From Mesostigma viride (Eukaryota; Streptophyta; Mesostigmatophyceae; Mesostigmatales; Mesostigmataceae): 64,000 nt of DNA. Every line of letters begins with the position of its first letter. Position 1 is the stretch's first letter. The translations under genes and the position numbers were made by a program. The notes under the pieces were generated by a model. The model saw only the letters and a list, made by a program, of their open reading frames with translations, ran no database searches and was not told where the DNA came from. The stretch spans positions 5,521,728 through 5,585,727 of the forward strand of contig RPFO01000050.1 in NCBI GenBank assembly GCA_009746045.1. Reading direction: 5' to 3'. Shown here in pieces: positions 1 to 64,000 of this stretch.

Positions 1-170
1 TGCCTCCGTGGGGAGATCATGTAGCACATATTCCATGATGGATGGGGTGGAGGAAGCCGCGTGATCGAACTATTACAATTAACTCTAAGCTATCTAGAAA
101 ATCCTCCATCCATCCAGCAAGGAATATGTGCTACATGATCTGCCGGAACGGAGTCATGTTATAATTTAAT
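1..170. repeat. Short inverted-repeat (MITE-like) element
   Basis: Positions about 8-54 and 104-155 are near-perfect inverted copies of each other. The core is GATCATGTAGCACATATTCC on the left and its reverse complement on the right, and both arms continue into CCATC/GGATGG runs. Outside the right arm the sequence reads GGAACGGAGTCATGTTATAA. The same terminal motif (AACATAACTCCGTT then ATGTAGCACATA) recurs at 28862 and, inverted, near 37100, so this is a small dispersed family. No coding capacity is seen. The left end may be cut by the window edge. Confidence 0.6.
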
Positions 171-951
171 TTATTATTTTTTAAAATCCACTGGTCACAC
201 GGTCAGCCCTAATTGTTTTCGTTGTCCCCCCTCAACATGCAGGTCTTCCTACACACAGCCACGCGGCTAGCTTTTAATCCGCGCATTTCCGCTAGCTCAG
301 ACGACTATAGTTGGAACACCACACGTCCAAGAATAAGTTGTCTCACTGATGTGAGACTGCTTTACGTCATGTCATGCCGGATAGCATCCACTTGAGTTCT
401 TTATCGCTTTGCTAATCTCACTTGCTGGCGAGGGAGCATGGAACTGAGATTGAATGCAAAATCTTATTACACCATTACAAGTGTACCTCATGTTTATCAA
501 GGCGGACTCATGTTTATACTCAAAAACCAACGTATGTGACCTAAGTAAGCAAGACAGTATCTGGCCTAACCTATCTGTTACAAACTACTTCCCGCGAGCA
601 CCTCAAAACAATTTCGGGTGCCTTGCTGGCTAACCCAGGTGCTGCTGTGTGAACAACAGCACCTCTATGACTTGCCCACAGCGAGATCTACGGGCGAAAC
701 CTTCACCCCACATCCCCTTTGGGCAGTTCATTCATGACATGGAATGTCCACCAGATAGCAGCAAGTCGATCAAATTAGATCTGTCGTCCTGAGCTACGTT
801 GCTGGTTGACACGTAACGTCATTCCATGGTTTAAAGCCTACTGTCATGGCTTCATTGAATCCGCTGCAAGCACCTGGGAGGTGTATGCAGGTGGTGACCA
901 ATGCTGCCGGCGCCACGCTCCCCAAACTTGGCAGCCTGGTGGTACACCGCC
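171..951. other. Region downstream of fibrillarin, no gene seen
   Basis: Short open frames only, none with a recognisable domain or exon structure. It probably holds the 3' untranslated region of the fibrillarin gene and spacer. Confidence 0.4.
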
Positions 952-3900
952 TTAAGCCTTCTTGGGCTTCTTTGCGGGCCGGTATGTACCGACCACCTGC
1001 GAAACCAGCATCCCACATTCAACAAGATCCGCCTGTGAGCGTGCCTAAAATATGACACCGCAATCATGACACCCTGAGATCACCTCCGTCCCCACCACCA
1101 AGGACATTGATTCCACAAAAAAAGTATTGATTATACAGCCTCTTGTCACGATATGCTCATGCAGGTCTTATTGCACCCACAGAATTTGCCGGATCATTTT
1201 ATCGTATCGGATTGCTGCTGTGGCATGCCTATGGCATGAAGGAAAAGGGGGGTCTCAGCCCCTTTCCCTGCTGTGCATATATAGGGATTAAAAGCACTCA
1301 TGTGCTCCGTGACTCCCCAACGGGTGCACGTGTATTAATTAATTAATTAATACAGCCTCTGGGACAAAGGAGAAACAAGTTGCCTCTGAGGCACTTCCCC
1401 CTGCCCTCCAGATGGAAGAGTGCAAAATCGGCAACTGTTATAATCTTCTTGTAGTCTTGGATAGCAACCCGTGTCCCAAGGACCAACAAAAGCCACGGCG
1501 CCCCCGTGGTTACGACAGGCCTCACGCAGTGCCAACCCAAAAAATATTGGGAAAGAATATATTCACCACCTAGCGGTAAGCACACCACTTACAATCCTGA
1601 GAGAACAGCAGCAATAGCACAACCACCAGATGCAGCAGGCACCACTGCCACTGGTGCTCCCACTGCCTCCGCCTTCTCTCACGGACACGACCCATTCACA
1701 TCTGTTGGTTCCACTCTCTGTAGACAACACCCCCATTTCAAACGCCAAGGCAGGCCATCAATCACAGCAGTGTTTGTAAAACCCCAGCACAGGCAGGCTC
1801 GCACGCACCCACCACGGTGTGCTGTAGCAGTCCTAGCAAAAAATAGAAAAGGGTAGAACAGACACGTCCTGCATGAACCCACCATGGCGTGGTGTTGTAG
1901 TCCCGACAAAAATAGGCAAGAACAGAACAGGCACGTCCAGCATGCACCCACCACGGCGTGGTCCCTCTCGTAGGGTTCCAACGTGAGCTGCTCCGCCGGC
2001 TTGAAGTTCTCCTCCTGCAGCTTCTTGACCTCCTTGGCAAACACGGCCTCCGCAGGGACCGTGCTGTCAATGCAGTTGGCCTGTGGTATGTTCGCAGCAG
2101 CACCCACCCATCATAGGCCACCCAATCAGGAAAACCACGAGGATGGATGGTCAGGCAGTCTGTCGTGGATGCAGTGGGCCAGTGGTGTCCAAGGAATAGC
2201 TGTTGAGACACAGATGCATCATCCATAGTCCCATGACACGCATATGAGTAGGTCAGGCAAGGTGCTGTCGATGCTGTGGGCCTGCCGGCACAGCGTGAAT
2301 TGGTGCACGGTACTTAGCATAGCATGGTACTCAATATCATCGGATAGAGCCCAGCATCACCTCTTATAAGTCTAGCAAATCACAGAGGCAGTGTCTTGAT
2401 GGAGATGATCAGTACGGCCACCACAGCCATGCTACATGCTAGGGTATGTTAATTAATAGACACGTGATAGGGTATGTTATACTCCAGAAACAGGGCCTTG
2501 ATGGAGATGACCAACTTGCCTACCACATGCTTGGTACATGAATGCACATATATTGTAACGTACAAATAGGGTATATTATAAATACATTAGTAGGTAAATC
2601 CTACCTTGATGGAGATGACAAACTTGCCGCCGTTCTTCAGGAAATTTACGGCGTTGAGCGCGACAATACGAGCCTGCGGCGGGTGACAGCAGACAACCCA
2701 CAGCAGAATGTGGATGACCACTGTGAGACAGCCAGAACATCGAGCTCCAGATATCCCACCTCTTGCCCCCCCCCCCCCAAAACAAAACCCATGCTCTCTT
2801 AATCTGGCCCCCTCCCCTTCCCCCTATGCGTACGACCATCCATTTCACAAGACCATCCACCTGGTCTGACTGTTCGTTGGCAAGGATGGGTTCGGCAAAT
2901 GCCCACGCCTGTTCCCACATTCACTATCTCTACAAGCCACTTCCTTACCCCCCGCGCCCCCGCCCGCCCCCCCCCTACCCCTCCTCTACACACGAGACGC
3001 CACACACCTGGTAGCGCTCCGCCACATTCGAACAAATGGTATCGACCATGTCAACTCCCGCAAATGTGTTATCCTTCCGCCCCCTTTTCTTCTACCCCAC
3101 CAACCCACCGCTATGCACGAGACGGCCACCCACCTGGTCGGGCTGCGCCACGTCGGCGAAGATGGTGTCGACCATGTCAACGAGCATGCGGTACTTGCCC
3201 GGGTAGCGAGCGTCCTCAATGATGGGAATAACGTTGGTTCGCTTCTTGGCCATGTTCACCAGGTCGCGCCCGCTGCGGTAGGAGAACTCGACTGCGTACA
3301 CAATGCCGGTCTGGTGACAGTTGCAAGAGTGGGTAGCAAGGGCACAGAAAGGGCGGGTAAATGGTAAGCTGGGTCTTGACATATCAAGGAGACAACCAGT
3401 GCAGGCCAGAAATCATATGACGATAACAAACATGCGCTGGTGCTGCGGTATGAGAACTCGCCCACGTACACGATGCCGGTCTGGTGACCATGGAGAGTAT
3501 GCGTCTTGCACCACATCATGGGTGGGTGGTGGGTGGGTGGGTAAAACAAGTGTGGGTTCGCTGAAGCGGCAAGGAAAGGTGGGTTGAATAAATGGGTGGC
3601 CCAACACGGCTGCTGCGGGGCAACCTACCGGCCCAACAAGCGTGCTGCAGGGCAACCTACCGGCCCAACAAGCGTGCTGCAGGGCAACCTACCGGCCCAA
3701 CAAGCGTGCTGCAGGGCAACCTACCGGCCCAACAAACGTGCTGCAGGGCAGCCTACCGGCCCAACAAGCGTGCTGCGGGGCAACCTACCGGCCCAACAAG
3801 CGTGCTGCGGGGCAACCTACTGGCCCAACAAGCGTGCTGCGGGGCAACCTACCGGCCCAACAAGCGTGCTGTGGGGCAACCTACCATCCCAACAAGCGTG

Positions 3901-4409
3901 CTGCGGGGCAACCTACCGGCCCCACAATATCGGATACGTGGGAAACCGTCGTCCCTGACGCGGCACCCAGGTACAGGACTTTACTGCCAGGCCCCTGCGA
4001 GATGACGAACGCGGCGTGCAAGAGCGGGGGGTGGAGGGTGAAATGGGATGGCGCAGGGCAGGAGAAAGACGGCACCGTGGAATGGGCAGCGGTCAGAGGC
4101 ATGCGCATCGACATCAGCATCGGCGAGGGAAATTGGGCGAAGGGGCGAAGGGGCGAGGGGGGAGAAGGGGAGAAGGGGTGAAGGGGTGAAGGGGTGAAGG
4201 GGTGAAGGGGTGAAGGGGTGAAGGGGTGAAGGGGTGAAGGGGTGAAGGGGTGAAGGGGTGAAGGGGTGAAGGGGTGAAGGGGTGAAGGGGTGAAGGGGTG
4301 AAGGGGTGAAGGGGTGAAGGGGTGAAGGGGTGAAGGGGTGAAGGGGTGAAGGGATGAAGGGATGAAGGGATGAAGGGATGAAGGGATGACGGGATGGATG
4401 GATGGATGG

Positions 4410-4448
<39 letters not shown>

Positions 4449-6671
4449 TGGGTGGATGGATGGATGGATGGATGAATGGACGCATTAATGAATGCGCGAA
4501 CAAGGCACCGCATGCCTTTCCCCGGGGCACAGGCCGGCAGAACACACGGACAGATAATGTAGAGCAGTGGGGGAGGGGGGTCGGGGCCAGAGATAACCGA
4601 AGGGGCTGATGGTGCATGCAATCGTGTGCTCACATGGTGACATCAATTCCATACCCGCCATTCATGTCCATGCGCCCGTCATTCATGTCCATGCCTAAAA
4701 CAGTTGGTAATGTGGTCTCCCAGAACGAGATTAGGAAACTACCACCGACGTTCCAACTTAGGGGGGTCACTGTAGGGCGAGATGAGGGGTGATTTTAGAG
4801 CACAGTACCCTTGCACAAATGATGTGGATGCTGTCCATATCACCCAGGATGCCCATGTGCGACCGTGCATGAGCCAAAATGATCACTATACTGCGCAGAG
4901 AGGTCCCTTAATGCACGACTCAAGATGTGGATGTTGTCGACACCACCCATGAGAGCGGCAGCCAGCTTGGGTGCATTACCATGGTCACTATACATCACAA
5001 GTGGTCACTGAATTGGTCACTATCTGCTCCACTCATGATGTGGAGGTTGTCGACACCACTCACGAGAGCGGCAGCCAGCTCGGGTGTGTTACCATGGTCA
5101 CTATACAGCCCAAGTGGTCACTGAATCGGTCACTATATGGATGTGGATGTTGTCGACACCACCCAGGATGGCCAAGTCCAGCTTGGGTACGTTACGATGG
5201 TCACTATATGCACCACTCACGATGTGGATGTTGTCAACACCACCCAGGATAGCGGCAGCCAGCTTGGAGCGGAAGGGGTTCCACACGCGGTACTCCACCT
5301 TGGTGTTCTCAGGGCCCTGATCGTGCATGTGTGCGTGATGTGTGCGTGATGTGTGCGTGATGTGTGCGTGATGTGTGCGTTGCGTGTGTATGTGTGATGT
5401 GTGTGTGTGTGTGTGTGCGTGCGTGTGTGAGTGATGCATGTGTGTGAGTGTGATGTGTGTGTGATGCGTGTGTGTGAGTGTGATGTGTGTGAGTGAGTGC
5501 AGGGGGAACGCACGAAAGACCATGGTTTGAACAGCAAGGAACGTCAGCCCACCGAGTCAGCCACCGGGTCCCGAACGTGGCAGCAAGTAAGCTAAGTAGA
5601 ATCACCAGGAAAAGTCCCATGGAATGGCAATAAAAGGGAAGGGGGTGCATGGGTGGGTAGGCAAGTAAACAAGGGGTCAACAGCACAGGGATGCCGTAGT
5701 AAGAAGCCGATAAAAAGACACAGTGAGTGGCTTGTGAAGGAGAGGGCGTCAGGGGTGGGGACGCCGCCGCACCCTAACCCGTTGTCCCCTCTTTGGTATT
5801 TGCCTGTTATGTTGCTATGGGAGGTATTAAGAAGGTGATTATAGAGGTAACGAGGGTAAAGGTAATTACGATAGGGGCAATAAGGGTGATGACGGCGTTT
5901 AGAAGAGGAGCATTGGGCCCGGCAACGGTGCGAACAACTTTTGGGGAAATGAAATTTACGACAATTATGTAATGAGACACATTCTCCTTGGCATTTTCCA
6001 GCAGCCGACGAGAATGCTGTTCATGTCATGGGTGCTGCGCCCACAATGCCATCATTCGCCACCATCCCACACCCATTCCCCATGGAGCTCTCTCTAGCGC
6101 AGCCCCCAAGAACGCATACCTCAACGCTAATTCGCTTTTCTCCGTAGACGGCCTCGCCTGGCACCATGTTGCGGGTGACGAGCGCATCCTCCTTCCCTCG
6201 GGCAATGAACACGCCATCATGCCTATGGTTCTCGATGACCGTCTTGGCTCCGCCCTTCATTCCGCCCCGTCCCCCACCCCGGCCACCGCGCCCTCCGCCT
6301 CCCCGACCTCGCCCTCCCCCGCCGCCTCGCATCCCACCACCGCGGCCCCCACCTCTCCCACCTCCTCGCCCACCCCCTCTCCCACCGTCGAACCCACCAC
6401 GCCCACGCCCGCCCCCCCCGAACCCTCCTGCAACATTCCGACAGTTGAGAAACAGGCGGGAAATGGGTCAGAAAAATGCAAGGCGGCGATGCAGCACGGC
6501 GACGGGCCCAGAAGTCCGGAAGCCCCCGTCTAAAAATGCAAATATACTAACTGAAACGACCAAGAAAACCCTAGAGAATATGAAGTAGCGCACAACTGCC
6601 GTCGTATACAAGCAAAATGCGAATTATTCTATGAATTTTTATCCTGCTGCAACACCACCGTGGCGCCGCAT
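952..6671 (-). CDS. FBL: Fibrillarin, nucleolar rRNA 2'-O-methyltransferase
   Basis: Catalytic subunit of box C/D snoRNPs, which methylates rRNA 2'-OH groups in the nucleolus. Exons on the minus strand, all phase-compatible: about 6659-6671, 6120-6427, 5221-5316, 3917-3994, 3134-3310, 2605-2673, 1952-2080 and 952-996 (TAA at 952-954). The predicted protein is about 304 residues, close to the usual 300-330. Exon 2 carries the Gly/Arg-rich (GAR) tail, then [18 protein letters not shown] and [13 protein letters not shown]. Later exons give [18 protein letters not shown], the SAM-binding motif [82 protein letters not shown] and the tail [14 protein letters not shown]. Exon 1 (MRRHG) is the weakest call: it is chosen because its ATG and donor give the right phase. 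The introns hold repeats copied from adjoining exon edges. Confidence 0.93.
1150..1352 (+). mobile_element. Dispersed repeat, solo terminal segment of a TIR element
   Basis: About 200 bp matching 36143-36345 in the same orientation: shared blocks include TGGCATGCC, GGCATGAAGGA, GGGATTAAAAGCAC and GTGCTCCGTGACT.CCCAACGGG, ending in a TTAATTAATTAA run. The copy sits inside the last fibrillarin intron. The second copy forms the right end of a 950-bp element with terminal inverted repeats, so this is probably a deleted relative. No intact coding sequence. Confidence 0.6.
1800..1962 (-). repeat. Three tandem copies of fibrillarin exon 7 end plus donor
   Basis: Read on the minus strand, CACGCCGTG followed by the donor GTGGGTGCATGC at the end of exon 7 recurs as CACGCCATGGTGGGTTCATGC and CACACCGTGGTGGGTGCGTGC, about 70 bp apart. 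Each copy carries exon sequence, a GT donor and the same following intron sequence. Only the first can keep the [14 protein letters not shown] reading frame. Confidence 0.8.
2160..2290 (-). repeat. Two upstream copies of fibrillarin exon 7 start
   Basis: The true acceptor is CCACAG then GCCAACTGCATTGACAGCAC at 2080. Diverged copies of this junction lie upstream in transcription at about 2167-2186 and 2262-2288 (GCCCACTGCATC and GCCCACAGCATCGACAGCAC), about 100 bp apart. They are decoy acceptor segments. Confidence 0.65.
2390..2610 (-). repeat. Tandem copies of fibrillarin exon 6 end
   Basis: The exon end (GGCAAGTTTGTCATCTCCATCAAG then GT, read on the minus strand) is repeated at about 2496-2520 and 2394-2415, 100-110 bp apart, together with following intron sequence containing GGGTATGTTA. 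The downstream copies have lost the GT donor. Confidence 0.7.
2986..3062 (-). repeat. Copy of fibrillarin exon 5 end
   Basis: About 75 bp matching the end of exon 5 and its donor at 3121-3190: the CACGAGACG, CACCTGGT, CTCCGCCAC / CTGCGCCAC, ATGGT.TCGACCATGTCAAC blocks align in order. It lies about 125 bp into the intron. Confidence 0.7.
3370..3505 (-). repeat. Copy of fibrillarin exon 5 start, next to a dispersed motif
   Basis: Positions 3440-3490 repeat the acceptor and first about 45 bp of exon 5 (GGTATGAGAACTCG.CCACGTACACGATGCCGGTCTGGTGAC on the plus strand, against the true junction at 3310). At 3376-3412 the motif ATATCAAGGAGACAACCAGTG begins a short block that recurs at 34737 and 53750. 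Confidence 0.65.
3600..3935 (-). repeat. 32-bp minisatellite built from the exon 4 donor
   Basis: About ten tandem units of 32 bp. Read on the minus strand each contains GGGCCGGTAGGTTGCCC, which is the end of fibrillarin exon 4 (GTGGGGCCG) plus its donor (GTAGGTTGCCCC). The array therefore offers about ten copies of the same splice donor in a row. Units also contain CTGCAG. Confidence 0.88.
4150..4480. repeat. 8-bp satellite (GGGGTGAA)n followed by (GATG)n and (GT)n
   Basis: About 25 contiguous GGGGTGAA units, grading into GGGATGAA, then GATG, GT and GATG runs. Inside fibrillarin intron 3. The long frames across it (SPLHPFTP repeats) are translation artefacts. Confidence 0.95.
4796..5275 (-). 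repeat. Four tandem copies of fibrillarin exon 3 end plus donor
   Basis: Units of about 75-120 bp start at about 4816 (degenerate), 4923, 5037 and 5141, after the true exon at 5221-5316. Each repeats, on the minus strand, GCTGCCGCT.TC..GGGTGGTGT.GACAACATCCACATC and then intron sequence with ATAGTGACCA. Copies retain up to 50 bp of coding sequence. Confidence 0.85.
5325..5510 (-). repeat. GTGCGTGAT / GT-rich repeat before exon 3 acceptor
   Basis: Tandem GTGTGCGTGAT units and (GT)n on the plus strand, ending at the exon 3 acceptor (CGATCAG then GGCCCT). The unit resembles the acceptor-flanking CATGCACGATCAG. Confidence 0.85.
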
Positions 6672-7974
6672 GCCAAACTATAGAGCTTTACGGCGGCTTA
6701 CGCCGCAATTCGGCTGCGACCCTCATTTCACAGCGCCGAACCCCCATACAAATTTAGCTGACATCAAAAGAAACACACACCTCTCCCACCGCCGCGCATG
6801 GGAGGCCTCATGGTCGCTAAATGCCCTTCAAATACGCGAAACCTCCGAGTAAAGACGGGAGGGGAGTCGTGCGCTTCGGCTCTCCGTCTCTGCACGCGAA
6901 GTGGCCACGGACAGCATGGCTGCGGGGGCTTTAGGTGCGCTGGTCGGTGTGCCTGCGATCTGTCTCCGCATGGGCCCGCCTGCGCAGCACATGCCTCCGG
7001 CCCCGGCCCCGTGCAATGGGACAGGTTTCAGTATGCGCAGTCGGCACGCAGCAGCAGTGCCTCGGCGCGGCTCAAAATTATGTGCGCAGTCTGAAAGGTT
7101 TGGCACTTTTCTCGCAAACGATCTTGCGCATTAAAACCGCGTCCATATTTTTACTTCCCGGTTATAAGAAGTTTAACATTACTTACAAAGTTTTGGGTTC
7201 TCAACCTGCGCCGCCCCATGGTTCGGTGACGGGTCGCCCGTCGCCGTGCCTTCGTCCCGCGCGGCGACGAGTGGAGCTGTGCTGCACTGCTGCGCCGACA
7301 TTCGACAACAGCGCCGCGCGGCGCGCAAAGGAGTCGAATGGTGTAAGCTCGCAGAATAATATTACTGCGGCTAGTAGGAAAGCCTGCATGGATGGCAGCA
7401 CAAGATTTTAATATCAATGCAAGCGGCTACAATTTCGTTGCTACAGTGCGGGACGAGCGCTAGCTCAGTGACAAACATGGCCTCTGTCCTGCCTCTGTGC
7501 AGTGTTTCGTGTTTACTGTTTACACAAATATTATTGACCTGCAGGTTTTGCTTGCGTGTGCTAACTGCACGACATCCTCTTACAAATTGCAGCTCTTGAC
7601 GTAGGTATGATTTGGGTAGACGACTAGCGATTCATGCATTCGGCATGGGGAAAGTTGAATGCTTAGAGGAAGATAGCTAGATCTTTGTGCAGCGAATGGC
7701 CGGTTTGCTGAGATGCGATGAATTCCGCAATAATTCACCATCATTTCATGGTACACTGCGGAGCCCCCTTAGCGGCATCGTGGGCATGAGAAGATGCGTT
7801 ATGCACGCCCGTAGGATTTTAGCAAGTGGCCGGTAGACTAGCAAAGGTCAACAGCTTGCAATGGCATTATTGCCAAAGTGGTGCCATTTCAGTAGTGTAA
7901 ATTTAGTTTCGCGTTGACATTGCAAAACAGCGAGGCCGACAGCTTCGCAAAGCGCTTCAACCCCTTGACGCGCG
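6672..7974. promoter_or_regulatory. Intergenic region between two divergent genes
   Basis: Separates the fibrillarin start (minus) from the membrane-anchor exon at 7975 (plus). It must hold both promoters if the starts are right. GC-rich at 6880-7330, with no TATA box that I can defend. No convincing exon. Frames such as 6828-7106 look random. Confidence 0.4.
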
Positions 7975-10900
7975 ATGGACCCGGGGAAACCGCGGCGCGC
8001 CGGAGCGCCTGAGCTGGTCGCGAGGCGAGGATCTAAAAATCGAGTGATGCAAGCACTCATGGTTGCAGTGCTCATTGCCGTCGGCTCACTGCTCCTGCTT
8101 ACAATGAGATCGGCGTCCCAGGGACAGCTGTTCGCGGTGTCCAACAGCCCGAATAGAGGCTCTCATCTACGTACGTGCAGGCTATCAGCTTCTTATGCAC
8201 CGATTGTGGCATGCACACTCTAGTTCTTCGGAAGGCGACCTATCCACGGCACCGCACATGGCCACTAGTCACTGACAAATGCCGCTGCAAATGACGCCGT
8301 CTTTTCATGGTTTTGCGATCAAATGCTTTTCCTTTAATTTTATATTTTGCCCAGTTCCGAGTTTCTGCAGGACTTGGTACATGCCGCTTCCTTTAAAAAA
8401 AGACGGTCCTGATTAATAGATGGGACCTGATAAATAGATGGGACCTGATTAATAGATGGGACCTGATAAGTAGATGGGACCTGATAAGTAGATGGGACCT
8501 GATAAATAGATGGGACCTGATAAGTAGATGGGACCTGATAAGTAGATGCTACCTGATAAGTGATGGCACCTGCACACGGAGACCCGCTTCGTTGATGGTG
8601 GCAACGTACAGCCCTTTCATGTGCCTATACATGTGCGTTAACTTTTTTACTTGGTTATCAAGTTCCTCAGCAGTGACTCGTGCAAAGCGTGTTGCCTGCC
8701 TCGCTACACAGCCCCGGCATCAGGGTCCCATAAGCCCCCTTCCGCTTGTGCGTTCGCGAGCACTGCGGCGCCCAGCGCGGATTCGTCTGCACTGCACATT
8801 CGCCGAGGCTTTGCGAGTGCGACCCCTTGTATTTGTAGGGGTCAGACGCACTGGTTCCATACTCCTCGTACCCCCCCCCCCGGGTGGTGGAGGGCACGCA
8901 ATGCACCTGCATGCCCCTACACCCCTCTTCCCTGCTCAGGCACGTCAATGGCGTCACCTTGACCGGCTTGCTGTTCATGCCTGTTGCACCCTCGGCCCAC
9001 AGTGTCGGGCGTGGAGGACACGCTGCACCTGCCCGACCCTGCACTGGAGCTGCTCAATAGGGGGCAGGTGAGGAATCTAGATCCAGATTCCCGCATCAGG
9101 GGACTGCTCAGCGTAGCGCAGCGAGGAATTCAAGTGTAGATCCCAGCATGAGGGCAACTACTCAACATGGGGCAGGTGAGGCGTCTGGTTTGGTTGGCAA
9201 CGTTAGGGCAAGTACTCTACATCGGGCAGGTGAGACGTCTGGTTTGGTTGGCAACGTTAGGGCAACTACTCAACATGGGGCAGGTGAGGCGTCTGGTTTG
9301 GTTGGCAACGTTAGGGCAACTACTCAACATGGGGCAGATGAGGCGTCTGGTTTGGTTGGCAACGTTAGGGCAACTACTCAACATGGGGCAGGTGGAATAT
9401 GGTTTTGGCTGCCAACATCAGGGGAACTCCTGAAGTTGGGGCATGTGAGAAGTATATCACAAAGTTCAAAATTTGGGGCAGGTGGGACATCTATACACAA
9501 AGTTCTCATTTGGAGCAGGTGGGACATCTATCCCGAAGTTTTAAGTTTGGGGCAGGTGGGACATCTATCTTTAAGTTCTAAATTTGGGGCAGGTGGGACA
9601 TCTATCACAAAGTTCTTAATTTGGGGCAGGTGGGACATCTATCCCAAAGTTCTAATTAGGCCTTGGATGCGATAGCCAACAATGCGTGCGGGCTACCTGC
9701 TCCCCATCGGACAAGTGACAGCCACCACAATTTTTCCCGCATCTGCTTAGCATGACAAGTGATGTTTGTGGCTAAGGGCTGGAGCGGGCACCTTTGCGAA
9801 GACATCTAGTGACCACATTCAATTGATTCAATAGTTAAATCACGTTTCATTTTTAGGACATGTTTGTTTAGTAAAATTCGTGCCTCTCGGTATGGGTGGC
9901 CAGTTTTTACTAGTAACACATGTGCCTCTGTGTTATGTGTGGGGGCTGCCATTCAATATTAATACAGGTTGGGGGTGAGGATGACGACGATGATGACGAC
10001 GGAGACGATGATGAGGATAGCTCAGATGGTGATATGGAGGATGGCGCTGGCGACAAAGAGGGCGAGGTGGACGGTCAGGAAGACCCCATGTCCATCCTGC
10101 AACTGGAGGCACATTTGGAGGAGGGTAAGAATTGGGGGGGAGCTTGAGCTATACAGCTGTAGTGGTGTGGTCTTTATGGACAGGTGCTTCTATGGAATGG
10201 CTATCGGGCCAGTGGCATTGTGTCCATTCTTTCCCTGGAGGCACATTTGAAGGACGGCAAGCCGGGGGGGGCCTAGAAGCCATATGGCACTTGCGAGGCG
10301 GGTGGGGGTGAGGGGGGGTCTCCTTGAAGCCATGGCATTTCTTGGGTTCCGGGGGGGGGAGGGGCTTCACGCGATGTTAATGATTTTCTGAATGGCTTAG
10401 CTTGTAGGTGATACCTCACATGAATGCTCTTTGAAATTTGTAATCGCATGGCCATCATGTTGTCTGTAAGCTTGGATGTGCGCTTCATGGCACGGTTCAA
10501 GATTGAATTGTAAATCAAATTTAGACCGGGCGACTCCCCTCAATCGATCCAATCCACATGCACCATTACTCCCTCATGTGCGATTGCTCCCTGAGCTCGC
10601 AGTCATGAGAAACCACCAAGATGTGCTTGTTTATATGCTCATGTGCAACATGATCCTCTCACAACCCCTCCCTGTGTCTGTAGACGTGAGAAACCCCAAG
10701 ATTGAAGTGTTCAAATCCAATGCTCCTGTGCGGCCTGTCCTGCAACCACCCCTACCGGTACGTGCAGACGTGATTGAGTCCCCCCCCGCCCCCGACAGCC
10801 GTGCGTGGGATGACCCGCTCCTTGTGGGGCAGGTGCACCCTTTCTGGGGCCACCACGAAGGGGATCCCAAAGAGCAGTCCGAGTCGAGTGCCGTCCCTGC

Positions 10901-13900
10901 CCGCCCGCTGGTGCGTTGGTTGGATCTGGCTGCGCTTGCCCTTCGTTTGGGTGGGATCTGGTTGCGCTTGCCTTTTGTTTTGGTTGGATCTGGTTGCGCT
11001 TGCCTTTCGTTTTGGTTGGGTCTGGTTGCGCTTGCCTTTCGTTTTGGTTGGATCTGGTTGCGCTTGCCTTTCGTTTGGGTTGGATCTGGTTGCGCTTGCC
11101 TTTCGTTTTGGTTGGATCTGGTTGCGCTTGCCTTTCGTTTTGGTCGGGTCTGGTTGCGCTTGCCTTTCGTTTTGGTCGGATCTGGTTGCGCTTGCCTTTC
11201 GTTTTGGTTGGATCTGGTTGCGCTTGCCTTTCGTTTTGGTTGGATCTGGTTGCGCTTGCCTTTCGTTTTGGTTGGATCTGGTTGCGCTTGCCTTTTTTTT
11301 TGGTCGGATCTGGTTGTGCTTGCCTTTCGTTTTCGTTGGATCTGGTTGCGCTTGCCTTTCGTTTTGGTTGGATCTGGTTGCGCTTGCCTTTCGTTTTGGT
11401 TGGATCTGGTTGCGCTTGCCTTTTTTTTTTGTTGGATCTGGTTGCGCTTGCCTTTCGTTTTGGTTGGATCTGGTTGCGCTTGCCTTTCGTTTTGGTTGGA
11501 TCTGGTTGCGCTTGCCTTTCGTTTTGGTTGGATCTGGTTGCGCTTGCCTTTCGTTTTGGTTGGATCTGGTTGCGCTCCTTTTGTTCGTGCTCCACCTTGT
11601 TCTTGCGGTTGCCTCTATTTTCACGTTCACCTTTATGCCTGCGTTGATTGGTTGGTTGACTGTTGCGCCAGCATGCGTTGGGTTTTGCGCTGTTACGTTG
11701 ATTCTCGTGTGGTGACTTCTGCCACTGTCGTTTGAAAGCCTGCGGTTAGTGAGCGAATAGTTTGGTCGTCCTAGCACGGCTCTACTCCTTCATATTGAGC
11801 CAACGTGTGTAGCGCTTGGTGGCAGAAGGTGCCTTCTTTGGGCATGCCCATATCGTGGCATTGGACCAATGCAGCTTCTGTTCGTACGGTTTCTGTACCT
11901 TCATCCGTGCATCCTTTTGTCTCCCATGCATGGGCTCGCGCTCTGCTTCAGTTGGTAATAAATAATCTCGTCAATGGTCAGTTTGTGAATAGACATCTTG
12001 TGATGAACCACGCTGACTCCTTGTTGCACCCTTAACTATATCTAGCTATCCCCTAAACCCACAACCCAAAAGCCTACAGCCTTAACCCTTAACCCTTACC
12101 CCTGCAGCCCAAACCCTAAACCCTGAACCCTAACTAACTACAATTACTGCTATGTGTTTTCCCCCTTACTTCCGCCTCTGCCTTAAGAGCCCCATCTGTA
12201 ATCCCCATCTGTAACCCCCCCCCCCTTTGTAACCTACTGACCACCGCAGTCTCTATTCCCCCCCCGCACACACACACACCACCCCCCCAACCCCCAACCC
12301 CAACTTTACCGTTTCCTGCAGAGCGCTGAGGAGCACGCGCGACTGGTGGCAGAGGAGGTGCGGATGGTGGTGACGGGAGGGAGCAGTGAGCACGATGCGG
12401 ACGGCAGCAGTAGTCAAGGTCTGTGGAGTGGTCCAAGCAGGCATGGCACGGGAGGGGAGGGGAGGGGAGGGGAGGGGAGGGGAGGGGAGGGGAGGGGAGG
12501 GAGGGGGGGAGGGGAGGGGAGGGGAGGGGAGGGGAGGGGAGGGGAGGGGAGGGAGGGGAGGGGAGGGGAGGGAGGGGAGGGAGGGGAGGGGAGGGGAGGG
12601 GAGGGGAGGGGAGGGGAGGGGAGGGGAGGGAGGGAGGGGAGGGGAGGGGAGGGAGGGAGGGGAGGGAGGGGAGGGGAGGGGAGGGGAGGGAGGAGGGAGG
12701 GGAGGGGAGGGAGGGGAGGGAGGGAGGGGAGGGGAGGGAGGGGAGGGGAGGGAGAGGGGAGGGGAGGGGAGGGGAGGGGAGGGGAGGGAGGGGAGGGCAG
12801 GGGAGGGCAGGGGAGGGCAGGGGAGGGCAGGGGAGGGGAGGGGAGGGGAGGGGATATGAACCCGAATATAAACCATCCCCAGAACGTACCCCAGCCCTGG
12901 CACATACAAGTGTGGGTGGCTCTGCTGGTGGACTTGGTGGGTACGATGCCACCCAGCTATGGAAGTGAAAAATTGTTTTGATTAAGTTGTTTGATTTTTT
13001 TTGGCAGTGAGTTCGTGTCTGGGCGTGATCGAGATCGCCTCGTCATGACTTGTTTACATACCTTGCACCTATATCTCTGGCAGGCCCTGCTCTGAATGCC
13101 GTACTGATGGCTTGTTGATCGACTAGCACTTAAAATATGTAGCGGTCGGAGGCCTGCGCTGGTTGCCTCATACATGGTCACTGAAGTATATAGTAATGCC
13201 ATGCCTGCGGTGTTTGCCTCATTGGTATCAAGTACGATCATTGGTTGGTTAACAGTTAGCTATCTACTCATATAAGCGCGCGTGTCTCTACTCATGTAAG
13301 GTCACTTTTCTCTGTCCACGTAAGTGATGACCTATTTCACCCTCCCTGCTGCTCTTCTTCACTCCTCCCTGCTGTTTGTATCCACCGGCCCATGCTGCCC
13401 TTGTCGCCCAAATGGACCCGCGCGCTTGTCGCACCGCTCTTGCGGCGACAGGTGGCAGCGCCTCGTCCACCGATGGAAACCGCGACTCCTCAGCACACAA
13501 TGAGGCGGGGGTGAATGCTAATGAGGGCAGTGACGGGGCTAGGGTGGGTGGGTTGGAGTCGGAGTCGCAGCAGGCTGCTGCGCAAGAAGCTCTCGTGCGG
13601 GTAGTCACAGGGGAGGTGCTTGAGGGCACGCAGGGCGACGAGCGGGGGGAGGAGGAGGAGGTTGACGCGGCAGGGACCCAGCAGGGACGCGGGGCAGGCG
13701 CGGATGCGGCGGCTGGGGGGGAAGCTGGGGCAGCTCCGGGCAGGTTGGGCAAGGTGCGTGCGGTTGTGGTTATCATTATGGCCTTGTGTGGTGGTGGTGG
13801 TGGTCAAGGCCTGTCGTGGTGGTGGTGGTCTAGGCCTGTTGTGGTGGTGGTGGTCAAGCCCTGTTGTTGTTGCTGTGGCGGTGGTGGTCAAGGCCTGTTG

Positions 13901-16900
13901 TGGTGGTGGTGGTCAAGCCCTGTTGTAAGTTGTTGTTGGTGTGGTGGTGGTGGTCAAGGCCTGTGGTGGTGGTGGTGGTGGTGGTGGTCCAGGCCTGTTG
14001 TGGTGGTGGTGGTCAAGCCCTGTTGTTGTTGCTGTGGTGGTGGTGGTCAAGGCCTGTGGTGGTGGTGGTGGTCAAGCCCTCATGGCCATAGATTGTCACA
14101 GAAAAATGGCCCCACCACCCCCGGGGCTGTTTTCCTGGCCCGCTGTTGCTTCCCGTGTGGCTCAGTTGACCCGCTTCATAAGTTAGGTCGGACGGCACCA
14201 GTCCCATGGATGGGCGACATGACATGGCGTCGCCCCTGTGGACGTCGCCTGCATGTCGGCACTAGGGGGACGCGCGTGGAAGCCGTGCATGGGTGATGTA
14301 GATGCATTGGGGGGAGATGCCTGTCAGCGTGCTTGGGACGTACCATATGCATTGTTATATACGTCCAAACATACATGGGTGTCATCTTGCACGTGGGTAT
14401 TATCGTAGAAGTTGGCGCCTGGGTTGGTCGACGTGTTTGCATTTTAGTGAAGTTGCGCTTGTGCGCATGGGAAGATGCCAGTCAGTAGTCAACTGGCGCG
14501 TGTGTAAACTGTGTTATTGTCTAGGCGACTTATGCGTCAGTTTGCATTCCTTGGAAACTGTTGTATTGGTGACCGTGTGCAGGGTGGGGCCCCAGGTCGC
14601 AAGAAGCCAGCACAGAGGCTCCGCCCAGGGAGCCCAGAGGTGGGTAGACTGCCACCTGTCACCGTGCTGGCCTGCCAGCTGCCACTCTGTGTCCGATGGC
14701 TGCTACCTAAGCATTCTCTACCGGATTCGTGTGTCATATGCTGTTGATGTAAGCGGGGATGTGTTGCGGAGGGAACTTGCGCATCTGCACGAACGAGTGC
14801 ACAGTACAATCAATGAAGCCGTTGCACGAGTCATTCATGGATTTAGTGCTGGTTACATTATTATGGATTCAGTGCAGGATGTGTGCTGGATAACCATAGG
14901 CTTCCTCCTGTAATGATGCGAAGAGCCTTGCCGTCTGACAGAAGCTTAGGCAGCTCTGTTTAGAGCATTGCAGAGTGCTCATGTCATGGAGTAGTTGGAG
15001 TAGTTGGATTGCAGTTCTGAAGAATCGCAGGCCACCCCACAGCGCCCCATCGCTTGAGGTCCACCCGTAAGGCCGCCGCCTCCTGCAGGCACGCCCTTTC
15101 CTGGTTGTCTTGTCTCTGGTGTTTACACGTTGCGCTATCGCTGCTGATTTCCCAGGTTGTCCTATCTGTGGCGTTGACAGGTCTTCAACGTCTCTGGCGT
15201 TCCTAGAATGTCCTATCTGTGGCGTTCACAGGTCTTCAACGTCTCTGGCGTTCCTAGAATGTCCTATCTGTGGCGCTCTCATGCCTTCAACGTCTCTGGC
15301 GTTCCTAGAATGTCCTATCTGTGGCGTTCACAGGTCTTCAACGTCTCTGGCGCTCCTAGAATGTCCTATCTGTGGCGCTCTCAGGCCTTCAACGTCTCTG
15401 GCGTTCCTAGAATGCCTTGCCTCTGGCCTTGAGGGTGGCTTCAGAGGCGGCAGTAGAGGCTTATTTCAATAGGACCCTTTTTCCTTATGGGCCTCCTCAG
15501 GACATCCTTTTTCCTTATGGTTCTCGTTATCGTTGAGTGTAGCATTGTGGCTGGCTCATCGTTGGGTAGCTGGTGGTTGGCATACTCACCCCACGCGGCT
15601 GGGGGGTCTGGGACGTCTGGTTCACCTCAGCAGGTGTGCGAGCCTGGGGATGGGGACGGATTGCTGAGGTGCAACCAGCCCTTTGTAGTAAAGCTCTGCG
15701 TATCTTTGGATGCCTGTATCTGTGTACTACCGTGGTTAATGTCTGCAGGTAGAAGTCCTTCATGTCTGCAGCTTGTCAGAATGTAACCGTACATACGACA
15801 ATGCCAATGCAGCATGATTTTTCTCCTGCTAGTCTATTGACAACCCTGCCTTACCCTGGCAATACTTGTTACCTGCCGTCGTTCTGACAATATCTCATGA
15901 ACGTGCTAACACCCTGGCAATGCGTTTCATTGTGCATGGCAGCCGGTGCGCAAACTTTATCCTTACGACCGCAACTTCACGGGGCCAGCACCGCTGGAAG
16001 AGGACAGGTGAGCGTCCTTGCCAGTTGCTGTATATAGAACTCGTTGCCTTGCTGCAATTTTTTTGGTGTAGTTTTGCTGCCATTTTTTTTTTAACTTGTT
16101 GTAATTTTTTAGGAGCATATTGCCCTGGCAGTTGGCACCTCCCTTCGAGTGCTGCAGTCTCTGCAGGTAATGACCACCAGCCAGCCAGGCCTTCTCTACC
16201 TATCCTTCCAGATCTTCTGCCCATTTTTCTTGGGGACTCCCCCCCAACTCCCCCCCCACACACATTGTGGGCTTTGTGGCTGGTCGTGCATCTAGCAAGT
16301 CTGAACATAAGCCATGCACATCGAGCAACGCAAGTTGCCCTTTCCATTTCCATGGTTTCGCCCTCGGCTGCCTCAACCATGTGTTGTTTTTGCCCCACCC
16401 CCCCTTGATAGCTTCGTTGCCCATAGGTACCAACCTTTGTTGCCAATAGGTTGGTTGGAGCGAGGTGAATCAATGTATGAATTGGTTCACATCTGGAGAC
16501 GTGGCGGAGACCAGGGTTCGGGGCGGTACCCCGCACTATACCGTAACAACCCGGTGCTGGTACCCGGTATCGTTACTAACGATGCTGGTACCGGGTTGGG
16601 CTTCGAACCCTGGGTACTGGTACCGGGTGGGCTATCTCGGACACCTTCGGCTCTGTGCACATCAGCCCTAGGGTTGGACCCGGTACGAGCGGAACAACCC
16701 GGTACCAGTACCCAGTATCGTAAGTAACGATACTGGTACCGGGTGCCCAATGTTGAGCATTGCCCCGAACCCTAGTGTTGACATGTGGTAGATGCCAGGG
16801 ACCCGAAGTCTCACAAAGCGGGCCAGCTTTTGCGTGGCGGATGCCAGGAATCGCGGCGATTCCTGGCCCTCGAGCTATATCATTGGGCCAGCATGGGGCA

Positions 16901-19900
16901 TATTGAGTAGTCTTATTAAGCTCGCAGTATACCATGATTGCATCATATGCTCGCATCCATTGCTCCTCTTCTCCCCTCAATATAATATATCAAAGAAGTA
17001 AGGGCCCAAGTGCCTAGGGAGGGGTCGCGAAGCAATGGCCCCCTTGGATCGTGCCACAAAGAGCCGATCTTCCGGATTCATATGTGGCCTTAGCAAACTA
17101 GCTCTTCAGTTGCTGTGCCTAGTTCATCCGCGTGCACACATCCCTGCCCTGTTTTGCTTTTCCCTGTTTTTCTTTGCCTTACGCTTGGCCCAGGTACCAC
17201 GGCCCCCGCATCTCTCTGTCTTGGCTGGATGCCTGAAGACGCTCCCCCTCCCCCCCCCCCCCTCTCCCCTCTTGTCCCCCCCCTCACTTTTGCCCCCCTT
17301 TCTCCCACCCCGTTTGCCCCTCCTCCTCCCCCCCCCCTTCCCGTTCCTTTGCTCATTGCTTATTCCTCTCGTGCTGGTCTCTCGCTTGCCTGTTGCTGCC
17401 TCGCCACAGAATACAACGCCTGTTGCTTCATGCTGATTGTTTGTCGATTTTTGCTTGCTTGCTTGTTGCTGCAGGATTCGCTGTCTCGGGTCGATGTACC
17501 CCTGGTCCCCCTTTCGAGAGGATCCCTTTGTGGGTCTGGCCAGCAAGGCGGTGGCGTCATCCAAGCGTGCTGTACGCCAGCAGCAGCAACAGCCGCGGGG
17601 CCGGCGGGGAAGAGGGCGAGGTGTGGGGGGGGGGGGGGGGGGAAGAAGGCTAAATTGGAATGTGGGGGAAAGAAGTCTTACTTGAGGTTGGGAAATGGCC
17701 TGCTACCCTCGATGGTACTGTGCCCCGTTGAAATGCCTAAAGAAGCACCCACATGACCGTGATGCTGGGCGGCGCTATGCAATGCACCCGTGCTAATTGG
17801 TTGGACAGGCCTGTGCTTGGTATGAAAACTGGTATTGCCTGTTTCCATGTTTTCTGCGCCTTGGTGGAGGTGGTAGTCGTGCACTAGGGTTGCCTCATCA
17901 GCCCGGAGAACAGATGCTTGGCATTCTAGTATCTTCCATGGTCGATGATGCCTTCATCTGCCAGCAAGCCGATATTATTATCATTGTTATATTTATTATT
18001 ATTATTATTGTTATTCTTTTTATTATTACAGTATGCATGGCACCAAGGTATCGTCCATGATGCCTTCATCTGTCAGCGAGCCGACTGATGGCCTTATTAT
18101 AATCATTATTATTGTTATCGTTATCATCATTATTATTAGCGTTATTGTTATTATTATTATTATTATTATTATCGCGTTCTTCGCACGCCAACAACGAGGT
18201 TTCTGGTAGACATGCAGTAGGGAGACGTATCACCTCTCTCTCTGCCAATGCTGCGCTTGACGATACGTGGTACGGGTATATACGTGCCCCCCCCCCCCCC
18301 CCCCCCCCCCCCAAATACGGTTCTTTACGTGGGCCCCCGAAACTACGTGGGCAACTTACGCCCGTATATCCGACCATGGCTTCCCGTGTGTGATGGCGCA
18401 CACACAGAAGGAATGTTCTCACAGCCGCACTTGCATGGGTAGCCATGGGGGGAATTTATGGTCTTGAGTGACCTGCCATTTGTCGCATGACAGTAGCTGT
18501 GGCGGATATAGATGAAATATGATTCATATATATATTATATACTACTGTATGACATATATTATATACTACTGTAACGGATGCCCCTTCCTAGTCCCACACA
18601 CCACAGCAATGATAGTGTGCGTTGCCGCACGATGACCCCTCACATCTGACTCCCAACACCAGCGTCTGCTCACCAACGGTTGCTGCCACTGCTGTCATTG
18701 CGTTCATTCTGCATGGTTGCTGCCACCCCAATGGTGGCGGGGTGCAGATGGCGTGGCGGATGCCGGCACGGTTGAGGGCGCGCTGGGCCCCGAGGGCCAT
18801 GTTCACACGGATGTCATCCACGCCTATGTGCAGGCGCAGCACGCAGTCGCGCAGGTAAGCCACGGGATAGGATGCTTTAAATTCACAGCAACAATATGTA
18901 TATATATGCTAACTGCGGTAGAAGTATCAATTCATATACTTCACAATACAGTGCACGATCATCCACTGTACATAGTAGTAGAACAGTGTACATTCATCCA
19001 CGCCTACATGCATGTGCAGCATGTGGCCGTGCAGGTGAGCGAAGATTTTGTATATCTGTACTCCACTGTATGATGTACTTTACCATCATCCACATTTTAA
19101 GTCATTTACTAGCGATACAGTACAGTCAACACTACTAGGATACATCCATTATACCTAGGTGCAGGTGCAGCACGCGGTTGCGCAGGTGAGCACTGCACTT
19201 TCTTGATTCGGTGCGATAAATAAGGACAGGACTGCTGCGCTGTATTATTCGCTGCGATAGATAAGAAACAGCACTGCCTTGAAGTACTAGATCGTCATAT
19301 TGATAGAAGAAATGCGTAGATAGAAGAAATGCATTGATAGAAGAAATACATTTATAGAAGAAATACATTGATAGAAGAACTACATGGATAGAAGAACTAC
19401 ATTGATAGAGGAAATACATTTATAGAAGAAAAACATTGATAGAAGAAATACATAGATAGAGGAAATACATTGATAGAGGAAATACATTGATAGAAGAGAT
19501 ACATTTATAGAAGAACTACATGGATAGAAGAACTACATGGATAGAAGAACTACATTGATAGGACAAATGCATTGATAGAAGAAATGCATTGATGGAAGAA
19601 CTACATTGATAGAAGAACTACATTGATGGAAGAAATGCATTGATAAAAGAAATACATTGATAGAAGAACTACATTGATAGAAGAAATGCATTGATAAAAG
19701 AAATACATTTATAGAAGAAATGCATTGATAGAGGAAATGCATTGATAGATGAAATACATGGATAGAGGAAACACATTGATAATAGAACTACTTTCATTAG
19801 GCCCAAAGAGCCCCGCAACTCTGCCACCGTGACTCTGCTGTACTGGTGCACAGAGAATATACTTGGCACATCATCGATGCCACGGAAACAATCCTGCCAC

Positions 19901-22900
19901 GCGAAACAGGGCGGGGTGCGACACGAATGCGACCGCGGTGAAACTGTTGGAGACCGCCAAGGGGAAGCCTCCCATCGTTTTCGAGAACGAGGCCACCACG
20001 GTGGATGTCCGCGAGTGCGTGACCAACGCCTCCATCAAGAACAACTCCAAGATGCCGTCACATCGTGTCGTGGCCACGCTGGGGTTGACCAAGGGGAAGA
20101 AATTCCGGCATGGCAAGCACATCCTATACTCTGGTTGTCCAATATGGGTTGTGGTGAACGCGAAACAGGGCGGGGTGCGTCAGTGCCGGTGCAAGCTGGA
20201 CGCAGAGTCCAAGTGCCCCAACCACGAGGGCGTCGTCCTGCACCCTCTTACCTTGCTGCACGGTGCTTGTGGCGCTCACGACCACATCCAGGCTAACATG
20301 CCGCTGTCGCTCATGCCGGACAACTTGAGCGCGAGTTGAGGGATCCGCCCATCACAGGCGACAAGTTTGCCCTGCTGCTGGCGGAAAAAATCCTGCCACA
20401 TGGCATCCTGCATGGCCTCATCTAGCAAGGCAAACTCGTCGCCTGTGATGGGCGGATCCCTCAGCATCGCGCTCAAGTTGTCCGGCATGAGCGACAGCGG
20501 CATGTTAGCCTGCATGTGGTCGTGAGCACCACAAGCACCGTGCAGCAAGGTAAGAGGGTGCAGGACGACGCCCTCGTGGTTGGGGCACTTGGACTCTGCG
20601 TCCAGCTTGCACCGGCACTGACGCACCCCGCCCTGTTTCGCGTTCACCACAACCCATACTGGACAGCCAGAGTATAGGATGTGCTTGCCATGCCGGAATT
20701 TCTTCCCCTTGGTCAACCTCAGCGTGGCCACGACACGATGTGACGGCATCTTGGAGTTGTTCTTGATGGAGGCGTTGGTCACGCACTCGCGGACATCCAC
20801 CGTGGTGGCCTCGTTCTCGAAAACGATGGGAGGCTTCCCCTTGGCGGTCTCCAACAGTTTTACCGCGGTCGCATTGGTGTCGTTGATGATCACCTTGGAA
20901 GTGCTGCCGCAAGTGACGGACGGCTGGCCCTGGAACATGGCCGCCCGGGCGCACTTTATGGACAAAACTGCAAAGTCGCCTGGGCGGATGCTGGTCACGA
21001 CGCGGGCGGCTTCATCAAATAGAACCACCGGGACAGTGTTGCCGGCCCCATCCATCATCATCGAGAGACGGATTCGGCGCTTAGTTGAGTTGGGCGCGTT
21101 GTTGCGGTACACCGCCTTCACAATCCCCTGCACGTCGACGTACACGGTGGTTCGCAAGCCGTCGGCAAATTGCGCGTGCAACATGTGGATGTTCGTGCAA
21201 TGCCACGGCATATCCCGCGGAAATAAGTCGTCGTCCACTTCCCCGTCCACCGCCGTGAGGTCAGCGGTGTGAGAGATGGTGTAGTAGAAACTGCGCGTAC
21301 AGCAAATGTGCCAAAGTGTGCCAAGGTGGGAACAGTGATGCACGGAACAACAGCACACCGAAGAAGACGTAAGCGACCAAGGAAATGAAGGAAGGGAAGC
21401 GCTGCAGGCACTCGAGGAAAAGTCTGGGAATCACGTCAAATACAAGGTATCAGAGCAACGTGGAAAGGCTGGGACAGCCGGCGTGGCACTCACGCGTGAG
21501 CTGTGTTCCAATGCGCAATCTTCTTCACATTAGACCGAGCCCGCAGAATCTAGCCGATTGTGAACGACTTCTCGTTCACGTCCAACCCCAATGCCCGCCG
21601 CACGGGGTCCACATTGGCAACAACGTACAAGTCCTTCCCATCCTGTCCGACCAGCAGAAAGTTGTACGCAGTAGTCTCGGGTGTCTCGGGGTTGATGTAC
21701 ACGCCCACGTGGGCCAGGCGACCGACGAACTCGAATTCGAAATGCTTGGCCTTCTTCCGTCGGCGGCCATTGGGATTGGGAACGGCACGAACCAGTTCAG
21801 GCACGGCACGGCGGCTGGGGCCTGGCCCCGCGGGGGCATTGTCTGCCATAGATGAGAAGAGGGAAGCAGGGCATCGCTTGCCAGACAATGAGATCGAAAA
21901 CACGACGTGCTGGGTCGCAGCAAAACACAAGCGGGTCTGCCTGTAGATAATAACCGCGCTTGCAAAGCCAACCCGCTCACGGGGCGGGGATCAGTGACCA
22001 CTGACCACTGACGGTCGCCCGACCCCGCAGAAAGCAGGGAACAACCGACTTACAAGAGGTGGAGCCAGTGGAGCAGACGAAAATCCACGTGTGAGCTTCC
22101 TGCGCGTTTGTAACGGGATTCCGTTAATGGAAAGTTTGGTCCAACAGCCCAAAAGTTTGCGACGGTTATATCTGGAGCTCGCGAACACAGGACATCGCAG
22201 AGTTAGGCTCCTGCCGCAATTTGGGCATACGGACCTCTGCCAAATGGCTCATCTGGATGTAACGCACAAAAACCCTGATAATATGGACGCCGTGGTTTGA
22301 CCTTTTCGTGATTGGTCGCAACGAAATTTCGCGCAGCTCATTCGTCAAGCGGACTGTAAGTCGCGCCGCTGAGTCGTTGGAGCCGAAAGCCGTTCGAAAG
22401 AGTGTTAGCTAAAATTGTGCCAAGGCTGCGTTTTACAAATTGTAGTATATATGTTGATGGGTCACGAAGTTCTGATTTGACCCGAATTTGGAGGAACCTG
22501 GGCCGCCGCCCGCCCAACTTTGTGAAAATGTGCTGGCATATAACCAGGCGAAATGTGCCTTGGCTAGTATTCGTTTTTATCAGTAGTGACGACTAGCCAT
22601 GGCAGCTGGAACTGATTTTAGCGGATGTTACAAGCCTCCCCGAGTGCGGGGGGGCTTAGAATAAATATTATTCAGAAGCCGTGCGAGGGGGGTCGGCGTC
22701 CAAGTGGTCGTCTGAGGGTCAGGCTGTCACGGGGAACTAAATAGACCTGGTTGGCCAGAAATACGAATTTTGCTTCTCGACAGTTCGCGGGATGGTTTGT
22801 TTCTTGACGGCGTCGAGGGACCAAGGAGGCGGATTGGGTTAATGATTTTCAACAAATATGAGCAGCAAAATCGTAGCAACCCTGGGGTCGGGCTGCTTGA

Positions 22901-24474
22901 GCAAGATTTCGCAATGCTGAGCAAACCTGCTGCTGCAGTTTGGTGCGGTTTGTACCGACTAGCACGACTTGGTCAGCGACCACTTTTGCCAGCTGGGGCA
23001 GGTTTGGGAGGGTGCTTTTCCTGCCCCTTTTTTTGGGGGGGGATTCTGTGGCAAACGGCTTGATTATTGGGTCAAGCGGCGTGCTTATAAAAAATAATGT
23101 TGGGGGCGCAGGGGGTTACCCTGCGCGCATTGTGATGGGTACTAATCTGCTATCTACGAGCCTCGGTAATGCAGCTCTTTTGATAGCACATCTGTTGCGG
23201 GCGGATGAGTATATGCTGATTGTATTGCCGCAACTACGGAACGCATATCGGGAACATAACTTTCCAGTGAAAGATGATAAGGTATGCGATAAGATGATAA
23301 ATATGTTCCTGATATGCGTTCCGCAGTTGCGACAGCACAATCAGCAAATACTCATCCGCCGGTAACAGATGTGCTATCAAAAAGCTGCATTTATGTGGCT
23401 GGTAGATGGCAGATTAGAAGCCATCACGCTGCAAACACGACACACCTGCACGATCACGCACACTACCACGCCTACTCGAATACGCACACGACCCGCCTGC
23501 ACCATCACACTTTAGGGGCACGACTACGGACATGCCGCAAAAACGTGCACCATGCGGGGGCCATCATGCCGCGACTGCGACTAACATGCTGCAAACCATA
23601 ATAGTATGCTGCAAACCATGATAGCATGCTGCAACCATGATAGCATGCTGCGAACCATAATAGCAAACCACAGTAACAATGCTGCAAAGACTTCCAATTT
23701 GCTGGTTATCCCTGCTACTGTGCTGCTTACCACTGCTGCCGACCACTGCTGCTTACCACTGCTGCCGACCACTGCTGCTTACCACTGCTGCAAACCATTA
23801 CTGCTGTGCTGCACACCTCTGCTACGATGCTGCAACCGCAGGACACAGGCGGCAAGGCGCGCGCAGCAGGGTCCCAGGACCACGACAGCGACCAGCTGGC
23901 CGAACCCGTGCTGACCTCCCTCTCCCGCAGCCAGTGGGCCAACGGCCGCTTTGCCGACACGGTGTCCCCACCCATGTCGACGACCACGGCGTCTGCTACT
24001 ACCAGCTCCCGTGACAACCGCGCCGGAGCTAATGCTGGCCCTGCTGCCCGGGCCTCGGGCGATAGTAGTCCGAGCATGGGTAATCCCAGCTCTGCGAACG
24101 CGGCCAAGTCTAGACCGGTGCGGGCCAATAGCAACGGGGCGGGTGGGGGGGCGGCGCGGGGACCTGCGGTGGCAGCGCAGCCAGTGCCGCGGGCGCAGGG
24201 GGGTCGAGCGGTGTCCGGGGGCAGCCAGGGGCGGCCCGCCAATGGGGTCGTGAAAGAGGGTCCCCTGCAGGATGGCGGCAGCGGAGATGCTCGAGGGGGA
24301 GCCGGCCACCAGGCCAGCAGCCACAACAATGTTGGCGGTGGCGGGAGTAGTCATAGTAATGGGCTTGGCAGGGGCGTACGGCAGGACACGGTGGAGCCAA
24401 GGCCGACGCGAGGGCCACGGCGGGCGGGGCCGGATGGGGTGGCCACCAGTCGGCGGCGGCTGCTGGCACATGGG
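7975..24474 (+). CDS. Membrane anchor and stem exons of the GT29 gene
   Basis: Exon 1 (7975-8170) encodes a basic cytoplasmic head ([20 protein letters not shown]), then one transmembrane segment (residues 27-43, [17 protein letters not shown]), then a lumenal start: the type II topology of Golgi glycosyltransferases. Likely following exons, phase-consistent in series: 9003-9067 ([16 protein letters not shown]), 9968-10124 (Asp/Glu-rich, then [12 protein letters not shown]), 10684-10910, 12322-12418 ([17 protein letters not shown]), 13452-13753, 14583-14639, 15943-16007 ([20 protein letters not shown]), 16113-16166, 17475-17620 ([20 protein letters not shown]), 18748-18854 ([17 protein letters not shown]) and 23842-24474 (Ser/Gly/Ala-rich). 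Exon 16113-16166 reads better in phase 0 ([15 protein letters not shown]) than in the phase its neighbours require, so one boundary is wrong or an exon is missing. The link to the catalytic exons downstream is inferred from strand, phase and topology; two genes are possible. Confidence 0.55.
8405..8572 (+). repeat. 18-bp tandem repeat
   Basis: About nine units of GATGGGACCTGATAAGTA with minor changes. Located in the first intron of the anchor gene. Confidence 0.9.
8880..9067 (+). repeat. Upstream copy of an exon start, and the exon itself
   Basis: The exon at 9003 begins TCGGGCGTGGAGGACACGCT then GCACCTGCCCGACCC. A diverged copy (GGGTGGTGGAGGGCACGCAATGCACCTGCATGCCCC) lies at 8881-8918, about 120 bp before it. 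Confidence 0.6.
9139..9415 (+). repeat. 54-bp minisatellite built from an exon end plus donor
   Basis: About five units of 54 bp, each containing CTACTCAACATGGGGCAGGTGAGG. The exon just upstream ends CTGCTCAATAGGGGGCAG with the donor GTGAGG at 9068, so each unit is a copy of that junction plus about 30 bp of intron. Confidence 0.88.
9465..9662 (+). repeat. About 37-bp tandem repeat, related to the preceding array
   Basis: About six units of TTTGGGGCAGGTGGGACATC followed by TATCCCAAAGTTCTAA. They share the GGGGCAGGTG core with the 54-bp array, so they may be a second-generation expansion of the same donor segment. Confidence 0.85.
10085..10262 (+). repeat. Exon end and one intronic copy of it
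   Basis: The acidic exon ends TGTCCATCCTGCAACTGGAG then GCACATTTGGAGGAGG and the donor GTAAGA at 10125. Positions 10219-10262 repeat it (TGTCCATTCTTTCCCTGGAG then GCACATTTGAAGGACGGCAAG), with the donor GT changed to GC. Confidence 0.75.
10590..10760 (+). repeat. Exon start copy before the 10684 exon
   Basis: Positions 10601-10650 (GTCATGAGAAACCACCAAGATGTG...CTCATGTGC) are a diverged copy of the exon start at 10684 (ACGTGAGAAACCCCAAGATTG...GCTCCTGTGC). Confidence 0.55.
10911..11580 (+). repeat. 32-bp minisatellite, about 20 units
   Basis: Unit GTTGGATCTGGTTGCGCTTG then CCTTTCGTTTTG, highly homogeneous. It starts directly at the donor of the 10684-10910 exon (CCGCTG then GTGCGTTGGTTGGATCTGG), so the first unit overlaps the 5' splice site. 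Long frames on both strands across it are artefacts. Confidence 0.93.
12045..12146 (+). repeat. Interstitial telomere-like tract
   Basis: Degenerate CCCTAAA / CCCTTAA / CCCTAAC units (for example AACCCTAAACCCTGAACCCT). Consistent with a TTTAGGG telomere, as in plants and many green algae. A second tract is at 31846-31922. Flanked by unique sequence on both sides, so not a chromosome end. Confidence 0.8.
12448..12855. repeat. Purine satellite (GGGGA)n
   Basis: About 400 bp of GGGGA / GGGA / GGA units, all purine on the plus strand, changing to GGGCAGGGGA near the 3' end. It follows the exon ending at 12418. Confidence 0.95.
13785..14088 (+). repeat. (GGT)n-rich minisatellite
   Basis: Units of about 25-30 bp: TCAAGGCCTG or TCAAGCCCTG followed by TTGT and a GGTGGTGGTGG run. 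Begins about 30 bp after the donor of the 13452-13753 exon (GGCAAG then GTGCGTGCGG), to which the CAAGG and GGT parts may be related. Confidence 0.9.
15150..15425 (+). repeat. 51-bp minisatellite
   Basis: About five units: CCTATCTGTGGCGTTCACAG then GTCTTCAACGTCTCTGGCGT and TCCTAGAATGT. Each unit contains an acceptor-like CACAG followed by GTCTTCAACG. No exon was recognised that it clearly copies. Confidence 0.9.
16510..16776. mobile_element. Foldback / MITE-like element
   Basis: The ends are inverted (AGGGTTCGGGGC at 16513-16524 and GCCCCGAACCCT at about 16763-16774). The interior is a nest of smaller palindromes around GGTACCGGGT and TACCCGGTATCG, plus an inner inverted pair (CAGGGTTCG, CGAACCCTG). 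The CGAACCC motif resembles a tRNA B box, but no cloverleaf can be drawn. No coding capacity. Confidence 0.6.
17965..18182. repeat. (ATT)n-rich tracts
   Basis: Two blocks of ATT/GTT/ATC trinucleotides (about 17970-18020 and 18098-18175) separated by a repeated ATCGTCCATGATGCCTTCATCTGYCAGC segment. Also a poly-C run at about 18287-18312. Confidence 0.9.
18800..19192 (+). repeat. Three copies of an exon end plus donor
   Basis: The exon ends ATCCACGCCTATGTGCAGGC then GCAGCACGCAGTCGCGCAG with donor GTAAGC at 18855. Copies end at about 19032 (CACGCCTACATGCATGTGCA then GCATGTGGCCGTGCAG with GTGAGC) and at about 19187 (GTGCAGCACGCGGTTGCGCAG with GTGAGC), 150-180 bp apart. All three keep intact donors. 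Confidence 0.88.
19295..19795. repeat. 17-bp tandem repeat, about 30 units
   Basis: Units of ATTGATAGAAGAAATAC with variants (AACTAC, GGATAG, TTTATAG). A/T-rich, unlike the surrounding GC-rich sequence. Confidence 0.93.
19925..20875. repeat. 950-bp palindrome (inverted duplication)
   Basis: Left arm 19925-20371 and right arm 20429-20875 are nearly identical inverted copies (a few substitutions, such as CTGGGGTTG against CTGAGGTTG), separated by a loop of about 57 bp at 20372-20428. Both arms carry the same RPA-like coding segment, so mirrored open frames run on both strands. At 19900-19918 a scrap of the arm (CGCGAAACAGGGCGGGGTGCG) is repeated out of order, a rearrangement scar. Confidence 0.9.
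20429..21849 (-). pseudogene. RPA70-like single-strand DNA-binding protein, truncated
   Basis: Two minus-strand coding blocks. Block 1 (ATG at 21849, frame to 21550) gives a basic, Pro-rich start and [20 protein letters not shown]. Block 2 starts at a good acceptor (21290): [64 protein letters not shown], as in OB-fold domain B of the replication protein A large subunit. Then comes a Cys-rich stretch (CP..., [17 protein letters not shown]) like the zinc-ribbon OB fold C. The frame then runs into the palindrome and reads its own antisense, so the true C-terminus is lost. The junction between the blocks has stops in all frames unless an intron is spliced out. It lies antisense in the largest intron of the GT29 gene. 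RPA-like genes are carried by some Helitrons, so a transposon origin is possible. Confidence 0.65.
21850..23167. other. Intronic region with no gene seen
   Basis: No recognisable coding sequence. It contains a small perfect-looking hairpin CCTCCCCGAGTGCGGGGGGGC near 22636 and short G-runs. Probably flanking DNA of the RPA-bearing insertion. Confidence 0.35.
23168..23390. mobile_element. Foldback element with about 90-bp arms
   Basis: Left arm about 23168-23259 (AATGCAGCTCTTTTGATAGC...GCATATCGGGAACATA) and right arm about 23297-23390 are inverted copies with about 10% mismatch, around a loop of about 40 bp. No open frame. Typical of a non-autonomous foldback or MITE. Confidence 0.75.
23585..23835 (+). 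repeat. Tandem repeats (CTGCAAACCAT and CTGCTTACCACTGCTGC)
   Basis: Two consecutive arrays: about 20-bp units of ATGCTGCAAACCATGATAGC at 23585-23670, then 12-24-bp units of CCACTGCTGCTTA at 23715-23800. They end directly before the acceptor of the 23842 exon (CTGCAACCGCAG), which shares the CTGCAA(C)C core. Confidence 0.85.
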
Positions 24475-24625
24475 GTGGGTGTTCACATGCCTGTGTGTTC
24501 TTTCAGGGGACGGTGTCCGCGTACGTTTGTGTCCTTTTATGGGGTGAGTGTTGCCAGTCGGTGTGTGTGTGGGGGGGTCAATGCCACACATCTGTTCATG
24601 TGAATATGCCATCATACGCCTGTCA

Positions 24626-24906
24626 GGTGCTCTATCAATGGTGGGATGAAACAACGCGGCGTTCATCGCCTGTCAAAAGGTGCTCTATCAATGGTGGGAT
24701 GAAACAACGCGGCGTTCATCGCCTGTCGAAAGGTGCTCTATCAATGGTGGGATGAAACAACGCGGCGTTCATCGCCTGTCGAAAGGTGCTCTATCAATGG
24801 TGGGATGAAACAACGCGGCGTTCATCGCCTGTCGAAAGGTGCTCTATCAATGGTGGGATGAAACAACGCGGCGTTCATCGCCTGTCGAAAGGTGCTCTAT
24901 CAATGG
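24626..24906 (+). repeat. 53-bp minisatellite, five units
   Basis: Unit GGTGCTCTATCAATGGTGGG then ATGAAACAACGCGGCGTTCA and TCGCCTGTCGAAA, almost invariant between copies, which implies recent expansion or homogenisation. Confidence 0.95.
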
Positions 24907-25149
24907 TTGGGGAATCACTTCGTGTTCACTTTCCTGGTATATGCCGCTCTTTTCGTGGGACCCTGGCGGCTCAAGTAGGGTGGCAGCAGAACAGGCCACA
25001 CTGCCCGAGTTTTGCGCCATTTTCTTTTTTATATCACAGAGGTGGGCCTTAGAGCGGTGTGTTTATCGTCGGCCACCCCCTGTATCAGGGGTCATGTTGG
25101 ACGCTGTGGGTGTACATTGCCACGGCAGGTAAAGTAAGTGCTGGCGTGT

Positions 25150-25535
25150 CATGTGCAGAGGCAGTCATGACACTTCGCAAGTTTCGCTCCGGCTGGCTAG
25201 GTCTTGCAGCAGTGCACAGCTTTGGCTAACATATTCTGCTCTGATGGTGCTGCCACATCTGCGTTCACATTGAGTGCCAACATGTGATGCTGCGCAAGTT
25301 TACCTCCGGCTGTTTATGGCCTTCAATGAGTGTTTTGGGTGTATGGACTGGAACGCCATCCACTTGTCTGCATCATTTTTCCACCACAACAGGTCACGCT
25401 GCGCAAGTTCTGTTCCGGCGTGCGCGCGGGCCAGGCTAGCAAGGACGAGCACGCGCTGGCCGCCTGCCTCAAGCGTGACGAGTGTGGGCATAAGTCGGGT
25501 GAGTGAGTGAGTGAGTGAGTGAGTGAGTGAGTGAG
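25150..25535 (+). repeat. Exon with two start copies upstream and a donor-derived (GTGA)n downstream
   Basis: The exon at 25393 starts GTCACGCTGCGCAAGTTCTG then TTCCGGC. Copies lie at about 25166 (GACACTTCGCAAGTTTCGCTCCGGC) and 25284 (GTGATGCTGCGCAAGTTTAC then CTCCGGC), 110-120 bp apart. At the other end the donor GTGAGT at 25499 is itself the first unit of a (GTGA)9 microsatellite. Confidence 0.85.
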
Positions 25536-28500
25536 CGCAGGGGGTGAGCAAAGAGACCTGATGGTATACTGAAGTTTGTGTCACTTGGATGCATGCAAGC
25601 AGCTTGCCGGCAGAGTGGGCCACGCTTGGTGGCAGCTAGCAGCTAATACAAGCATGCACTACTATAAAACAGCTGCGCACTATTATACAACTATGCTCTG
25701 TTGTACAAGCATGCACTATACTATCTACGTTGTAACAACAGTAGATCTGGCACACTGCCCTATCTATGTTATAACAACGGTACATCTGACACACTGCCCT
25801 ATCTATGTTATAACAACGGTACATCTGACACACTGCCCTATTTATGTTATAACAACGGTACATCTGACACACTGCCCTATCTATGTTATACACGGTAGAT
25901 CTGACACACTGCCCTATCTATGTTATAACAACGGTAGATCTGACACACTGCTTAATATGTTTCTTATCTTCGACATAGCATGGCCTCATATACTCTGCCA
26001 ATCCATGCTTTGCAAATGGTTGGTTGCTGCTGCATGCATGCATGAGAATAACCCTCACTGTCGCCGTTATAACCACCCCCTTCCCCCCGGCGTCGTTCCT
26101 TTCTTGTCTTCCTTCACCCCTCTCTCTTCACCCTTGGTGCCTATCGTCCCCTGTTCCCTCCCCCTCCCCACCCCCTATTCAACCTCTTGCCATTCAGGCG
26201 GTGCAGACCTGATATACGAGACGCTGCAGTCGCCCCTCACTGTCGCCATGACCGTCCCACCCCCCCTTATGAACCTCCGCTTCTTGCCCTTTTGGCGGTG
26301 CAGACCTGATATACAAGACGCTGCAGTCACTGCATGGGTTTGAGATATTCAACCGCATGCCACGCTGCCTGACGGTCGCAAGGGAAGCCAACTGCAGCAG
26401 CATGGAAGGTGGGTCAAAGGTCACGACTCTCTTTCTTTAGGTTTGATATTTAGGTGTTGTTATAGCATGCCAACTGCAGCAGCATGGAAGGTAGGGGGCT
26501 TGGGACAACGGTTTATTTCGGTACTGTGTGTGGGTACCCTGTATGGGGTCTGTCAGAGCATGCCAACTGCAGCAGCGTGGAAGGTAGCAAGCTAGGCCTG
26601 CCCTTGTCCTACACATAGGGGTGCCCAGGCTCGACTCTTTCGTTTGTATTTGATCGTTGGATCGGGGCACGACCAGGACTATGAGCAGCCTTATTTGATC
26701 GGGGCACGACCAGGACTATGAGCAGCCTTATTTGATCGGGGCACGGCCAGGACTATGAGCAGCCGTATTTGATCGGGGCACGACCAGGACTTTGAGCAGC
26801 CTTATTTGATCGGGGCATGGCCAGGACTATGAGCAGCCTTATTTGATCGGGGCACGACCAGGACTATGAGCAGCCTTATTCGATCGGGGCACGGCCAGGA
26901 CTATGAGCAGCCGTATTTGAGCAGCCGTATTTGATCGGGGCACGGCCAGGACTATGAGCAGCCGTATTTGAGCAGCCGTATTTGATCGGGGCACGGCCAG
27001 GACACAGGAGCAGCCAAGAGGGCGTGCTTGGCAAACAAGTACGGACGAACACCGTGTTGCGTAGTGCGTGCTAAAAGCGCATCCCTGAGTGAGTGCATGA
27101 CTGCATGATGCATAATGTGTGTGGCGTGTCTCGCATGGCAGCTTGCATGCACGTTCTCGGAATCGATGACGTGCCCCTGTGGTTACTGCTCTCTTGGAAG
27201 ACATCAGTTTTGTGAGGTGGCGCGTGTGCTTGGTGTGCGGGCTCTCATGATTCAAGCAATGTGTGTGCATGTATTTGTGTCATTGCGCGTGTCAGGTGTT
27301 TTGTGGTTGATGTTTTTGTGTACGTGCCTGTCGTGCATCGGATGTAACATTGTCCTCACATACAACACACACACGCATCAATTATTACACAAACGACCTC
27401 CCTCGCAGGCAACCCGGAGACGAGCATTGAGGGCGACTTCACGCTCATCCCGCAGCGCCAGCTTACGGCCAAGCATGCCACGTGAGCTGATTTTGTGTAC
27501 ATTATCGTGCTTGCTATTCTGTTTGCTATCCACTTGTTTACTATCCATCTGTTTGTATGGTTGCTATCCATCTGAATGCTAATGCTGCACGCCTCCTGGC
27601 GACCAAGAACGCCACCTGCGCTTTTTTTGTATTCATACCGCCCAGCCACAGCGAATGCTTGCCCTCTCTAGGCCCTCCGCGTCGTGCAAGGATCAAGAGC
27701 ACTTTATCGCAAAATGAAAATTTCTGAGCTACTCAGACTGGTATCTCTGTAAGCGCCCCCCCCTCAGGCATGTCTCATTCAGAACAACTTGGGAGTGACG
27801 CTCGGGGTGTGGGGCCTGCCTCTGGTGACGTTGTCAGCAGCAGTTTGGTGTAGTAGGACACGGTGAAGAGTAGAACTGGGAAGTGCTAGAGGTTCTTTGG
27901 ATCCAGGTCCTGTATCTGACCAGGGATTCGGTGATGCCCACACAAGTGCGTACGTGGTTGTTACTCCTAGGCGCGTATTTTGGTAAAAAGTGCCAGGGCG
28001 TGCCTGCCCTTCGTCCATCGTGGCCGTCTACGTATAGCCATTTGCATGGCAGGGTGTGACATTTAGTCTGTGCGTGCTCTGCACGGTCTATTTTGTGCCA
28101 TGCCCATGCAGGTGCGCCATCGTGGCCAACGGGCCCGTCATGACCAAGGTACGGGTGGTGGCAGTAGAGGAGCATTCAAGTATCGAATGGATGGCAGAAT
28201 TAGTGGCGAATGACCCCGCCATGGTCAATGTTAGCAGGTAGCATGAATTGCAAATAGCACGAGGAAGTATTTCAGGCACTCATGTGAGTGCGGAAAGTAG
28301 CAAAACAATCCCCCCCTGCCCTCCCTTCTTCCCGTTACCCATTGGTCCCTGTGCACAAACTCCTGATCCCACCACACTGTCCTGCCGTATGTGAAACGAA
28401 ATAAATACGTGCTTGTCTGTTCATAAATGCTAGGATCTCTGGCAGGGCAAAGCTTGCGGACCTCAGGTGGAGATCATGACACTTGGCGGTTTACACCGCG

Positions 28501-31500
28501 CAAATCGGGCCCCTCTGTCATCAGCACTCCATTCCCCCTCCCCCCTCCCCCCGCCCCCGTGCCACCATTCCCCCATGCCAAATGACGTCTCCATGATTCC
28601 TTGTATGATACCCTTCTCCACATTCCCTCTCCATGGCCTAGCCCCAGTAACTCTCAATACAGTCTCCGTTATTTGTCCCCACTGTCCCCTTCCATTGGTC
28701 CCTTCATTGTAGCTAGCTCGCCGTGTTGTCTCTCTCCCTTGTCTTGTTTTATAATCTCTCCATCCTCACTCAGTCCCACCTCGTAGCCACCCCTGGCTGG
28801 ACTGTATGGTGACGCCTGGGCGATCCGACCGAAAGGGGTTGCCCTCGGATTAATTAATTAGGAACATAACTCCGTTGGGAGTATATGTAGCACATAGCCC
28901 AGAGAAGGGGCATATGAGCCTATAATACATTCTAAGCTACTTCCTGCAAGGGTGGGAATGTAAACAACACTTGCTCTAGGTGCACTAGGGCACCTGCACC
29001 ACCCAGAGTCTCGGGCAACGCCCAGCTAAGGGGAGCCCGTCATAGGTGGGGAAGATGCCCTCGGATAGCCGAATCTAATGGTCCTGGTCACTATCATGGT
29101 CATTGTAAGTGGACCCCATAAAAGGGGTTGCCCTCGCAAAGCCTAGTCGAACGGTCCATGGTCACTGTAATGGTCATTATAAGTGGACCCCAGATAAGGG
29201 GCTGCCCTCGCAAAGCCTAGTCTAATGGTCATGGTCACTACTACATGGTAACTGTAAGTGGACCCCAGATAAGGGGTTGCAAAGCCTAGTGGGATGATTC
29301 GACACCATCGCCAATAACTGTAATCTGACCAACGTTGTGGGGCTCCCATGTGGTCCTTCTTTTCAGCTTGTAGTTGATTTGTTAAAGATTGTAGTTGCTC
29401 TCTTCTTTGCTTGTAGTTGCTCTCTTTTCAGCTTCTAATTGCTCTCTTTTCAACTTGTGGTCGCTCTCTTGTCAGCTTGTAGTTGCTCTCTTTTCAGCTT
29501 ATGATTGCTCTCTTTTCAGCTTGTATTTGCTCCATCCCCGGTTTATCTAGCACGTGTCAAATATGGAGTGCCGTGGTCCTAGCCTGAGGTACTAGCATCA
29601 CTTGGGGGAAGCGCGAGGGTTTAATGCTCCGCGGCTCCCGGAGGGGACCGCGTGACCAATGATTTAAAGGGTGTGGAGGAGCGGTCACTATAGCCCTCGT
29701 ATATGACACCTGAAGGGTTAATGCTCCACGGCTCCCCGTAGGGACTCCCTTTACTACTCCGTGAGTTGCTTGGGAAGCAAGCCTTCTGGCCCGTCATGCT
29801 TCTGCCCTTAATTCCTGCTATTGTATGGCTCTTCTCTCTTATAAGTCACTACATCATCGTCACTAAATTATTATTGTATCGCTCTTCCCTCTCATACGTC
29901 AAGTCACTAAATTTTGGTCACCATACGTCACTAGTAGTACATTATTATTGTATCGCTCTTCTCTCTCATCTGCGCTCGTTGTCTCTTTGATATATCGCCC
30001 CTTCTTCGATATCCACCTCTCCTTTCTTTACATTCAACTTATGTTGACCCTCGGCTTGACTAATGGCTCCCCTCCCCTGATTGCCACCTGTCGCCACTTG
30101 TCGCCACCTGTCACGACCTGTCGCCACCTGTTGCCATCTGTCGGCACCTGCTCGTGCCTGCAGTGGGGCTTTGGCAAGATCATCGACCGACACGAGGCAG
30201 TGTTCCGGTTCAACATGGTCCCCATCAAGGTGATTGCGACGTACAAGAGCCATGGTGATGTATATGGGAGGTTATGCAAGGATGAGGCAGTGTTCCGGTT
30301 CAACATGGTCCCCATCAAGGTGATTGCGACGTACAAGAGCCATAGTGATGTATATGGGAGGTTATGCAAGGATGAGGCAGTGTTCCGGTTCAACATGGTC
30401 CCCATCAAGGTGATTGCGACGTACAAGAGCCATGGTGATGTATATGGGAGGTTATGCAAGGATGAGGCGGTGTTTCGGTTCAACATGGTCCCCATCAAGG
30501 TGATTGCGACGTACAAGAGCCATGGTGATGTATATGGGAGGTTATGCAAGGATGAGGCGGTGTTGCGGTTCAACATGGTCCCCATCAAGGTGATTGCGAC
30601 GTACAAGAGCCATAGTGATGTATATGGGAGGTTATGCAAGGATGAGGCGGTGTTGCGGTCCAACATGATCCCGATGCCGAGTACGTCTCTTCCCATGGGC
30701 ATGGTTCGTCCTGCCATCTCTCCTAACCCCGCTTTGTCTTCTTAAATAATGGATGGACGTCCCGCAGGGCTTTGCCGAGTATGTGGGCACCAAGACAACC
30801 TACCGGCTGTTCAACCGCTGGCGCGCGATGAAGCTGGCGCGTGGCGACTGGCCGCACGGGCGCACGAGCGCGGGGGACGAGAAGTGGATCTTCTGGAGCT
30901 ACCGCTCCAACACGGTGGGTAAAAGCGCAAACTGTTCATTTGTACTACAGTACCAGTGCTACTTGTATAATGGATCTTCTGGAGCTACCGCTCCAACCCG
31001 GTGGGTCCCTTGGATGCATGCAAGACGCATCTTAATATACTAGCACCAGGTGCGTAGTATATCTTCTGGAGCTACTGCCTCAACTTGGTGGGTCCCTCAC
31101 AGTTCCCATCCCTTCATCTTACTTGAACTCCAAATGGCGCATAGACGGAACGGGGGTGTCTGGAGCCTCTGATCCAACTTGGTGGGTCCCATAGCGTGAG
31201 TGAGCCAAGCCTCTTTATACTACTTGTCCTAGAATGGTAATCATGCGGGAGCTTCAGCCGTGGCGGGTCCCAGCATTTGTCCTGTTTCCTTGATGCTACT
31301 TGCGTATAAGCCTGCAGGATAGGCGTGCAGTGGATGCATGAAGTGGATTCCCTGGGAGTCACCGCTCCAACGTGGGGTAGCCCCGGGGGCCAGGAGGAGT
31401 ACTTAGCATATGGCATGTTTATACTTCACATGCAGTGTGCCCTGCGTGAGAGCCTGTGTTCATTTTAGTATATGTTAGTATGTGTTAGTATGTGTTACTT

Positions 31501-33587
31501 TATGTTACTAAATGTGCGAGCATGTGCATATTGTAGTATGAGAGTAGATGCGTGCATACACGAGGTAATATAAATTTATAAAGTCTAATATTATAAGGAC
31601 TAAATTATACTATTGTCATAAGGACTGTTCCGGTAGCTGTGGCACTTCATCTCCTGCAAGTGCGTGTTGCAGCACCGGTCAACCTGGGCCGACCACGCAT
31701 GGCTGACCTGTTGCGTGGTGGCCCTTTCTGTTGTGTTTTACTGTCTCTATTGTACCAGAACGCGCCACTCCGCGCAGTTCCTGGCCGACATCAGCATGGG
31801 TGTACCGGCGGCGGTGTATTTAAGTGTCTCACCGTGTTATCGTTACCCTAAACCCTAAACCCTAATGTATTTAACTGTTTCACCGTGTTATCGTTCTAAC
31901 CCTAAACCCTAAACCCTAATGTATTTAACTGTTTCACCAAACACCGTGTTCTCGTTCTCGCTGTGCTAGTCGCTGGCTGGCACCCCCTGCAGTCCCTGGA
32001 TGCCGCCAGCAAGCGCGTACAAACTGAGTTGAACTATCTCACTGCGTCGCTGTTTTACCAAAACAGCTTGTTGTATTGTGTTGCCCTGGTACCAGGCTGC
32101 TCGCAACCACCACCACGGCCCACAGGATCTGGATGACATCAGCGCGGCACACACTCGGCCGCATGTTAACAGCGTTGTACCGTGTTCCTGCTGCGTTTAC
32201 TTTCTGGCTGGCATCCCTCACAGTTCCTGGACGCCATCAGCAAGGCGTACAAGCGGGACGTGTACCTGACGTCGCCCCACTTCCAGCGGTGGATGGTCGC
32301 CACATACTTCAGGTGGGTGGTTTTGCTCCCGCTTCTGAGTTTGTTGGTCTGTTGGTTTGTTTCTTTGTTTGTTTTCTCCCCACTCTGCCATGTGTGTGCC
32401 TGCACCAGGCATCCCCACGTTGAAGTTAGATTGAGCGTGTGCAACTCACTATATGCACGTGCCACTCATGGGCCACCTCTTCCCCCCCCCCCCCCCCCCT
32501 GCATCCAACATGATCATGAAGTCATGAAGCTGTAGTCATCCCCCCCCCCCCCCCCCCCTCCTTGTTCAAGTGTACAACCCTCCCCTGTCTTTCCCACCCT
32601 ATGTACCTCCTGCTTCTTCCCTTGGCCCTCGCGCATGTGCCTCAGCACCATAAAGGACTCGTATTTACTTGCACCTTTGTGCCATGCCCCTTTCTTTCCT
32701 TGCCTTTGACGCGCGTGCGCCAGCATCATGAAGGACATGGGACGCATCGGCATGGGAGCATACAAGTGCCCCCTCAACCTCAGCTCAGGCGTGCACGCCG
32801 TCTTCCTCGCCTCCAAGCTGTGCCACGTGGTAAGCCGCCGCGGCTAGCATGCCCAAGTAGCCCTGGCTCTCGCCCAGTTGGTAGGTCCCTTCTGTCATCT
32901 TGTTTATGCACGACGTCGTCCTCTCTGTGCGCCTTCCTCGCTCGTCCAAGCTGTGCCACGTGGTGGGTGTTTCAGGGTCATGTGGGTGTTTAGTGGACAT
33001 GTGGGTGTTTAGTTGACATGTCAGTGTTTAGTGGACGTGCCAGTGTTTAGTGGGCGTGTGGGTGTTTAGTGGGCATGTGAGTGTTTAGTGGGCATGTGAG
33101 TGGTTAGGGGAGGTGCATGCATACTTGACACTACCGGGTGTGTTGTGTGCGCCTGGAGACCCGCTGGCAGCAGGACATACTTGTCGTGTGCCTCTGCTGC
33201 GCTTTGCGCGGGCACGTGACACACCTGTCCTATGGGACCCCCTGTACTTTTCTGTGCACTGTGCACGACGATCCACACATGCTTCGTGCCGCTTTCCACA
33301 CGTGCCGATTTTCACATGCTTGAATGAGTTGAACTAGCGCTTTTAAACATGGTTGTCTCTAACGAATGCATATCCCGCGTTGGTCCTTAACATACGGAGC
33401 GGCTACGCGCCATCCTGTGTGTTGCTGTTTGTCAGGTCACAGCACTTACGTGTGTTAACCTGTCCCACTCTTGCCCTGCCTCTATGTGACAGGTCAACTT
33501 GTTTGGCTTTTCCTACACGGAGCGCATGCTGGCCAGCAACGCGGGGCACTACAACCGCAAGCACATGATGCACCGCGACCACAGGTG
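25393..33587 (+). CDS. GT29 sialyltransferase-like catalytic domain
   Basis: Family 29 enzymes transfer sialic acid (or related ulosonic acids) from CMP-sugars in the Golgi lumen. Phase-consistent exons: 25393-25498, 26304-26408, 27409-27481, 28112-28148, 30164-30229, 30768-30914, 32224-32312, 32724-32829 and 33493-33584. The joined product shows sialylmotif L in order: CAIVANGPVMTK, then GKIIDRHEAVFRFNMVPIK, then GFAEYVGTKTTYRLFN; and sialylmotif S: KCPLNLSSGVHAVFLASKLC then HVVNLFGFSY, followed by HYNRKHMMHRDH, where motif III/VS residues are expected. The 3' end is uncertain: reading through the last donor (GTGAAG) meets TGA at 33585-33587, but GT29 proteins normally continue with an H-x4-E helix, so a further exon is likely. 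An acceptor at about 34228 gives only a short tail. Most introns contain copies of the flanking exon edges. Upstream exons from 7975 probably belong to the same protein. Confidence 0.85.
25740..25955 (+). repeat. 39-bp tandem repeat
   Basis: Six units of CGGTACATCTGACACACTGC then CCTATCTATGTTATAACAA, with one 6-bp deletion near 25890. Confidence 0.93.
26195..26600 (+). repeat. Exon duplicated at both edges
   Basis: The exon 26304-26408 has a copy of its start at about 26199-26236 (GCGGTGCAGACCTGATATAC then GAGACGCTGCAGTC) and two copies of its end downstream: ATGCCAACTGCAGCAGCATG then GAAGGTAGG near 26468-26494, and GCAGCAGCGTGGAAGGTAGC near 26566-26585. Each end copy retains a GT donor at the same place. 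Confidence 0.88.
26650..27005 (+). repeat. 37-bp tandem repeat, about nine units
   Basis: Unit GATCGGGGCACGACCAGGAC then TATGAGCAGCCTTATTT. The last units contain a nested 15-bp duplication (GAGCAGCCGTATTT). Direct head-to-tail units with no spacers, so not a CRISPR array. Confidence 0.93.
28005..28250 (+). repeat. Copies of both edges of the sialylmotif L exon
   Basis: The 37-bp exon 28112-28148 (TGCGCCATCGTGGCCAACGG then GCCCGTCATGACCAAG) has a partial start copy at 28010-28028 (CGTCCATCGTGGCCGTCTAC) and an end copy at 28203-28233 (GTGGCGAATGACCCCGCCAT then GGTCAATGTTAG). The copies are diverged. Confidence 0.6.
28251..28860. other. Intron sequence, no gene seen
   Basis: Pyrimidine-rich stretches (CCCTCCC, CTCTCC). 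No recognisable exon or repeat family. Confidence 0.4.
28862..28965 (+). mobile_element. Dispersed repeat copy (MITE-like), plus orientation
   Basis: AACATAACTCCGTTGGGAGT, then ATGTAGCACATAGCCC.GAGAAGGGG and GGGTGGGAATGTAAACAAC. The whole 100 bp aligns with the reverse complement of 37005-37106, and its first 35 bp aligns with the inverted arms at 1-170. Preceded by TTAATTAATTA. Confidence 0.7.
29030..29545 (+). repeat. Two tandem arrays (about 75 bp and about 22 bp units)
   Basis: 29050-29300: three to four units containing AAGGGGTTGCCCTCGCAAAG then CCTAGTC and AATGGTCATGGTCACT. 29365-29540: about eight units of CTTGTAGTTGCTCTCTTTTCAG. Confidence 0.88.
29560..30160 (+). repeat. Mixed short repeats before the sialylmotif L exon
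   Basis: GGTTAATGCTCCRCGGCTCCC occurs twice (29619, 29716). ATTATTGTATCGCTCTTC with CTCTCAT occurs three times (29818-29970). A 10-12-bp repeat CGCCACCTGT runs from 30085 to 30150, ending at the acceptor CTGCAG of the 30164 exon. Confidence 0.75.
30190..30692 (+). repeat. 90-bp in-frame tandem repeat of exon end plus donor
   Basis: Six units of exactly 90 bp start at 30194, 30284, 30374, 30464, 30554 and 30644 (the last diverged). Each contains GAGGCAGTGTTCCGGTTCAA then CATGGTCCCCATCAAG and the donor GTGATT, the end of the sialylmotif L exon. Because 90 is a multiple of three and there is no stop, the array is open for its whole length (30-residue unit EAVFRFNMVPIKVIATYKSH plus ten). Family comparison says VPIK joins directly to GFAEYVG, so only one copy should appear in mRNA. 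Confidence 0.95.
30885..31385 (+). repeat. Five diverged copies of an exon end plus donor
   Basis: The exon ends GATCTTCTGGAGCTACCGCT then CCAACACG with donor GTGGGT at 30915. Copies lie at about 30969 (ATCTTCTGGAGCTACCGCTC then CAACCCGGTGGGT), 31059, 31158, 31248 and 31343, each 90-100 bp apart and increasingly diverged. The first three keep the GGTGGGTCCC donor. Confidence 0.88.
31768..32265 (+). repeat. Three upstream copies of an exon start
   Basis: The exon at 32224 starts TTCCTGGACGCCATCAGCAA then GGCGTACAAG after CTCACAG. Copies: about 31774 (GCGCAGTTCCTGGCCGACAT then CAGCATGGGTGTAC), about 31985 (CTGCAGTCCCTGGATGCCGC then CAGCAAGCGCGTACAA) and about 32119 (CACAGGATCTGGATGACATC then AGCGCGGCAC). 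Units are about 105-210 bp apart and keep AG acceptors. Confidence 0.88.
31846..31922 (+). repeat. Interstitial telomere-like repeats
   Basis: Two copies of CCCTAAACCCTAAACCCTAA separated by and followed by ATGTATTTAACTGTTTCACC. The telomere-like core is part of a short tandem duplication, so it was probably duplicated with its flank and not added by telomerase twice. Confidence 0.85.
32500..32830 (+). repeat. Start copies of the sialylmotif S exon
   Basis: The exon at 32724 starts CATCATGAAGGACATGGG after GCGCCAG. Diverged copies lie at about 32508 (AACATGATCATGAAGTCATG) and 32640 (CAGCACCATAAAGGACTCG). Two long poly-C runs (32480-32499, 32540-32558) lie nearby. Confidence 0.6.
32925..33112 (+). 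repeat. Exon-end copy and a 19-bp array derived from its donor
   Basis: 32926-32962 repeats the end of the 32724-32829 exon (GCGCCTTCCTCGCTCGTCCA then AGCTGTGCCACGTG). It is followed by about nine 19-bp units of GTGGGTGTTTAGTGGACAT, so the first bases after the duplicated junction are themselves the tandem unit. Confidence 0.85.
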
Positions 33588-35396
33588 AAGGGGGGTGGGA
33601 GGAGCGCACTGCAACCACAAGCACATGATGCACCGTGACCACAGTTGACAGGGTAGAACAATGGATTATTGAAGGTATGGAATGATGAAACTATTAAAAG
33701 TAAGGAATTACGGACTCTTACCCCTTCAGACTAGCGGAGGTCGTAGTGTAACCTACTCCGTAGGGAGGGGGGCAGGGGGGGGAGGGGGAAGGGACCGTGC
33801 ATGGGTGAGGTGTCGTTGGTGGTGGTGGTTGATGGGGCTTGGATTGGAGGGATGGGGGACAGGAGAAGGGCTCATCAGATCAGGAAAGTTATCTGAGCAC
33901 AGGTGCTTGGACATTGCCATGATGCCAGTCTGTACCATCCACAGCACACCTTCTACTTTGCCTGCTGCTAGTTTCGCACTCCCACTCGGTGCTACGGAGT
34001 GGTAGCATCGCCAGTGGCAGCATCATGGGGCTGAATGGTAGCATCAAGGGGCTGAGTGATATAGCGTGGAGGGCTGGGTACTAGCGTCAAGGGGCGGGCG
34101 TGGATCTCAGGGTACTGCATGCTCAGTGGATGGACACTGGCAGCTTACAGCTTCCTGCCTCTGCAGCCTGCCATGTGTAGGGCCATCGCACAGCACATGC
34201 ATAATGCCTGTCGCCTTGACATCGCAGCCTGAAACTCGATGGGCATCACCATGCATCATGTTGAAGTGAGAGGTGGCTTTATTGGTTGATTAAGTGATGA
34301 GTCAGTTACATGCCTCTGAGCCTCAGTTAGGGGGCATGAAGCATTGTTGACACTTTCATTGGTGATGTATGCTAAAGTCAGTTGTTGCCTTACAGTCTAT
34401 CTACTGACATGCCGTGTCCATTCTGTATTGTCATCACTCTGTGCACTGGATCGGTCATGGCTATTCTGTGCGCCAGTTGGTCATTCGACGCGCTGCTGCT
34501 GAGACTGTTCCGATACTCGCGTACGATCAACATTTGTTCGGCTGTTGGGTAGCGCAACCTGGCCAGCGGTGCCGGGTAGGGCCAGCCGCCAGCCGGCCTT
34601 GACAATCGATGCCTCATGGGGACCAGTGTGGCCATAATAATGTACTAGTAGAATATCTGTCTATAAATAGAACTTTATAAAACAGGTAAATGAATTCATG
34701 AAACAATTTTTGGGATAAGTTCAAATCATAGTTAACATATATCAAGGAGACAATCATCGCAGGCCAGAAATCGGGAGAATCCGGACCATGGTAGCTCGAG
34801 CCTGCCGTTATCTTGTCCGCGTTTTCGAGTCGTTCAGGATGATGAATTCATATGAATGGAGATGGAAATGTGTAGCCTTGTGCATTGAAATTATGGCTGG
34901 CTTACGTGTAGAGCGACTAGATGACCTAGACGGTGGGGCCGGAAACAGCTTGCTTGATCAGGGCGTGTGTTTCGAGCCTAACTGGCCGGGAGTGTCTAGT
35001 GGTGAGCACCATTGCTGCGATCACTCTCCCACCATTTACGAGGAAATACCCGCAATTAATGGAAAACCACTGAAAAGGTCTAGCTAGTCAGTCATTACGT
35101 TAGCCATGCCATGATTCCAAACGTCCAAGAACTGCACACGGTGCAAAGGCAAAAATCTGGAGGACAGCACTTTCAAATGTGTGGCGGGAACCAAAAGCCC
35201 GCGTATGCCAGAAAACATCGTGTTGCTGCAGCAACGCGACGATGTGGACAAACGAATCCAGTGCCAAGCTTGGAACGTCCGCAAAGGAGATATGGCATCA
35301 CAGGGTTCAGATGTGCGGAGATACTATGCGATCCAGCCGGTCCACTCTATCACTAGCTAGATCGATTACTAGGCAGTACCGTATATTAAATGTCTG
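33588..35396. other. Region after the last clear GT29 exon, no gene seen
   Basis: 33604-33648 is one more copy of the last exon's end (CAACCACAAGCACATGATGC then ACCGTGACCACAG) with its donor GT changed to TT. After that no convincing exon is seen. At 34737 a block ATATCAAGGAGACAATCATC then GCAGGCCAGAAATC matches 3376. The missing C-terminal GT29 exon, if present, should be here. Confidence 0.45.
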
Positions 35397-36346
35397 ATTA
35401 ATTAATTAATTAAACACGCGCTCACGTTGCATGGGGAGTCACGGAGCACGATAATCCGGTGCTTGTCATCCCTGTATGTTGTGCACACACTGGGAAGAGC
35501 CGGGGCAGAGACACGTGTCTGATCCCCCATGCCCGGAAGCAAGCCACATGCTGCAATCGAAACTACGTACTCACGAGCTAGGAGAGTCTGGCATCTCTGT
35601 GGGTGCACTAATGCTGAAATGTGCGTGGGTGACATGGCGGGGGCATTGTCTGGCATGATGAAACTGTATATAGACTGAAGTGTGCGGGTAGTAAGTAAGA
35701 AAGTACTTGCGTGTCATGCGCAAAGGCATGCCACGGAGTACTATGCTAATCTCATTGAAAAAATAATTACACAAATATCGTCTGCATCATTCCCCCGACC
35801 ATGAAGCACTAGATGGGGATGTAATCCTCATTCGAGCTGTCCTCTACTGTTTACAATGGCCGGCAGACGAGGCGGTAGTGTAGCAGCTATCCTCAGGGCC
35901 AATAACCTCGATCCACCTGCGGACTTCTACCCTGGCTAGCAACGGGCCGCAGGGCCCGTGGGGAGAAAACAGGAGCATACCCCTCAGGAAGGTGCTTATC
36001 GCAGATGGCAGCCCATTTCTCCTTGTCAATCATGCGGGCGCGGAGTACGGATAGTCCCAGAAGCCCTGTGCGGGTAGACATGCTGGTGCATAGCCGCAGC
36101 CGGTAGTATGCTGAGCCACACACGGCGCTACTTGTTACTGATGATATGCTCACGTGGGTCTTATTGCACCCACAGCACTTGCCGGATCGTCTATGGCGTG
36201 TCCGATTTTCGCTGTGGCATGCCTCTGGCATGAAGGAGAAAAGGGGTTCCCTGCCCTTTCTTCCTGTTGTGCACATGCAGGGATTAAAAGCACCTCGACG
36301 GTGCTCCGTGACTTCCCAACGGGAGCACGAGTTTAATTAATTTATT
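35397..36346 (-). mobile_element. 950-bp element with terminal inverted repeats
   Basis: Left end TTAATTAATTAAACACGCGC...GGGGAGTCACGGAGCAC (35397-35450) is the inverse of the right end GTGCTCCGTGACTTCCCAAC...TTTAATTAATT (36300-36346). Inside, 35689-36083 matches 53997-54390, and its minus strand encodes the conserved segment GLLGLSVLRARMIDKEKWAA then ICDKHLPEG.APVFSPRA, also found at 54171-54407. I do not recognise the protein. The right 200 bp also occurs alone at 1150-1352. Likely a DNA transposon or an internally deleted derivative. Confidence 0.7.
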
Positions 36347-36589
36347 TGTTACTACACGGCGCTGCGAAGGCCATGCAAGTGGCTAGCTAGGCCGTGCAGC
36401 AATAGATCAACATCACATGTGCAACCCTATCTGAACCTAGTGTAGACATTGAATATCGATCCCGTCACTTGGGTGGAACCCATTAATTATAATTAGTAAC
36501 ATAACGTCCGTGGCTCGTGGCTCGTGGAACCCATAGCTTGTTGTTAGTGTACAGGTCCCCTCCCTAGCTGCCAGCTAGTGGACTTTGGG

Positions 36590-36830
36590 CTTCTCGGGAT
36601 ATTGCTTGTGGCGGATGAAGGTGGCCGGGCCACAGCTCGTGGCGCTGCTGCTGCGCGGGAGTCAGGTCGTCATCCAGCGACCATGGCCGGTGGAGTGCAG
36701 AGTACGTCTTGCGCTGCCGAAGGAAGCGCACCTTGTCTTATCCTCTGGGGAGTCTAAGGTGAGCAGCACTGGTGGGGGAACGTGCTTGTCCCGCAAGCGG
36801 GGCAGACAGTACCCTCGCAGTGCCGAGTAT
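36590..36830 (-). pseudogene. Degraded retrotransposon ORF1-like fragment
   Basis: On the plus strand GCCGGGCCACAGCTCGTGGC, then GTCAGGTCGTCATCCAGCG, GAAGCGCACCTTGTCTTATC and GGTGAGCAGCAC line up in order with 57711-57905, which encodes (minus) the DKLAFLKCRKKLSRTRFTLD domain. Frames are broken. An old copy of the same family. Confidence 0.5.
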
Positions 36831-37004
36831 TGCATGCACTACCGTATATTGCACTTGGCCATGCATCAATAGCGCTCGCTGCAGAGATGTCATGCCCTAG
36901 CTATTGCCCGACAATCATCTTCCGCTGACCCTGGCATTTCTGCACCTTATAGCTGCTGGAATACATGGAGCCGTGCATGTGCACCCGTAGTGCACCCAGC
37001 GTAG

Positions 37005-37106
37005 GTGGCTGTTTACATTCCCCCACCAGTAGGATGTATTAAAAACCATAGCCCCCCTTCTCAGGGCCATGTGTTACGTATTATACTCCCAACAGCATAT
37101 CATAAC
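37005..37106 (-). mobile_element. Dispersed repeat copy (MITE-like), minus orientation
   Basis: Reverse complement matches 28862-28965: GTTGGGAGTATA, CACATGGCCCTGAGAAGGGG, TAATACATCCTA and GGGGGAATGTAAACAGCC. Identity is moderate, so this is an old family. Confidence 0.65.
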
Positions 37107-38764
37107 AAGTAGCGTGGGCAAGTAATCTGATCATAGCCAGGACGTAGCATGGCTGTACAAGGACTAAGCTAAGGCTATGGCTGGTTGTGTACCGTGCTTT
37201 AGCAGTGCACGTGACTAGGTATATGCTAATCAACACATTAATTTACAGGTAGACAGCGTCCAGGTTACTATCCACGGGCTGTCCTTCTGCCTTGAAGTTG
37301 CCCAAACGGCTAGCTAGGCCCCAAACTACACTCACTCACCCAACCAAGTAGCCAAGCAAACAACCAACCACTGAGCCTTGAGCCCATGAGCAAACGCCCC
37401 TGGCGTATTTCTAATACAGACTAGAAGTACTAGCCAATTATGATGTGTTATTCCAGGAACACTACAAACCGAAGTCTGTGATGGTAGTAGGGGCTTGGCC
37501 CCTACCGGGTCTACTTGTTAATATATAAACACTCCTTAATTGGTCATGATGGGCTACATCGGAGTGATATATAGCTGGCAGGTCGTCGTTAGCATGTCAG
37601 GTACGTACGACGTCAAGCGCATGAGGTCGTTGCAGCAAACTTCCCCCCCCCCCCCCTTACCGTACAGCACATGAGCCAGAATACAATATATGCGTTTCAG
37701 TGCACTCAAAGCGGCACAAGCCCTCAGCACTGCAAGGTTTTTATTTGAAGTATTTAATTTGCAGCCTGCTGCCGCGCTGCCGCGCTGCCGCAGCCTGCCG
37801 GCAGCCTGCAGCCATGCTTTTGCCTACGCATGCATATTACTTACATCAGAATGAAGGCACCCACTGAAAAATGAACAAAGCCAACGCTAATAAGAGATAC
37901 CACGTATATATACTAGCTTTTATAAATATATATACTAGCTAGTATGAGCTATAAATATAGTACTATTGTATAAATTAATATATATCGTTCAATAATCCCC
38001 AAGCTTTTAGCCATGCATGGCCAGCGAAACCACCATGGCCAGTTTCCATCGAACACCTCGTAATCAATCAGCGCAAAACGGTGAACAAACAATAACAAAA
38101 AAAAAAAAAAAAAAAAAAACATGGTCGCCGGCACCCGGGTCAAGGCGCCACAAGTGCTCTCGCAGTCACGCACTGTCATTATCTGTAGCAGGATTTATTA
38201 TTATCACGTTACGCATGCAACGGTTCGGTGAGCCGTACGCGTCCAGTCACAGAAAAATGTCCACCTCAGCTGCGCTTGGCACAGCCGCACAACACGGAAC
38301 GGTGATTCGGTGGAACGAATGGAGGGCATGGCAGGTGCATGCTTATTCTTTCAACTCTCACTCAAGTCGTCACCAAGGTGTTTAACTGTTTATCAATGAA
38401 CCTCGGATACTCGATATTTTGCTCGCGCGTGGCCGATCTCAGGAGTATCTGTTCTTGAGGAACAACACGTACTCAACGTCAAGCGGGTCGGAGGAGAGAT
38501 TCGGCTGGTGACCGTGATCAGTGATGCACCAAGACGTGATCAGTGATGCACAGCACATCCAAACCTGAAGCCTGCTAAATGCCAACTACAGTTGTGTCTA
38601 TACGGGGGCGACGTAAAAGAAAGGAAAACAACCTCGCGGTCGGGTCGGCACTACACGAGTAGACGCAAGTAAGTTGGCCAACATTATCCATGTTGGAATT
38701 TAGCCAGGGGTGACACATTCCCCTCAAAATTGCTAGCAGTAGTGCCATTAATTTGGGGTGAATC
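37107..38764. other. Spacer upstream of the TenI-permease gene
   Basis: A/T-rich with TATA-like runs near 37905-37985. A poly-A run of about 21 is at 38098-38119 and GCTGCCGC repeats at 37770-37810. No gene recognised. The promoter of the gene starting at 38765 should lie in the last few hundred bases, but no element is distinctive. Confidence 0.4.
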
Positions 38765-41700
38765 ATGAGGTCGACACAGTCGCTCACCGATGCGGCCCCT
38801 GGTGTTTCGTTAAGGAGTAGTTGGCAAGGCAAAGATGTACGGTGGCGGAAAAGTGGGCAGTCGCCATGCACAAGGGCACTGCCTCCCCGTTCTACCTGTG
38901 TTTCTCATTTGCGTGCTGCCGGAATCAACGGGGACCGTCTATCCATTAGGAGCTCATCGGGGGGGTTGTCTGTACATCACGGCATTTTGACAAGCAAAAG
39001 CAGAGGCAGTGCCGCGCGCTTCTCTGCCATCCGGGGATGCGGCGGGCGAGAAAGAGGTTGCCACCTGCGGGCATCCGTCGAGGTCGCCGGGGCAGGTGCA
39101 CCGGAAAATGATGTAGTTTTAAACACCCCTGAACCGAGTGGCAATGCCACCGAAATTGCAGTAGTGGGAGCCGAGAAGCTGTATGAGAACGACGATGAGG
39201 TAGACGAGGCGGTCGAGGGCCTTCCCTCCCTATATTGGCCAGGGAGTCATGTGGGCGGCAAACAAGGAGCGGCAGAGGAGGACGAGGAAGGAGTTGAATG
39301 GGGCCGGGGTGGTCCTCGCGTATTGAGTATTCTTGAAGTGGAGCCCGATGCAAAACATGTCGTGGAATTAGTTCGCGAGGGCGTGGAATCGGGGCTAGTG
39401 AACACCGTCATGCTGCGCGACGCAGGGCTACGGACAGCGGTGATGCTCAAGACGGCGCAGACTCTCCGCACTCTCTGCCAGTCCCTGGGCACCCGCTTTA
39501 TCGTAGACTCGCGGCTGGATGTCGCGGCGCTATCGGGAGCCGACGGCTTGCAGCTTTCCTCCAGCCTATCGAGGTAAGACATGCGCTCTATTATTATTTT
39601 TTCTTTTTCTAACAGAAATAATGTGAGCATTTCATTCATTTAAATAGCCGTGATACGTTAGTGTACTTCCCCCTTGCTTCATGTCCCCCACTCCCTCCTT
39701 CCCCCTCACCCCTCACCCCTCACCCCTCACCCCTCACCCCTCACCCCTCACCCCTCACCCCTCACCCCTCACCCCTCACCCCTCACCCCTCACCCCTCAC
39801 CCCTCACCCCTCACCCCTCACCCCTCACCCCTCACCCCTCACCCCTCACCCCTCACCCCTCACCCCTCACCCCTCACCCCTCACCCCTCACCCCTCACCC
39901 CTCACCCCTCACCCCTCACCCCTCACCCCTCACCCCTCACCCCTCACCCTTCACCCTTCACCCCCTCTCCCCCCCCCTTCCTTACCAACAAACCTTCCTT
40001 GCCCAGCACGCCCATGACAGCCAGCAAGGCGAGGGAGTTCATGCGCTCCATGAACCTGGCGTCCGCCCCCGGGGGCCCCTCCCCCAGCACCACCCCCCAC
40101 CCCATGATCGGCATCTCGGTCACATCCCTGGAGGGCGCCTTGCTAGCACAGCGCCAGAGCCCCGACTACATCGTGCTCTCGGCACCGCTCGCCGCCGAGG
40201 GAAGCGCCCTGTACCAGGACCCTGTACGCTTCTTTAAGGCCGTCCGCCGCAACGTGCTCTGCCAGCTAATCGCCTCGTCATCGCTGTGCGAGCTGATCGG
40301 CGGGCCCCAGAAGTGAGTACCTGAGTTTGCCGATATCTGGGTCGTTAGCTGGCCCTCACAGTACATCTTCATCCACCTTCATATATTTTTAAATCATGGG
40401 CGGACCACAAAAGGGAGTAGATGGCTTCTGTCTGTGTGTAGTTAGCTGGTTCTCAGTATTACAACCATTATCGTTGTTTGCATTTAACACTGTCCACCTC
40501 CACATTTGAACTGGGGCCTTGACGTGGGTACTCGTAAACCCCGAGTTTGGGGGGGGATATTGGTGGGTTGTGAATAGGGGAGCAATGGTGGGCCCCTACT
40601 TGAATGAATGGTAACTGCTTGTATCTATTTGTGTTTTCCGTGCCGCTCAATGACGGCCGCCAGAAGTGAGCATCCGGGGTAGCTTGTTAGAAATACGTGT
40701 TTGGGCCAAGATGCTACATCACTGCGCCTAAGTGCGTTGGGAATACTGGCCATTCATGTATTCATTCCTGGATTGTGACGCTACACGACACAACCTCGCT
40801 CCCCGCGCGGCTTCATCAAACACCTCCTCTCTGCGCGCGAGCCCCCCTCAGGGCTTTGTTGCAGACCCCTTTTCCCTGCTAAACTGTGCCTGAATTCACG
40901 GTGATCGCTCTCCTACTGGCAAGAAAGCACGCATGGTTACACTCGCTTTTCACCGCTAGCCTTCTCCTGCTTGCGCCCCCCCCCCCCTCCCCCCCCCCCA
41001 ACTACTCCAGGGCGCTCTCCCTGGGTGCGGACGGCATCCTCCTCCCGGCCGATGTGCTGGACCGCGAACTGCTGCGTCTGCTGAGCGCGAAAAAGGTGGT
41101 GGTGGAGCAGGTGAGGGGGGCGTATTGTGCCGGTATTCCAGTATTGCACTGGTATTCCAGTATTGCACTGGTATTCCAGTATTGCACTGGTATTCCAGTA
41201 TTGCACTGGTATTCCAGTATTGCACTGGTATTCCAGTATTGCACTGGTATTCCAGTATTGCACTGGTATTCCAGTATTGCACTGGTATTCCAGTATTGCA
41301 CTGGTATTCCAGTATTGCACTGGTATTCCAGTATTGCACTGGTATTCCAGTATTGCACTGGTATTCCAGTATTGCACTGGTATTGCAGTATTGCACTGGT
41401 ATTACAGTAGGTTAGGGCTAGTGTATGTTCACGTGCGTGAGGATGAGGGGAGGCATAGCTGGGGCGGCTACCTAAGTGTACTCCAGAGTCATTTGCTTTG
41501 TCTGTCGTGGTGGCTATTTAGCGAATGTCTTCATTAATAATATTCCCTAATGGCTTCATCACTCAGGGGCATCCTACCCTCCTCATCGACCGCGCCGCCC
41601 CCCCCCCAACCCCCCCCCCCTTCCGCGTCCCAACTCCTTCCCCCACCCCAATACCCACAAAATATATAACTTTCATTACACTAATGAATACTAACAACAC

Positions 41701-44700
41701 ACTATGTAATGACGCAACAAGCAGGCGGTGCCCGTACCTACGGGCGACCGCCTGTGGGGCGCCATCGCCTTGATCGCCGGTGGCACGGTCGGCGCGGGCA
41801 TCATCGCGCTCCCCGTGAAGACAGCGGCCGCGGGCTTCTTCCCCTCTGCAGCCGCGCTGATGGCCACGTGGGCGTACATGACGGTGACCGCGCTGCTGCT
41901 GGTGGAGCTGTCGGTGTGGTTCGGGCCGCACGCGAGCCTGTCAACGATGGCGCGCTTGACGTTGGGCAAGCTCGGCAAGGTGAGCGGGCCTTACAGTGAA
42001 CAACGTCAAGGAGACAACCATCAACTATAAACTACTATAAATGTGGTTTATAGTGAACACCCCGTGAGTCTTGGGGAACCGCCCATTCGGCAAGCTGTGG
42101 GGGGGGACATGGGGGGGTTCTAGAAAGGTGACACATTTGGGGGCAGGTAACGTTTGGCTGCGAACGGCAAATCCAATTGCAATGGTGGCCATTATTGCAG
42201 GGACATCGGTTCTGTGCTGTGTTCCCTGGCCAATGCACAAGATTGGCAAGCCCTGGCTTATGCCCTGATAGGACAAGCGGAGGCTGGGAATAGAAGGCAC
42301 GGCTTATGGCCTGGATAGGTCAAGGGGAGGCGGGGAATAGAAGGCACAGCTTATGGCCTGGACGACAAGGGGAGGTGGGGAATGGAAGGCACGGCTTATG
42401 GCCTGGATAGGCCAAGTGGAGGCGGGGAATGGAAGGCACGACTTATGGCCTGGATGACAAGGTGAGGCGGGGAATAGAAGGCACGGCTTATGGCCTGGAT
42501 AGGCCAAGGGGAGGCGGGGAATGGAAGGCACGGCTTATGGCCTGGATAGGCCAAGGGGAGGCGGGGAATGGAAGGCACGACTTATGGCCTGGATGACAAG
42601 GTGAGGCGGGGAATGGAAGGCACGACTTATGGCCTGGATGACAAGTGGAGGCGGGGAATGGAAGGTACGACTTATGGCCTGGATGACAAGGGGAGGTGGG
42701 GAATGGAAGGCGCGGCTCATGGCGTGGATAGGTCTTATCTGCCAAGATGGAATTTACAATCACAGGGAACTCATGTCGTTTCCTTCTCCCCTCAAACCAC
42801 CTCCACCAATATCTCGACGCTATGCGCCCTTGCACCAACACCTCCCCACCCATTCCTCCACCCACCACAGAAGATCATGCAAGCCGCTGTACACCGCCCA
42901 CATCGGTAGTTTCGAGCAATTCTTTATTTAATAAAACAACCAATGCGGGCGGCGTACGTGTTTATCTTCATTATCGATGGACCTGTCATGCCTGTTCACC
43001 CCTCACACCCCACCCTTTCCTTCCCCACCCCCACCCCCATCAGAACAACATGCAACGGCTCCATGTCTTCATCTACCTCACTCTCCCTCCCCCCCCGACT
43101 CGTCTCTTCCCCTATGTACCCCCTCCCCCCCCCCCACCACCACCACCAGAACATCATGCAACCGCTCTACGTCTTCATCTACCTGGCCACGCTGACCGCG
43201 TATGTGTCAGAGAGCGCCGGGTTCTTGGCCTCGTTCGGCTCCCGCCTGGGCCTCACCATGGCACCCTGGGCGTGGGCGCTCACTTCCACTGTGCTCCACT
43301 CAGGCGTCATCTACGCGGGCAGCGAGCCGGTGGATGTGGCCAACCGCTACTGCCTGAGTAGGTCTATTTATGGCGGTCTGCTTATGGAGGTCTATATATG
43401 GAGCCTGAGTAGCAGCGCTTCTTTTGCCGCCGAATCCGCCAGATTGCCAGCGAGGATCCGCACGGATGCGGCTGTACTTCAAAGTTTCCGGCGCGGATCC
43501 GGCCAGGTGGCTGGCCACTACAAGGGCCGGCGCGACGAATATACTAGTTATAGTAGCTTAGTTAAGTACTAGACTACACAGCTCTAGTAGCAACCGGCTA
43601 TGAGAATCTGTTGCCGGCGGAGCGCCGGCAGTGGAAAAAAGTCTGAAGGAAGCGCTGCTGAGTAGGTGGATGTGGCCAACCGCTACTGCCTGAGTAGGTC
43701 TGTTTATGGGGTCCTGTTTATGGAGGTCTCTGTATGGAGTGACATGCTACTAGCTGCCTGAGTAGGTCTGTATGTGTAGCATGCTGTGCTTCCCCCACCC
43801 ACTGACCTGCCTGTCCACCTGCCCCTGCATATTTGCCTGCTGTCGCACCAGCCAATCTGCCTGCTTGGTTGCCATCTTGTCCTCTCTGGAGGTCCTCCAG
43901 CTGCTCGCAGTTGCTTCTTGTGTGGGCAGGGGTGTTTGCCAATCCTTGTTTTGTTTTGAACCCTGCACCTCGCTGATCCTGGGGTTAAGGCCTTCCTTTC
44001 TAAGACTATGCCCACACTTTTTTTGTGCCGCATTTGTTTTTGCGTTTTCTCCTGCTGCTCTTTTTGGTTCGCAAACTCTTATGGCACACTTGTTCTGACG
44101 CGTTGTTATGGGTCTGCGCAGTCGTCAAAGTGGCTGAGCGTAAGGTTTGCGCCTTCCTCTAAAAGCTGCATGCCCGGATTCCGCTTCGTGCCCACACTCT
44201 TTGCTGCGTTATTCTGGTTTGGTCGGTGCAGTTGGCGCGGTGGTGTCGTACGTCGCATTGGTCTACTTGTGCGGGCAAGCGATTGACCCCTCGGTGCGTA
44301 CATGAGCTTCCTACTTGTTGTTTTGAGACAGGCTGTAGTATACACATTCTACTTGTTGTTTAGAGACAGCCTGAAGTGCCCGTATTCTAGTTGTTATTGA
44401 AAGGCAACATGTAGTGTCCGTATTCTATTTGCTATTTAAAATAAGCCTGCAGTGCCCGTACTTGATTTGTTATATAAAGATAGCATGTAGTGCCAGTATT
44501 CTACTGGTTATTTTGAGAAAACCTGTAAGTGTCCACGTCGCCTGTGTCTTCTTGAGAGCAGTGGATCAACTCCCCGGCGTGCATATAGTCTATAACCGTT
44601 CTGAAATTAATGTGCACACAGTCTTCCAACTGGCGACTGACGATCTTCAACATCTGCTCTAATCTAGCGTAGCGTAGCTGTAGCAGCTGTGCTTCCAACT

Positions 44701-47700
44701 GACTATGAGGTAATGGTGCCCAGATTACCACAAGGTTTTGATAAATATAGCCACGTCAATTGCTTGCTCACAGTTCCTTCTATGTCTGCGCCCCCCTTCT
44801 TTCAATTCCAAACACACTTGTCATGTAATGCTCCCCCACCCCCGCCCGCAAATAAAGTCAGCATGATGGTAGGGTACTAGTAACAGCGATGACAGTCCAA
44901 TGGCATGTGGCGCCCTTTGCGTCCACATACCCTTTCAAACGGTCATTGAATCACCCCCAATTGATTCGTGGGAGAGGTACTACATGCCCAGGAATCGTTC
45001 AATCGGGCCCTCTACACGCTGCCCATGTCTTGGGCCAAAGGGGCCAATAGGCCATAGGGGCCAAAGGGGCCACTGTGATGGGCGTCAAAGCCTTGTCAAC
45101 AACAAGCGTATGCAAACCTTGGAGTGGTATTTAGTGTGGAGCACTCCTCGTGGCCTATCCACCATCATGGGAGGGTCATTGCTGCACTTACTCTCCACAC
45201 CACCCAATCGATAATCACAAACCATTGATAGACCATCCACACCGCCCACCGATACCCATCGTATCATGTGCACTTCGGTCTACCCTTGCAGCTGCTGGCA
45301 CCCGTCACCAATCCACCCACACCCACACCCACACCCACACCCACACCCACACCCACACCCACACCCACACCCACACCCACACCCACACCCACACCCACAC
45401 CCACACCCACACCCACACCCACACCCACACCCACACCCACACCCACACCCACACCCCCACCCCCACCCCCACCCCCACCCCCACCCCCAGCCCCAACCCC
45501 AACCCCAACCCCAACCCCAACCCCAACCCCAACCCCAACCCCAACCCCAACCCCAACCCCAACCCCACCCACACCCACACCCACACCCACACCCACACCC
45601 ACACCCCCACCCACACCCCCACACCCACACCCACCCCCACACCCACACCCAACCCCAACCCCACCCCCACCCCCACCCCCACCCCCACCCCCACCCCCAC
45701 CCCCACCCACACCCACACCCACACCCACACCCACACCCACACCCACACCCACACCCACACCCACACCCACACCCACACCCACACCCACACCCCCACCCCC
45801 ACCCCCACCCCCACCCCCACCCCCACCCCCACCCCCACCCCCACCCCCACCCCTTCCCCTTTTTCCCCTGTCAGTACTCACATGTTACTGCTGACGTGCT
45901 GCACCAACTCATTCCTTGCCTTCCCCCATTCCTCCCCCCCCCCCCGCCCCCCCCCCACCCCAAAAAAATCCTCCCCTATGTCTTCCACGGCCTTGTCCCT
46001 GCCACCCTCGCAGCTGCTGATGCGCACCAATTGGAGGCACACGCTGAGCCCCCTCCCCGTGATGGTCGTGGCCTTCACCTTCCACAACATGGTGCCCTCG
46101 CTCATTGCGTACCTGGGCAGCGCGCAGCAAGTGGTGCGTGGGGTACCCCTCATAGGCTATAGTTTAGGGCTTGGGGCGATGTGGGCAGCTCCCCTCGTCC
46201 GCCGGCCTTACTCTATATCACTCATCAATTGATTGACAGCCTTTCTTCACCTTTTGGTTGACAGCCTTTCTTCACCTTTTGGTTGACAGCCTTTCTTCAC
46301 CTATTGGTTGACGGCCTTTCTTCACCTTTTGGTTGACAGCCTTTCTTCACCTATTGGTTGCCGGCCTTTCTTCACCTTTTGGTTGACAGCCTTTCTTCAC
46401 CTGTTGGTTGACAGCCTTTCTTCACCTATTGGTTGACAGCCTTTCTTCACCTTTTGGTTGACAGCCTTTCTTCGCCTTTTGGTTGACAGCCTTTCTTCGC
46501 CTTTTGGTTGACAGCCTTTCTTCGCCTTTTGGTTGACAGCCTTTCTTCACCTATTGGTTGACAGCCTTTCTTCACCTTTTGATTGACTAGCCTTTCCCAA
46601 AGTTTCCAACCGGCCCGATGGATACAGGACGCACTGCCTCCCGCGAACACGGTGCACCGTTTCATGTGGCCGCAGGCAATCGTGGTCGTCCTACGGCGGC
46701 GCGTGGCAATCCTTAGGGCGGGGCAATTCTTAGGGCGCGGGGCAATCCTTAGGGCGCGGCCATCCATCCGACGTGGCAATCCTTAGGGCGCGGCAGTCCT
46801 CTTAGGGATGGGTTACCGGTTTTTTCAAGTCCTAAGTGAACCGCACTTGGGATCCCTCTTCCTGTTCGCTACGCAACGACCCCCAACCAACCGCAACGAC
46901 CGCTGTGCAGGGCAACCCTTAAGGAAGGTGTTACCGTTTTTACAAGACCGTGGCTCATGCTGTACTCATGCCTAGTATAGATAACACTACCATTGTTAGA
47001 TAAAAATATTGGACTAGTTACGGCTGCGCGTGGCAATCCTTGAGGGTTGTGTTACCGCTTTTTTTGTGCAAGCCCGTGGTTCCTAGGATACTCATGCCTA
47101 GTTCAGCGCAAGGCAACCCCCTGTATGAAGGGTTTGGCTGGCCATAATGCTGTCGTCGGCACGTTCCCTCATCAGCCTATGTCTACGTACTTCCAAGTCC
47201 AGTCAGTATCTCACTAATAGTGATACTAATAGTGATAAGAGACTCATCTCACTAATGGATCGCCCTTTTGTGACGTGGCACGCTTGCGTGTGCATCCTCG
47301 CAGGCGATCGCGGTCGTCGTTGGCACCTTCATCCCGCTGCTCATGTATCTCACGTGGCAGCTCATCATCATGGGCACGGTGCCCTACGAGTACGTTCTGT
47401 GACTGGGGCGTAGTTGATCTAGTAACTTAGGGAAGTACTCTCATAGCAAGATAAGCAGGGTGTGGAGCGGGGTCGGGAAGTAGAGAAGGTTGGAGTGCTG
47501 CCCCACAAGCAACCAGCGTGCTATGAGATCCTCTAACCCTTCTATCAGCGCCTTATTTAGAGAAGGCAGGCGTGCTGCCCCATATGCCACCGGCGGGCTA
47601 TGAGATCCTCTAACCCTTCTACGAACTTTTATATTAACATTTGCCTTATCTATCATAACCCTTCTATTAACTTTTATTTGCCTGTATCTATATCCTGTAT

Positions 47701-50700
47701 CCTGCGTGGCATACAATGGGAGAGATGGAGAAAATAAGTTTTGGAACGTATGATGGTTTCTTCATAAAAGTGGTTCGCCTGGGGCCAGCCTGGCGCCTGA
47801 GGCATACCCTCAGAATCACCTTGTCCGAGCACCTTGTCCAAATACATGGGGAACTTGTAGTTCCCAAACAGAGCTGGCCTTGGCTGGCTACCCTGAGGCG
47901 GTGGAAAGGGGTGCATGCATGGAAGGGGACGGGCTCATGAATAGGTCAGCCGATGCCAGCAGTATGAGCCTGATGTATGCTTGTCTTTCGCTTGCATTGC
48001 ATGGAAGGGGTACTCCGCCTGATTCCCATCCCCCACCGCCCCCACTGCCGCTGACGTCACCACCGCCCCCTCTTCCCCTCCTTTTCCCTTGCCCCCCTCT
48101 GCCCGCCCCTTCCCTTCCTTCCACCGCCGCCATCGCTGCTCCGCTCGGCCCACCATGACCACCACCATCCACGCTCAACCCACCACAACCACCACCAACG
48201 TCGCCGCTGCCTCCCCCTCCCAACCCGTTATTATCGTCACGATCGCTATACCGTCATGGTCACAACGGCAATGTCACGATGGTCACGACGGCAAATATGC
48301 AACAGCCCCGCGATGAAGACGGCGGCACAGATCTTGGGCGCGTTGGGCGACTCCCTGGGCACCCACGGCCTGCTGCTGGTCCAGGTGTTTGCGTTTCTGG
48401 CGATCGTCACCTCCTTCCTCGGCGTGGGCATGGGATGCATGCACTTTGTGGCCGACATCATCCGCGGGCTCAACATCCGCAAGGTCAAGAACCTGCCGGA
48501 CGCGCAGCGGGTATGTCTCTGCCCTATTTCATGTAGAACGCGTGCCTTCTTAACGAATGTTGTTAGGTATAAACGCCCACAAAATCAAGAACCAGAAGGC
48601 GCAGCGGGTTCGTCTCTGCCCATGCTATATGTATATGTATTTGTATAATAGATTGTATAGTAGCATATACACACTACTATTATATATCCCACCTAGGGTT
48701 TTGCAAGCAATCGGGAAATGGGGGTCGGATCAGGAACAATGTTGGATTATTACACCCGCAAGGTTAGTGGCATGCTCGATCCGCACCAACTAGGTGTTCC
48801 ATGCTCCCCTTCATATATACTACCCTATTTATAATCATCCCCCTTGTAACTTTTGATTCTCCTCCACCTGTCCCCTCGCTCCCCCCCCCCCCCTCCACCC
48901 ACCACCTCAGCGCCTGGTGCCGCTGGTGGCCACCTTCCTCCCCCCCCTACTGGTGGGCGTCACCTGCCCCGGAGTGTTCGTCTCCGCCCTCGAGTTCTCC
49001 GGCACCTTCCGCATGGTCATGTTTGGCATCTTGCCGGCCATCATGGTCTGGTCGGGGCGATACGTGCGCGGCAAGAAGCCGTGGCTGCCCGGTGGCCGCC
49101 TGCTGCTCAGCCTGGTCGTGGGTACGTGGCGGTCACTACAGGCATCGCTGTACACTCATAAGGACTTATGGTTGCCTTGGGCTGCCTGATGTTAAGCCTC
49201 GGCTGAGCACGGTCCCTAGCCCCTTGCCCCTTGCCCCTTGCCCCTTGCCCCTTGCCCCTTGCCCCTTGCCCCTTGCCCCTTGCCCCTTGCCCCTTGCCCC
49301 TTGCCCCTTGCCCCTTGCCCCTTGCCCCTTGCCCCTTGCCCCTTGCCCCTTGCCCCTTGCCCCTTGCCCCTTGCCCCTTGCCCCTTGCCCCTTGCCCCTT
49401 GCCCCTTGCCCCTTGCCCCTTGCCCCTTGCCCCTTGCCCCTTGCCCCTTGCCCCTTGCCCCTTGCCCCTTGCCCCTTGCCCCTTGCCCCTTGCCCCTTGC
49501 CCCTTGCCCCTTGCCCCTTGCCCCTTGCCCCTTGCCCCTTGCCCCTTGCCCCTTGCCCCTTGCCCCTTGCCCCTTGCCCCTTGCCCCTTGCCCCTTGCCC
49601 CTTGCCCCTTGCCCCTTGCCCCTTGCCCCTTGCCCCTTGCCCCTTGCCCCTTGCCCCTTGCCCCTTGCCCCTTGCCCCTTGCCCCTTGCCCCTTGCCCCT
49701 TGCCCCTTGCCCCTTGCCCCTTGCCCCTTGCCCCTTGCCCCTTGCCCCTTGCCCCTTGCCCCTTGCCCCTTGCCCCTTGCCCCTTGCCCCTTGCCCCTTG
49801 CCCCTTGCCCCTTGCCCCTTGCCCCTTGCCCCTTGCCCCTTGCCCCTTGCCCCTTGCCCCTTGCCCCTTGCCCCTTGCCCCTTGCCCCTTGCCCCTTGCC
49901 CCTTGCCCCTTGCCCCTTGCCCCTTGCCCCTTGCCCCTTGCCCCTTGCCCCTTGCCCCTTGCCCCTTGCCCCTTGCCCCTTGCCCCTTGCCCCTTGCCCC
50001 TTGCCCCTTGCCCCTGGCCCCTGGCCCCTTGCCCCTTGCCCCTTGCCCCTTGCCCCTTGCCCCTTGCCCCTTGCCCCTTGCCCCTTGCCCCTTGCCCCTT
50101 GCCCCTTGCCCCTTGCCCCTTGCCCCTTGCCCCTTGCCCCTTGCCCCTTGCCCCTTGCCCCTTGCCCCTTGCCCCTGGCCCCTGGCCCCTTGCCCCTTGC
50201 CCCTTGCCCCTTGCCCCTTGCCCCTTGCCCCTTGCCCCTTGCCCCTTGCCCCTTGCCCCTTGCCCCTTGCCCCTTGCCCCTTGCCCCTTGCCCCTTGCCC
50301 CTTGCCCCTTGCCCCTTGCCCCTTGCCCCTTGCCCCTTGCCCCTTGCCCCTTGCCCCTTGCCCCTTGCCCCTTGCCCCTTGCCCCTTGCCCCTTGCCCCT
50401 TGCCCCTTGCCCCTTGCCCCTTGCCCCTTGCCCCTGCCCCTTGCCCCTTGCCCCTTGCCCCTTGCCCCTTGCCCCTTGCCCCTTGCCCCTTGCCCCTTGC
50501 CCCTTGCCCCTTGCCCCTTGCCCCTTGCCCCTTGCCCCTTGCCCCTTGCCCCTTGCCCCTTGCCCCTTGCCCCTTGCCCCTTGCCCCTTGCCCCTTCCCC
50601 TTGCCCCTTGCCCCTTGCCCCTTGCCCCTTGCCCCTTGCCCCTTGCCCCTTGCCCCTTGCCCCTTGCCCCTTGCCCCTTGCCCCTTCCCCTTGCCCCTTG

Positions 50701-50866
50701 CCCCTTGCCCCTTGCCCCTTACCCCTTGCCCCTGGCCCCTGTGCCCCCTGCCCCTTGCTACCTTTGCATCATGTGTGCGCCACGTGCAGCGCTGGCGGTG
50801 TGCGTCATCTCAGTCGAGTGGTCCAAGAAGCTGGGGGGAATCATCATCGCGCAGGCGGCAGCATAA
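38765..50866 (+). CDS. TenI-like domain fused to tryptophan/tyrosine permease
   Basis: Eleven exons with fully consistent phases: 38765-39573, 40007-40312, 41011-41110, 41725-41979, 43150-43357, 44232-44293, 46014-46133, 47304-47389, 48306-48510, 48911-49121, 50790-50866 (TAA). Product 812 residues. Residues 1 to about 120 are Ser/Arg-rich, acid-poor and plastid transit-like. About 185-403 form a thiamine-phosphate-synthase/TenI barrel: [70 protein letters not shown]. The T-K segment that normally follows the GP motif is absent, so catalysis is doubtful. From about 410 the Trp/Tyr permease family (PF03222-type) follows: [104 protein letters not shown]. It presumably imports aromatic amino acids across the plastid envelope. 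The fusion rests on phase agreement at 41110/41725 and lack of an ATG or stop between the parts. Confidence 0.85.
39706..39962 (+). repeat. Heptamer satellite (CACCCCT)n
   Basis: About 35 units of CACCCCT in the first intron of the TenI-permease gene. The transcribed strand is C/T-rich with no G for about 250 bases. The SPLTPHP frames are artefacts. Confidence 0.95.
40295..40680 (+). repeat. Copies of exon 2 end plus donor
   Basis: Exon 2 ends CGGGCCCCAGAA with donor GTGAGT at 40313. A copy CGGCCGCCAGAA then GTGAGC is at about 40655-40674, and a weaker one (GGGCGGACCACAAAAGGGAG) at about 40397. Confidence 0.65.
41128..41408 (+). repeat. 19-bp minisatellite, about 15 units
   Basis: Unit TATTCCAGTATTGCACTGG, almost invariant, beginning 18 bp after the exon 3 donor. 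Each unit contains a pyrimidine-poor CCAG that could act as an acceptor. Confidence 0.95.
42240..42735 (+). repeat. About 47-bp minisatellite, about ten units
   Basis: Unit GGAATGGAAGGCACGGCTTA then TGGCCTGGATAGGCCAAGGGGAGGCGG, with a shorter variant (GATGACAAG). The two variants alternate in blocks, suggesting a higher-order repeat. Confidence 0.93.
42860..43200 (+). repeat. Upstream copies of exon 5 start
   Basis: Exon 5 starts AACATCATGCAACCGCTCTA then CGTCTTCATCTACCTGGCC after CACCAG. Copies: about 42866 (CAGAAGATCATGCAAGCCGC then TGTACACC), about 42940 (ATGCGGGCGGCGTACGTGTT then TATCTTCATTATC) and about 43042 (CAGAACAACATGCAACGGCT then CCATGTCTTCATCTACCTCA). The nearest copy is about 80% identical over 50 bp, acceptor included. 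Confidence 0.85.
43325..43775 (+). repeat. Duplicated exon 5 end, split by a 265-bp insertion
   Basis: The exon end GTGGATGTGGCCAACCGCTA then CTGCCTGAGTAGGTCT (43331) recurs at 43667, followed in both cases by TATTTATGG/TGTTTATGG and TATGGAGGTCT. A further short copy CTGCCTGAGTAGGTCTGTAT is at 43754. Between the first two copies lies a GC-rich block (about 43400-43660) with palindromes (GCCGGCGGAGCGCCGGC) that looks inserted; CTGAGTAG occurs at both of its edges. Confidence 0.75.
44300..44535 (+). repeat. Degenerate about 57-bp tandem repeat
   Basis: Four to five units around GTGCCCGTATTCTAGTTGTT then ATTGAAAGGCAGCATGTA, well diverged. Follows the exon 6 donor. Confidence 0.75.
44536..45300. 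other. Intron sequence without recognised exon
   Basis: GGCCAAAGGGGCCAATAGGC and similar GGGGCCAA repeats at 45033-45072; otherwise unique. Between exons 6 and 7 of the TenI-permease gene. Confidence 0.4.
45306..45865 (+). repeat. Compound hexamer satellite (CCCACA / CCCCCA / CCCCAA)n
   Basis: About 560 bp of 6-bp units in blocks: (ACCCAC)n, (CCCCCA)n, (AACCCC)n, (ACCCAC)n, (CCCCCA)n, (ACCCAC)n, (CCCCCA)n. The block order is partly repeated, implying duplication of already mixed arrays. Confidence 0.96.
46232..46592 (+). repeat. 25-bp minisatellite, about 14 units
   Basis: Unit TTGACAGCCTTTCTTCACCT then TTTGG. Variants (CTATTGG, TCGCC) are clustered. The pyrimidine-rich strand repeatedly offers CTTTTGGTTGACAG, an acceptor-like sequence. 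Confidence 0.95.
46660..47330 (+). repeat. Upstream copies of exon 8 start
   Basis: Exon 8 starts GCGATCGCGGTCGTCGTTGG after CGCAG. At 46669-46712 CCGCAGGCAATCGTGGTCGT then CCTACGGCGGCG is a copy with acceptor. Derived GCGTGGCAATCCTTAGGGCG units follow at 46706-46790 and again at 47027. Confidence 0.65.
47390..48305. other. Intron 8, with a two-unit repeat
   Basis: 47488-47545 and 47562-47620 share GTGCTGCCCCA...GCTATGAGATCCTCTAACCC then TTCTA. The rest is C-rich (48020-48200) with no exon recognised. Confidence 0.6.
48480..48620 (+). repeat. Copy of exon 9 end
   Basis: Exon 9 ends AAGGTCAAGAACCTGCCGGA then CGCGCAGCGG with donor GTATGTCTCTGCCC. 48575-48622 repeats it (AAAATCAAGAACCAGAAGGC then GCAGCGGGTTCGTCTCTGCCC), with the donor changed to GTTCGT. 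Confidence 0.8.
49213..50757 (+). repeat. 1.5-kb heptamer satellite (TTGCCCC)n
   Basis: About 215 nearly invariant 7-bp units in the last intron of the TenI-permease gene. Rare variants: CTGGCCC doublets near 50014 and again near 50175 (161 bp, 23 units apart), a 6-bp unit near 50431, and TTCCCC units near 50597 and 50687. Paired variants indicate block duplication within the array. The 698-residue frame across it is an artefact. Confidence 0.98.
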
Positions 50867-53800
50867 CTCGGTCCCACTGTTTGTGAGGGCAGCATGAGTG
50901 TGCTGGGTTTTCTGGCTGCGAAGGCAGCAGCATACGTGCTGGCGTTGTGGTTGTGAAGGCAGCCGCATGGTCAAGATTGCGACGGTGCCAGAGGAACGGT
51001 GCCAGTGTCGCACAGTCGCGCGGTTGGCAAGTTGCGCGGCTGGCAACCTTGGTTATCGGGACGGTTGCCATTACCATGGACATGCGGGGACCTGGGACAG
51101 TGCGTGCGGCGGGTGTCATGTGCTGGGCTGCTGGCAAGCCACGTGCACGGGTGTGAAGCCCCATGACCAGGGCCGTGTGTGCGGCAACGTGAGGGCCCAA
51201 GTGCATGTTAGGCATGTGGTCGCATTCGTGCGTTTCTAGACGAGCGTTATGCATGTGGTTGCGCAAAGCGATTCGGAGATGCCTATCGCCCTTGGCTATC
51301 TCCCAAGCATCTAGCGGCATGATGAGGGTGCTGCCTGTGACGTGTGTGCGACAGCATTCAACCAGCCGGGCCACGCTGTGTGCTGGCTGCAGCACGCACG
51401 TCGCCGCTGCGCCGCGCAGCGTAAGTCCACAAAGGTGCCTCCATGGAAAGCAGAGTCCACCCACCAAGGTACCTCGTACAGGAGAGTGCCTGGTACCTGG
51501 CGCAGACACGTGCACGAGACGTCCAGGTCTTGTGCTGGCAGTAGTAACGGGAATCGGCGCCTAAAGGACTGGTGTGAAAGAAACTGTGTAAAACGAATGG
51601 CGTTAAAGGGATGGTGTTTAAGGGGAGACGGTTTCACGGACAAGTAGGGTGAAAAGGATGCGGGTTGGAAAGGAGACAGCCTCCAAAGGAGGCGAAAACA
51701 GAACGGAGCCCTCAGGGGGCGGGGGGGGGGGTACACCAAAGGGGGAGGGGGGGGAACCAAAGGGGGTGGACACTAAAGAAGGCGGCGACCAAAGGGGGGA
51801 AGTGATGAGGAAATTTGAGGCCGTTATCGGGCTGGCCTTGCCCGTCGTCATGCCCAAGGGATGCGTTCACAGGATGCTCAAAAGGCTGCTGCCAAGGATG
51901 CTCCCACGGGAGCTTGTCCCAAGGGCAGCAGACAAGGGGAAGAGGACAAGCACGCCAGCGTGCCTCGAATACCCAACGATTGCCGCCTCGGCTTCATCGA
52001 CCGCCATTGCGTCACGACAGCACCATCATGGTTTCGAGGGTGTGCCCTAATCAGAAGGATAATGGTTGCGAGGGTGTGCCCCATGCGCGTGGGACCCTCC
52101 CTTGGACCCTTCACCATGCTAAGTCGTCGTGACGGTGCCCAGCTTTGCGACATTCCCAGCACGGGCGCACACGCATGCACGTCCTCAATCGCGGGTCGGG
52201 ACCCTGTCCCATCACCCTGCTGGGTACAGGGCAACGGCCCTGAGAGCTGCGACATGCCCGGCTGCGTGGAGGTCGCCTTTGTAAGCTGTATGTGCCCCTG
52301 TACATGGAGGTTGCCCCTTTATACCTTAAAAGTATGGTTTGGGCCCCGGGGTGTGGCCCTGGGATCCCTTGCTCCGGAGACATGCGGACGCGCCGGCGTG
52401 CCATAAGTGCATGTATACAAGAAGTAGGTACTAATTTATGGTCTTGCGACATGTACGTGCCTCTGGCTCGGTGCCAGTCACGTGGCAAGGTCAGCCGCTG
52501 GCGATATCCCGGCAGCAGGCCCATCAGCACATGATGTTTTCAGCCCATGATGTTATAACCACGTGATGTTACAGAGGGAAGCATGGACCTGGATGTCCAC
52601 CATCCAGCAGCGGATGTATCCCTACTACTTGCCTGGATGCCGGCTCGCTAGTGTCCGGATGTCAAGGCCTTGGACGTATACAACAAAGGGGTAATCCTCT
52701 GGGCGCGTCGGCCCAGGTGATGAGCGCGCCTGGTATTCACGCTTACTTGGAGTGCGCTGGCCCGACACGCACTGGCCAGGTATCGCAGCACATATCGCAG
52801 GACTTGATTTTTCCTTTTTGCTGCCTGCCTCCACGATATAGCGCCTGTCACATGTGTGTGTGTCATGTTCGAGACGACGGCGGGGTGGTCGAGAAACAAG
52901 CCGAGTGCTGTGCTTGTACCATGGCAGCCCTGACTGCTCCCATCTGATCAACGCAGAGTGCTCAAGGTTGAAGGTTTAGTGGTCGAGGGAAAAGAAGAGC
53001 GCCTGAGATGAAGGCAGAGCCCTGGCCCGTGGCCGAAGAGGCTGTAAGGGACCCCAACCACTGGGTGGGCCTGGTGGGAAAGCAAGCGGAAGGCTGGCCG
53101 TTGCGCCAGCCCGGTGGCTGCGTTATGTGGGAGCAGGACAAAGTCAACCGTCTGACCTTGTATACAAGAATCACGATGCACTCCAGACGGAGTGAGAGCG
53201 GGAGTGTCATCCCTGTGTCCCAGAATCATGCTTTACTCCAGAGGCCGAGATCGGGAGTGGCATGCCAAGTCTATGGCCACAGCTGCCTCCCTGTATAGAT
53301 AACAGAGCCCAGGGCAACGGCCTCGCAACTCCAGCGGGTAATTTTTCTTTTGAAATCGTGTTTTTTTTTTAGGTACAAAGGCTCCACACGTGGAACCAGA
53401 GTCCAGCGATGAAGCCCTGGTTATGGTGCGGGGATGCAACATCCCCTCCCTGGTAGAACGAAGCCAGCACTGGTCAATTTTAACGCCCTTAGGCCTTAGC
53501 TTGCTGACCTACCTATGGGTGGACCCCAAGTGATCGCCACCTGGCGATCATAAGCATTGTTTTTCGAGTAGTGCTTTTGCCAACCTGCCTGGCTAGTCCT
53601 AGCCACCAATTTTCCGTTTCAATAACGAGCCAGGGGACATTTAATTGTTGGCAGTTTACCTGTGCCATGGGATTTGATGGAGACATGCGCAAGTTTTGAT
53701 TATTTTAACGTGCACCACCAATCAATTTTGTGATGCTGCTGTACCAAGGAGACAACCAGCGTACGAGTGAAATCTACTGCACTATGTACAGGTCTACTAG

Positions 53801-53996
53801 TAACGTCCAATATATCAGATCTAATCGAGGTAAATAAGCATGTGGCAGAAACATTTCACATGTGTCCAGTGATCGGTTTAGGCTGAATTACAATCCAAAA
53901 ATTGCCTAGTGAAGTAGTACTCCTGCATTAGTTCTTTTCACATCAGAGCTCTTGATCGATCCCCTTTGCAATTACAATACACGTAGACGCGTGTAA
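50867..53996. other. Unresolved region downstream of the permease gene
   Basis: Several hundred-base frames on both strands, none recognised. Some segments look like exon/intron sequence (51415-51425 GCAG then CGTAAG; 52221-52275 GGTACAG then GGCAACGGCCCTGAGAGCTG). GCGACATTCCC and GCGACATGCCC are repeated at 52146 and 52250, and GAGGGTGTGCCC at 52038 and 52069. A purine-rich block is at 51650-51810. 53740-53790 starts with ACCAAGGAGACAACCAGCG, the dispersed motif also seen at 3376 and 34737. Confidence 0.35.
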
Positions 53997-54410
53997 GTAA
54001 GTAAGTGATGTAAGTACTTGCGTGTCATGCGCAAAGGCATGCCACGGAGTACTAAGCTAATCTCATTAGAAAAAATAATTACACAAAAGTTTAAACAAAT
54101 ATCGTCTGCATCATTCCCCAACCATTAAGCACTAGATGGGGATGTAATCCTCATCCGAGCTGTCCTCGATCTACTGTAATGGCAGACGAGGCGGTAGTGT
54201 AGCAGCTATATCCTCAGGGCCAATAACCTCCACCTGTGGACTTCTACCCTGGCTAGCAACGGGCCGCGGGGCCCGTGGGGAGAAAACAGGAGCATGCCCC
54301 TCAGGAAGGTGCTTATCGCAGATGGCAGCCCATTTCTCCTTGTCAATCATGCGGGCGCGGAGTACGGATAGTCCCAGAAGCCCTGCATCTTCAAGCAGTT
54401 GTGTCACATA
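53997..54410 (-). mobile_element. Second copy of the 35.7-kb dispersed element interior
   Basis: Over 390 bp it matches 35689-36083 at about 90% identity, with small indels (extra AAGTTTAAAC near 54087). The minus-strand frame 54171-54407 (78 residues) contains GLLGLSVLRARMIDKEKWAA and VFSPRAPRPVASQGRSPQV, identical or nearly so to the first copy. Coding frame conservation between copies suggests the segment was once translated. Confidence 0.75.
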
Positions 54411-55149
54411 GGTCCGGGCCGCGCCGCGCCGGTGCCGGGCGCGCGCAAGTTTGCCAGTGGGTTGCGATGGGACAAGGGGACCCTGCCATAGGAGGAGGTG
54501 TCTACCTGGTTGGCCCGTCTTAAGTATAGACGCGTGTGTGTAGGGGACTGCGGAGCACTTTTAGTGCTTTCCATCCCCATGCCTTACCCCTACACAGCTT
54601 AAGGGGAGGTGGCACCCCAAAACCCAAAAAAACTGACATATGCTAATATCACTTGAAATTCATTTGCACAATGCTGAATTATGATTGGGGGCACTAAATA
54701 ACATCTCTAGTGAGTTGTCCATGCACTTGTTGGGGGTACTACCCCCATATATACTCTGATCCCATATATACGCCAATAACGCGCTATAAATAGCAAAAGA
54801 CGCTAATTAGGGCTGAGTATGCCCCAGCCAATGCACTTATTTGTTGGCTACCAAAAATCAAGGTCATATAGTTCCCTGAGTTTGTAGCTTGCTGAGCTAT
54901 TTACATCATGGAAATGGCAAAACCTTGAACAGTTATTAATTTTCCCGCAAAACAGGTCATTTTTTACCGGACATTGGGAGTAAACCTATCATAAACACTT
55001 CCGATAAGGCCACAAAATCAACAAAAATTCCGGCTAACAGGGGGACAGCAGTGTTCCAAGTACCAGGTCATTCCGACAAGTCTAGCTCAAGTTATTGCGT
55101 CAGACGTGTTTTCAAAAAAATGCCCGCTAAAACAGAAAATGTCACTATA
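54411..55149. other. Spacer with a hairpin
   Basis: 54537-54596 contains GTGTAGGGGA...TACCCCTACAC inverted arms around AGCACTTTTAGTGCT. A/T-rich after 54620. No gene seen. Confidence 0.4.
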
Positions 55150-55448
55150 TCAGCCCTTGTAAGCATCCTGCACAAGGCAGGCAGGGCAAAACCAATCCCC
55201 CTTGGGCTCCTTAGTCAACGGGGGGTCAGCGCAGCACCCATGCAGTCCTCCCTTGCACCCGAATGTGCTGCACAGCAGGAAAGGGACACCGTCAATTTCA
55301 TCCGGGGAAGCACATGCAAGGCAAGGAATATTATCAACATCATTCTCATCATCACTACTACCTTCCCCATCGTCCCCCTGCCCCTCCCTTTGCATCACGT
55401 CGTGGCAGCCACCCTTAACACAGGTCATTCCGACAAGTCTTGCTCAAG
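55064..55448. repeat. 28-bp direct repeats around the PHD exon
   Basis: CAGGTCATTCCGACAAGTCT then AGCTCAAG at 55064-55091, and the same with one change (TGCTCAAG) at 55421-55448, followed in both cases by a GCTAAAAC motif at a similar distance. On the minus strand the second copy covers the acceptor region of the PHD exon, so this may be another junction duplication. Confidence 0.75.
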
Positions 55449-56805
55449 TAATAAGGTTATGCGTGCTAAAACCTGAACATAAGCTTAAGGGGGGGTTCTT
55501 TGTATATGGCCACTTAGGCATGCTGTTTTCCATCCAAAAAGCCAGAAAGCATGCCCCACTCGATCACAAAACATAAGCAAACGGCTAGGCACCACATCTT
55601 CCCTCACCTGCCCTCGGCATGGCCAACCTTGCCAGCGCAAGCATAGCAACACGATCGCTAGGCATACATGCCAAGAGAGCATACACTATACTCTACCCAA
55701 GGTTACCTTGTAAACTTCATGCCAAGAACTCAGCAAATCTATGATCAAAAGCACATATAATTAACTCTAGCACACTGATGACGACACATGCTCAAGGTTG
55801 GGGGTCACTGTGGCACGCACTGATGGGTTTCCTAGACGACCACTCACTACCTGACAAGGCGCTAAGGACCACTCAGAAAGCAAGTAAACACAATCACACT
55901 TTACATGCCATCAACATGGATCAAATCCATGCTGAATATGATGTGAAGTACAAAGGGGTGGCCACGCACCTCATACTCCTTCACCGTCCCTCGAGCATGG
56001 CCAGACTTATAAGTACGTGAATAGCAATAATGATTATGGCACTAACATGCATTACCAGCATTTTCTATGTTTCTCCCAGGTTAGATTGTAAGGGTTATGC
56101 CAACCAAGCTTACCAACACAGCAACAACTCCTTAACTGAACTACCCGACATGGGCAACAAACTGGAACTATGGAGGGCAAGGAACCAAGGAGATCATGGC
56201 ATACAAAGCTTGTATGCAGTCAACCATGTCAACCATGGTTGGCTCAGTAACATTGCTGTCTTGTCACATCATCATAACAAGGAAAGCTAAAATAAACCAA
56301 TGATGGCAGCTATCTACATGCAGTCACACAAATGCAATATCTCCAACATGATCGTCGATTTAAAAAATTCCTTCCCTGCACGATAAAATGCAAAGAAACC
56401 AGTGGCGGCCGTTCAGCTTCTGACCGCTGTGATGCCGCTGCGAGGAAAGGGTGCGTCACTATCACACAACAAGAAGCGTCCATACGCACAACATCCTTGC
56501 CAGAACACGTGCTATGAAATCCCTTACGCCTTCCCTAGGATCTATCGGCTGAGACTGAAGCGGATTTGATCAAGACATCAACGAAAACAAGCTAAAGCTG
56601 CCAGGTATTCGTCAACACGACAGCAAGCAACGGAGAGTTAACTGGCGGAAACTGACCAAAACGAACGCAAAAAACTTCGAACGATGAGCTCTTCGAAGAA
56701 AGAACTGATAGTAGATAACAGTCGCCACAAATCTATACCTTGCCCTCGTAGATCCCTCGCCCAGGCGCGCAACAACGGCCGTTCTTCCATGGAAGGTTCC
56801 GACAT
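55150..56805 (-). CDS. Small PHD-finger protein
   Basis: The last exon (about 55150-55413, TGA at 55150-55152) encodes an acidic linker (EGSSDDENDVDN) and then a complete C4HC3 PHD finger at the very C-terminus: IPCLAC, FLLCSTFGC, GGLHGCC, then PPLTKEPKGDWFCPACL. PHD fingers of this type usually read histone H3 tails in chromatin. Candidate upstream exons with matching phase are 56739-56805 (MSEPSMEERPLLRAWARDL) and 56400-56437 (SQRSEAERPPL); middle exons may be missing. The finger itself is certain; the gene structure is not. The exon is flanked by direct repeats (55064-55091 and 55421-55448), so the finger may have come with a mobile element or by local duplication. Confidence 0.6.
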
Positions 56806-57127
56806 GCACTGCGCAGGCCTGAAAAAATACTTACCGAGAATGGCCGAAAATGTAGCAAAAAGCACCCGTTCGGTTTAGAATTCGATGCTACCGATATGAA
56901 TGCATCCTTCACGGTCAAAAGACCCCCAAAACTGAGAATTTACTGCCGCAATCACGAATTCTATTTTATTCCGCGCGACCAAAAAATGCAGATTACCCCC
57001 CATGCCGATGGCAGTAAAAGAAAGCAGCGATATTGTAAACCAGCCACTTGCCGCCACAATCCAACATTATTAAATCATCGTCTTCAACATCCAAGCATTT
57101 TTTTTGCATTTCTCTAGCCCTACATTG

Positions 57128-57480
57128 CTAGTTTCGCCTAAACGCAGTCGCCATGGCCACTTCCGCAAGTGGTGCGCGCACGGAGCACCCACTTTTCACG
57201 GTACGGCCGGTGCCGCGAATTTTTTCGCGCGGAAAATATTCGGCGCGCCACGTCCCCTTAATCGAAGATATATTATGTATGCGTTCAGCAGCCGGCGTGC
57301 CGCCCATTGCCGCCACATCTGTGGCAAGGGGGGTCACATGCTGCTCGAAAGCTTCCTTAAGGAGGGTGCGGACGATGGCTTCGGTCGCGACGGTTGGAGG
57401 GGGGGCCCAGATCTCGGCATCGGAACGCCCGAGGAGGGAGCAGAGGGCGAAGCGCTGGAGCCGGGGGCGTTTCATGCGCG
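57128..57480 (-). pseudogene. Fragment of a retrotransposon ORF1-like gene
   Basis: Minus-strand frame LGRSDAEIWAPPPTVATEAI then VRTLLKEAFEQHVTPLATDV corresponds to LQRSDGEIWAPSISAPTLRS and ILTEAFQQHETPLAADVAAI in the larger copy at 57611-58764. It is joined to unrelated sequence, so it is a truncated copy of the same family. Confidence 0.65.
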
Positions 57481-57610
57481 GAATGTGATTATAGGCATGG
57501 CTTGGCTAAAGTCTGAAGGCAACATCCATGGGGGCCATTATGGGCGCACATGCGCGTGGGCCACATGCTAGGCTAAGCCTGACTAATCTACACTACTGGT
57601 ATGGATTCCC

Positions 57611-58764
57611 TAGTCTGAGGTGGCAGGAGGGGGCTGCCAGGGCTTGTGGTCAACGTGGATGACCGCCCCCCTCCAGTATACCGGCTTCCCCCCGGCGCTC
57701 TGCCGGAGCTGAAGGTAGGTCGGCCATAGCTCGCGTCGCCGCTGTTGCTGGGCCAGCGTCAAGTCGTCGTCCAGCGTGAAGCGAGTCCTCGAGAGCTTCT
57801 TGCGGCATTTAAGGAACGCCAGCTTGTCCGCCATGTACTTAAAGGTGAGGAGCACGGGTACCGGGCCAGCCTTCCCCCGCACGCGGGGGAGGCGGACAGC
57901 CGACATGTCCAGCTCACCAGTGAGTACAGTAGCATGGGGGCAAGAATGTCGCGCTTAAATGCCTCAAGAAGGCTCGTGGAGGTCTCACCTGCCGGCTGGT
58001 CGAAGTGCTTGACGATGACATTGTGGCTGCGCCTGGCGATGTCGGCTTCCTCGCGAAGGTCGAGGGCTTGCTGCTTGAGTTGTGCCGTGATGGTGGAGGT
58101 GGTGGAGGTGGTGTGCTGCTTGAGCAAATCCGCCCAGGTGGAGGGGGCATCGCCGGCCGGGCCAGCAGGCGCCGGCTGGGCGGCGATGTCCTTCACCGCC
58201 TGGGCAGTGAGGCCGGCGGTGTACGTCATGCAAGCTCTCAAGGGCGGTGGCGGTGGCTTGAAGGCGTTGGTCGAGGTCGAGGAGCTGGGCTTGGATGTCG
58301 GCAGTGGAGGCGGAAATGGCAGTGGATGTGGAGGCGACGGCGGTGGAAATGTGAGGAAGTTCAGCAGTCAGCGTGCCACCGATTGCTGCTACGTCGGCAG
58401 CAAGGGGGGTCTCGTGCTGCTGAAAGGCTTCCGTGAGGATGGAGCGTAGGGTGGGGGCGGAGATGGATGGAGCCCAGATCTCGCCGTCAGAGCGCTGGAG
58501 AAGGGAGTTGAGGATGGTGTGCTGGAGTTGGGGGCGGGGGCACCCGAACAGCAGGCGGATGTCGTTCCATCGGCGGCCGTCCGGGAGGAGGAGGCGATTG
58601 TTGTCGTGGAGATGGAGGCACAGGTCGTAAAGCGAGGCGAAGCGGAGGATGCAGTGCAGAGCATCGGACGGAGACATGTCGGTCCAGTCGTGATCATCGA
58701 CCTGGAAAGGTTGGAACCGAGAGGTTGGCACCGAGTGGTGGGATGGACCCCCTGTAACAAGCAA
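57611..58764 (-). pseudogene. Non-LTR retrotransposon ORF1-like protein, frameshifted
   Basis: Minus-strand reading gives three consecutive blocks in different frames: about 58225-58764 (MSPSDALHCILRFASLYDLC, FGCPRPQLQHTILNSLLQ), about 57930-58235 (Ala/Thr-rich, coiled-coil-like LKQQALDLREEADIARRSHN) and 57611-57906 (LPRVRGKAGPVPVLLTFKYM, ADKLAFLKCRKKLSRTRFTL, DDDLTLAQQQRRRELWPTYL, WRGAVIHVD, stop). The last block has the layout of the L1-type ORF1 C-terminal RNA-binding domain (RPVLVKF...DK..VL...K.L....FL..DLT..Q...R..LWP). At least two frameshifts (near 58225 and 57910) make it non-functional unless they are sequencing errors. No reverse transcriptase was found nearby. Confidence 0.65.
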
Positions 58765-60555
58765 AAATGATTTGTTGTTACATCCAAATTTGTTTTGTGA
58801 ACGTTTGGCTTTTATTCGAGGACTTTTGGATCAGTATTGAGAAAGTTATGAGATTTCTAAGACGGCGGTACTTGGAACTTGTACTTTGTCAACCGACTGG
58901 TAGAAGCCCTCATTGGTCGTGGCCTGATCCACGTGGGGTTATAGTTTGTTGGTCGGTGCTACCAAGTCTTAAATGCTCCTTTGGGACTTGAGTGCTTATT
59001 ACAGATTCAGGATCTCATGTATAGATTCTGCCAGGCTGTTTGTGGTGTTGTTCTGTTTTGTGTGATCGACTAGGATGGATACGAAGATCTTGTTCAGAAT
59101 TCCATGATTCTGATTGGTTCTCTAGCTTCAGGCTAAGGTTGAGGCATGCTCGACAAGCACGTCGATATCAAGGACGTGGGGTCGCCATTGTTGACACGTT
59201 GGTTTTGATCCATCATGGTATAATAAAGCTTGTCTTTGTTGTCCATTCATAAGTGCCCTTTGGTACTAGACTACTTTCAGTTCCACAGAAGACGTCTAGG
59301 GCACAAGCTTGTCTTTGTGTCTACAAGGGGTGTGGTTCCTCAAATCATGTGCTGTGGAATCTCCATCTCAACGTTGCCTGGATACTCGAAGTTCTGCGAT
59401 CCAGGAAGGCAACCCAGGTAAAAGATCTTTCATATCTGGACTATGGATGATGTTGATGATCTTTTTAGTCGTTACACCCCCATCTATCCCATTTACATGC
59501 TAAAATCATCTCTTGGGTACCCCTAGGTCAGCAGTGCATGATATCCATTATATGGTTTCAGGGGTGCTGGCATGGGACCCTCACCTTAATCACATGTGTG
59601 AGGGCAGATTCTATGGGTTGAATGGCACCCTCCACATGGAATGGTGGAGTGAGGTACATCTCTTGGTGGTCGACATCCCACTCTCACTTCACAGTATGCA
59701 GATATTCTCTTGTAAGGCACCGCCCCCACGCACAGTTTTACCCGTTTCCAAGGCTAGAGGCACCGCATTAGACAACCTAGGCTAAGGAGTGGGCGACTTA
59801 TGCACACACACACACACGCACACACACAAAAACCAGCTCAAAAGAAGTCCAAATGGTTCAAGCTAGGTGGAAGGGTGTAAGCATTGAAAGCTTGAGGGGA
59901 AAAAAAAATATTTGTATAGATAGGAAGAAGAAGAAGGAGAAGGAAATAGAAATAAATTACACGTGCATGCTTTTTTATTTGATTACCTGAGCCTCATACG
60001 CGTGGCATATGAAGTATGATTCAAGGGGCATGTGAACCATGATTTGATGAACAGTTGTTTCATTACGTTCATGCACGGCCTAGAAGTGACAGCAAGGAAC
60101 TGGTTTGTTATATCACACTGAGACTCTTTACTGAAGGTTCCATAGGTTACATATTTACAAGCTGGAAAGCAGGGTCTATGATGCGGAGTATTGGCACAGG
60201 CCTTATCGCACCCCATTCATGCCACACAATACACCAGGCCCTGCTTGTGGTTTGCTGCGCTGGCACGAGGGATAGTAGACCAGTCATGATCCGCCTCTCT
60301 TTGAACCGCGATAGCTCAGCTGAGGGAAGGAAAGAATGCACCAACCGCGCTGCAAATAATCAAGAGATGTGTAGGCATATGGTGCACTCTTGCAGGCCAT
60401 ATGCCAGCCAGTTGGAGCAGAACACGTCTTCTCCGAGGACGGTGCACAACGGTAATGCCGAAGCTCCGAGGGAGCCCCGTCCTAGGCAAGGCTTGTCACA
60501 CGCGTCTGGGCGGCATGGGCCACTTGTAGGTGATTTTGAACGGTTACTCTTATTC
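58765..60555. other. Spacer between the retroelement and psaK
   Basis: T-rich, with no domain recognised in any frame. GACAAGCTT-like segments (GCTTGTCTTTGT at 59227 and 59306) are repeated. A (CA)n tract is at 59800-59830 and a GAAGAAGAAGG purine tract at 59925-59945. Confidence 0.4.
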
Positions 60556-61038
60556 TTATAGGTATCCTTGCGCGTGAAGCCCGAGAATCACACCTGCTCC
60601 AACCACGTGGCCGAATGCCATCGTCCCCAGAAACTCTGGCACGCCAAAGCCTTTCAAAATGCGAGGCCTGCCAATGACGGGAATGTCAGGGCCGTAGCCC
60701 GTTTCCTTAATCGAGTAGCGCCCAATTGCCAACACAGCGAGGCAGCTTGCCGTCATAGCAATGCCCACCGAGGTCGACCATTCAAGCGGTTCCACTGCAG
60801 TTACAGCAGCGAAGGAAGGAGAAATCGGTCCGAGAGTTAGCCCGGCAGACACAGCGGCAATTTCCACAATCTGCCTTTCAAGAGGCTTGGAGCATATAGG
60901 TTTACTCTCGCATCGGACGAGCTTGGCCAAAGATCCGGACCTGGAGGGTGCTGCGGCGACGCGCACCTTGCGCGTCACTGGGCATGGGGAAGCACGTTGA
61001 AGCAAGCAAATTGCCAAGGAGTTGACAGCGGTTGCCAT
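60556..61038 (-). CDS. psaK: Photosystem I reaction centre subunit K (PsaK)
   Basis: Small thylakoid membrane subunit at the edge of photosystem I that helps bind antenna. Intronless, 160 residues. The chosen start (61036-61038, MATAVNSLAICLLQRASPC) begins a Ser/Arg/Ala-rich plastid transit peptide; a 17-residue-longer frame exists from 61089. The mature part has two hydrophobic segments (VGIAMTASCLAVLAIGRY and FGHVVGAGVILGL) flanking the loop SIKETGYGPDIP then FGVPEFLGT, ending HAQGYL. The pattern IGxYxIK..G.GP.lP...FG.P..L.T..FGH..GAGvILGL is that of the PsaK family, and closer in my reading to cyanobacterial and red-algal plastid PsaK than to the usual land-plant/Chlamydomonas form. It is the only intronless gene in the window. 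Confidence 0.85.
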   Translation of the reverse strand: MATAVNSLAICLLQRASPCPVTRKVRVAAAPSRSGSLAKLVRCESKPICSKPLERQIVEIAAVSAGLTLGPISPSFAAVTAVEPLEWSTSVGIAMTASCLAVLAIGRYSIKETGYGPDIPVIGRPRILKGFGVPEFLGTMAFGHVVGAGVILGLHAQGYL

Positions 61039-62047
61039 TTCAGAATATAGAAATGAGCGCGCCTGCGCAATTGACCCTGAATATTCCAAATGAATAAATT
61101 CGTCAGCCCGTCCGGAGTGGATGCGAGGCTGGACAAGTGATGCCGCGGCCCTGAAATTTTGTTTTTTTCCTGCGTCGTGCTGTTATGGTGATACTCACGA
61201 TCTTGTGTGGATGGACCACAGCCGAGGCGACGATATCCATTCACGGGCTGGTAATATCCTATGACCTGCGTAAAATATCCTCGCCTACCAGGATAGCGGG
61301 GGATACTAGGCAGTACCAACAGTGGCTGACAGCTGCTGCTGCAACGTATGGCGGATTCCAGACTCAGGGAGGGAACATCACCCTGATTAGTGATAACCCC
61401 AAGATAACCCTACTATTTTATCGAACATCACCCTGATAAGTGATAACTATCAAAACTTTTGAACACAGGAAGCACCTGATGGATCAGCCATGGATGTCCC
61501 GCCACGTGGATTCTGGCGTGGAAAGTTGCGTGACAGAGATTGTATTTTGCTGTCCACAGTCGCAATTCATCCGTCATCGTTGTCCCGAACTCGTGCGTAC
61601 GTCAGGTACGTACGTCTACAACGCGGTATAACATCGGTTATTATAAGATTTATAACATTGATTAAGCTGTGGTGAGGCACGATATTCCTATTGGTTAATA
61701 AAAATACCCATTTACCCAGGATTTACCCGGAAATTAAGGCCCTTTCCACATTCGTCAGTTCCGGGGAGTTAGGCCGTTAGGGTCCTAATTCAGTCGGTTC
61801 CGGAACTAGAGGTTTCCACATTGGGCCGTCCAATTAGAAATGTAATTCTAATTAACCGCTAATTCGACCGGAACTGGGGTGGAACTCCTGGAACTCGAAA
61901 AAAGCAGTTCCGGCCAGTTCCAGTCAGAATTAATTTTTTTTTTTTGGTCGATGCACGAAAAGGGCGGGGAACACGACGTGAAAAGGGCGGGGAACACGTG
62001 CACGCCGGATAGACAGTGCGGCCACCATCGCTGCCGCGCGTTAGTGG
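61039..62047. promoter_or_regulatory. Region upstream of psaK, with short repeats
   Basis: Should contain the psaK promoter. 61374-61398 and 61423-61447 share AACATCACCCTGAT.AGTGATAAC. 61740-61935 is rich in TTCCGG and GGAACT palindromic elements (CGGAACTGG, CCAGTTCC), and AAAGGGCGGGGAACACG is duplicated at 61960 and 61982. These may be the end of the Harbinger-like element downstream. Confidence 0.4.
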
Positions 62048-62536
62048 ATGAAAGTGCGTAGCCATGATCGCGAGACTAATAGTTATATTTCTCATCGTGC
62101 TGGTGCGCTACCTGCAGCTACGCAGGAAGCAGGCCGCGATACGCATTATTCAGGAAAATGCGGCTCGCGAGGCGGAATACATGGCACACAAGTGATGATG
62201 GGGATGGCAATGGACGACAAGCCAGACGACCGACGAGGCGGGTGGCAGCCCGGTCGCCCGTGGGCATATGATAGGGCCGCAGGACGTGGATTTTGGGAAT
62301 CAGCAAAGCGAGGGGGTGTCATGACGGACGCGGACTTCCGTGCAACATTTCACATGACCCGTGATTCCTTTGATCGTGTAGTGTGTATGTTGATCGCGTT
62401 AGCTAAAATTAGTCAGCCATGGTTAAGTAAGCTAATGGAATTTGAAGGCACGGTAAAACCAGTACTGAAAAGCTATCAGCCCAGTTCTCTCGCGTGTAGA
62501 TTGTTTGCTTTCTCGACATTTTGTTCGGACGCGTAG
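62048..62536 (+). pseudogene. PIF/Harbinger transposase-like N-terminal fragment
   Basis: The open frame contains RGGWQPGRPWAYDRAAGRGF, then MTDADFRATFHMTRDSFDRV and CMLIALAKIS, stopping at 62534. The pattern W....F...FRM.R..F..L is the usual start of PIF/Harbinger (DDE_4) transposases, just before the catalytic domain. The DDE part does not follow, so this is truncated. An overlapping frame at 62064-62195 encodes a hydrophobic-basic 43-residue peptide (MIARLIVIFLIVLVRYLQLR) and could be a 5' exon of the same element. Confidence 0.5.
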
Positions 62537-63479
62537 TGCATTATCACGGGAAGCATAGCGATTGGTAGCCAACGATGGCGACGTACGTGAAGCCTCTGCT
62601 CTATGACGGGAAGGCATCTGGCGTTGCTGCAACTGGAATCAGGCCAGTGCCATGTTCGGCACCGTGCACGCGGAAATAAGGCGCCGTCACGTTAGATAGC
62701 ACTGCTGAGGACGAGCTGCGCCTGCCTGCCCATATTTACCGAGTTTGTCTCGCATCGCACTGCATTATTGCTGGCCAGACTTTGCTGTCTCTATGCCCGA
62801 CAGACTGGTTCACGAACCGTTTTAATTTGCTGCGTGCGTGGCTCCTGCCCTTCCATGGCAATGTTTGCAATTTCGCACGTTTTCGTTGTGATTGTTGGCA
62901 CATACTACATAGCCATGCACATGACATACTGCATGAAGGTCGCAAAGTTAGGTATAGTTTCTGTTTGTAAATCCTGAGTTCTTGCTTTACACACGGTTCC
63001 TTGAAATGAAGGCCCTGGCCGAAGCTCGTTGCTTGCCAAAGCCTTCTTGTGTCGAAGAACAGCGGTTCTCAGTGGGCACATGAAAGAGACGTTGCCAGGC
63101 ATTTTAAGATTTCCAACCACACGCTTGTCCTGTAACCATGCAATTCATTCCATGTGCGTTATGAATCTGGCAGCTTGTGAGCCTGCAACCATTAATTGCA
63201 GTTTGGCACATGTTACAAAAAGTAGGCTCCTTGAATTTAGGCTGCTTTCTCGCTTATTTTTGTTGATGCTATAGGCAACATTGGACTTAACACTAACTTG
63301 AGTCCCACCCGCATCCAACCCCCCAATCATCCATCCACTCCGTCCCTACCCACCCAATTATACCACCGTCTTCCCGCCCACTCTTGAACTAATCAGCCCA
63401 ACGCCCCAGCCCAAGACACAGGCAAATGCCCATGTAGCCACCCATGTGCGCGTGCCTAGAGACACTCAACTAGCTAGGC
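62537..63479. other. Spacer, no gene seen
   Basis: Short frames only, without recognisable domains. Confidence 0.4.
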
Positions 63480-63915
63480 TGCATGTATGTGCCATGGGGG
63501 CATAATAGGTGCATGGGCGCAGGTGCACATGCAGGCCCGCAGGCATGCACACAAGCAGGCAGGCAGGCAGGTTGACAGATGGGTGGGCAGATAGGCGGGT
63601 GGCAGACTTGCAGGCGGGCAGGCAGGAGGATGGGCAGAACATTGGGTGGACAGGCGAGTAAGAAGGTCGTTGGGTCCAAGCAACCCGTTTATTGGTGATG
63701 GATTGATGTGTGTGGCGCATGTGTGCAAGTCGGCCTGTGTTTGTGTGCATTTGTATGCATGTACACGTGTGCTCGTGGGTGTGTGCACATGTTTGTGTGC
63801 ATGTGTTAGCGTGCATGTGCGCACGTGGGTGTGTGCATGTGTGTGATATTGTGTGCATACATGTGTATGTCACAGTGTGCATGTGTGTGCGTGTGTGCGT
63901 GTGTGCGTGTGTGCG

Positions 63916-63947
<32 letters not shown>

Positions 63948-64000
63948 CGTGTGTGCGAGTGTGCGAGTGTGCGAGTGTGCGTGTGTGCGTGTGTGCGTGT
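63480..64000. repeat. Microsatellites: CAGG-rich, then GTGTGC-rich
   Basis: 63520-63640 is a degenerate (GCAG)/(GGCA) tract. 63700-64000 is GTGTGCATGT grading into pure GTGTGCGT units, continuing past the window edge. Confidence 0.92.

Follow-up and report, generated by a model that had tools for sequence, protein, structure and literature searches.

The introns of three neighbouring genes of Mesostigma viride carry tandem copies of the adjoining exon edges, and our analysis confirmed that these copies are real and unusually dense: 44 were found in 22 of 37 introns, at 25 of 74 exon-intron junctions, within a window of 64,000 nucleotides (the whole stretch of DNA that was analysed). The phenomenon itself is already known from the 'mirages' of amphioxus, and it is the lineage and the density that are new. 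The most likely explanation, which we hold with considerable though not full confidence, is that genomic DNA is frequently duplicated in tandem within introns and that the junction copies are incidental to this process.

The fibrillarin, GT29 and permease gene models were rebuilt with open frames and with GT-AG boundaries at every intron, and one set of Pfam domains was assigned to each gene (fibrillarin; GT29; TenI plus Trp/Tyr permease). The DNA is from M. viride, as the GT29 and permease models match annotated Mesostigma proteins.

952..6811, minus strand: fibrillarin gene, 8 exons and 7 introns, in-frame GT-AG model (Pfam PF01269, E 4.5e-107)
7975..34552, plus strand: GT29 gene, sialyltransferase-like (Pfam PF00777), with 21 exons when modelled consistently with the annotation, corresponding to P0010
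38837..50866, plus strand: TenI and Trp/Tyr permease fusion gene (Pfam), 11 exons modelled, start putative, corresponding in part to P0002

The translation of the annotation-consistent GT29 model is identical to P0010 (jgi/Mesvir1/21851) over 954 of 954 residues, and the permease model is identical to P0002 (jgi/Mesvir1/21852) between VGAEKLYEN and the C-terminal end. Our first GT29 model differed from P0010 in three places (another last exon, 34228; an additional exon of 54 nt at 16113-16166; and an exon 4 that began too early), at which the annotation was adopted. The choice barely matters, with 23 of 76 junctions and 45 copies under the first model and 22 of 74 junctions and 44 copies under the annotation-consistent one. 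The main counts refer to the latter (37 introns, 74 junctions), and the test of intron creation described below refers to the first model (38 introns). One acceptor of GT29 is ambiguous, with competing in-frame acceptors at 10684 and 10768.

Using queries of up to 60 nt of exon plus 6 nt of intron, we found 34 copies at 18 of the 37 donors and 10 copies at 7 of the 37 acceptors, while about 1.3 copies were expected by chance (0.5 at donors and 0.8 at acceptors). In a comparison of each 40-nt exon edge with all introns, its own intron gave a better match than any of the 36 others at 22 of 74 junctions (14 donors and 8 acceptors; 2 expected), and inverted matches of the same edges were found at none of the 74. 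Both tests thus support the sequence-only reading, which had counted at least twenty such junctions and had judged the copies too regular to be random. The copies are in direct orientation with 65-98% identity, and the rule that exon-end copies lie 3' of the donor and exon-start copies 5' of the acceptor holds; 31 of 34 donor copies and all 10 acceptor copies are situated in the half of the intron that is closer to the copied exon edge. The same search detected no copy at 49 of 74 junctions. At the donor of GT29 intron 5 the 2 copies depend on a low-complexity GGGAG array, making this junction a doubtful member of the 25. Representative copies and arrays are as follows.

4815..5186, minus strand: fibrillarin exon-3 end with its donor copied four times, intron 3, 81-92% identity, GT in none (TRF unit 113 bp)
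3598..3927, minus strand: 32-bp array of 10.3 units starting from the fibrillarin exon-4 donor (tandem-repeat listing; sequence by eye)
3442..3486, minus strand: copy of the fibrillarin exon-5 start, intron 4, AG intact, 89% (copy search)
2254..2520, minus strand: fibrillarin intron 6, copy of the exon-6 end at 2496-2520 (96%) and of the exon-7 start at 2254-2284 (81%)
9121..9449, plus strand: 54-bp array with the GT29 exon-2 end and donor, intron 2 (copy search)
18994..19191, plus strand: GT29 exon end at 18854 copied twice, GT intact, 76-79% (copy search)
26201..26233, plus strand: GT29 exon start at 26304 copied once, AG intact, 94% (copy search)
26465..26587, plus strand: GT29 exon end at 26408 copied twice, GT intact, 75-90% (copy search)
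30194..30672, plus strand: 90-bp array of 5.3 units, 97%, beginning inside the GT29 exon 30164-30229
30969..31376, plus strand: GT29 exon end at 30914 copied four times, GT in all, 71-95% (copy search)
31773..32158, plus strand: GT29 exon start at 32224 copied three times, AG in all, 68-71% (copy search)
32930..32964, plus strand: GT29 exon end at 32829 copied once, GT intact, 91% (copy search)
33604..33648, plus strand: GT29 exon end at 33584 copied once, GT lost, 89% (copy search)
42868..43084, plus strand: permease exon start at 43150 copied twice, AG intact, 82-88% (copy search)
43652..43699, plus strand: permease copy of the exon end at 43357, GT intact, 90% (copy search)
41132..41409, plus strand: 19-bp array of 14.6 units in a permease intron with no exon-edge copies, an example of intron-interior duplication

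The 90-bp array provides four further intact donors 3' of the true donor. Junctions with ten or more copies had also been reported; the 32-bp fibrillarin array does reach this number of units, but only about 11 nt of the unit are exon-derived (by eye, the last exon bases followed by GTAGGT), and the copy search credits the array with a single copy.

The junctions themselves are not special, and there was no sign of a process directed at splice sites. Exon-edge windows were duplicated in 22 of 73 cases (30%), compared with 23-36% at intron-interior offsets, giving an edge/interior ratio of 1.04 (bootstrap 95% interval 0.68-1.54) when introns shorter than 350 nt were left out; the windowed tests skip low-complexity windows (in one such test, 141 of the 1163 windows in introns and 5 of the 612 between genes). 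Deeper in the exon, duplicated windows became scarcer: 7 of 68 were duplicated at 30-60 nt, 2 of 48 at 60-90 nt and none of the 30 at 90-120 nt, as would be expected with short units and a purging of events inside exons. A neutral simulation, in which tandem duplication acted intron-wide and exons were held intact, produced a similar spatial profile, including the fall-off into the exon, with a mean edge/interior ratio of about 0.7 (15 runs, 0.49-1.10; one run reached 1.04). Because the simulated mean lies below the observed ratio, there may be a modest real excess of duplication at exon edges.

A process targeted to exon-intron junctions, such as slippage at splice sites or repair templated by nascent RNA or cDNA, would account for copies at 25 of 74 junctions, and the observed point estimate exceeds 14 of the 15 simulations. 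However, the edge is not enriched over the interior, arrays with no exon-edge match occur (e.g., 41132-41409), and spliced-form copies were found in none of the 37 introns; we regard such targeting as very unlikely. Thus, of the earlier proposal that a local process duplicates exon borders, the local tandem duplication stands as the likely maker of the copies, while border-specific action is not supported, given the ratio of 1.04 and the similar outcome of the neutral simulation. Likewise, within this window the exon edges were not duplicated above the level of other intron points, but they were above that of intergenic points (7.1% of windows).

With genomic, spliced and control queries treated equally (at most 8 hits each), copies crossing the junction in genomic form, with at least 10 nt on each side, were detected at 13 of 74 junctions, whereas copies of the spliced exon-exon junction were detected in 0 of 37 introns; chance matches to other introns numbered one for donor, none for acceptor and none for spliced queries, out of 1332 each. 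The suggested templating by nascent RNA or cDNA was therefore rejected. An alternative hypothesis is that the introns arose by tandem duplication of AGGT-containing exon sequence, an idea that is in print (cited within the available sections of PMC3087553) and that has in common with the Mesostigma case the local duplication in tandem of DNA that includes splice sites; duplicates of this kind do exist here. This hypothesis predicts the start of the downstream exon at the intron start and the end of the upstream exon at the intron end, but the observed copies lie on the opposite sides. The match of intron ends to the far exon was at chance level, being found at 1 of 38 and 1 of 38 introns within 80 nt and at 1 of 38 and 2 of 38 within 150 nt (1 expected; first gene model), with the strongest case being the 90-bp array that fills a 538-nt intron. 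Creation of these introns by tandem duplication, as had been suggested, is thus highly improbable.

We also considered whether selection keeps the copies as spare or decoy splice sites. GT was intact in 20 of 32 donor copies and AG in 8 of 9 acceptor copies, the latter above the neutral expectation of 63% in a small number, and the exon part was better preserved than the spacer in 12 of 17 adjacent copy pairs. However, GT retention equals the neutral 63%, as GT in the copies decays at the rate of other bases, and the same exon-over-spacer asymmetry appeared in eight neutral simulations (6/9 to 11/11). Selective conservation, or conversion from the exon, was dropped as the neutral simulation reproduces this asymmetry, and maintenance by selection seems most unlikely. 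An assembly artefact is extremely improbable: near-identical arrays (90-bp and 7-bp) are difficult to assemble and the unit counts of young arrays could be wrong, but 41 of the 44 copies are less than 95% identical and are not a product of false joins.

For the favoured explanation, local tandem duplication within introns, most units range from tens of bp to about 150 bp, and we infer an origin in replication slippage, template switching or break repair, with unequal exchange afterwards. A unit that spanned a splice junction by accident would copy approximately 20-60 nt of exon edge together with the splice site; as the original outermost junction would presumably still be used in vivo, the extra copy would be intronic, harmless and free to decay, and duplications entirely within an exon would be removed by selection. 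Repeated rounds of this probably neutral process would leave graded copies, 65-98% identical, 3' of donors and 5' of acceptors. The placement of the copies, their genomic form and their frequency, equal to that of the intron interior, are observed directly. In its favour, too, none of the copies is included in the annotated proteins of GT29 and permease, one GT29 acceptor being ambiguous. Several observations count against this explanation: the simulated ratios were mostly below 1.04, AG was kept in 8 of 9 acceptor copies, the donor excess needs an extra selective or mechanistic step beyond a uniform process, and the sparse intergenic duplications are unlike pure background mutation unless that DNA is younger.

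The distribution of duplications is in fact uneven. Duplicated windows made up 34.5% of the introns and 7.1% of the intergenic DNA, an about fivefold difference that none of 252 circular shifts of the annotation matched. Donors carried copies more often than acceptors (18/37 versus 7/37, Fisher p 0.013), and duplication reached 43% at 30-330 nt past the donor versus 17% at 60-360 nt before the acceptor; by intron, the donor end exceeded the acceptor end in 15 cases to 6, with 1 tie (p 0.013; 22 of 24 introns of at least 700 nt scored). The intergenic DNA contains transposon-like repeats, of which 35690-36068 recurs at 54000-54385, and an inverted-repeat element in a GT29 intron is nearly free of duplications (4% in the 20-22 kb bin).

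These differences, both between introns and intergenic DNA and between donor and acceptor ends, are consistent with duplication being restricted to transcribed introns and favouring their 5' part through a coupling to transcription or splicing, for example by R-loops or transcription-replication conflict, with the junction copies again a by-product. This would refine the favoured explanation without replacing it, and we put it forward tentatively, as a possibility. Against it, the intergenic DNA, with its transposon-like repeats, may be younger, so that the gap may reflect simply young, transposon-rich DNA; moreover, the inverted-repeat element in the GT29 intron is almost without duplications, and the sample comprises three genes only.

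Introner elements, which are related repetitive sequence families present in many introns, share repetitive intron sequence with the present case. Self-BLAST of the window at matches of at least 150 nt (which short families would escape) revealed two inverted repeats and two pairs of dispersed repeats but no long family common to introns, and introners were rejected on this ground. The closest known system is found in amphioxus; it supplies a described case where the sequence-only reading had been aware of none. According to the available parts of two reports, amphioxus mirages are tandem units of 10-160 bp that cross exon-intron boundaries on the 5' or the 3' side; many retain AG/GT, and normal splicing is apparently maintained (PMC3087553; PMC3902484); the first mirage paper is 'Minisatellite instability at the Adh locus' (2002), as cited in PMC3087553. 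As in amphioxus, tandem or near-tandem genomic copies span the boundary in the single sequence of our locus, and both boundary types are affected. Unlike in amphioxus, the host is a streptophyte green alga rather than a cephalochordate, 22 of 37 introns across three neighbouring genes are involved, and the copies are mostly old, degraded and part of an intron-wide duplication. In Chlamydomonas and Volvox, tandem-repeat density is highest in introns and raised near intron-exon junctions; this survey counted repeats, and its available sections do not mention exon sequence within the units (PMC3887541). Our literature search found no description of junction copies in Mesostigma, the available portions of the genome papers PMC6947507 and PMC7027972 do not mention them, and the word 'intron' is absent from the main text of the latter; the former reports RNA-seq or full-length cDNA data.

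Taken together, these results extend mirages from what the available amphioxus literature presents as a handful of genes to a streptophyte alga of early-branching position, in which they are dense enough to be counted. They are also a warning for gene prediction, as exon-like sequence flanked by decoy junctions that keep GT or AG occurs often here. If the rest of the genome resembles this window, it would offer a direct test of how far the spliceosome tolerates duplicated splice sites, of why donors exceed acceptors in duplication, and of whether border duplications turn into exons or new introns. A broader and rather improbable scenario is that the nuclear introns of Mesostigma undergo a continuing, gene-confined tandem duplication coupled to transcription or splicing and strongest past donors, which keeps supplying additional splice sites and copies of exon edges. 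Were this true, such copies, when used now and then, as the competing in-frame acceptors at 10684 and 10768 might exemplify, would constitute a standing supply of new exon sequence and moved intron borders.

In Mesostigma viride, the introns of the fibrillarin, GT29 and TenI-permease genes contain many direct duplicates of the adjoining exon edge, often together with its splice site. For each of the 74 junctions, the 40-nt exon edge was compared by alignment with its own intron and with every other intron. Its own intron was the outright best match at 22 junctions, with 2 expected; in inverted orientation, this was the case at 0 of 74. A wider search (query of up to 60 nt of exon plus 6 nt of intron, score of at least 85, chance level from other introns) yielded 44 copies in 22 introns, compared with 1.3 expected, at 25 of the 74 junctions, including one doubtful case, the GT29 intron 5 donor, whose copies lie on a GGGAG low-complexity array. 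The claim from the sequence-only reading that many junctions carry such copies was thus borne out, and 49 of the 74 junctions in the three genes had no copy in the wider search. The copies show a median identity of 80% (65-98%), a median spacing, from each other or from the true junction, of 108 nt (54-336) and a median exon reach of 40.5 nt, the query being limited to 60 nt. The GT dinucleotide survives in 20 of the 32 donor copies and the AG in 8 of the 9 acceptor copies, the neutral expectation derived from the median identity being 63%.

These counts refer to gene models of 8 (fibrillarin), 21 (GT29) and 11 (permease gene) exons; their 37 introns all have GT-AG ends and keep the reading frame, and Pfam matches back all three proteins (fibrillarin, GT29 and permease). 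The TenI-permease model agrees fully with the annotated protein P0002 (EukProt jgi/Mesvir1/21852) between VGAEKLYEN and the stop. The corrected GT29 model and the annotated P0010 (jgi/Mesvir1/21851) are identical across 954 residues; Mesvir1 in these record names is read as Mesostigma viride. For the last GT29 exon, the C-terminal end of the relative P0011 reads HSWEFDVLVIRLL plus a short tail, and the annotated exon is therefore favoured over the alternative in our first model, an initial GT29 exon set that brought the three genes to 38 introns.

It had been proposed that some local process acts at exon borders. We scored 30-nt windows at set offsets from the junctions, in introns of at least 350 nt only. 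Exon-edge windows were duplicated in 22 of 73 cases (30%), compared with 22-25% over the first 60 nt of the intron and 23-36% deeper inside, and duplication fell off within the exon (7/68 at 30-60 nt, 2/48 at 60-90 nt and 0/30 at 90-120 nt). The edge/interior ratio was 1.04 (bootstrap 0.68-1.54); thus, junctions are duplicated as much as the remaining intron, not more, and a border-specific process was not borne out. When tandem duplication was simulated as uniform across introns, with fixed exons, substitutions and deletions, the profile had a similar shape, with edge/interior ratios of 0.49-1.10 (mean about 0.7, 15 runs). As only 1 of the 15 runs reached the observed ratio, a slight real excess at exon edges is possible. 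The simulation is crude, with random base composition and five parameter sets hand-picked so that the interior rate nears that observed; these replaced three earlier sets that overproduced duplications.

RNA- or cDNA-templated copying, also suggested from the sequence, would leave spliced exon-exon junctions in introns. Copies extending at least 10 nt on both the exon and the intron side occur at 13 of the 74 junctions (8 donors, 5 acceptors), while spliced-junction copies were found by the same criterion in none of the 37 introns. Among 1332 comparisons with other introns for each query type, matches numbered 1 for donor, 0 for acceptor and 0 for spliced-junction queries. The template of copying is therefore genomic DNA. 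With the first model, intron-side similarity exceeded the 95% null level in 25 of 42 copies; in a stricter test on the corrected models, skipping the splice site itself, the share was 37% of 41 copies. The exon part is better kept than the spacer, including in 12 of 17 adjacent intronic copy pairs, which first suggested constraint on the exon part. We rejected this, as eight neutral simulations with the same detection reproduced the asymmetry (6/9 to 11/11 pairs); that copies are detected through their exon part is a sufficient explanation.

Origin of these introns by duplication of an AGGT-containing segment predicts that the intron start resembles the downstream exon start and the intron end the upstream exon end. 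With the first model, such far-side matches were found within 80 nt in 1/38 and 1/38 introns (1 expected), about the chance level, and within 150 nt in 1/38 and 2/38, the strongest being a 90-bp array inside a 538-nt intron; this origin was rejected. Near-side matches numbered 9/38 (donor) and 1/38 (acceptor) within 80 nt, and 15/38 and 9/38 within 150 nt.

Duplicated windows make up 34.5% of intron windows versus 7.1% of intergenic windows, a difference of 0.274 that was reached by none of 252 circular annotation shifts (largest value 0.248); a computation with the first model yielded 36.0% and 7.9%. Other repeats and open reading frames (ORFs) were also recorded.

Further features of the window (percentages from self-comparison)
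19919-20882, near-perfect inverted repeat in a GT29 intron, 95% over 966 nt
35690-36068 and 54000-54385, dispersed repeat pair, 89%
1150-1348 and 36143-36346, dispersed repeat pair, 81%
23132-23427, palindromic repeat in a GT29 intron, about 300 nt, 80%
60556-61038, minus strand, ORF without introns, encoding a PsaG/PsaK protein of photosystem I (Pfam PF01241)
55150-55428, minus strand, ORF with a PHD finger
49214-50758, 7-bp array CCCTTGC, 221 units, filling nearly all of the last permease intron
12055-12132 and 31815-31938, telomere-like AAACCCT repeats within GT29 introns

The two dispersed pairs occupy intergenic DNA and a fibrillarin intron. The element at 19919-20882, with a 311-residue ORF lacking a Pfam match at E 0.01, is transposon-like and nearly free of tandem duplications. 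As transposon-like repeats are present in the intergenic DNA, which may be younger, coupling of duplication to transcription can be taken only as a lead.

The duplicated share is 43% at nt 30-330 after the donor versus 17% at nt 60-360 before the acceptor; the 5' part is denser in 15 of 22 introns and the 3' part in 6 (p 0.013), and copies occur at 18/37 donors versus 7/37 acceptors (p 0.013). A plausible reason for this second asymmetry, the bias towards the 5' part and donors, would be that an extra downstream donor is ignored once the first donor has been committed early, whereas an extra upstream acceptor would be the first that the splicing machinery meets. Acceptor copies all lie at least 97 nt from the true junction, and donor copies begin at 60 nt.

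We propose that short tandem duplications would arise throughout introns, and that those spanning a junction would persist, as the outer copy leaves the protein unchanged. The remainder of the duplicated unit would turn into intron and then decay, and unequal exchange could later lengthen or shorten the arrays. The array of 90-bp units at 30194-30672 (97%) seems recent, and the copies upstream of 32224 (68-71%) seem old.

Minisatellites spanning exon-intron boundaries are known as mirages in amphioxus genes (PMC3087553). At only one site noticed in the window, GT29 exon 4, might the protein be altered by a boundary copy: two in-frame AG|ACGTGA acceptors, at 10684 (first model) and 10768 (annotation), lie 84 nt apart there and are a candidate mirage altering the protein by 28 residues. 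A third, diverged related copy at 10599-10657 shares 44 of 57 aligned bases with the 10684 acceptor copy. In the 30194-30672 array, the unit length of 90 bp is divisible by three and the exon frame stays open throughout; use of an inner donor would add 30-residue repeats to the GT29 domain, and the annotated GT29 protein contains none. A 54-nt in-frame, AG/GT-flanked segment at 16113-16166, between two GT29 exons and missing from the annotated protein, is possibly a cassette exon or a product of chance.

PGBD5 and TnC are reported as further genes with mirages (PMC3902484). In Chlamydomonas and Volvox, introns reportedly have the highest tandem-repeat density, with repeats commoner near junctions (PMC3887541), and for the Mesostigma genome, repeats are given as 30.1% of intron space, with a mean intron of 1142 bp (PMC6947507). 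The Mesostigma copies are therefore filed as mirages, a known phenomenon, although haplotype instability is part of the amphioxus description and the likeness in Mesostigma is based on one sequence of the locus. What is new here is the presence of mirages in a distant new lineage, and at high density.
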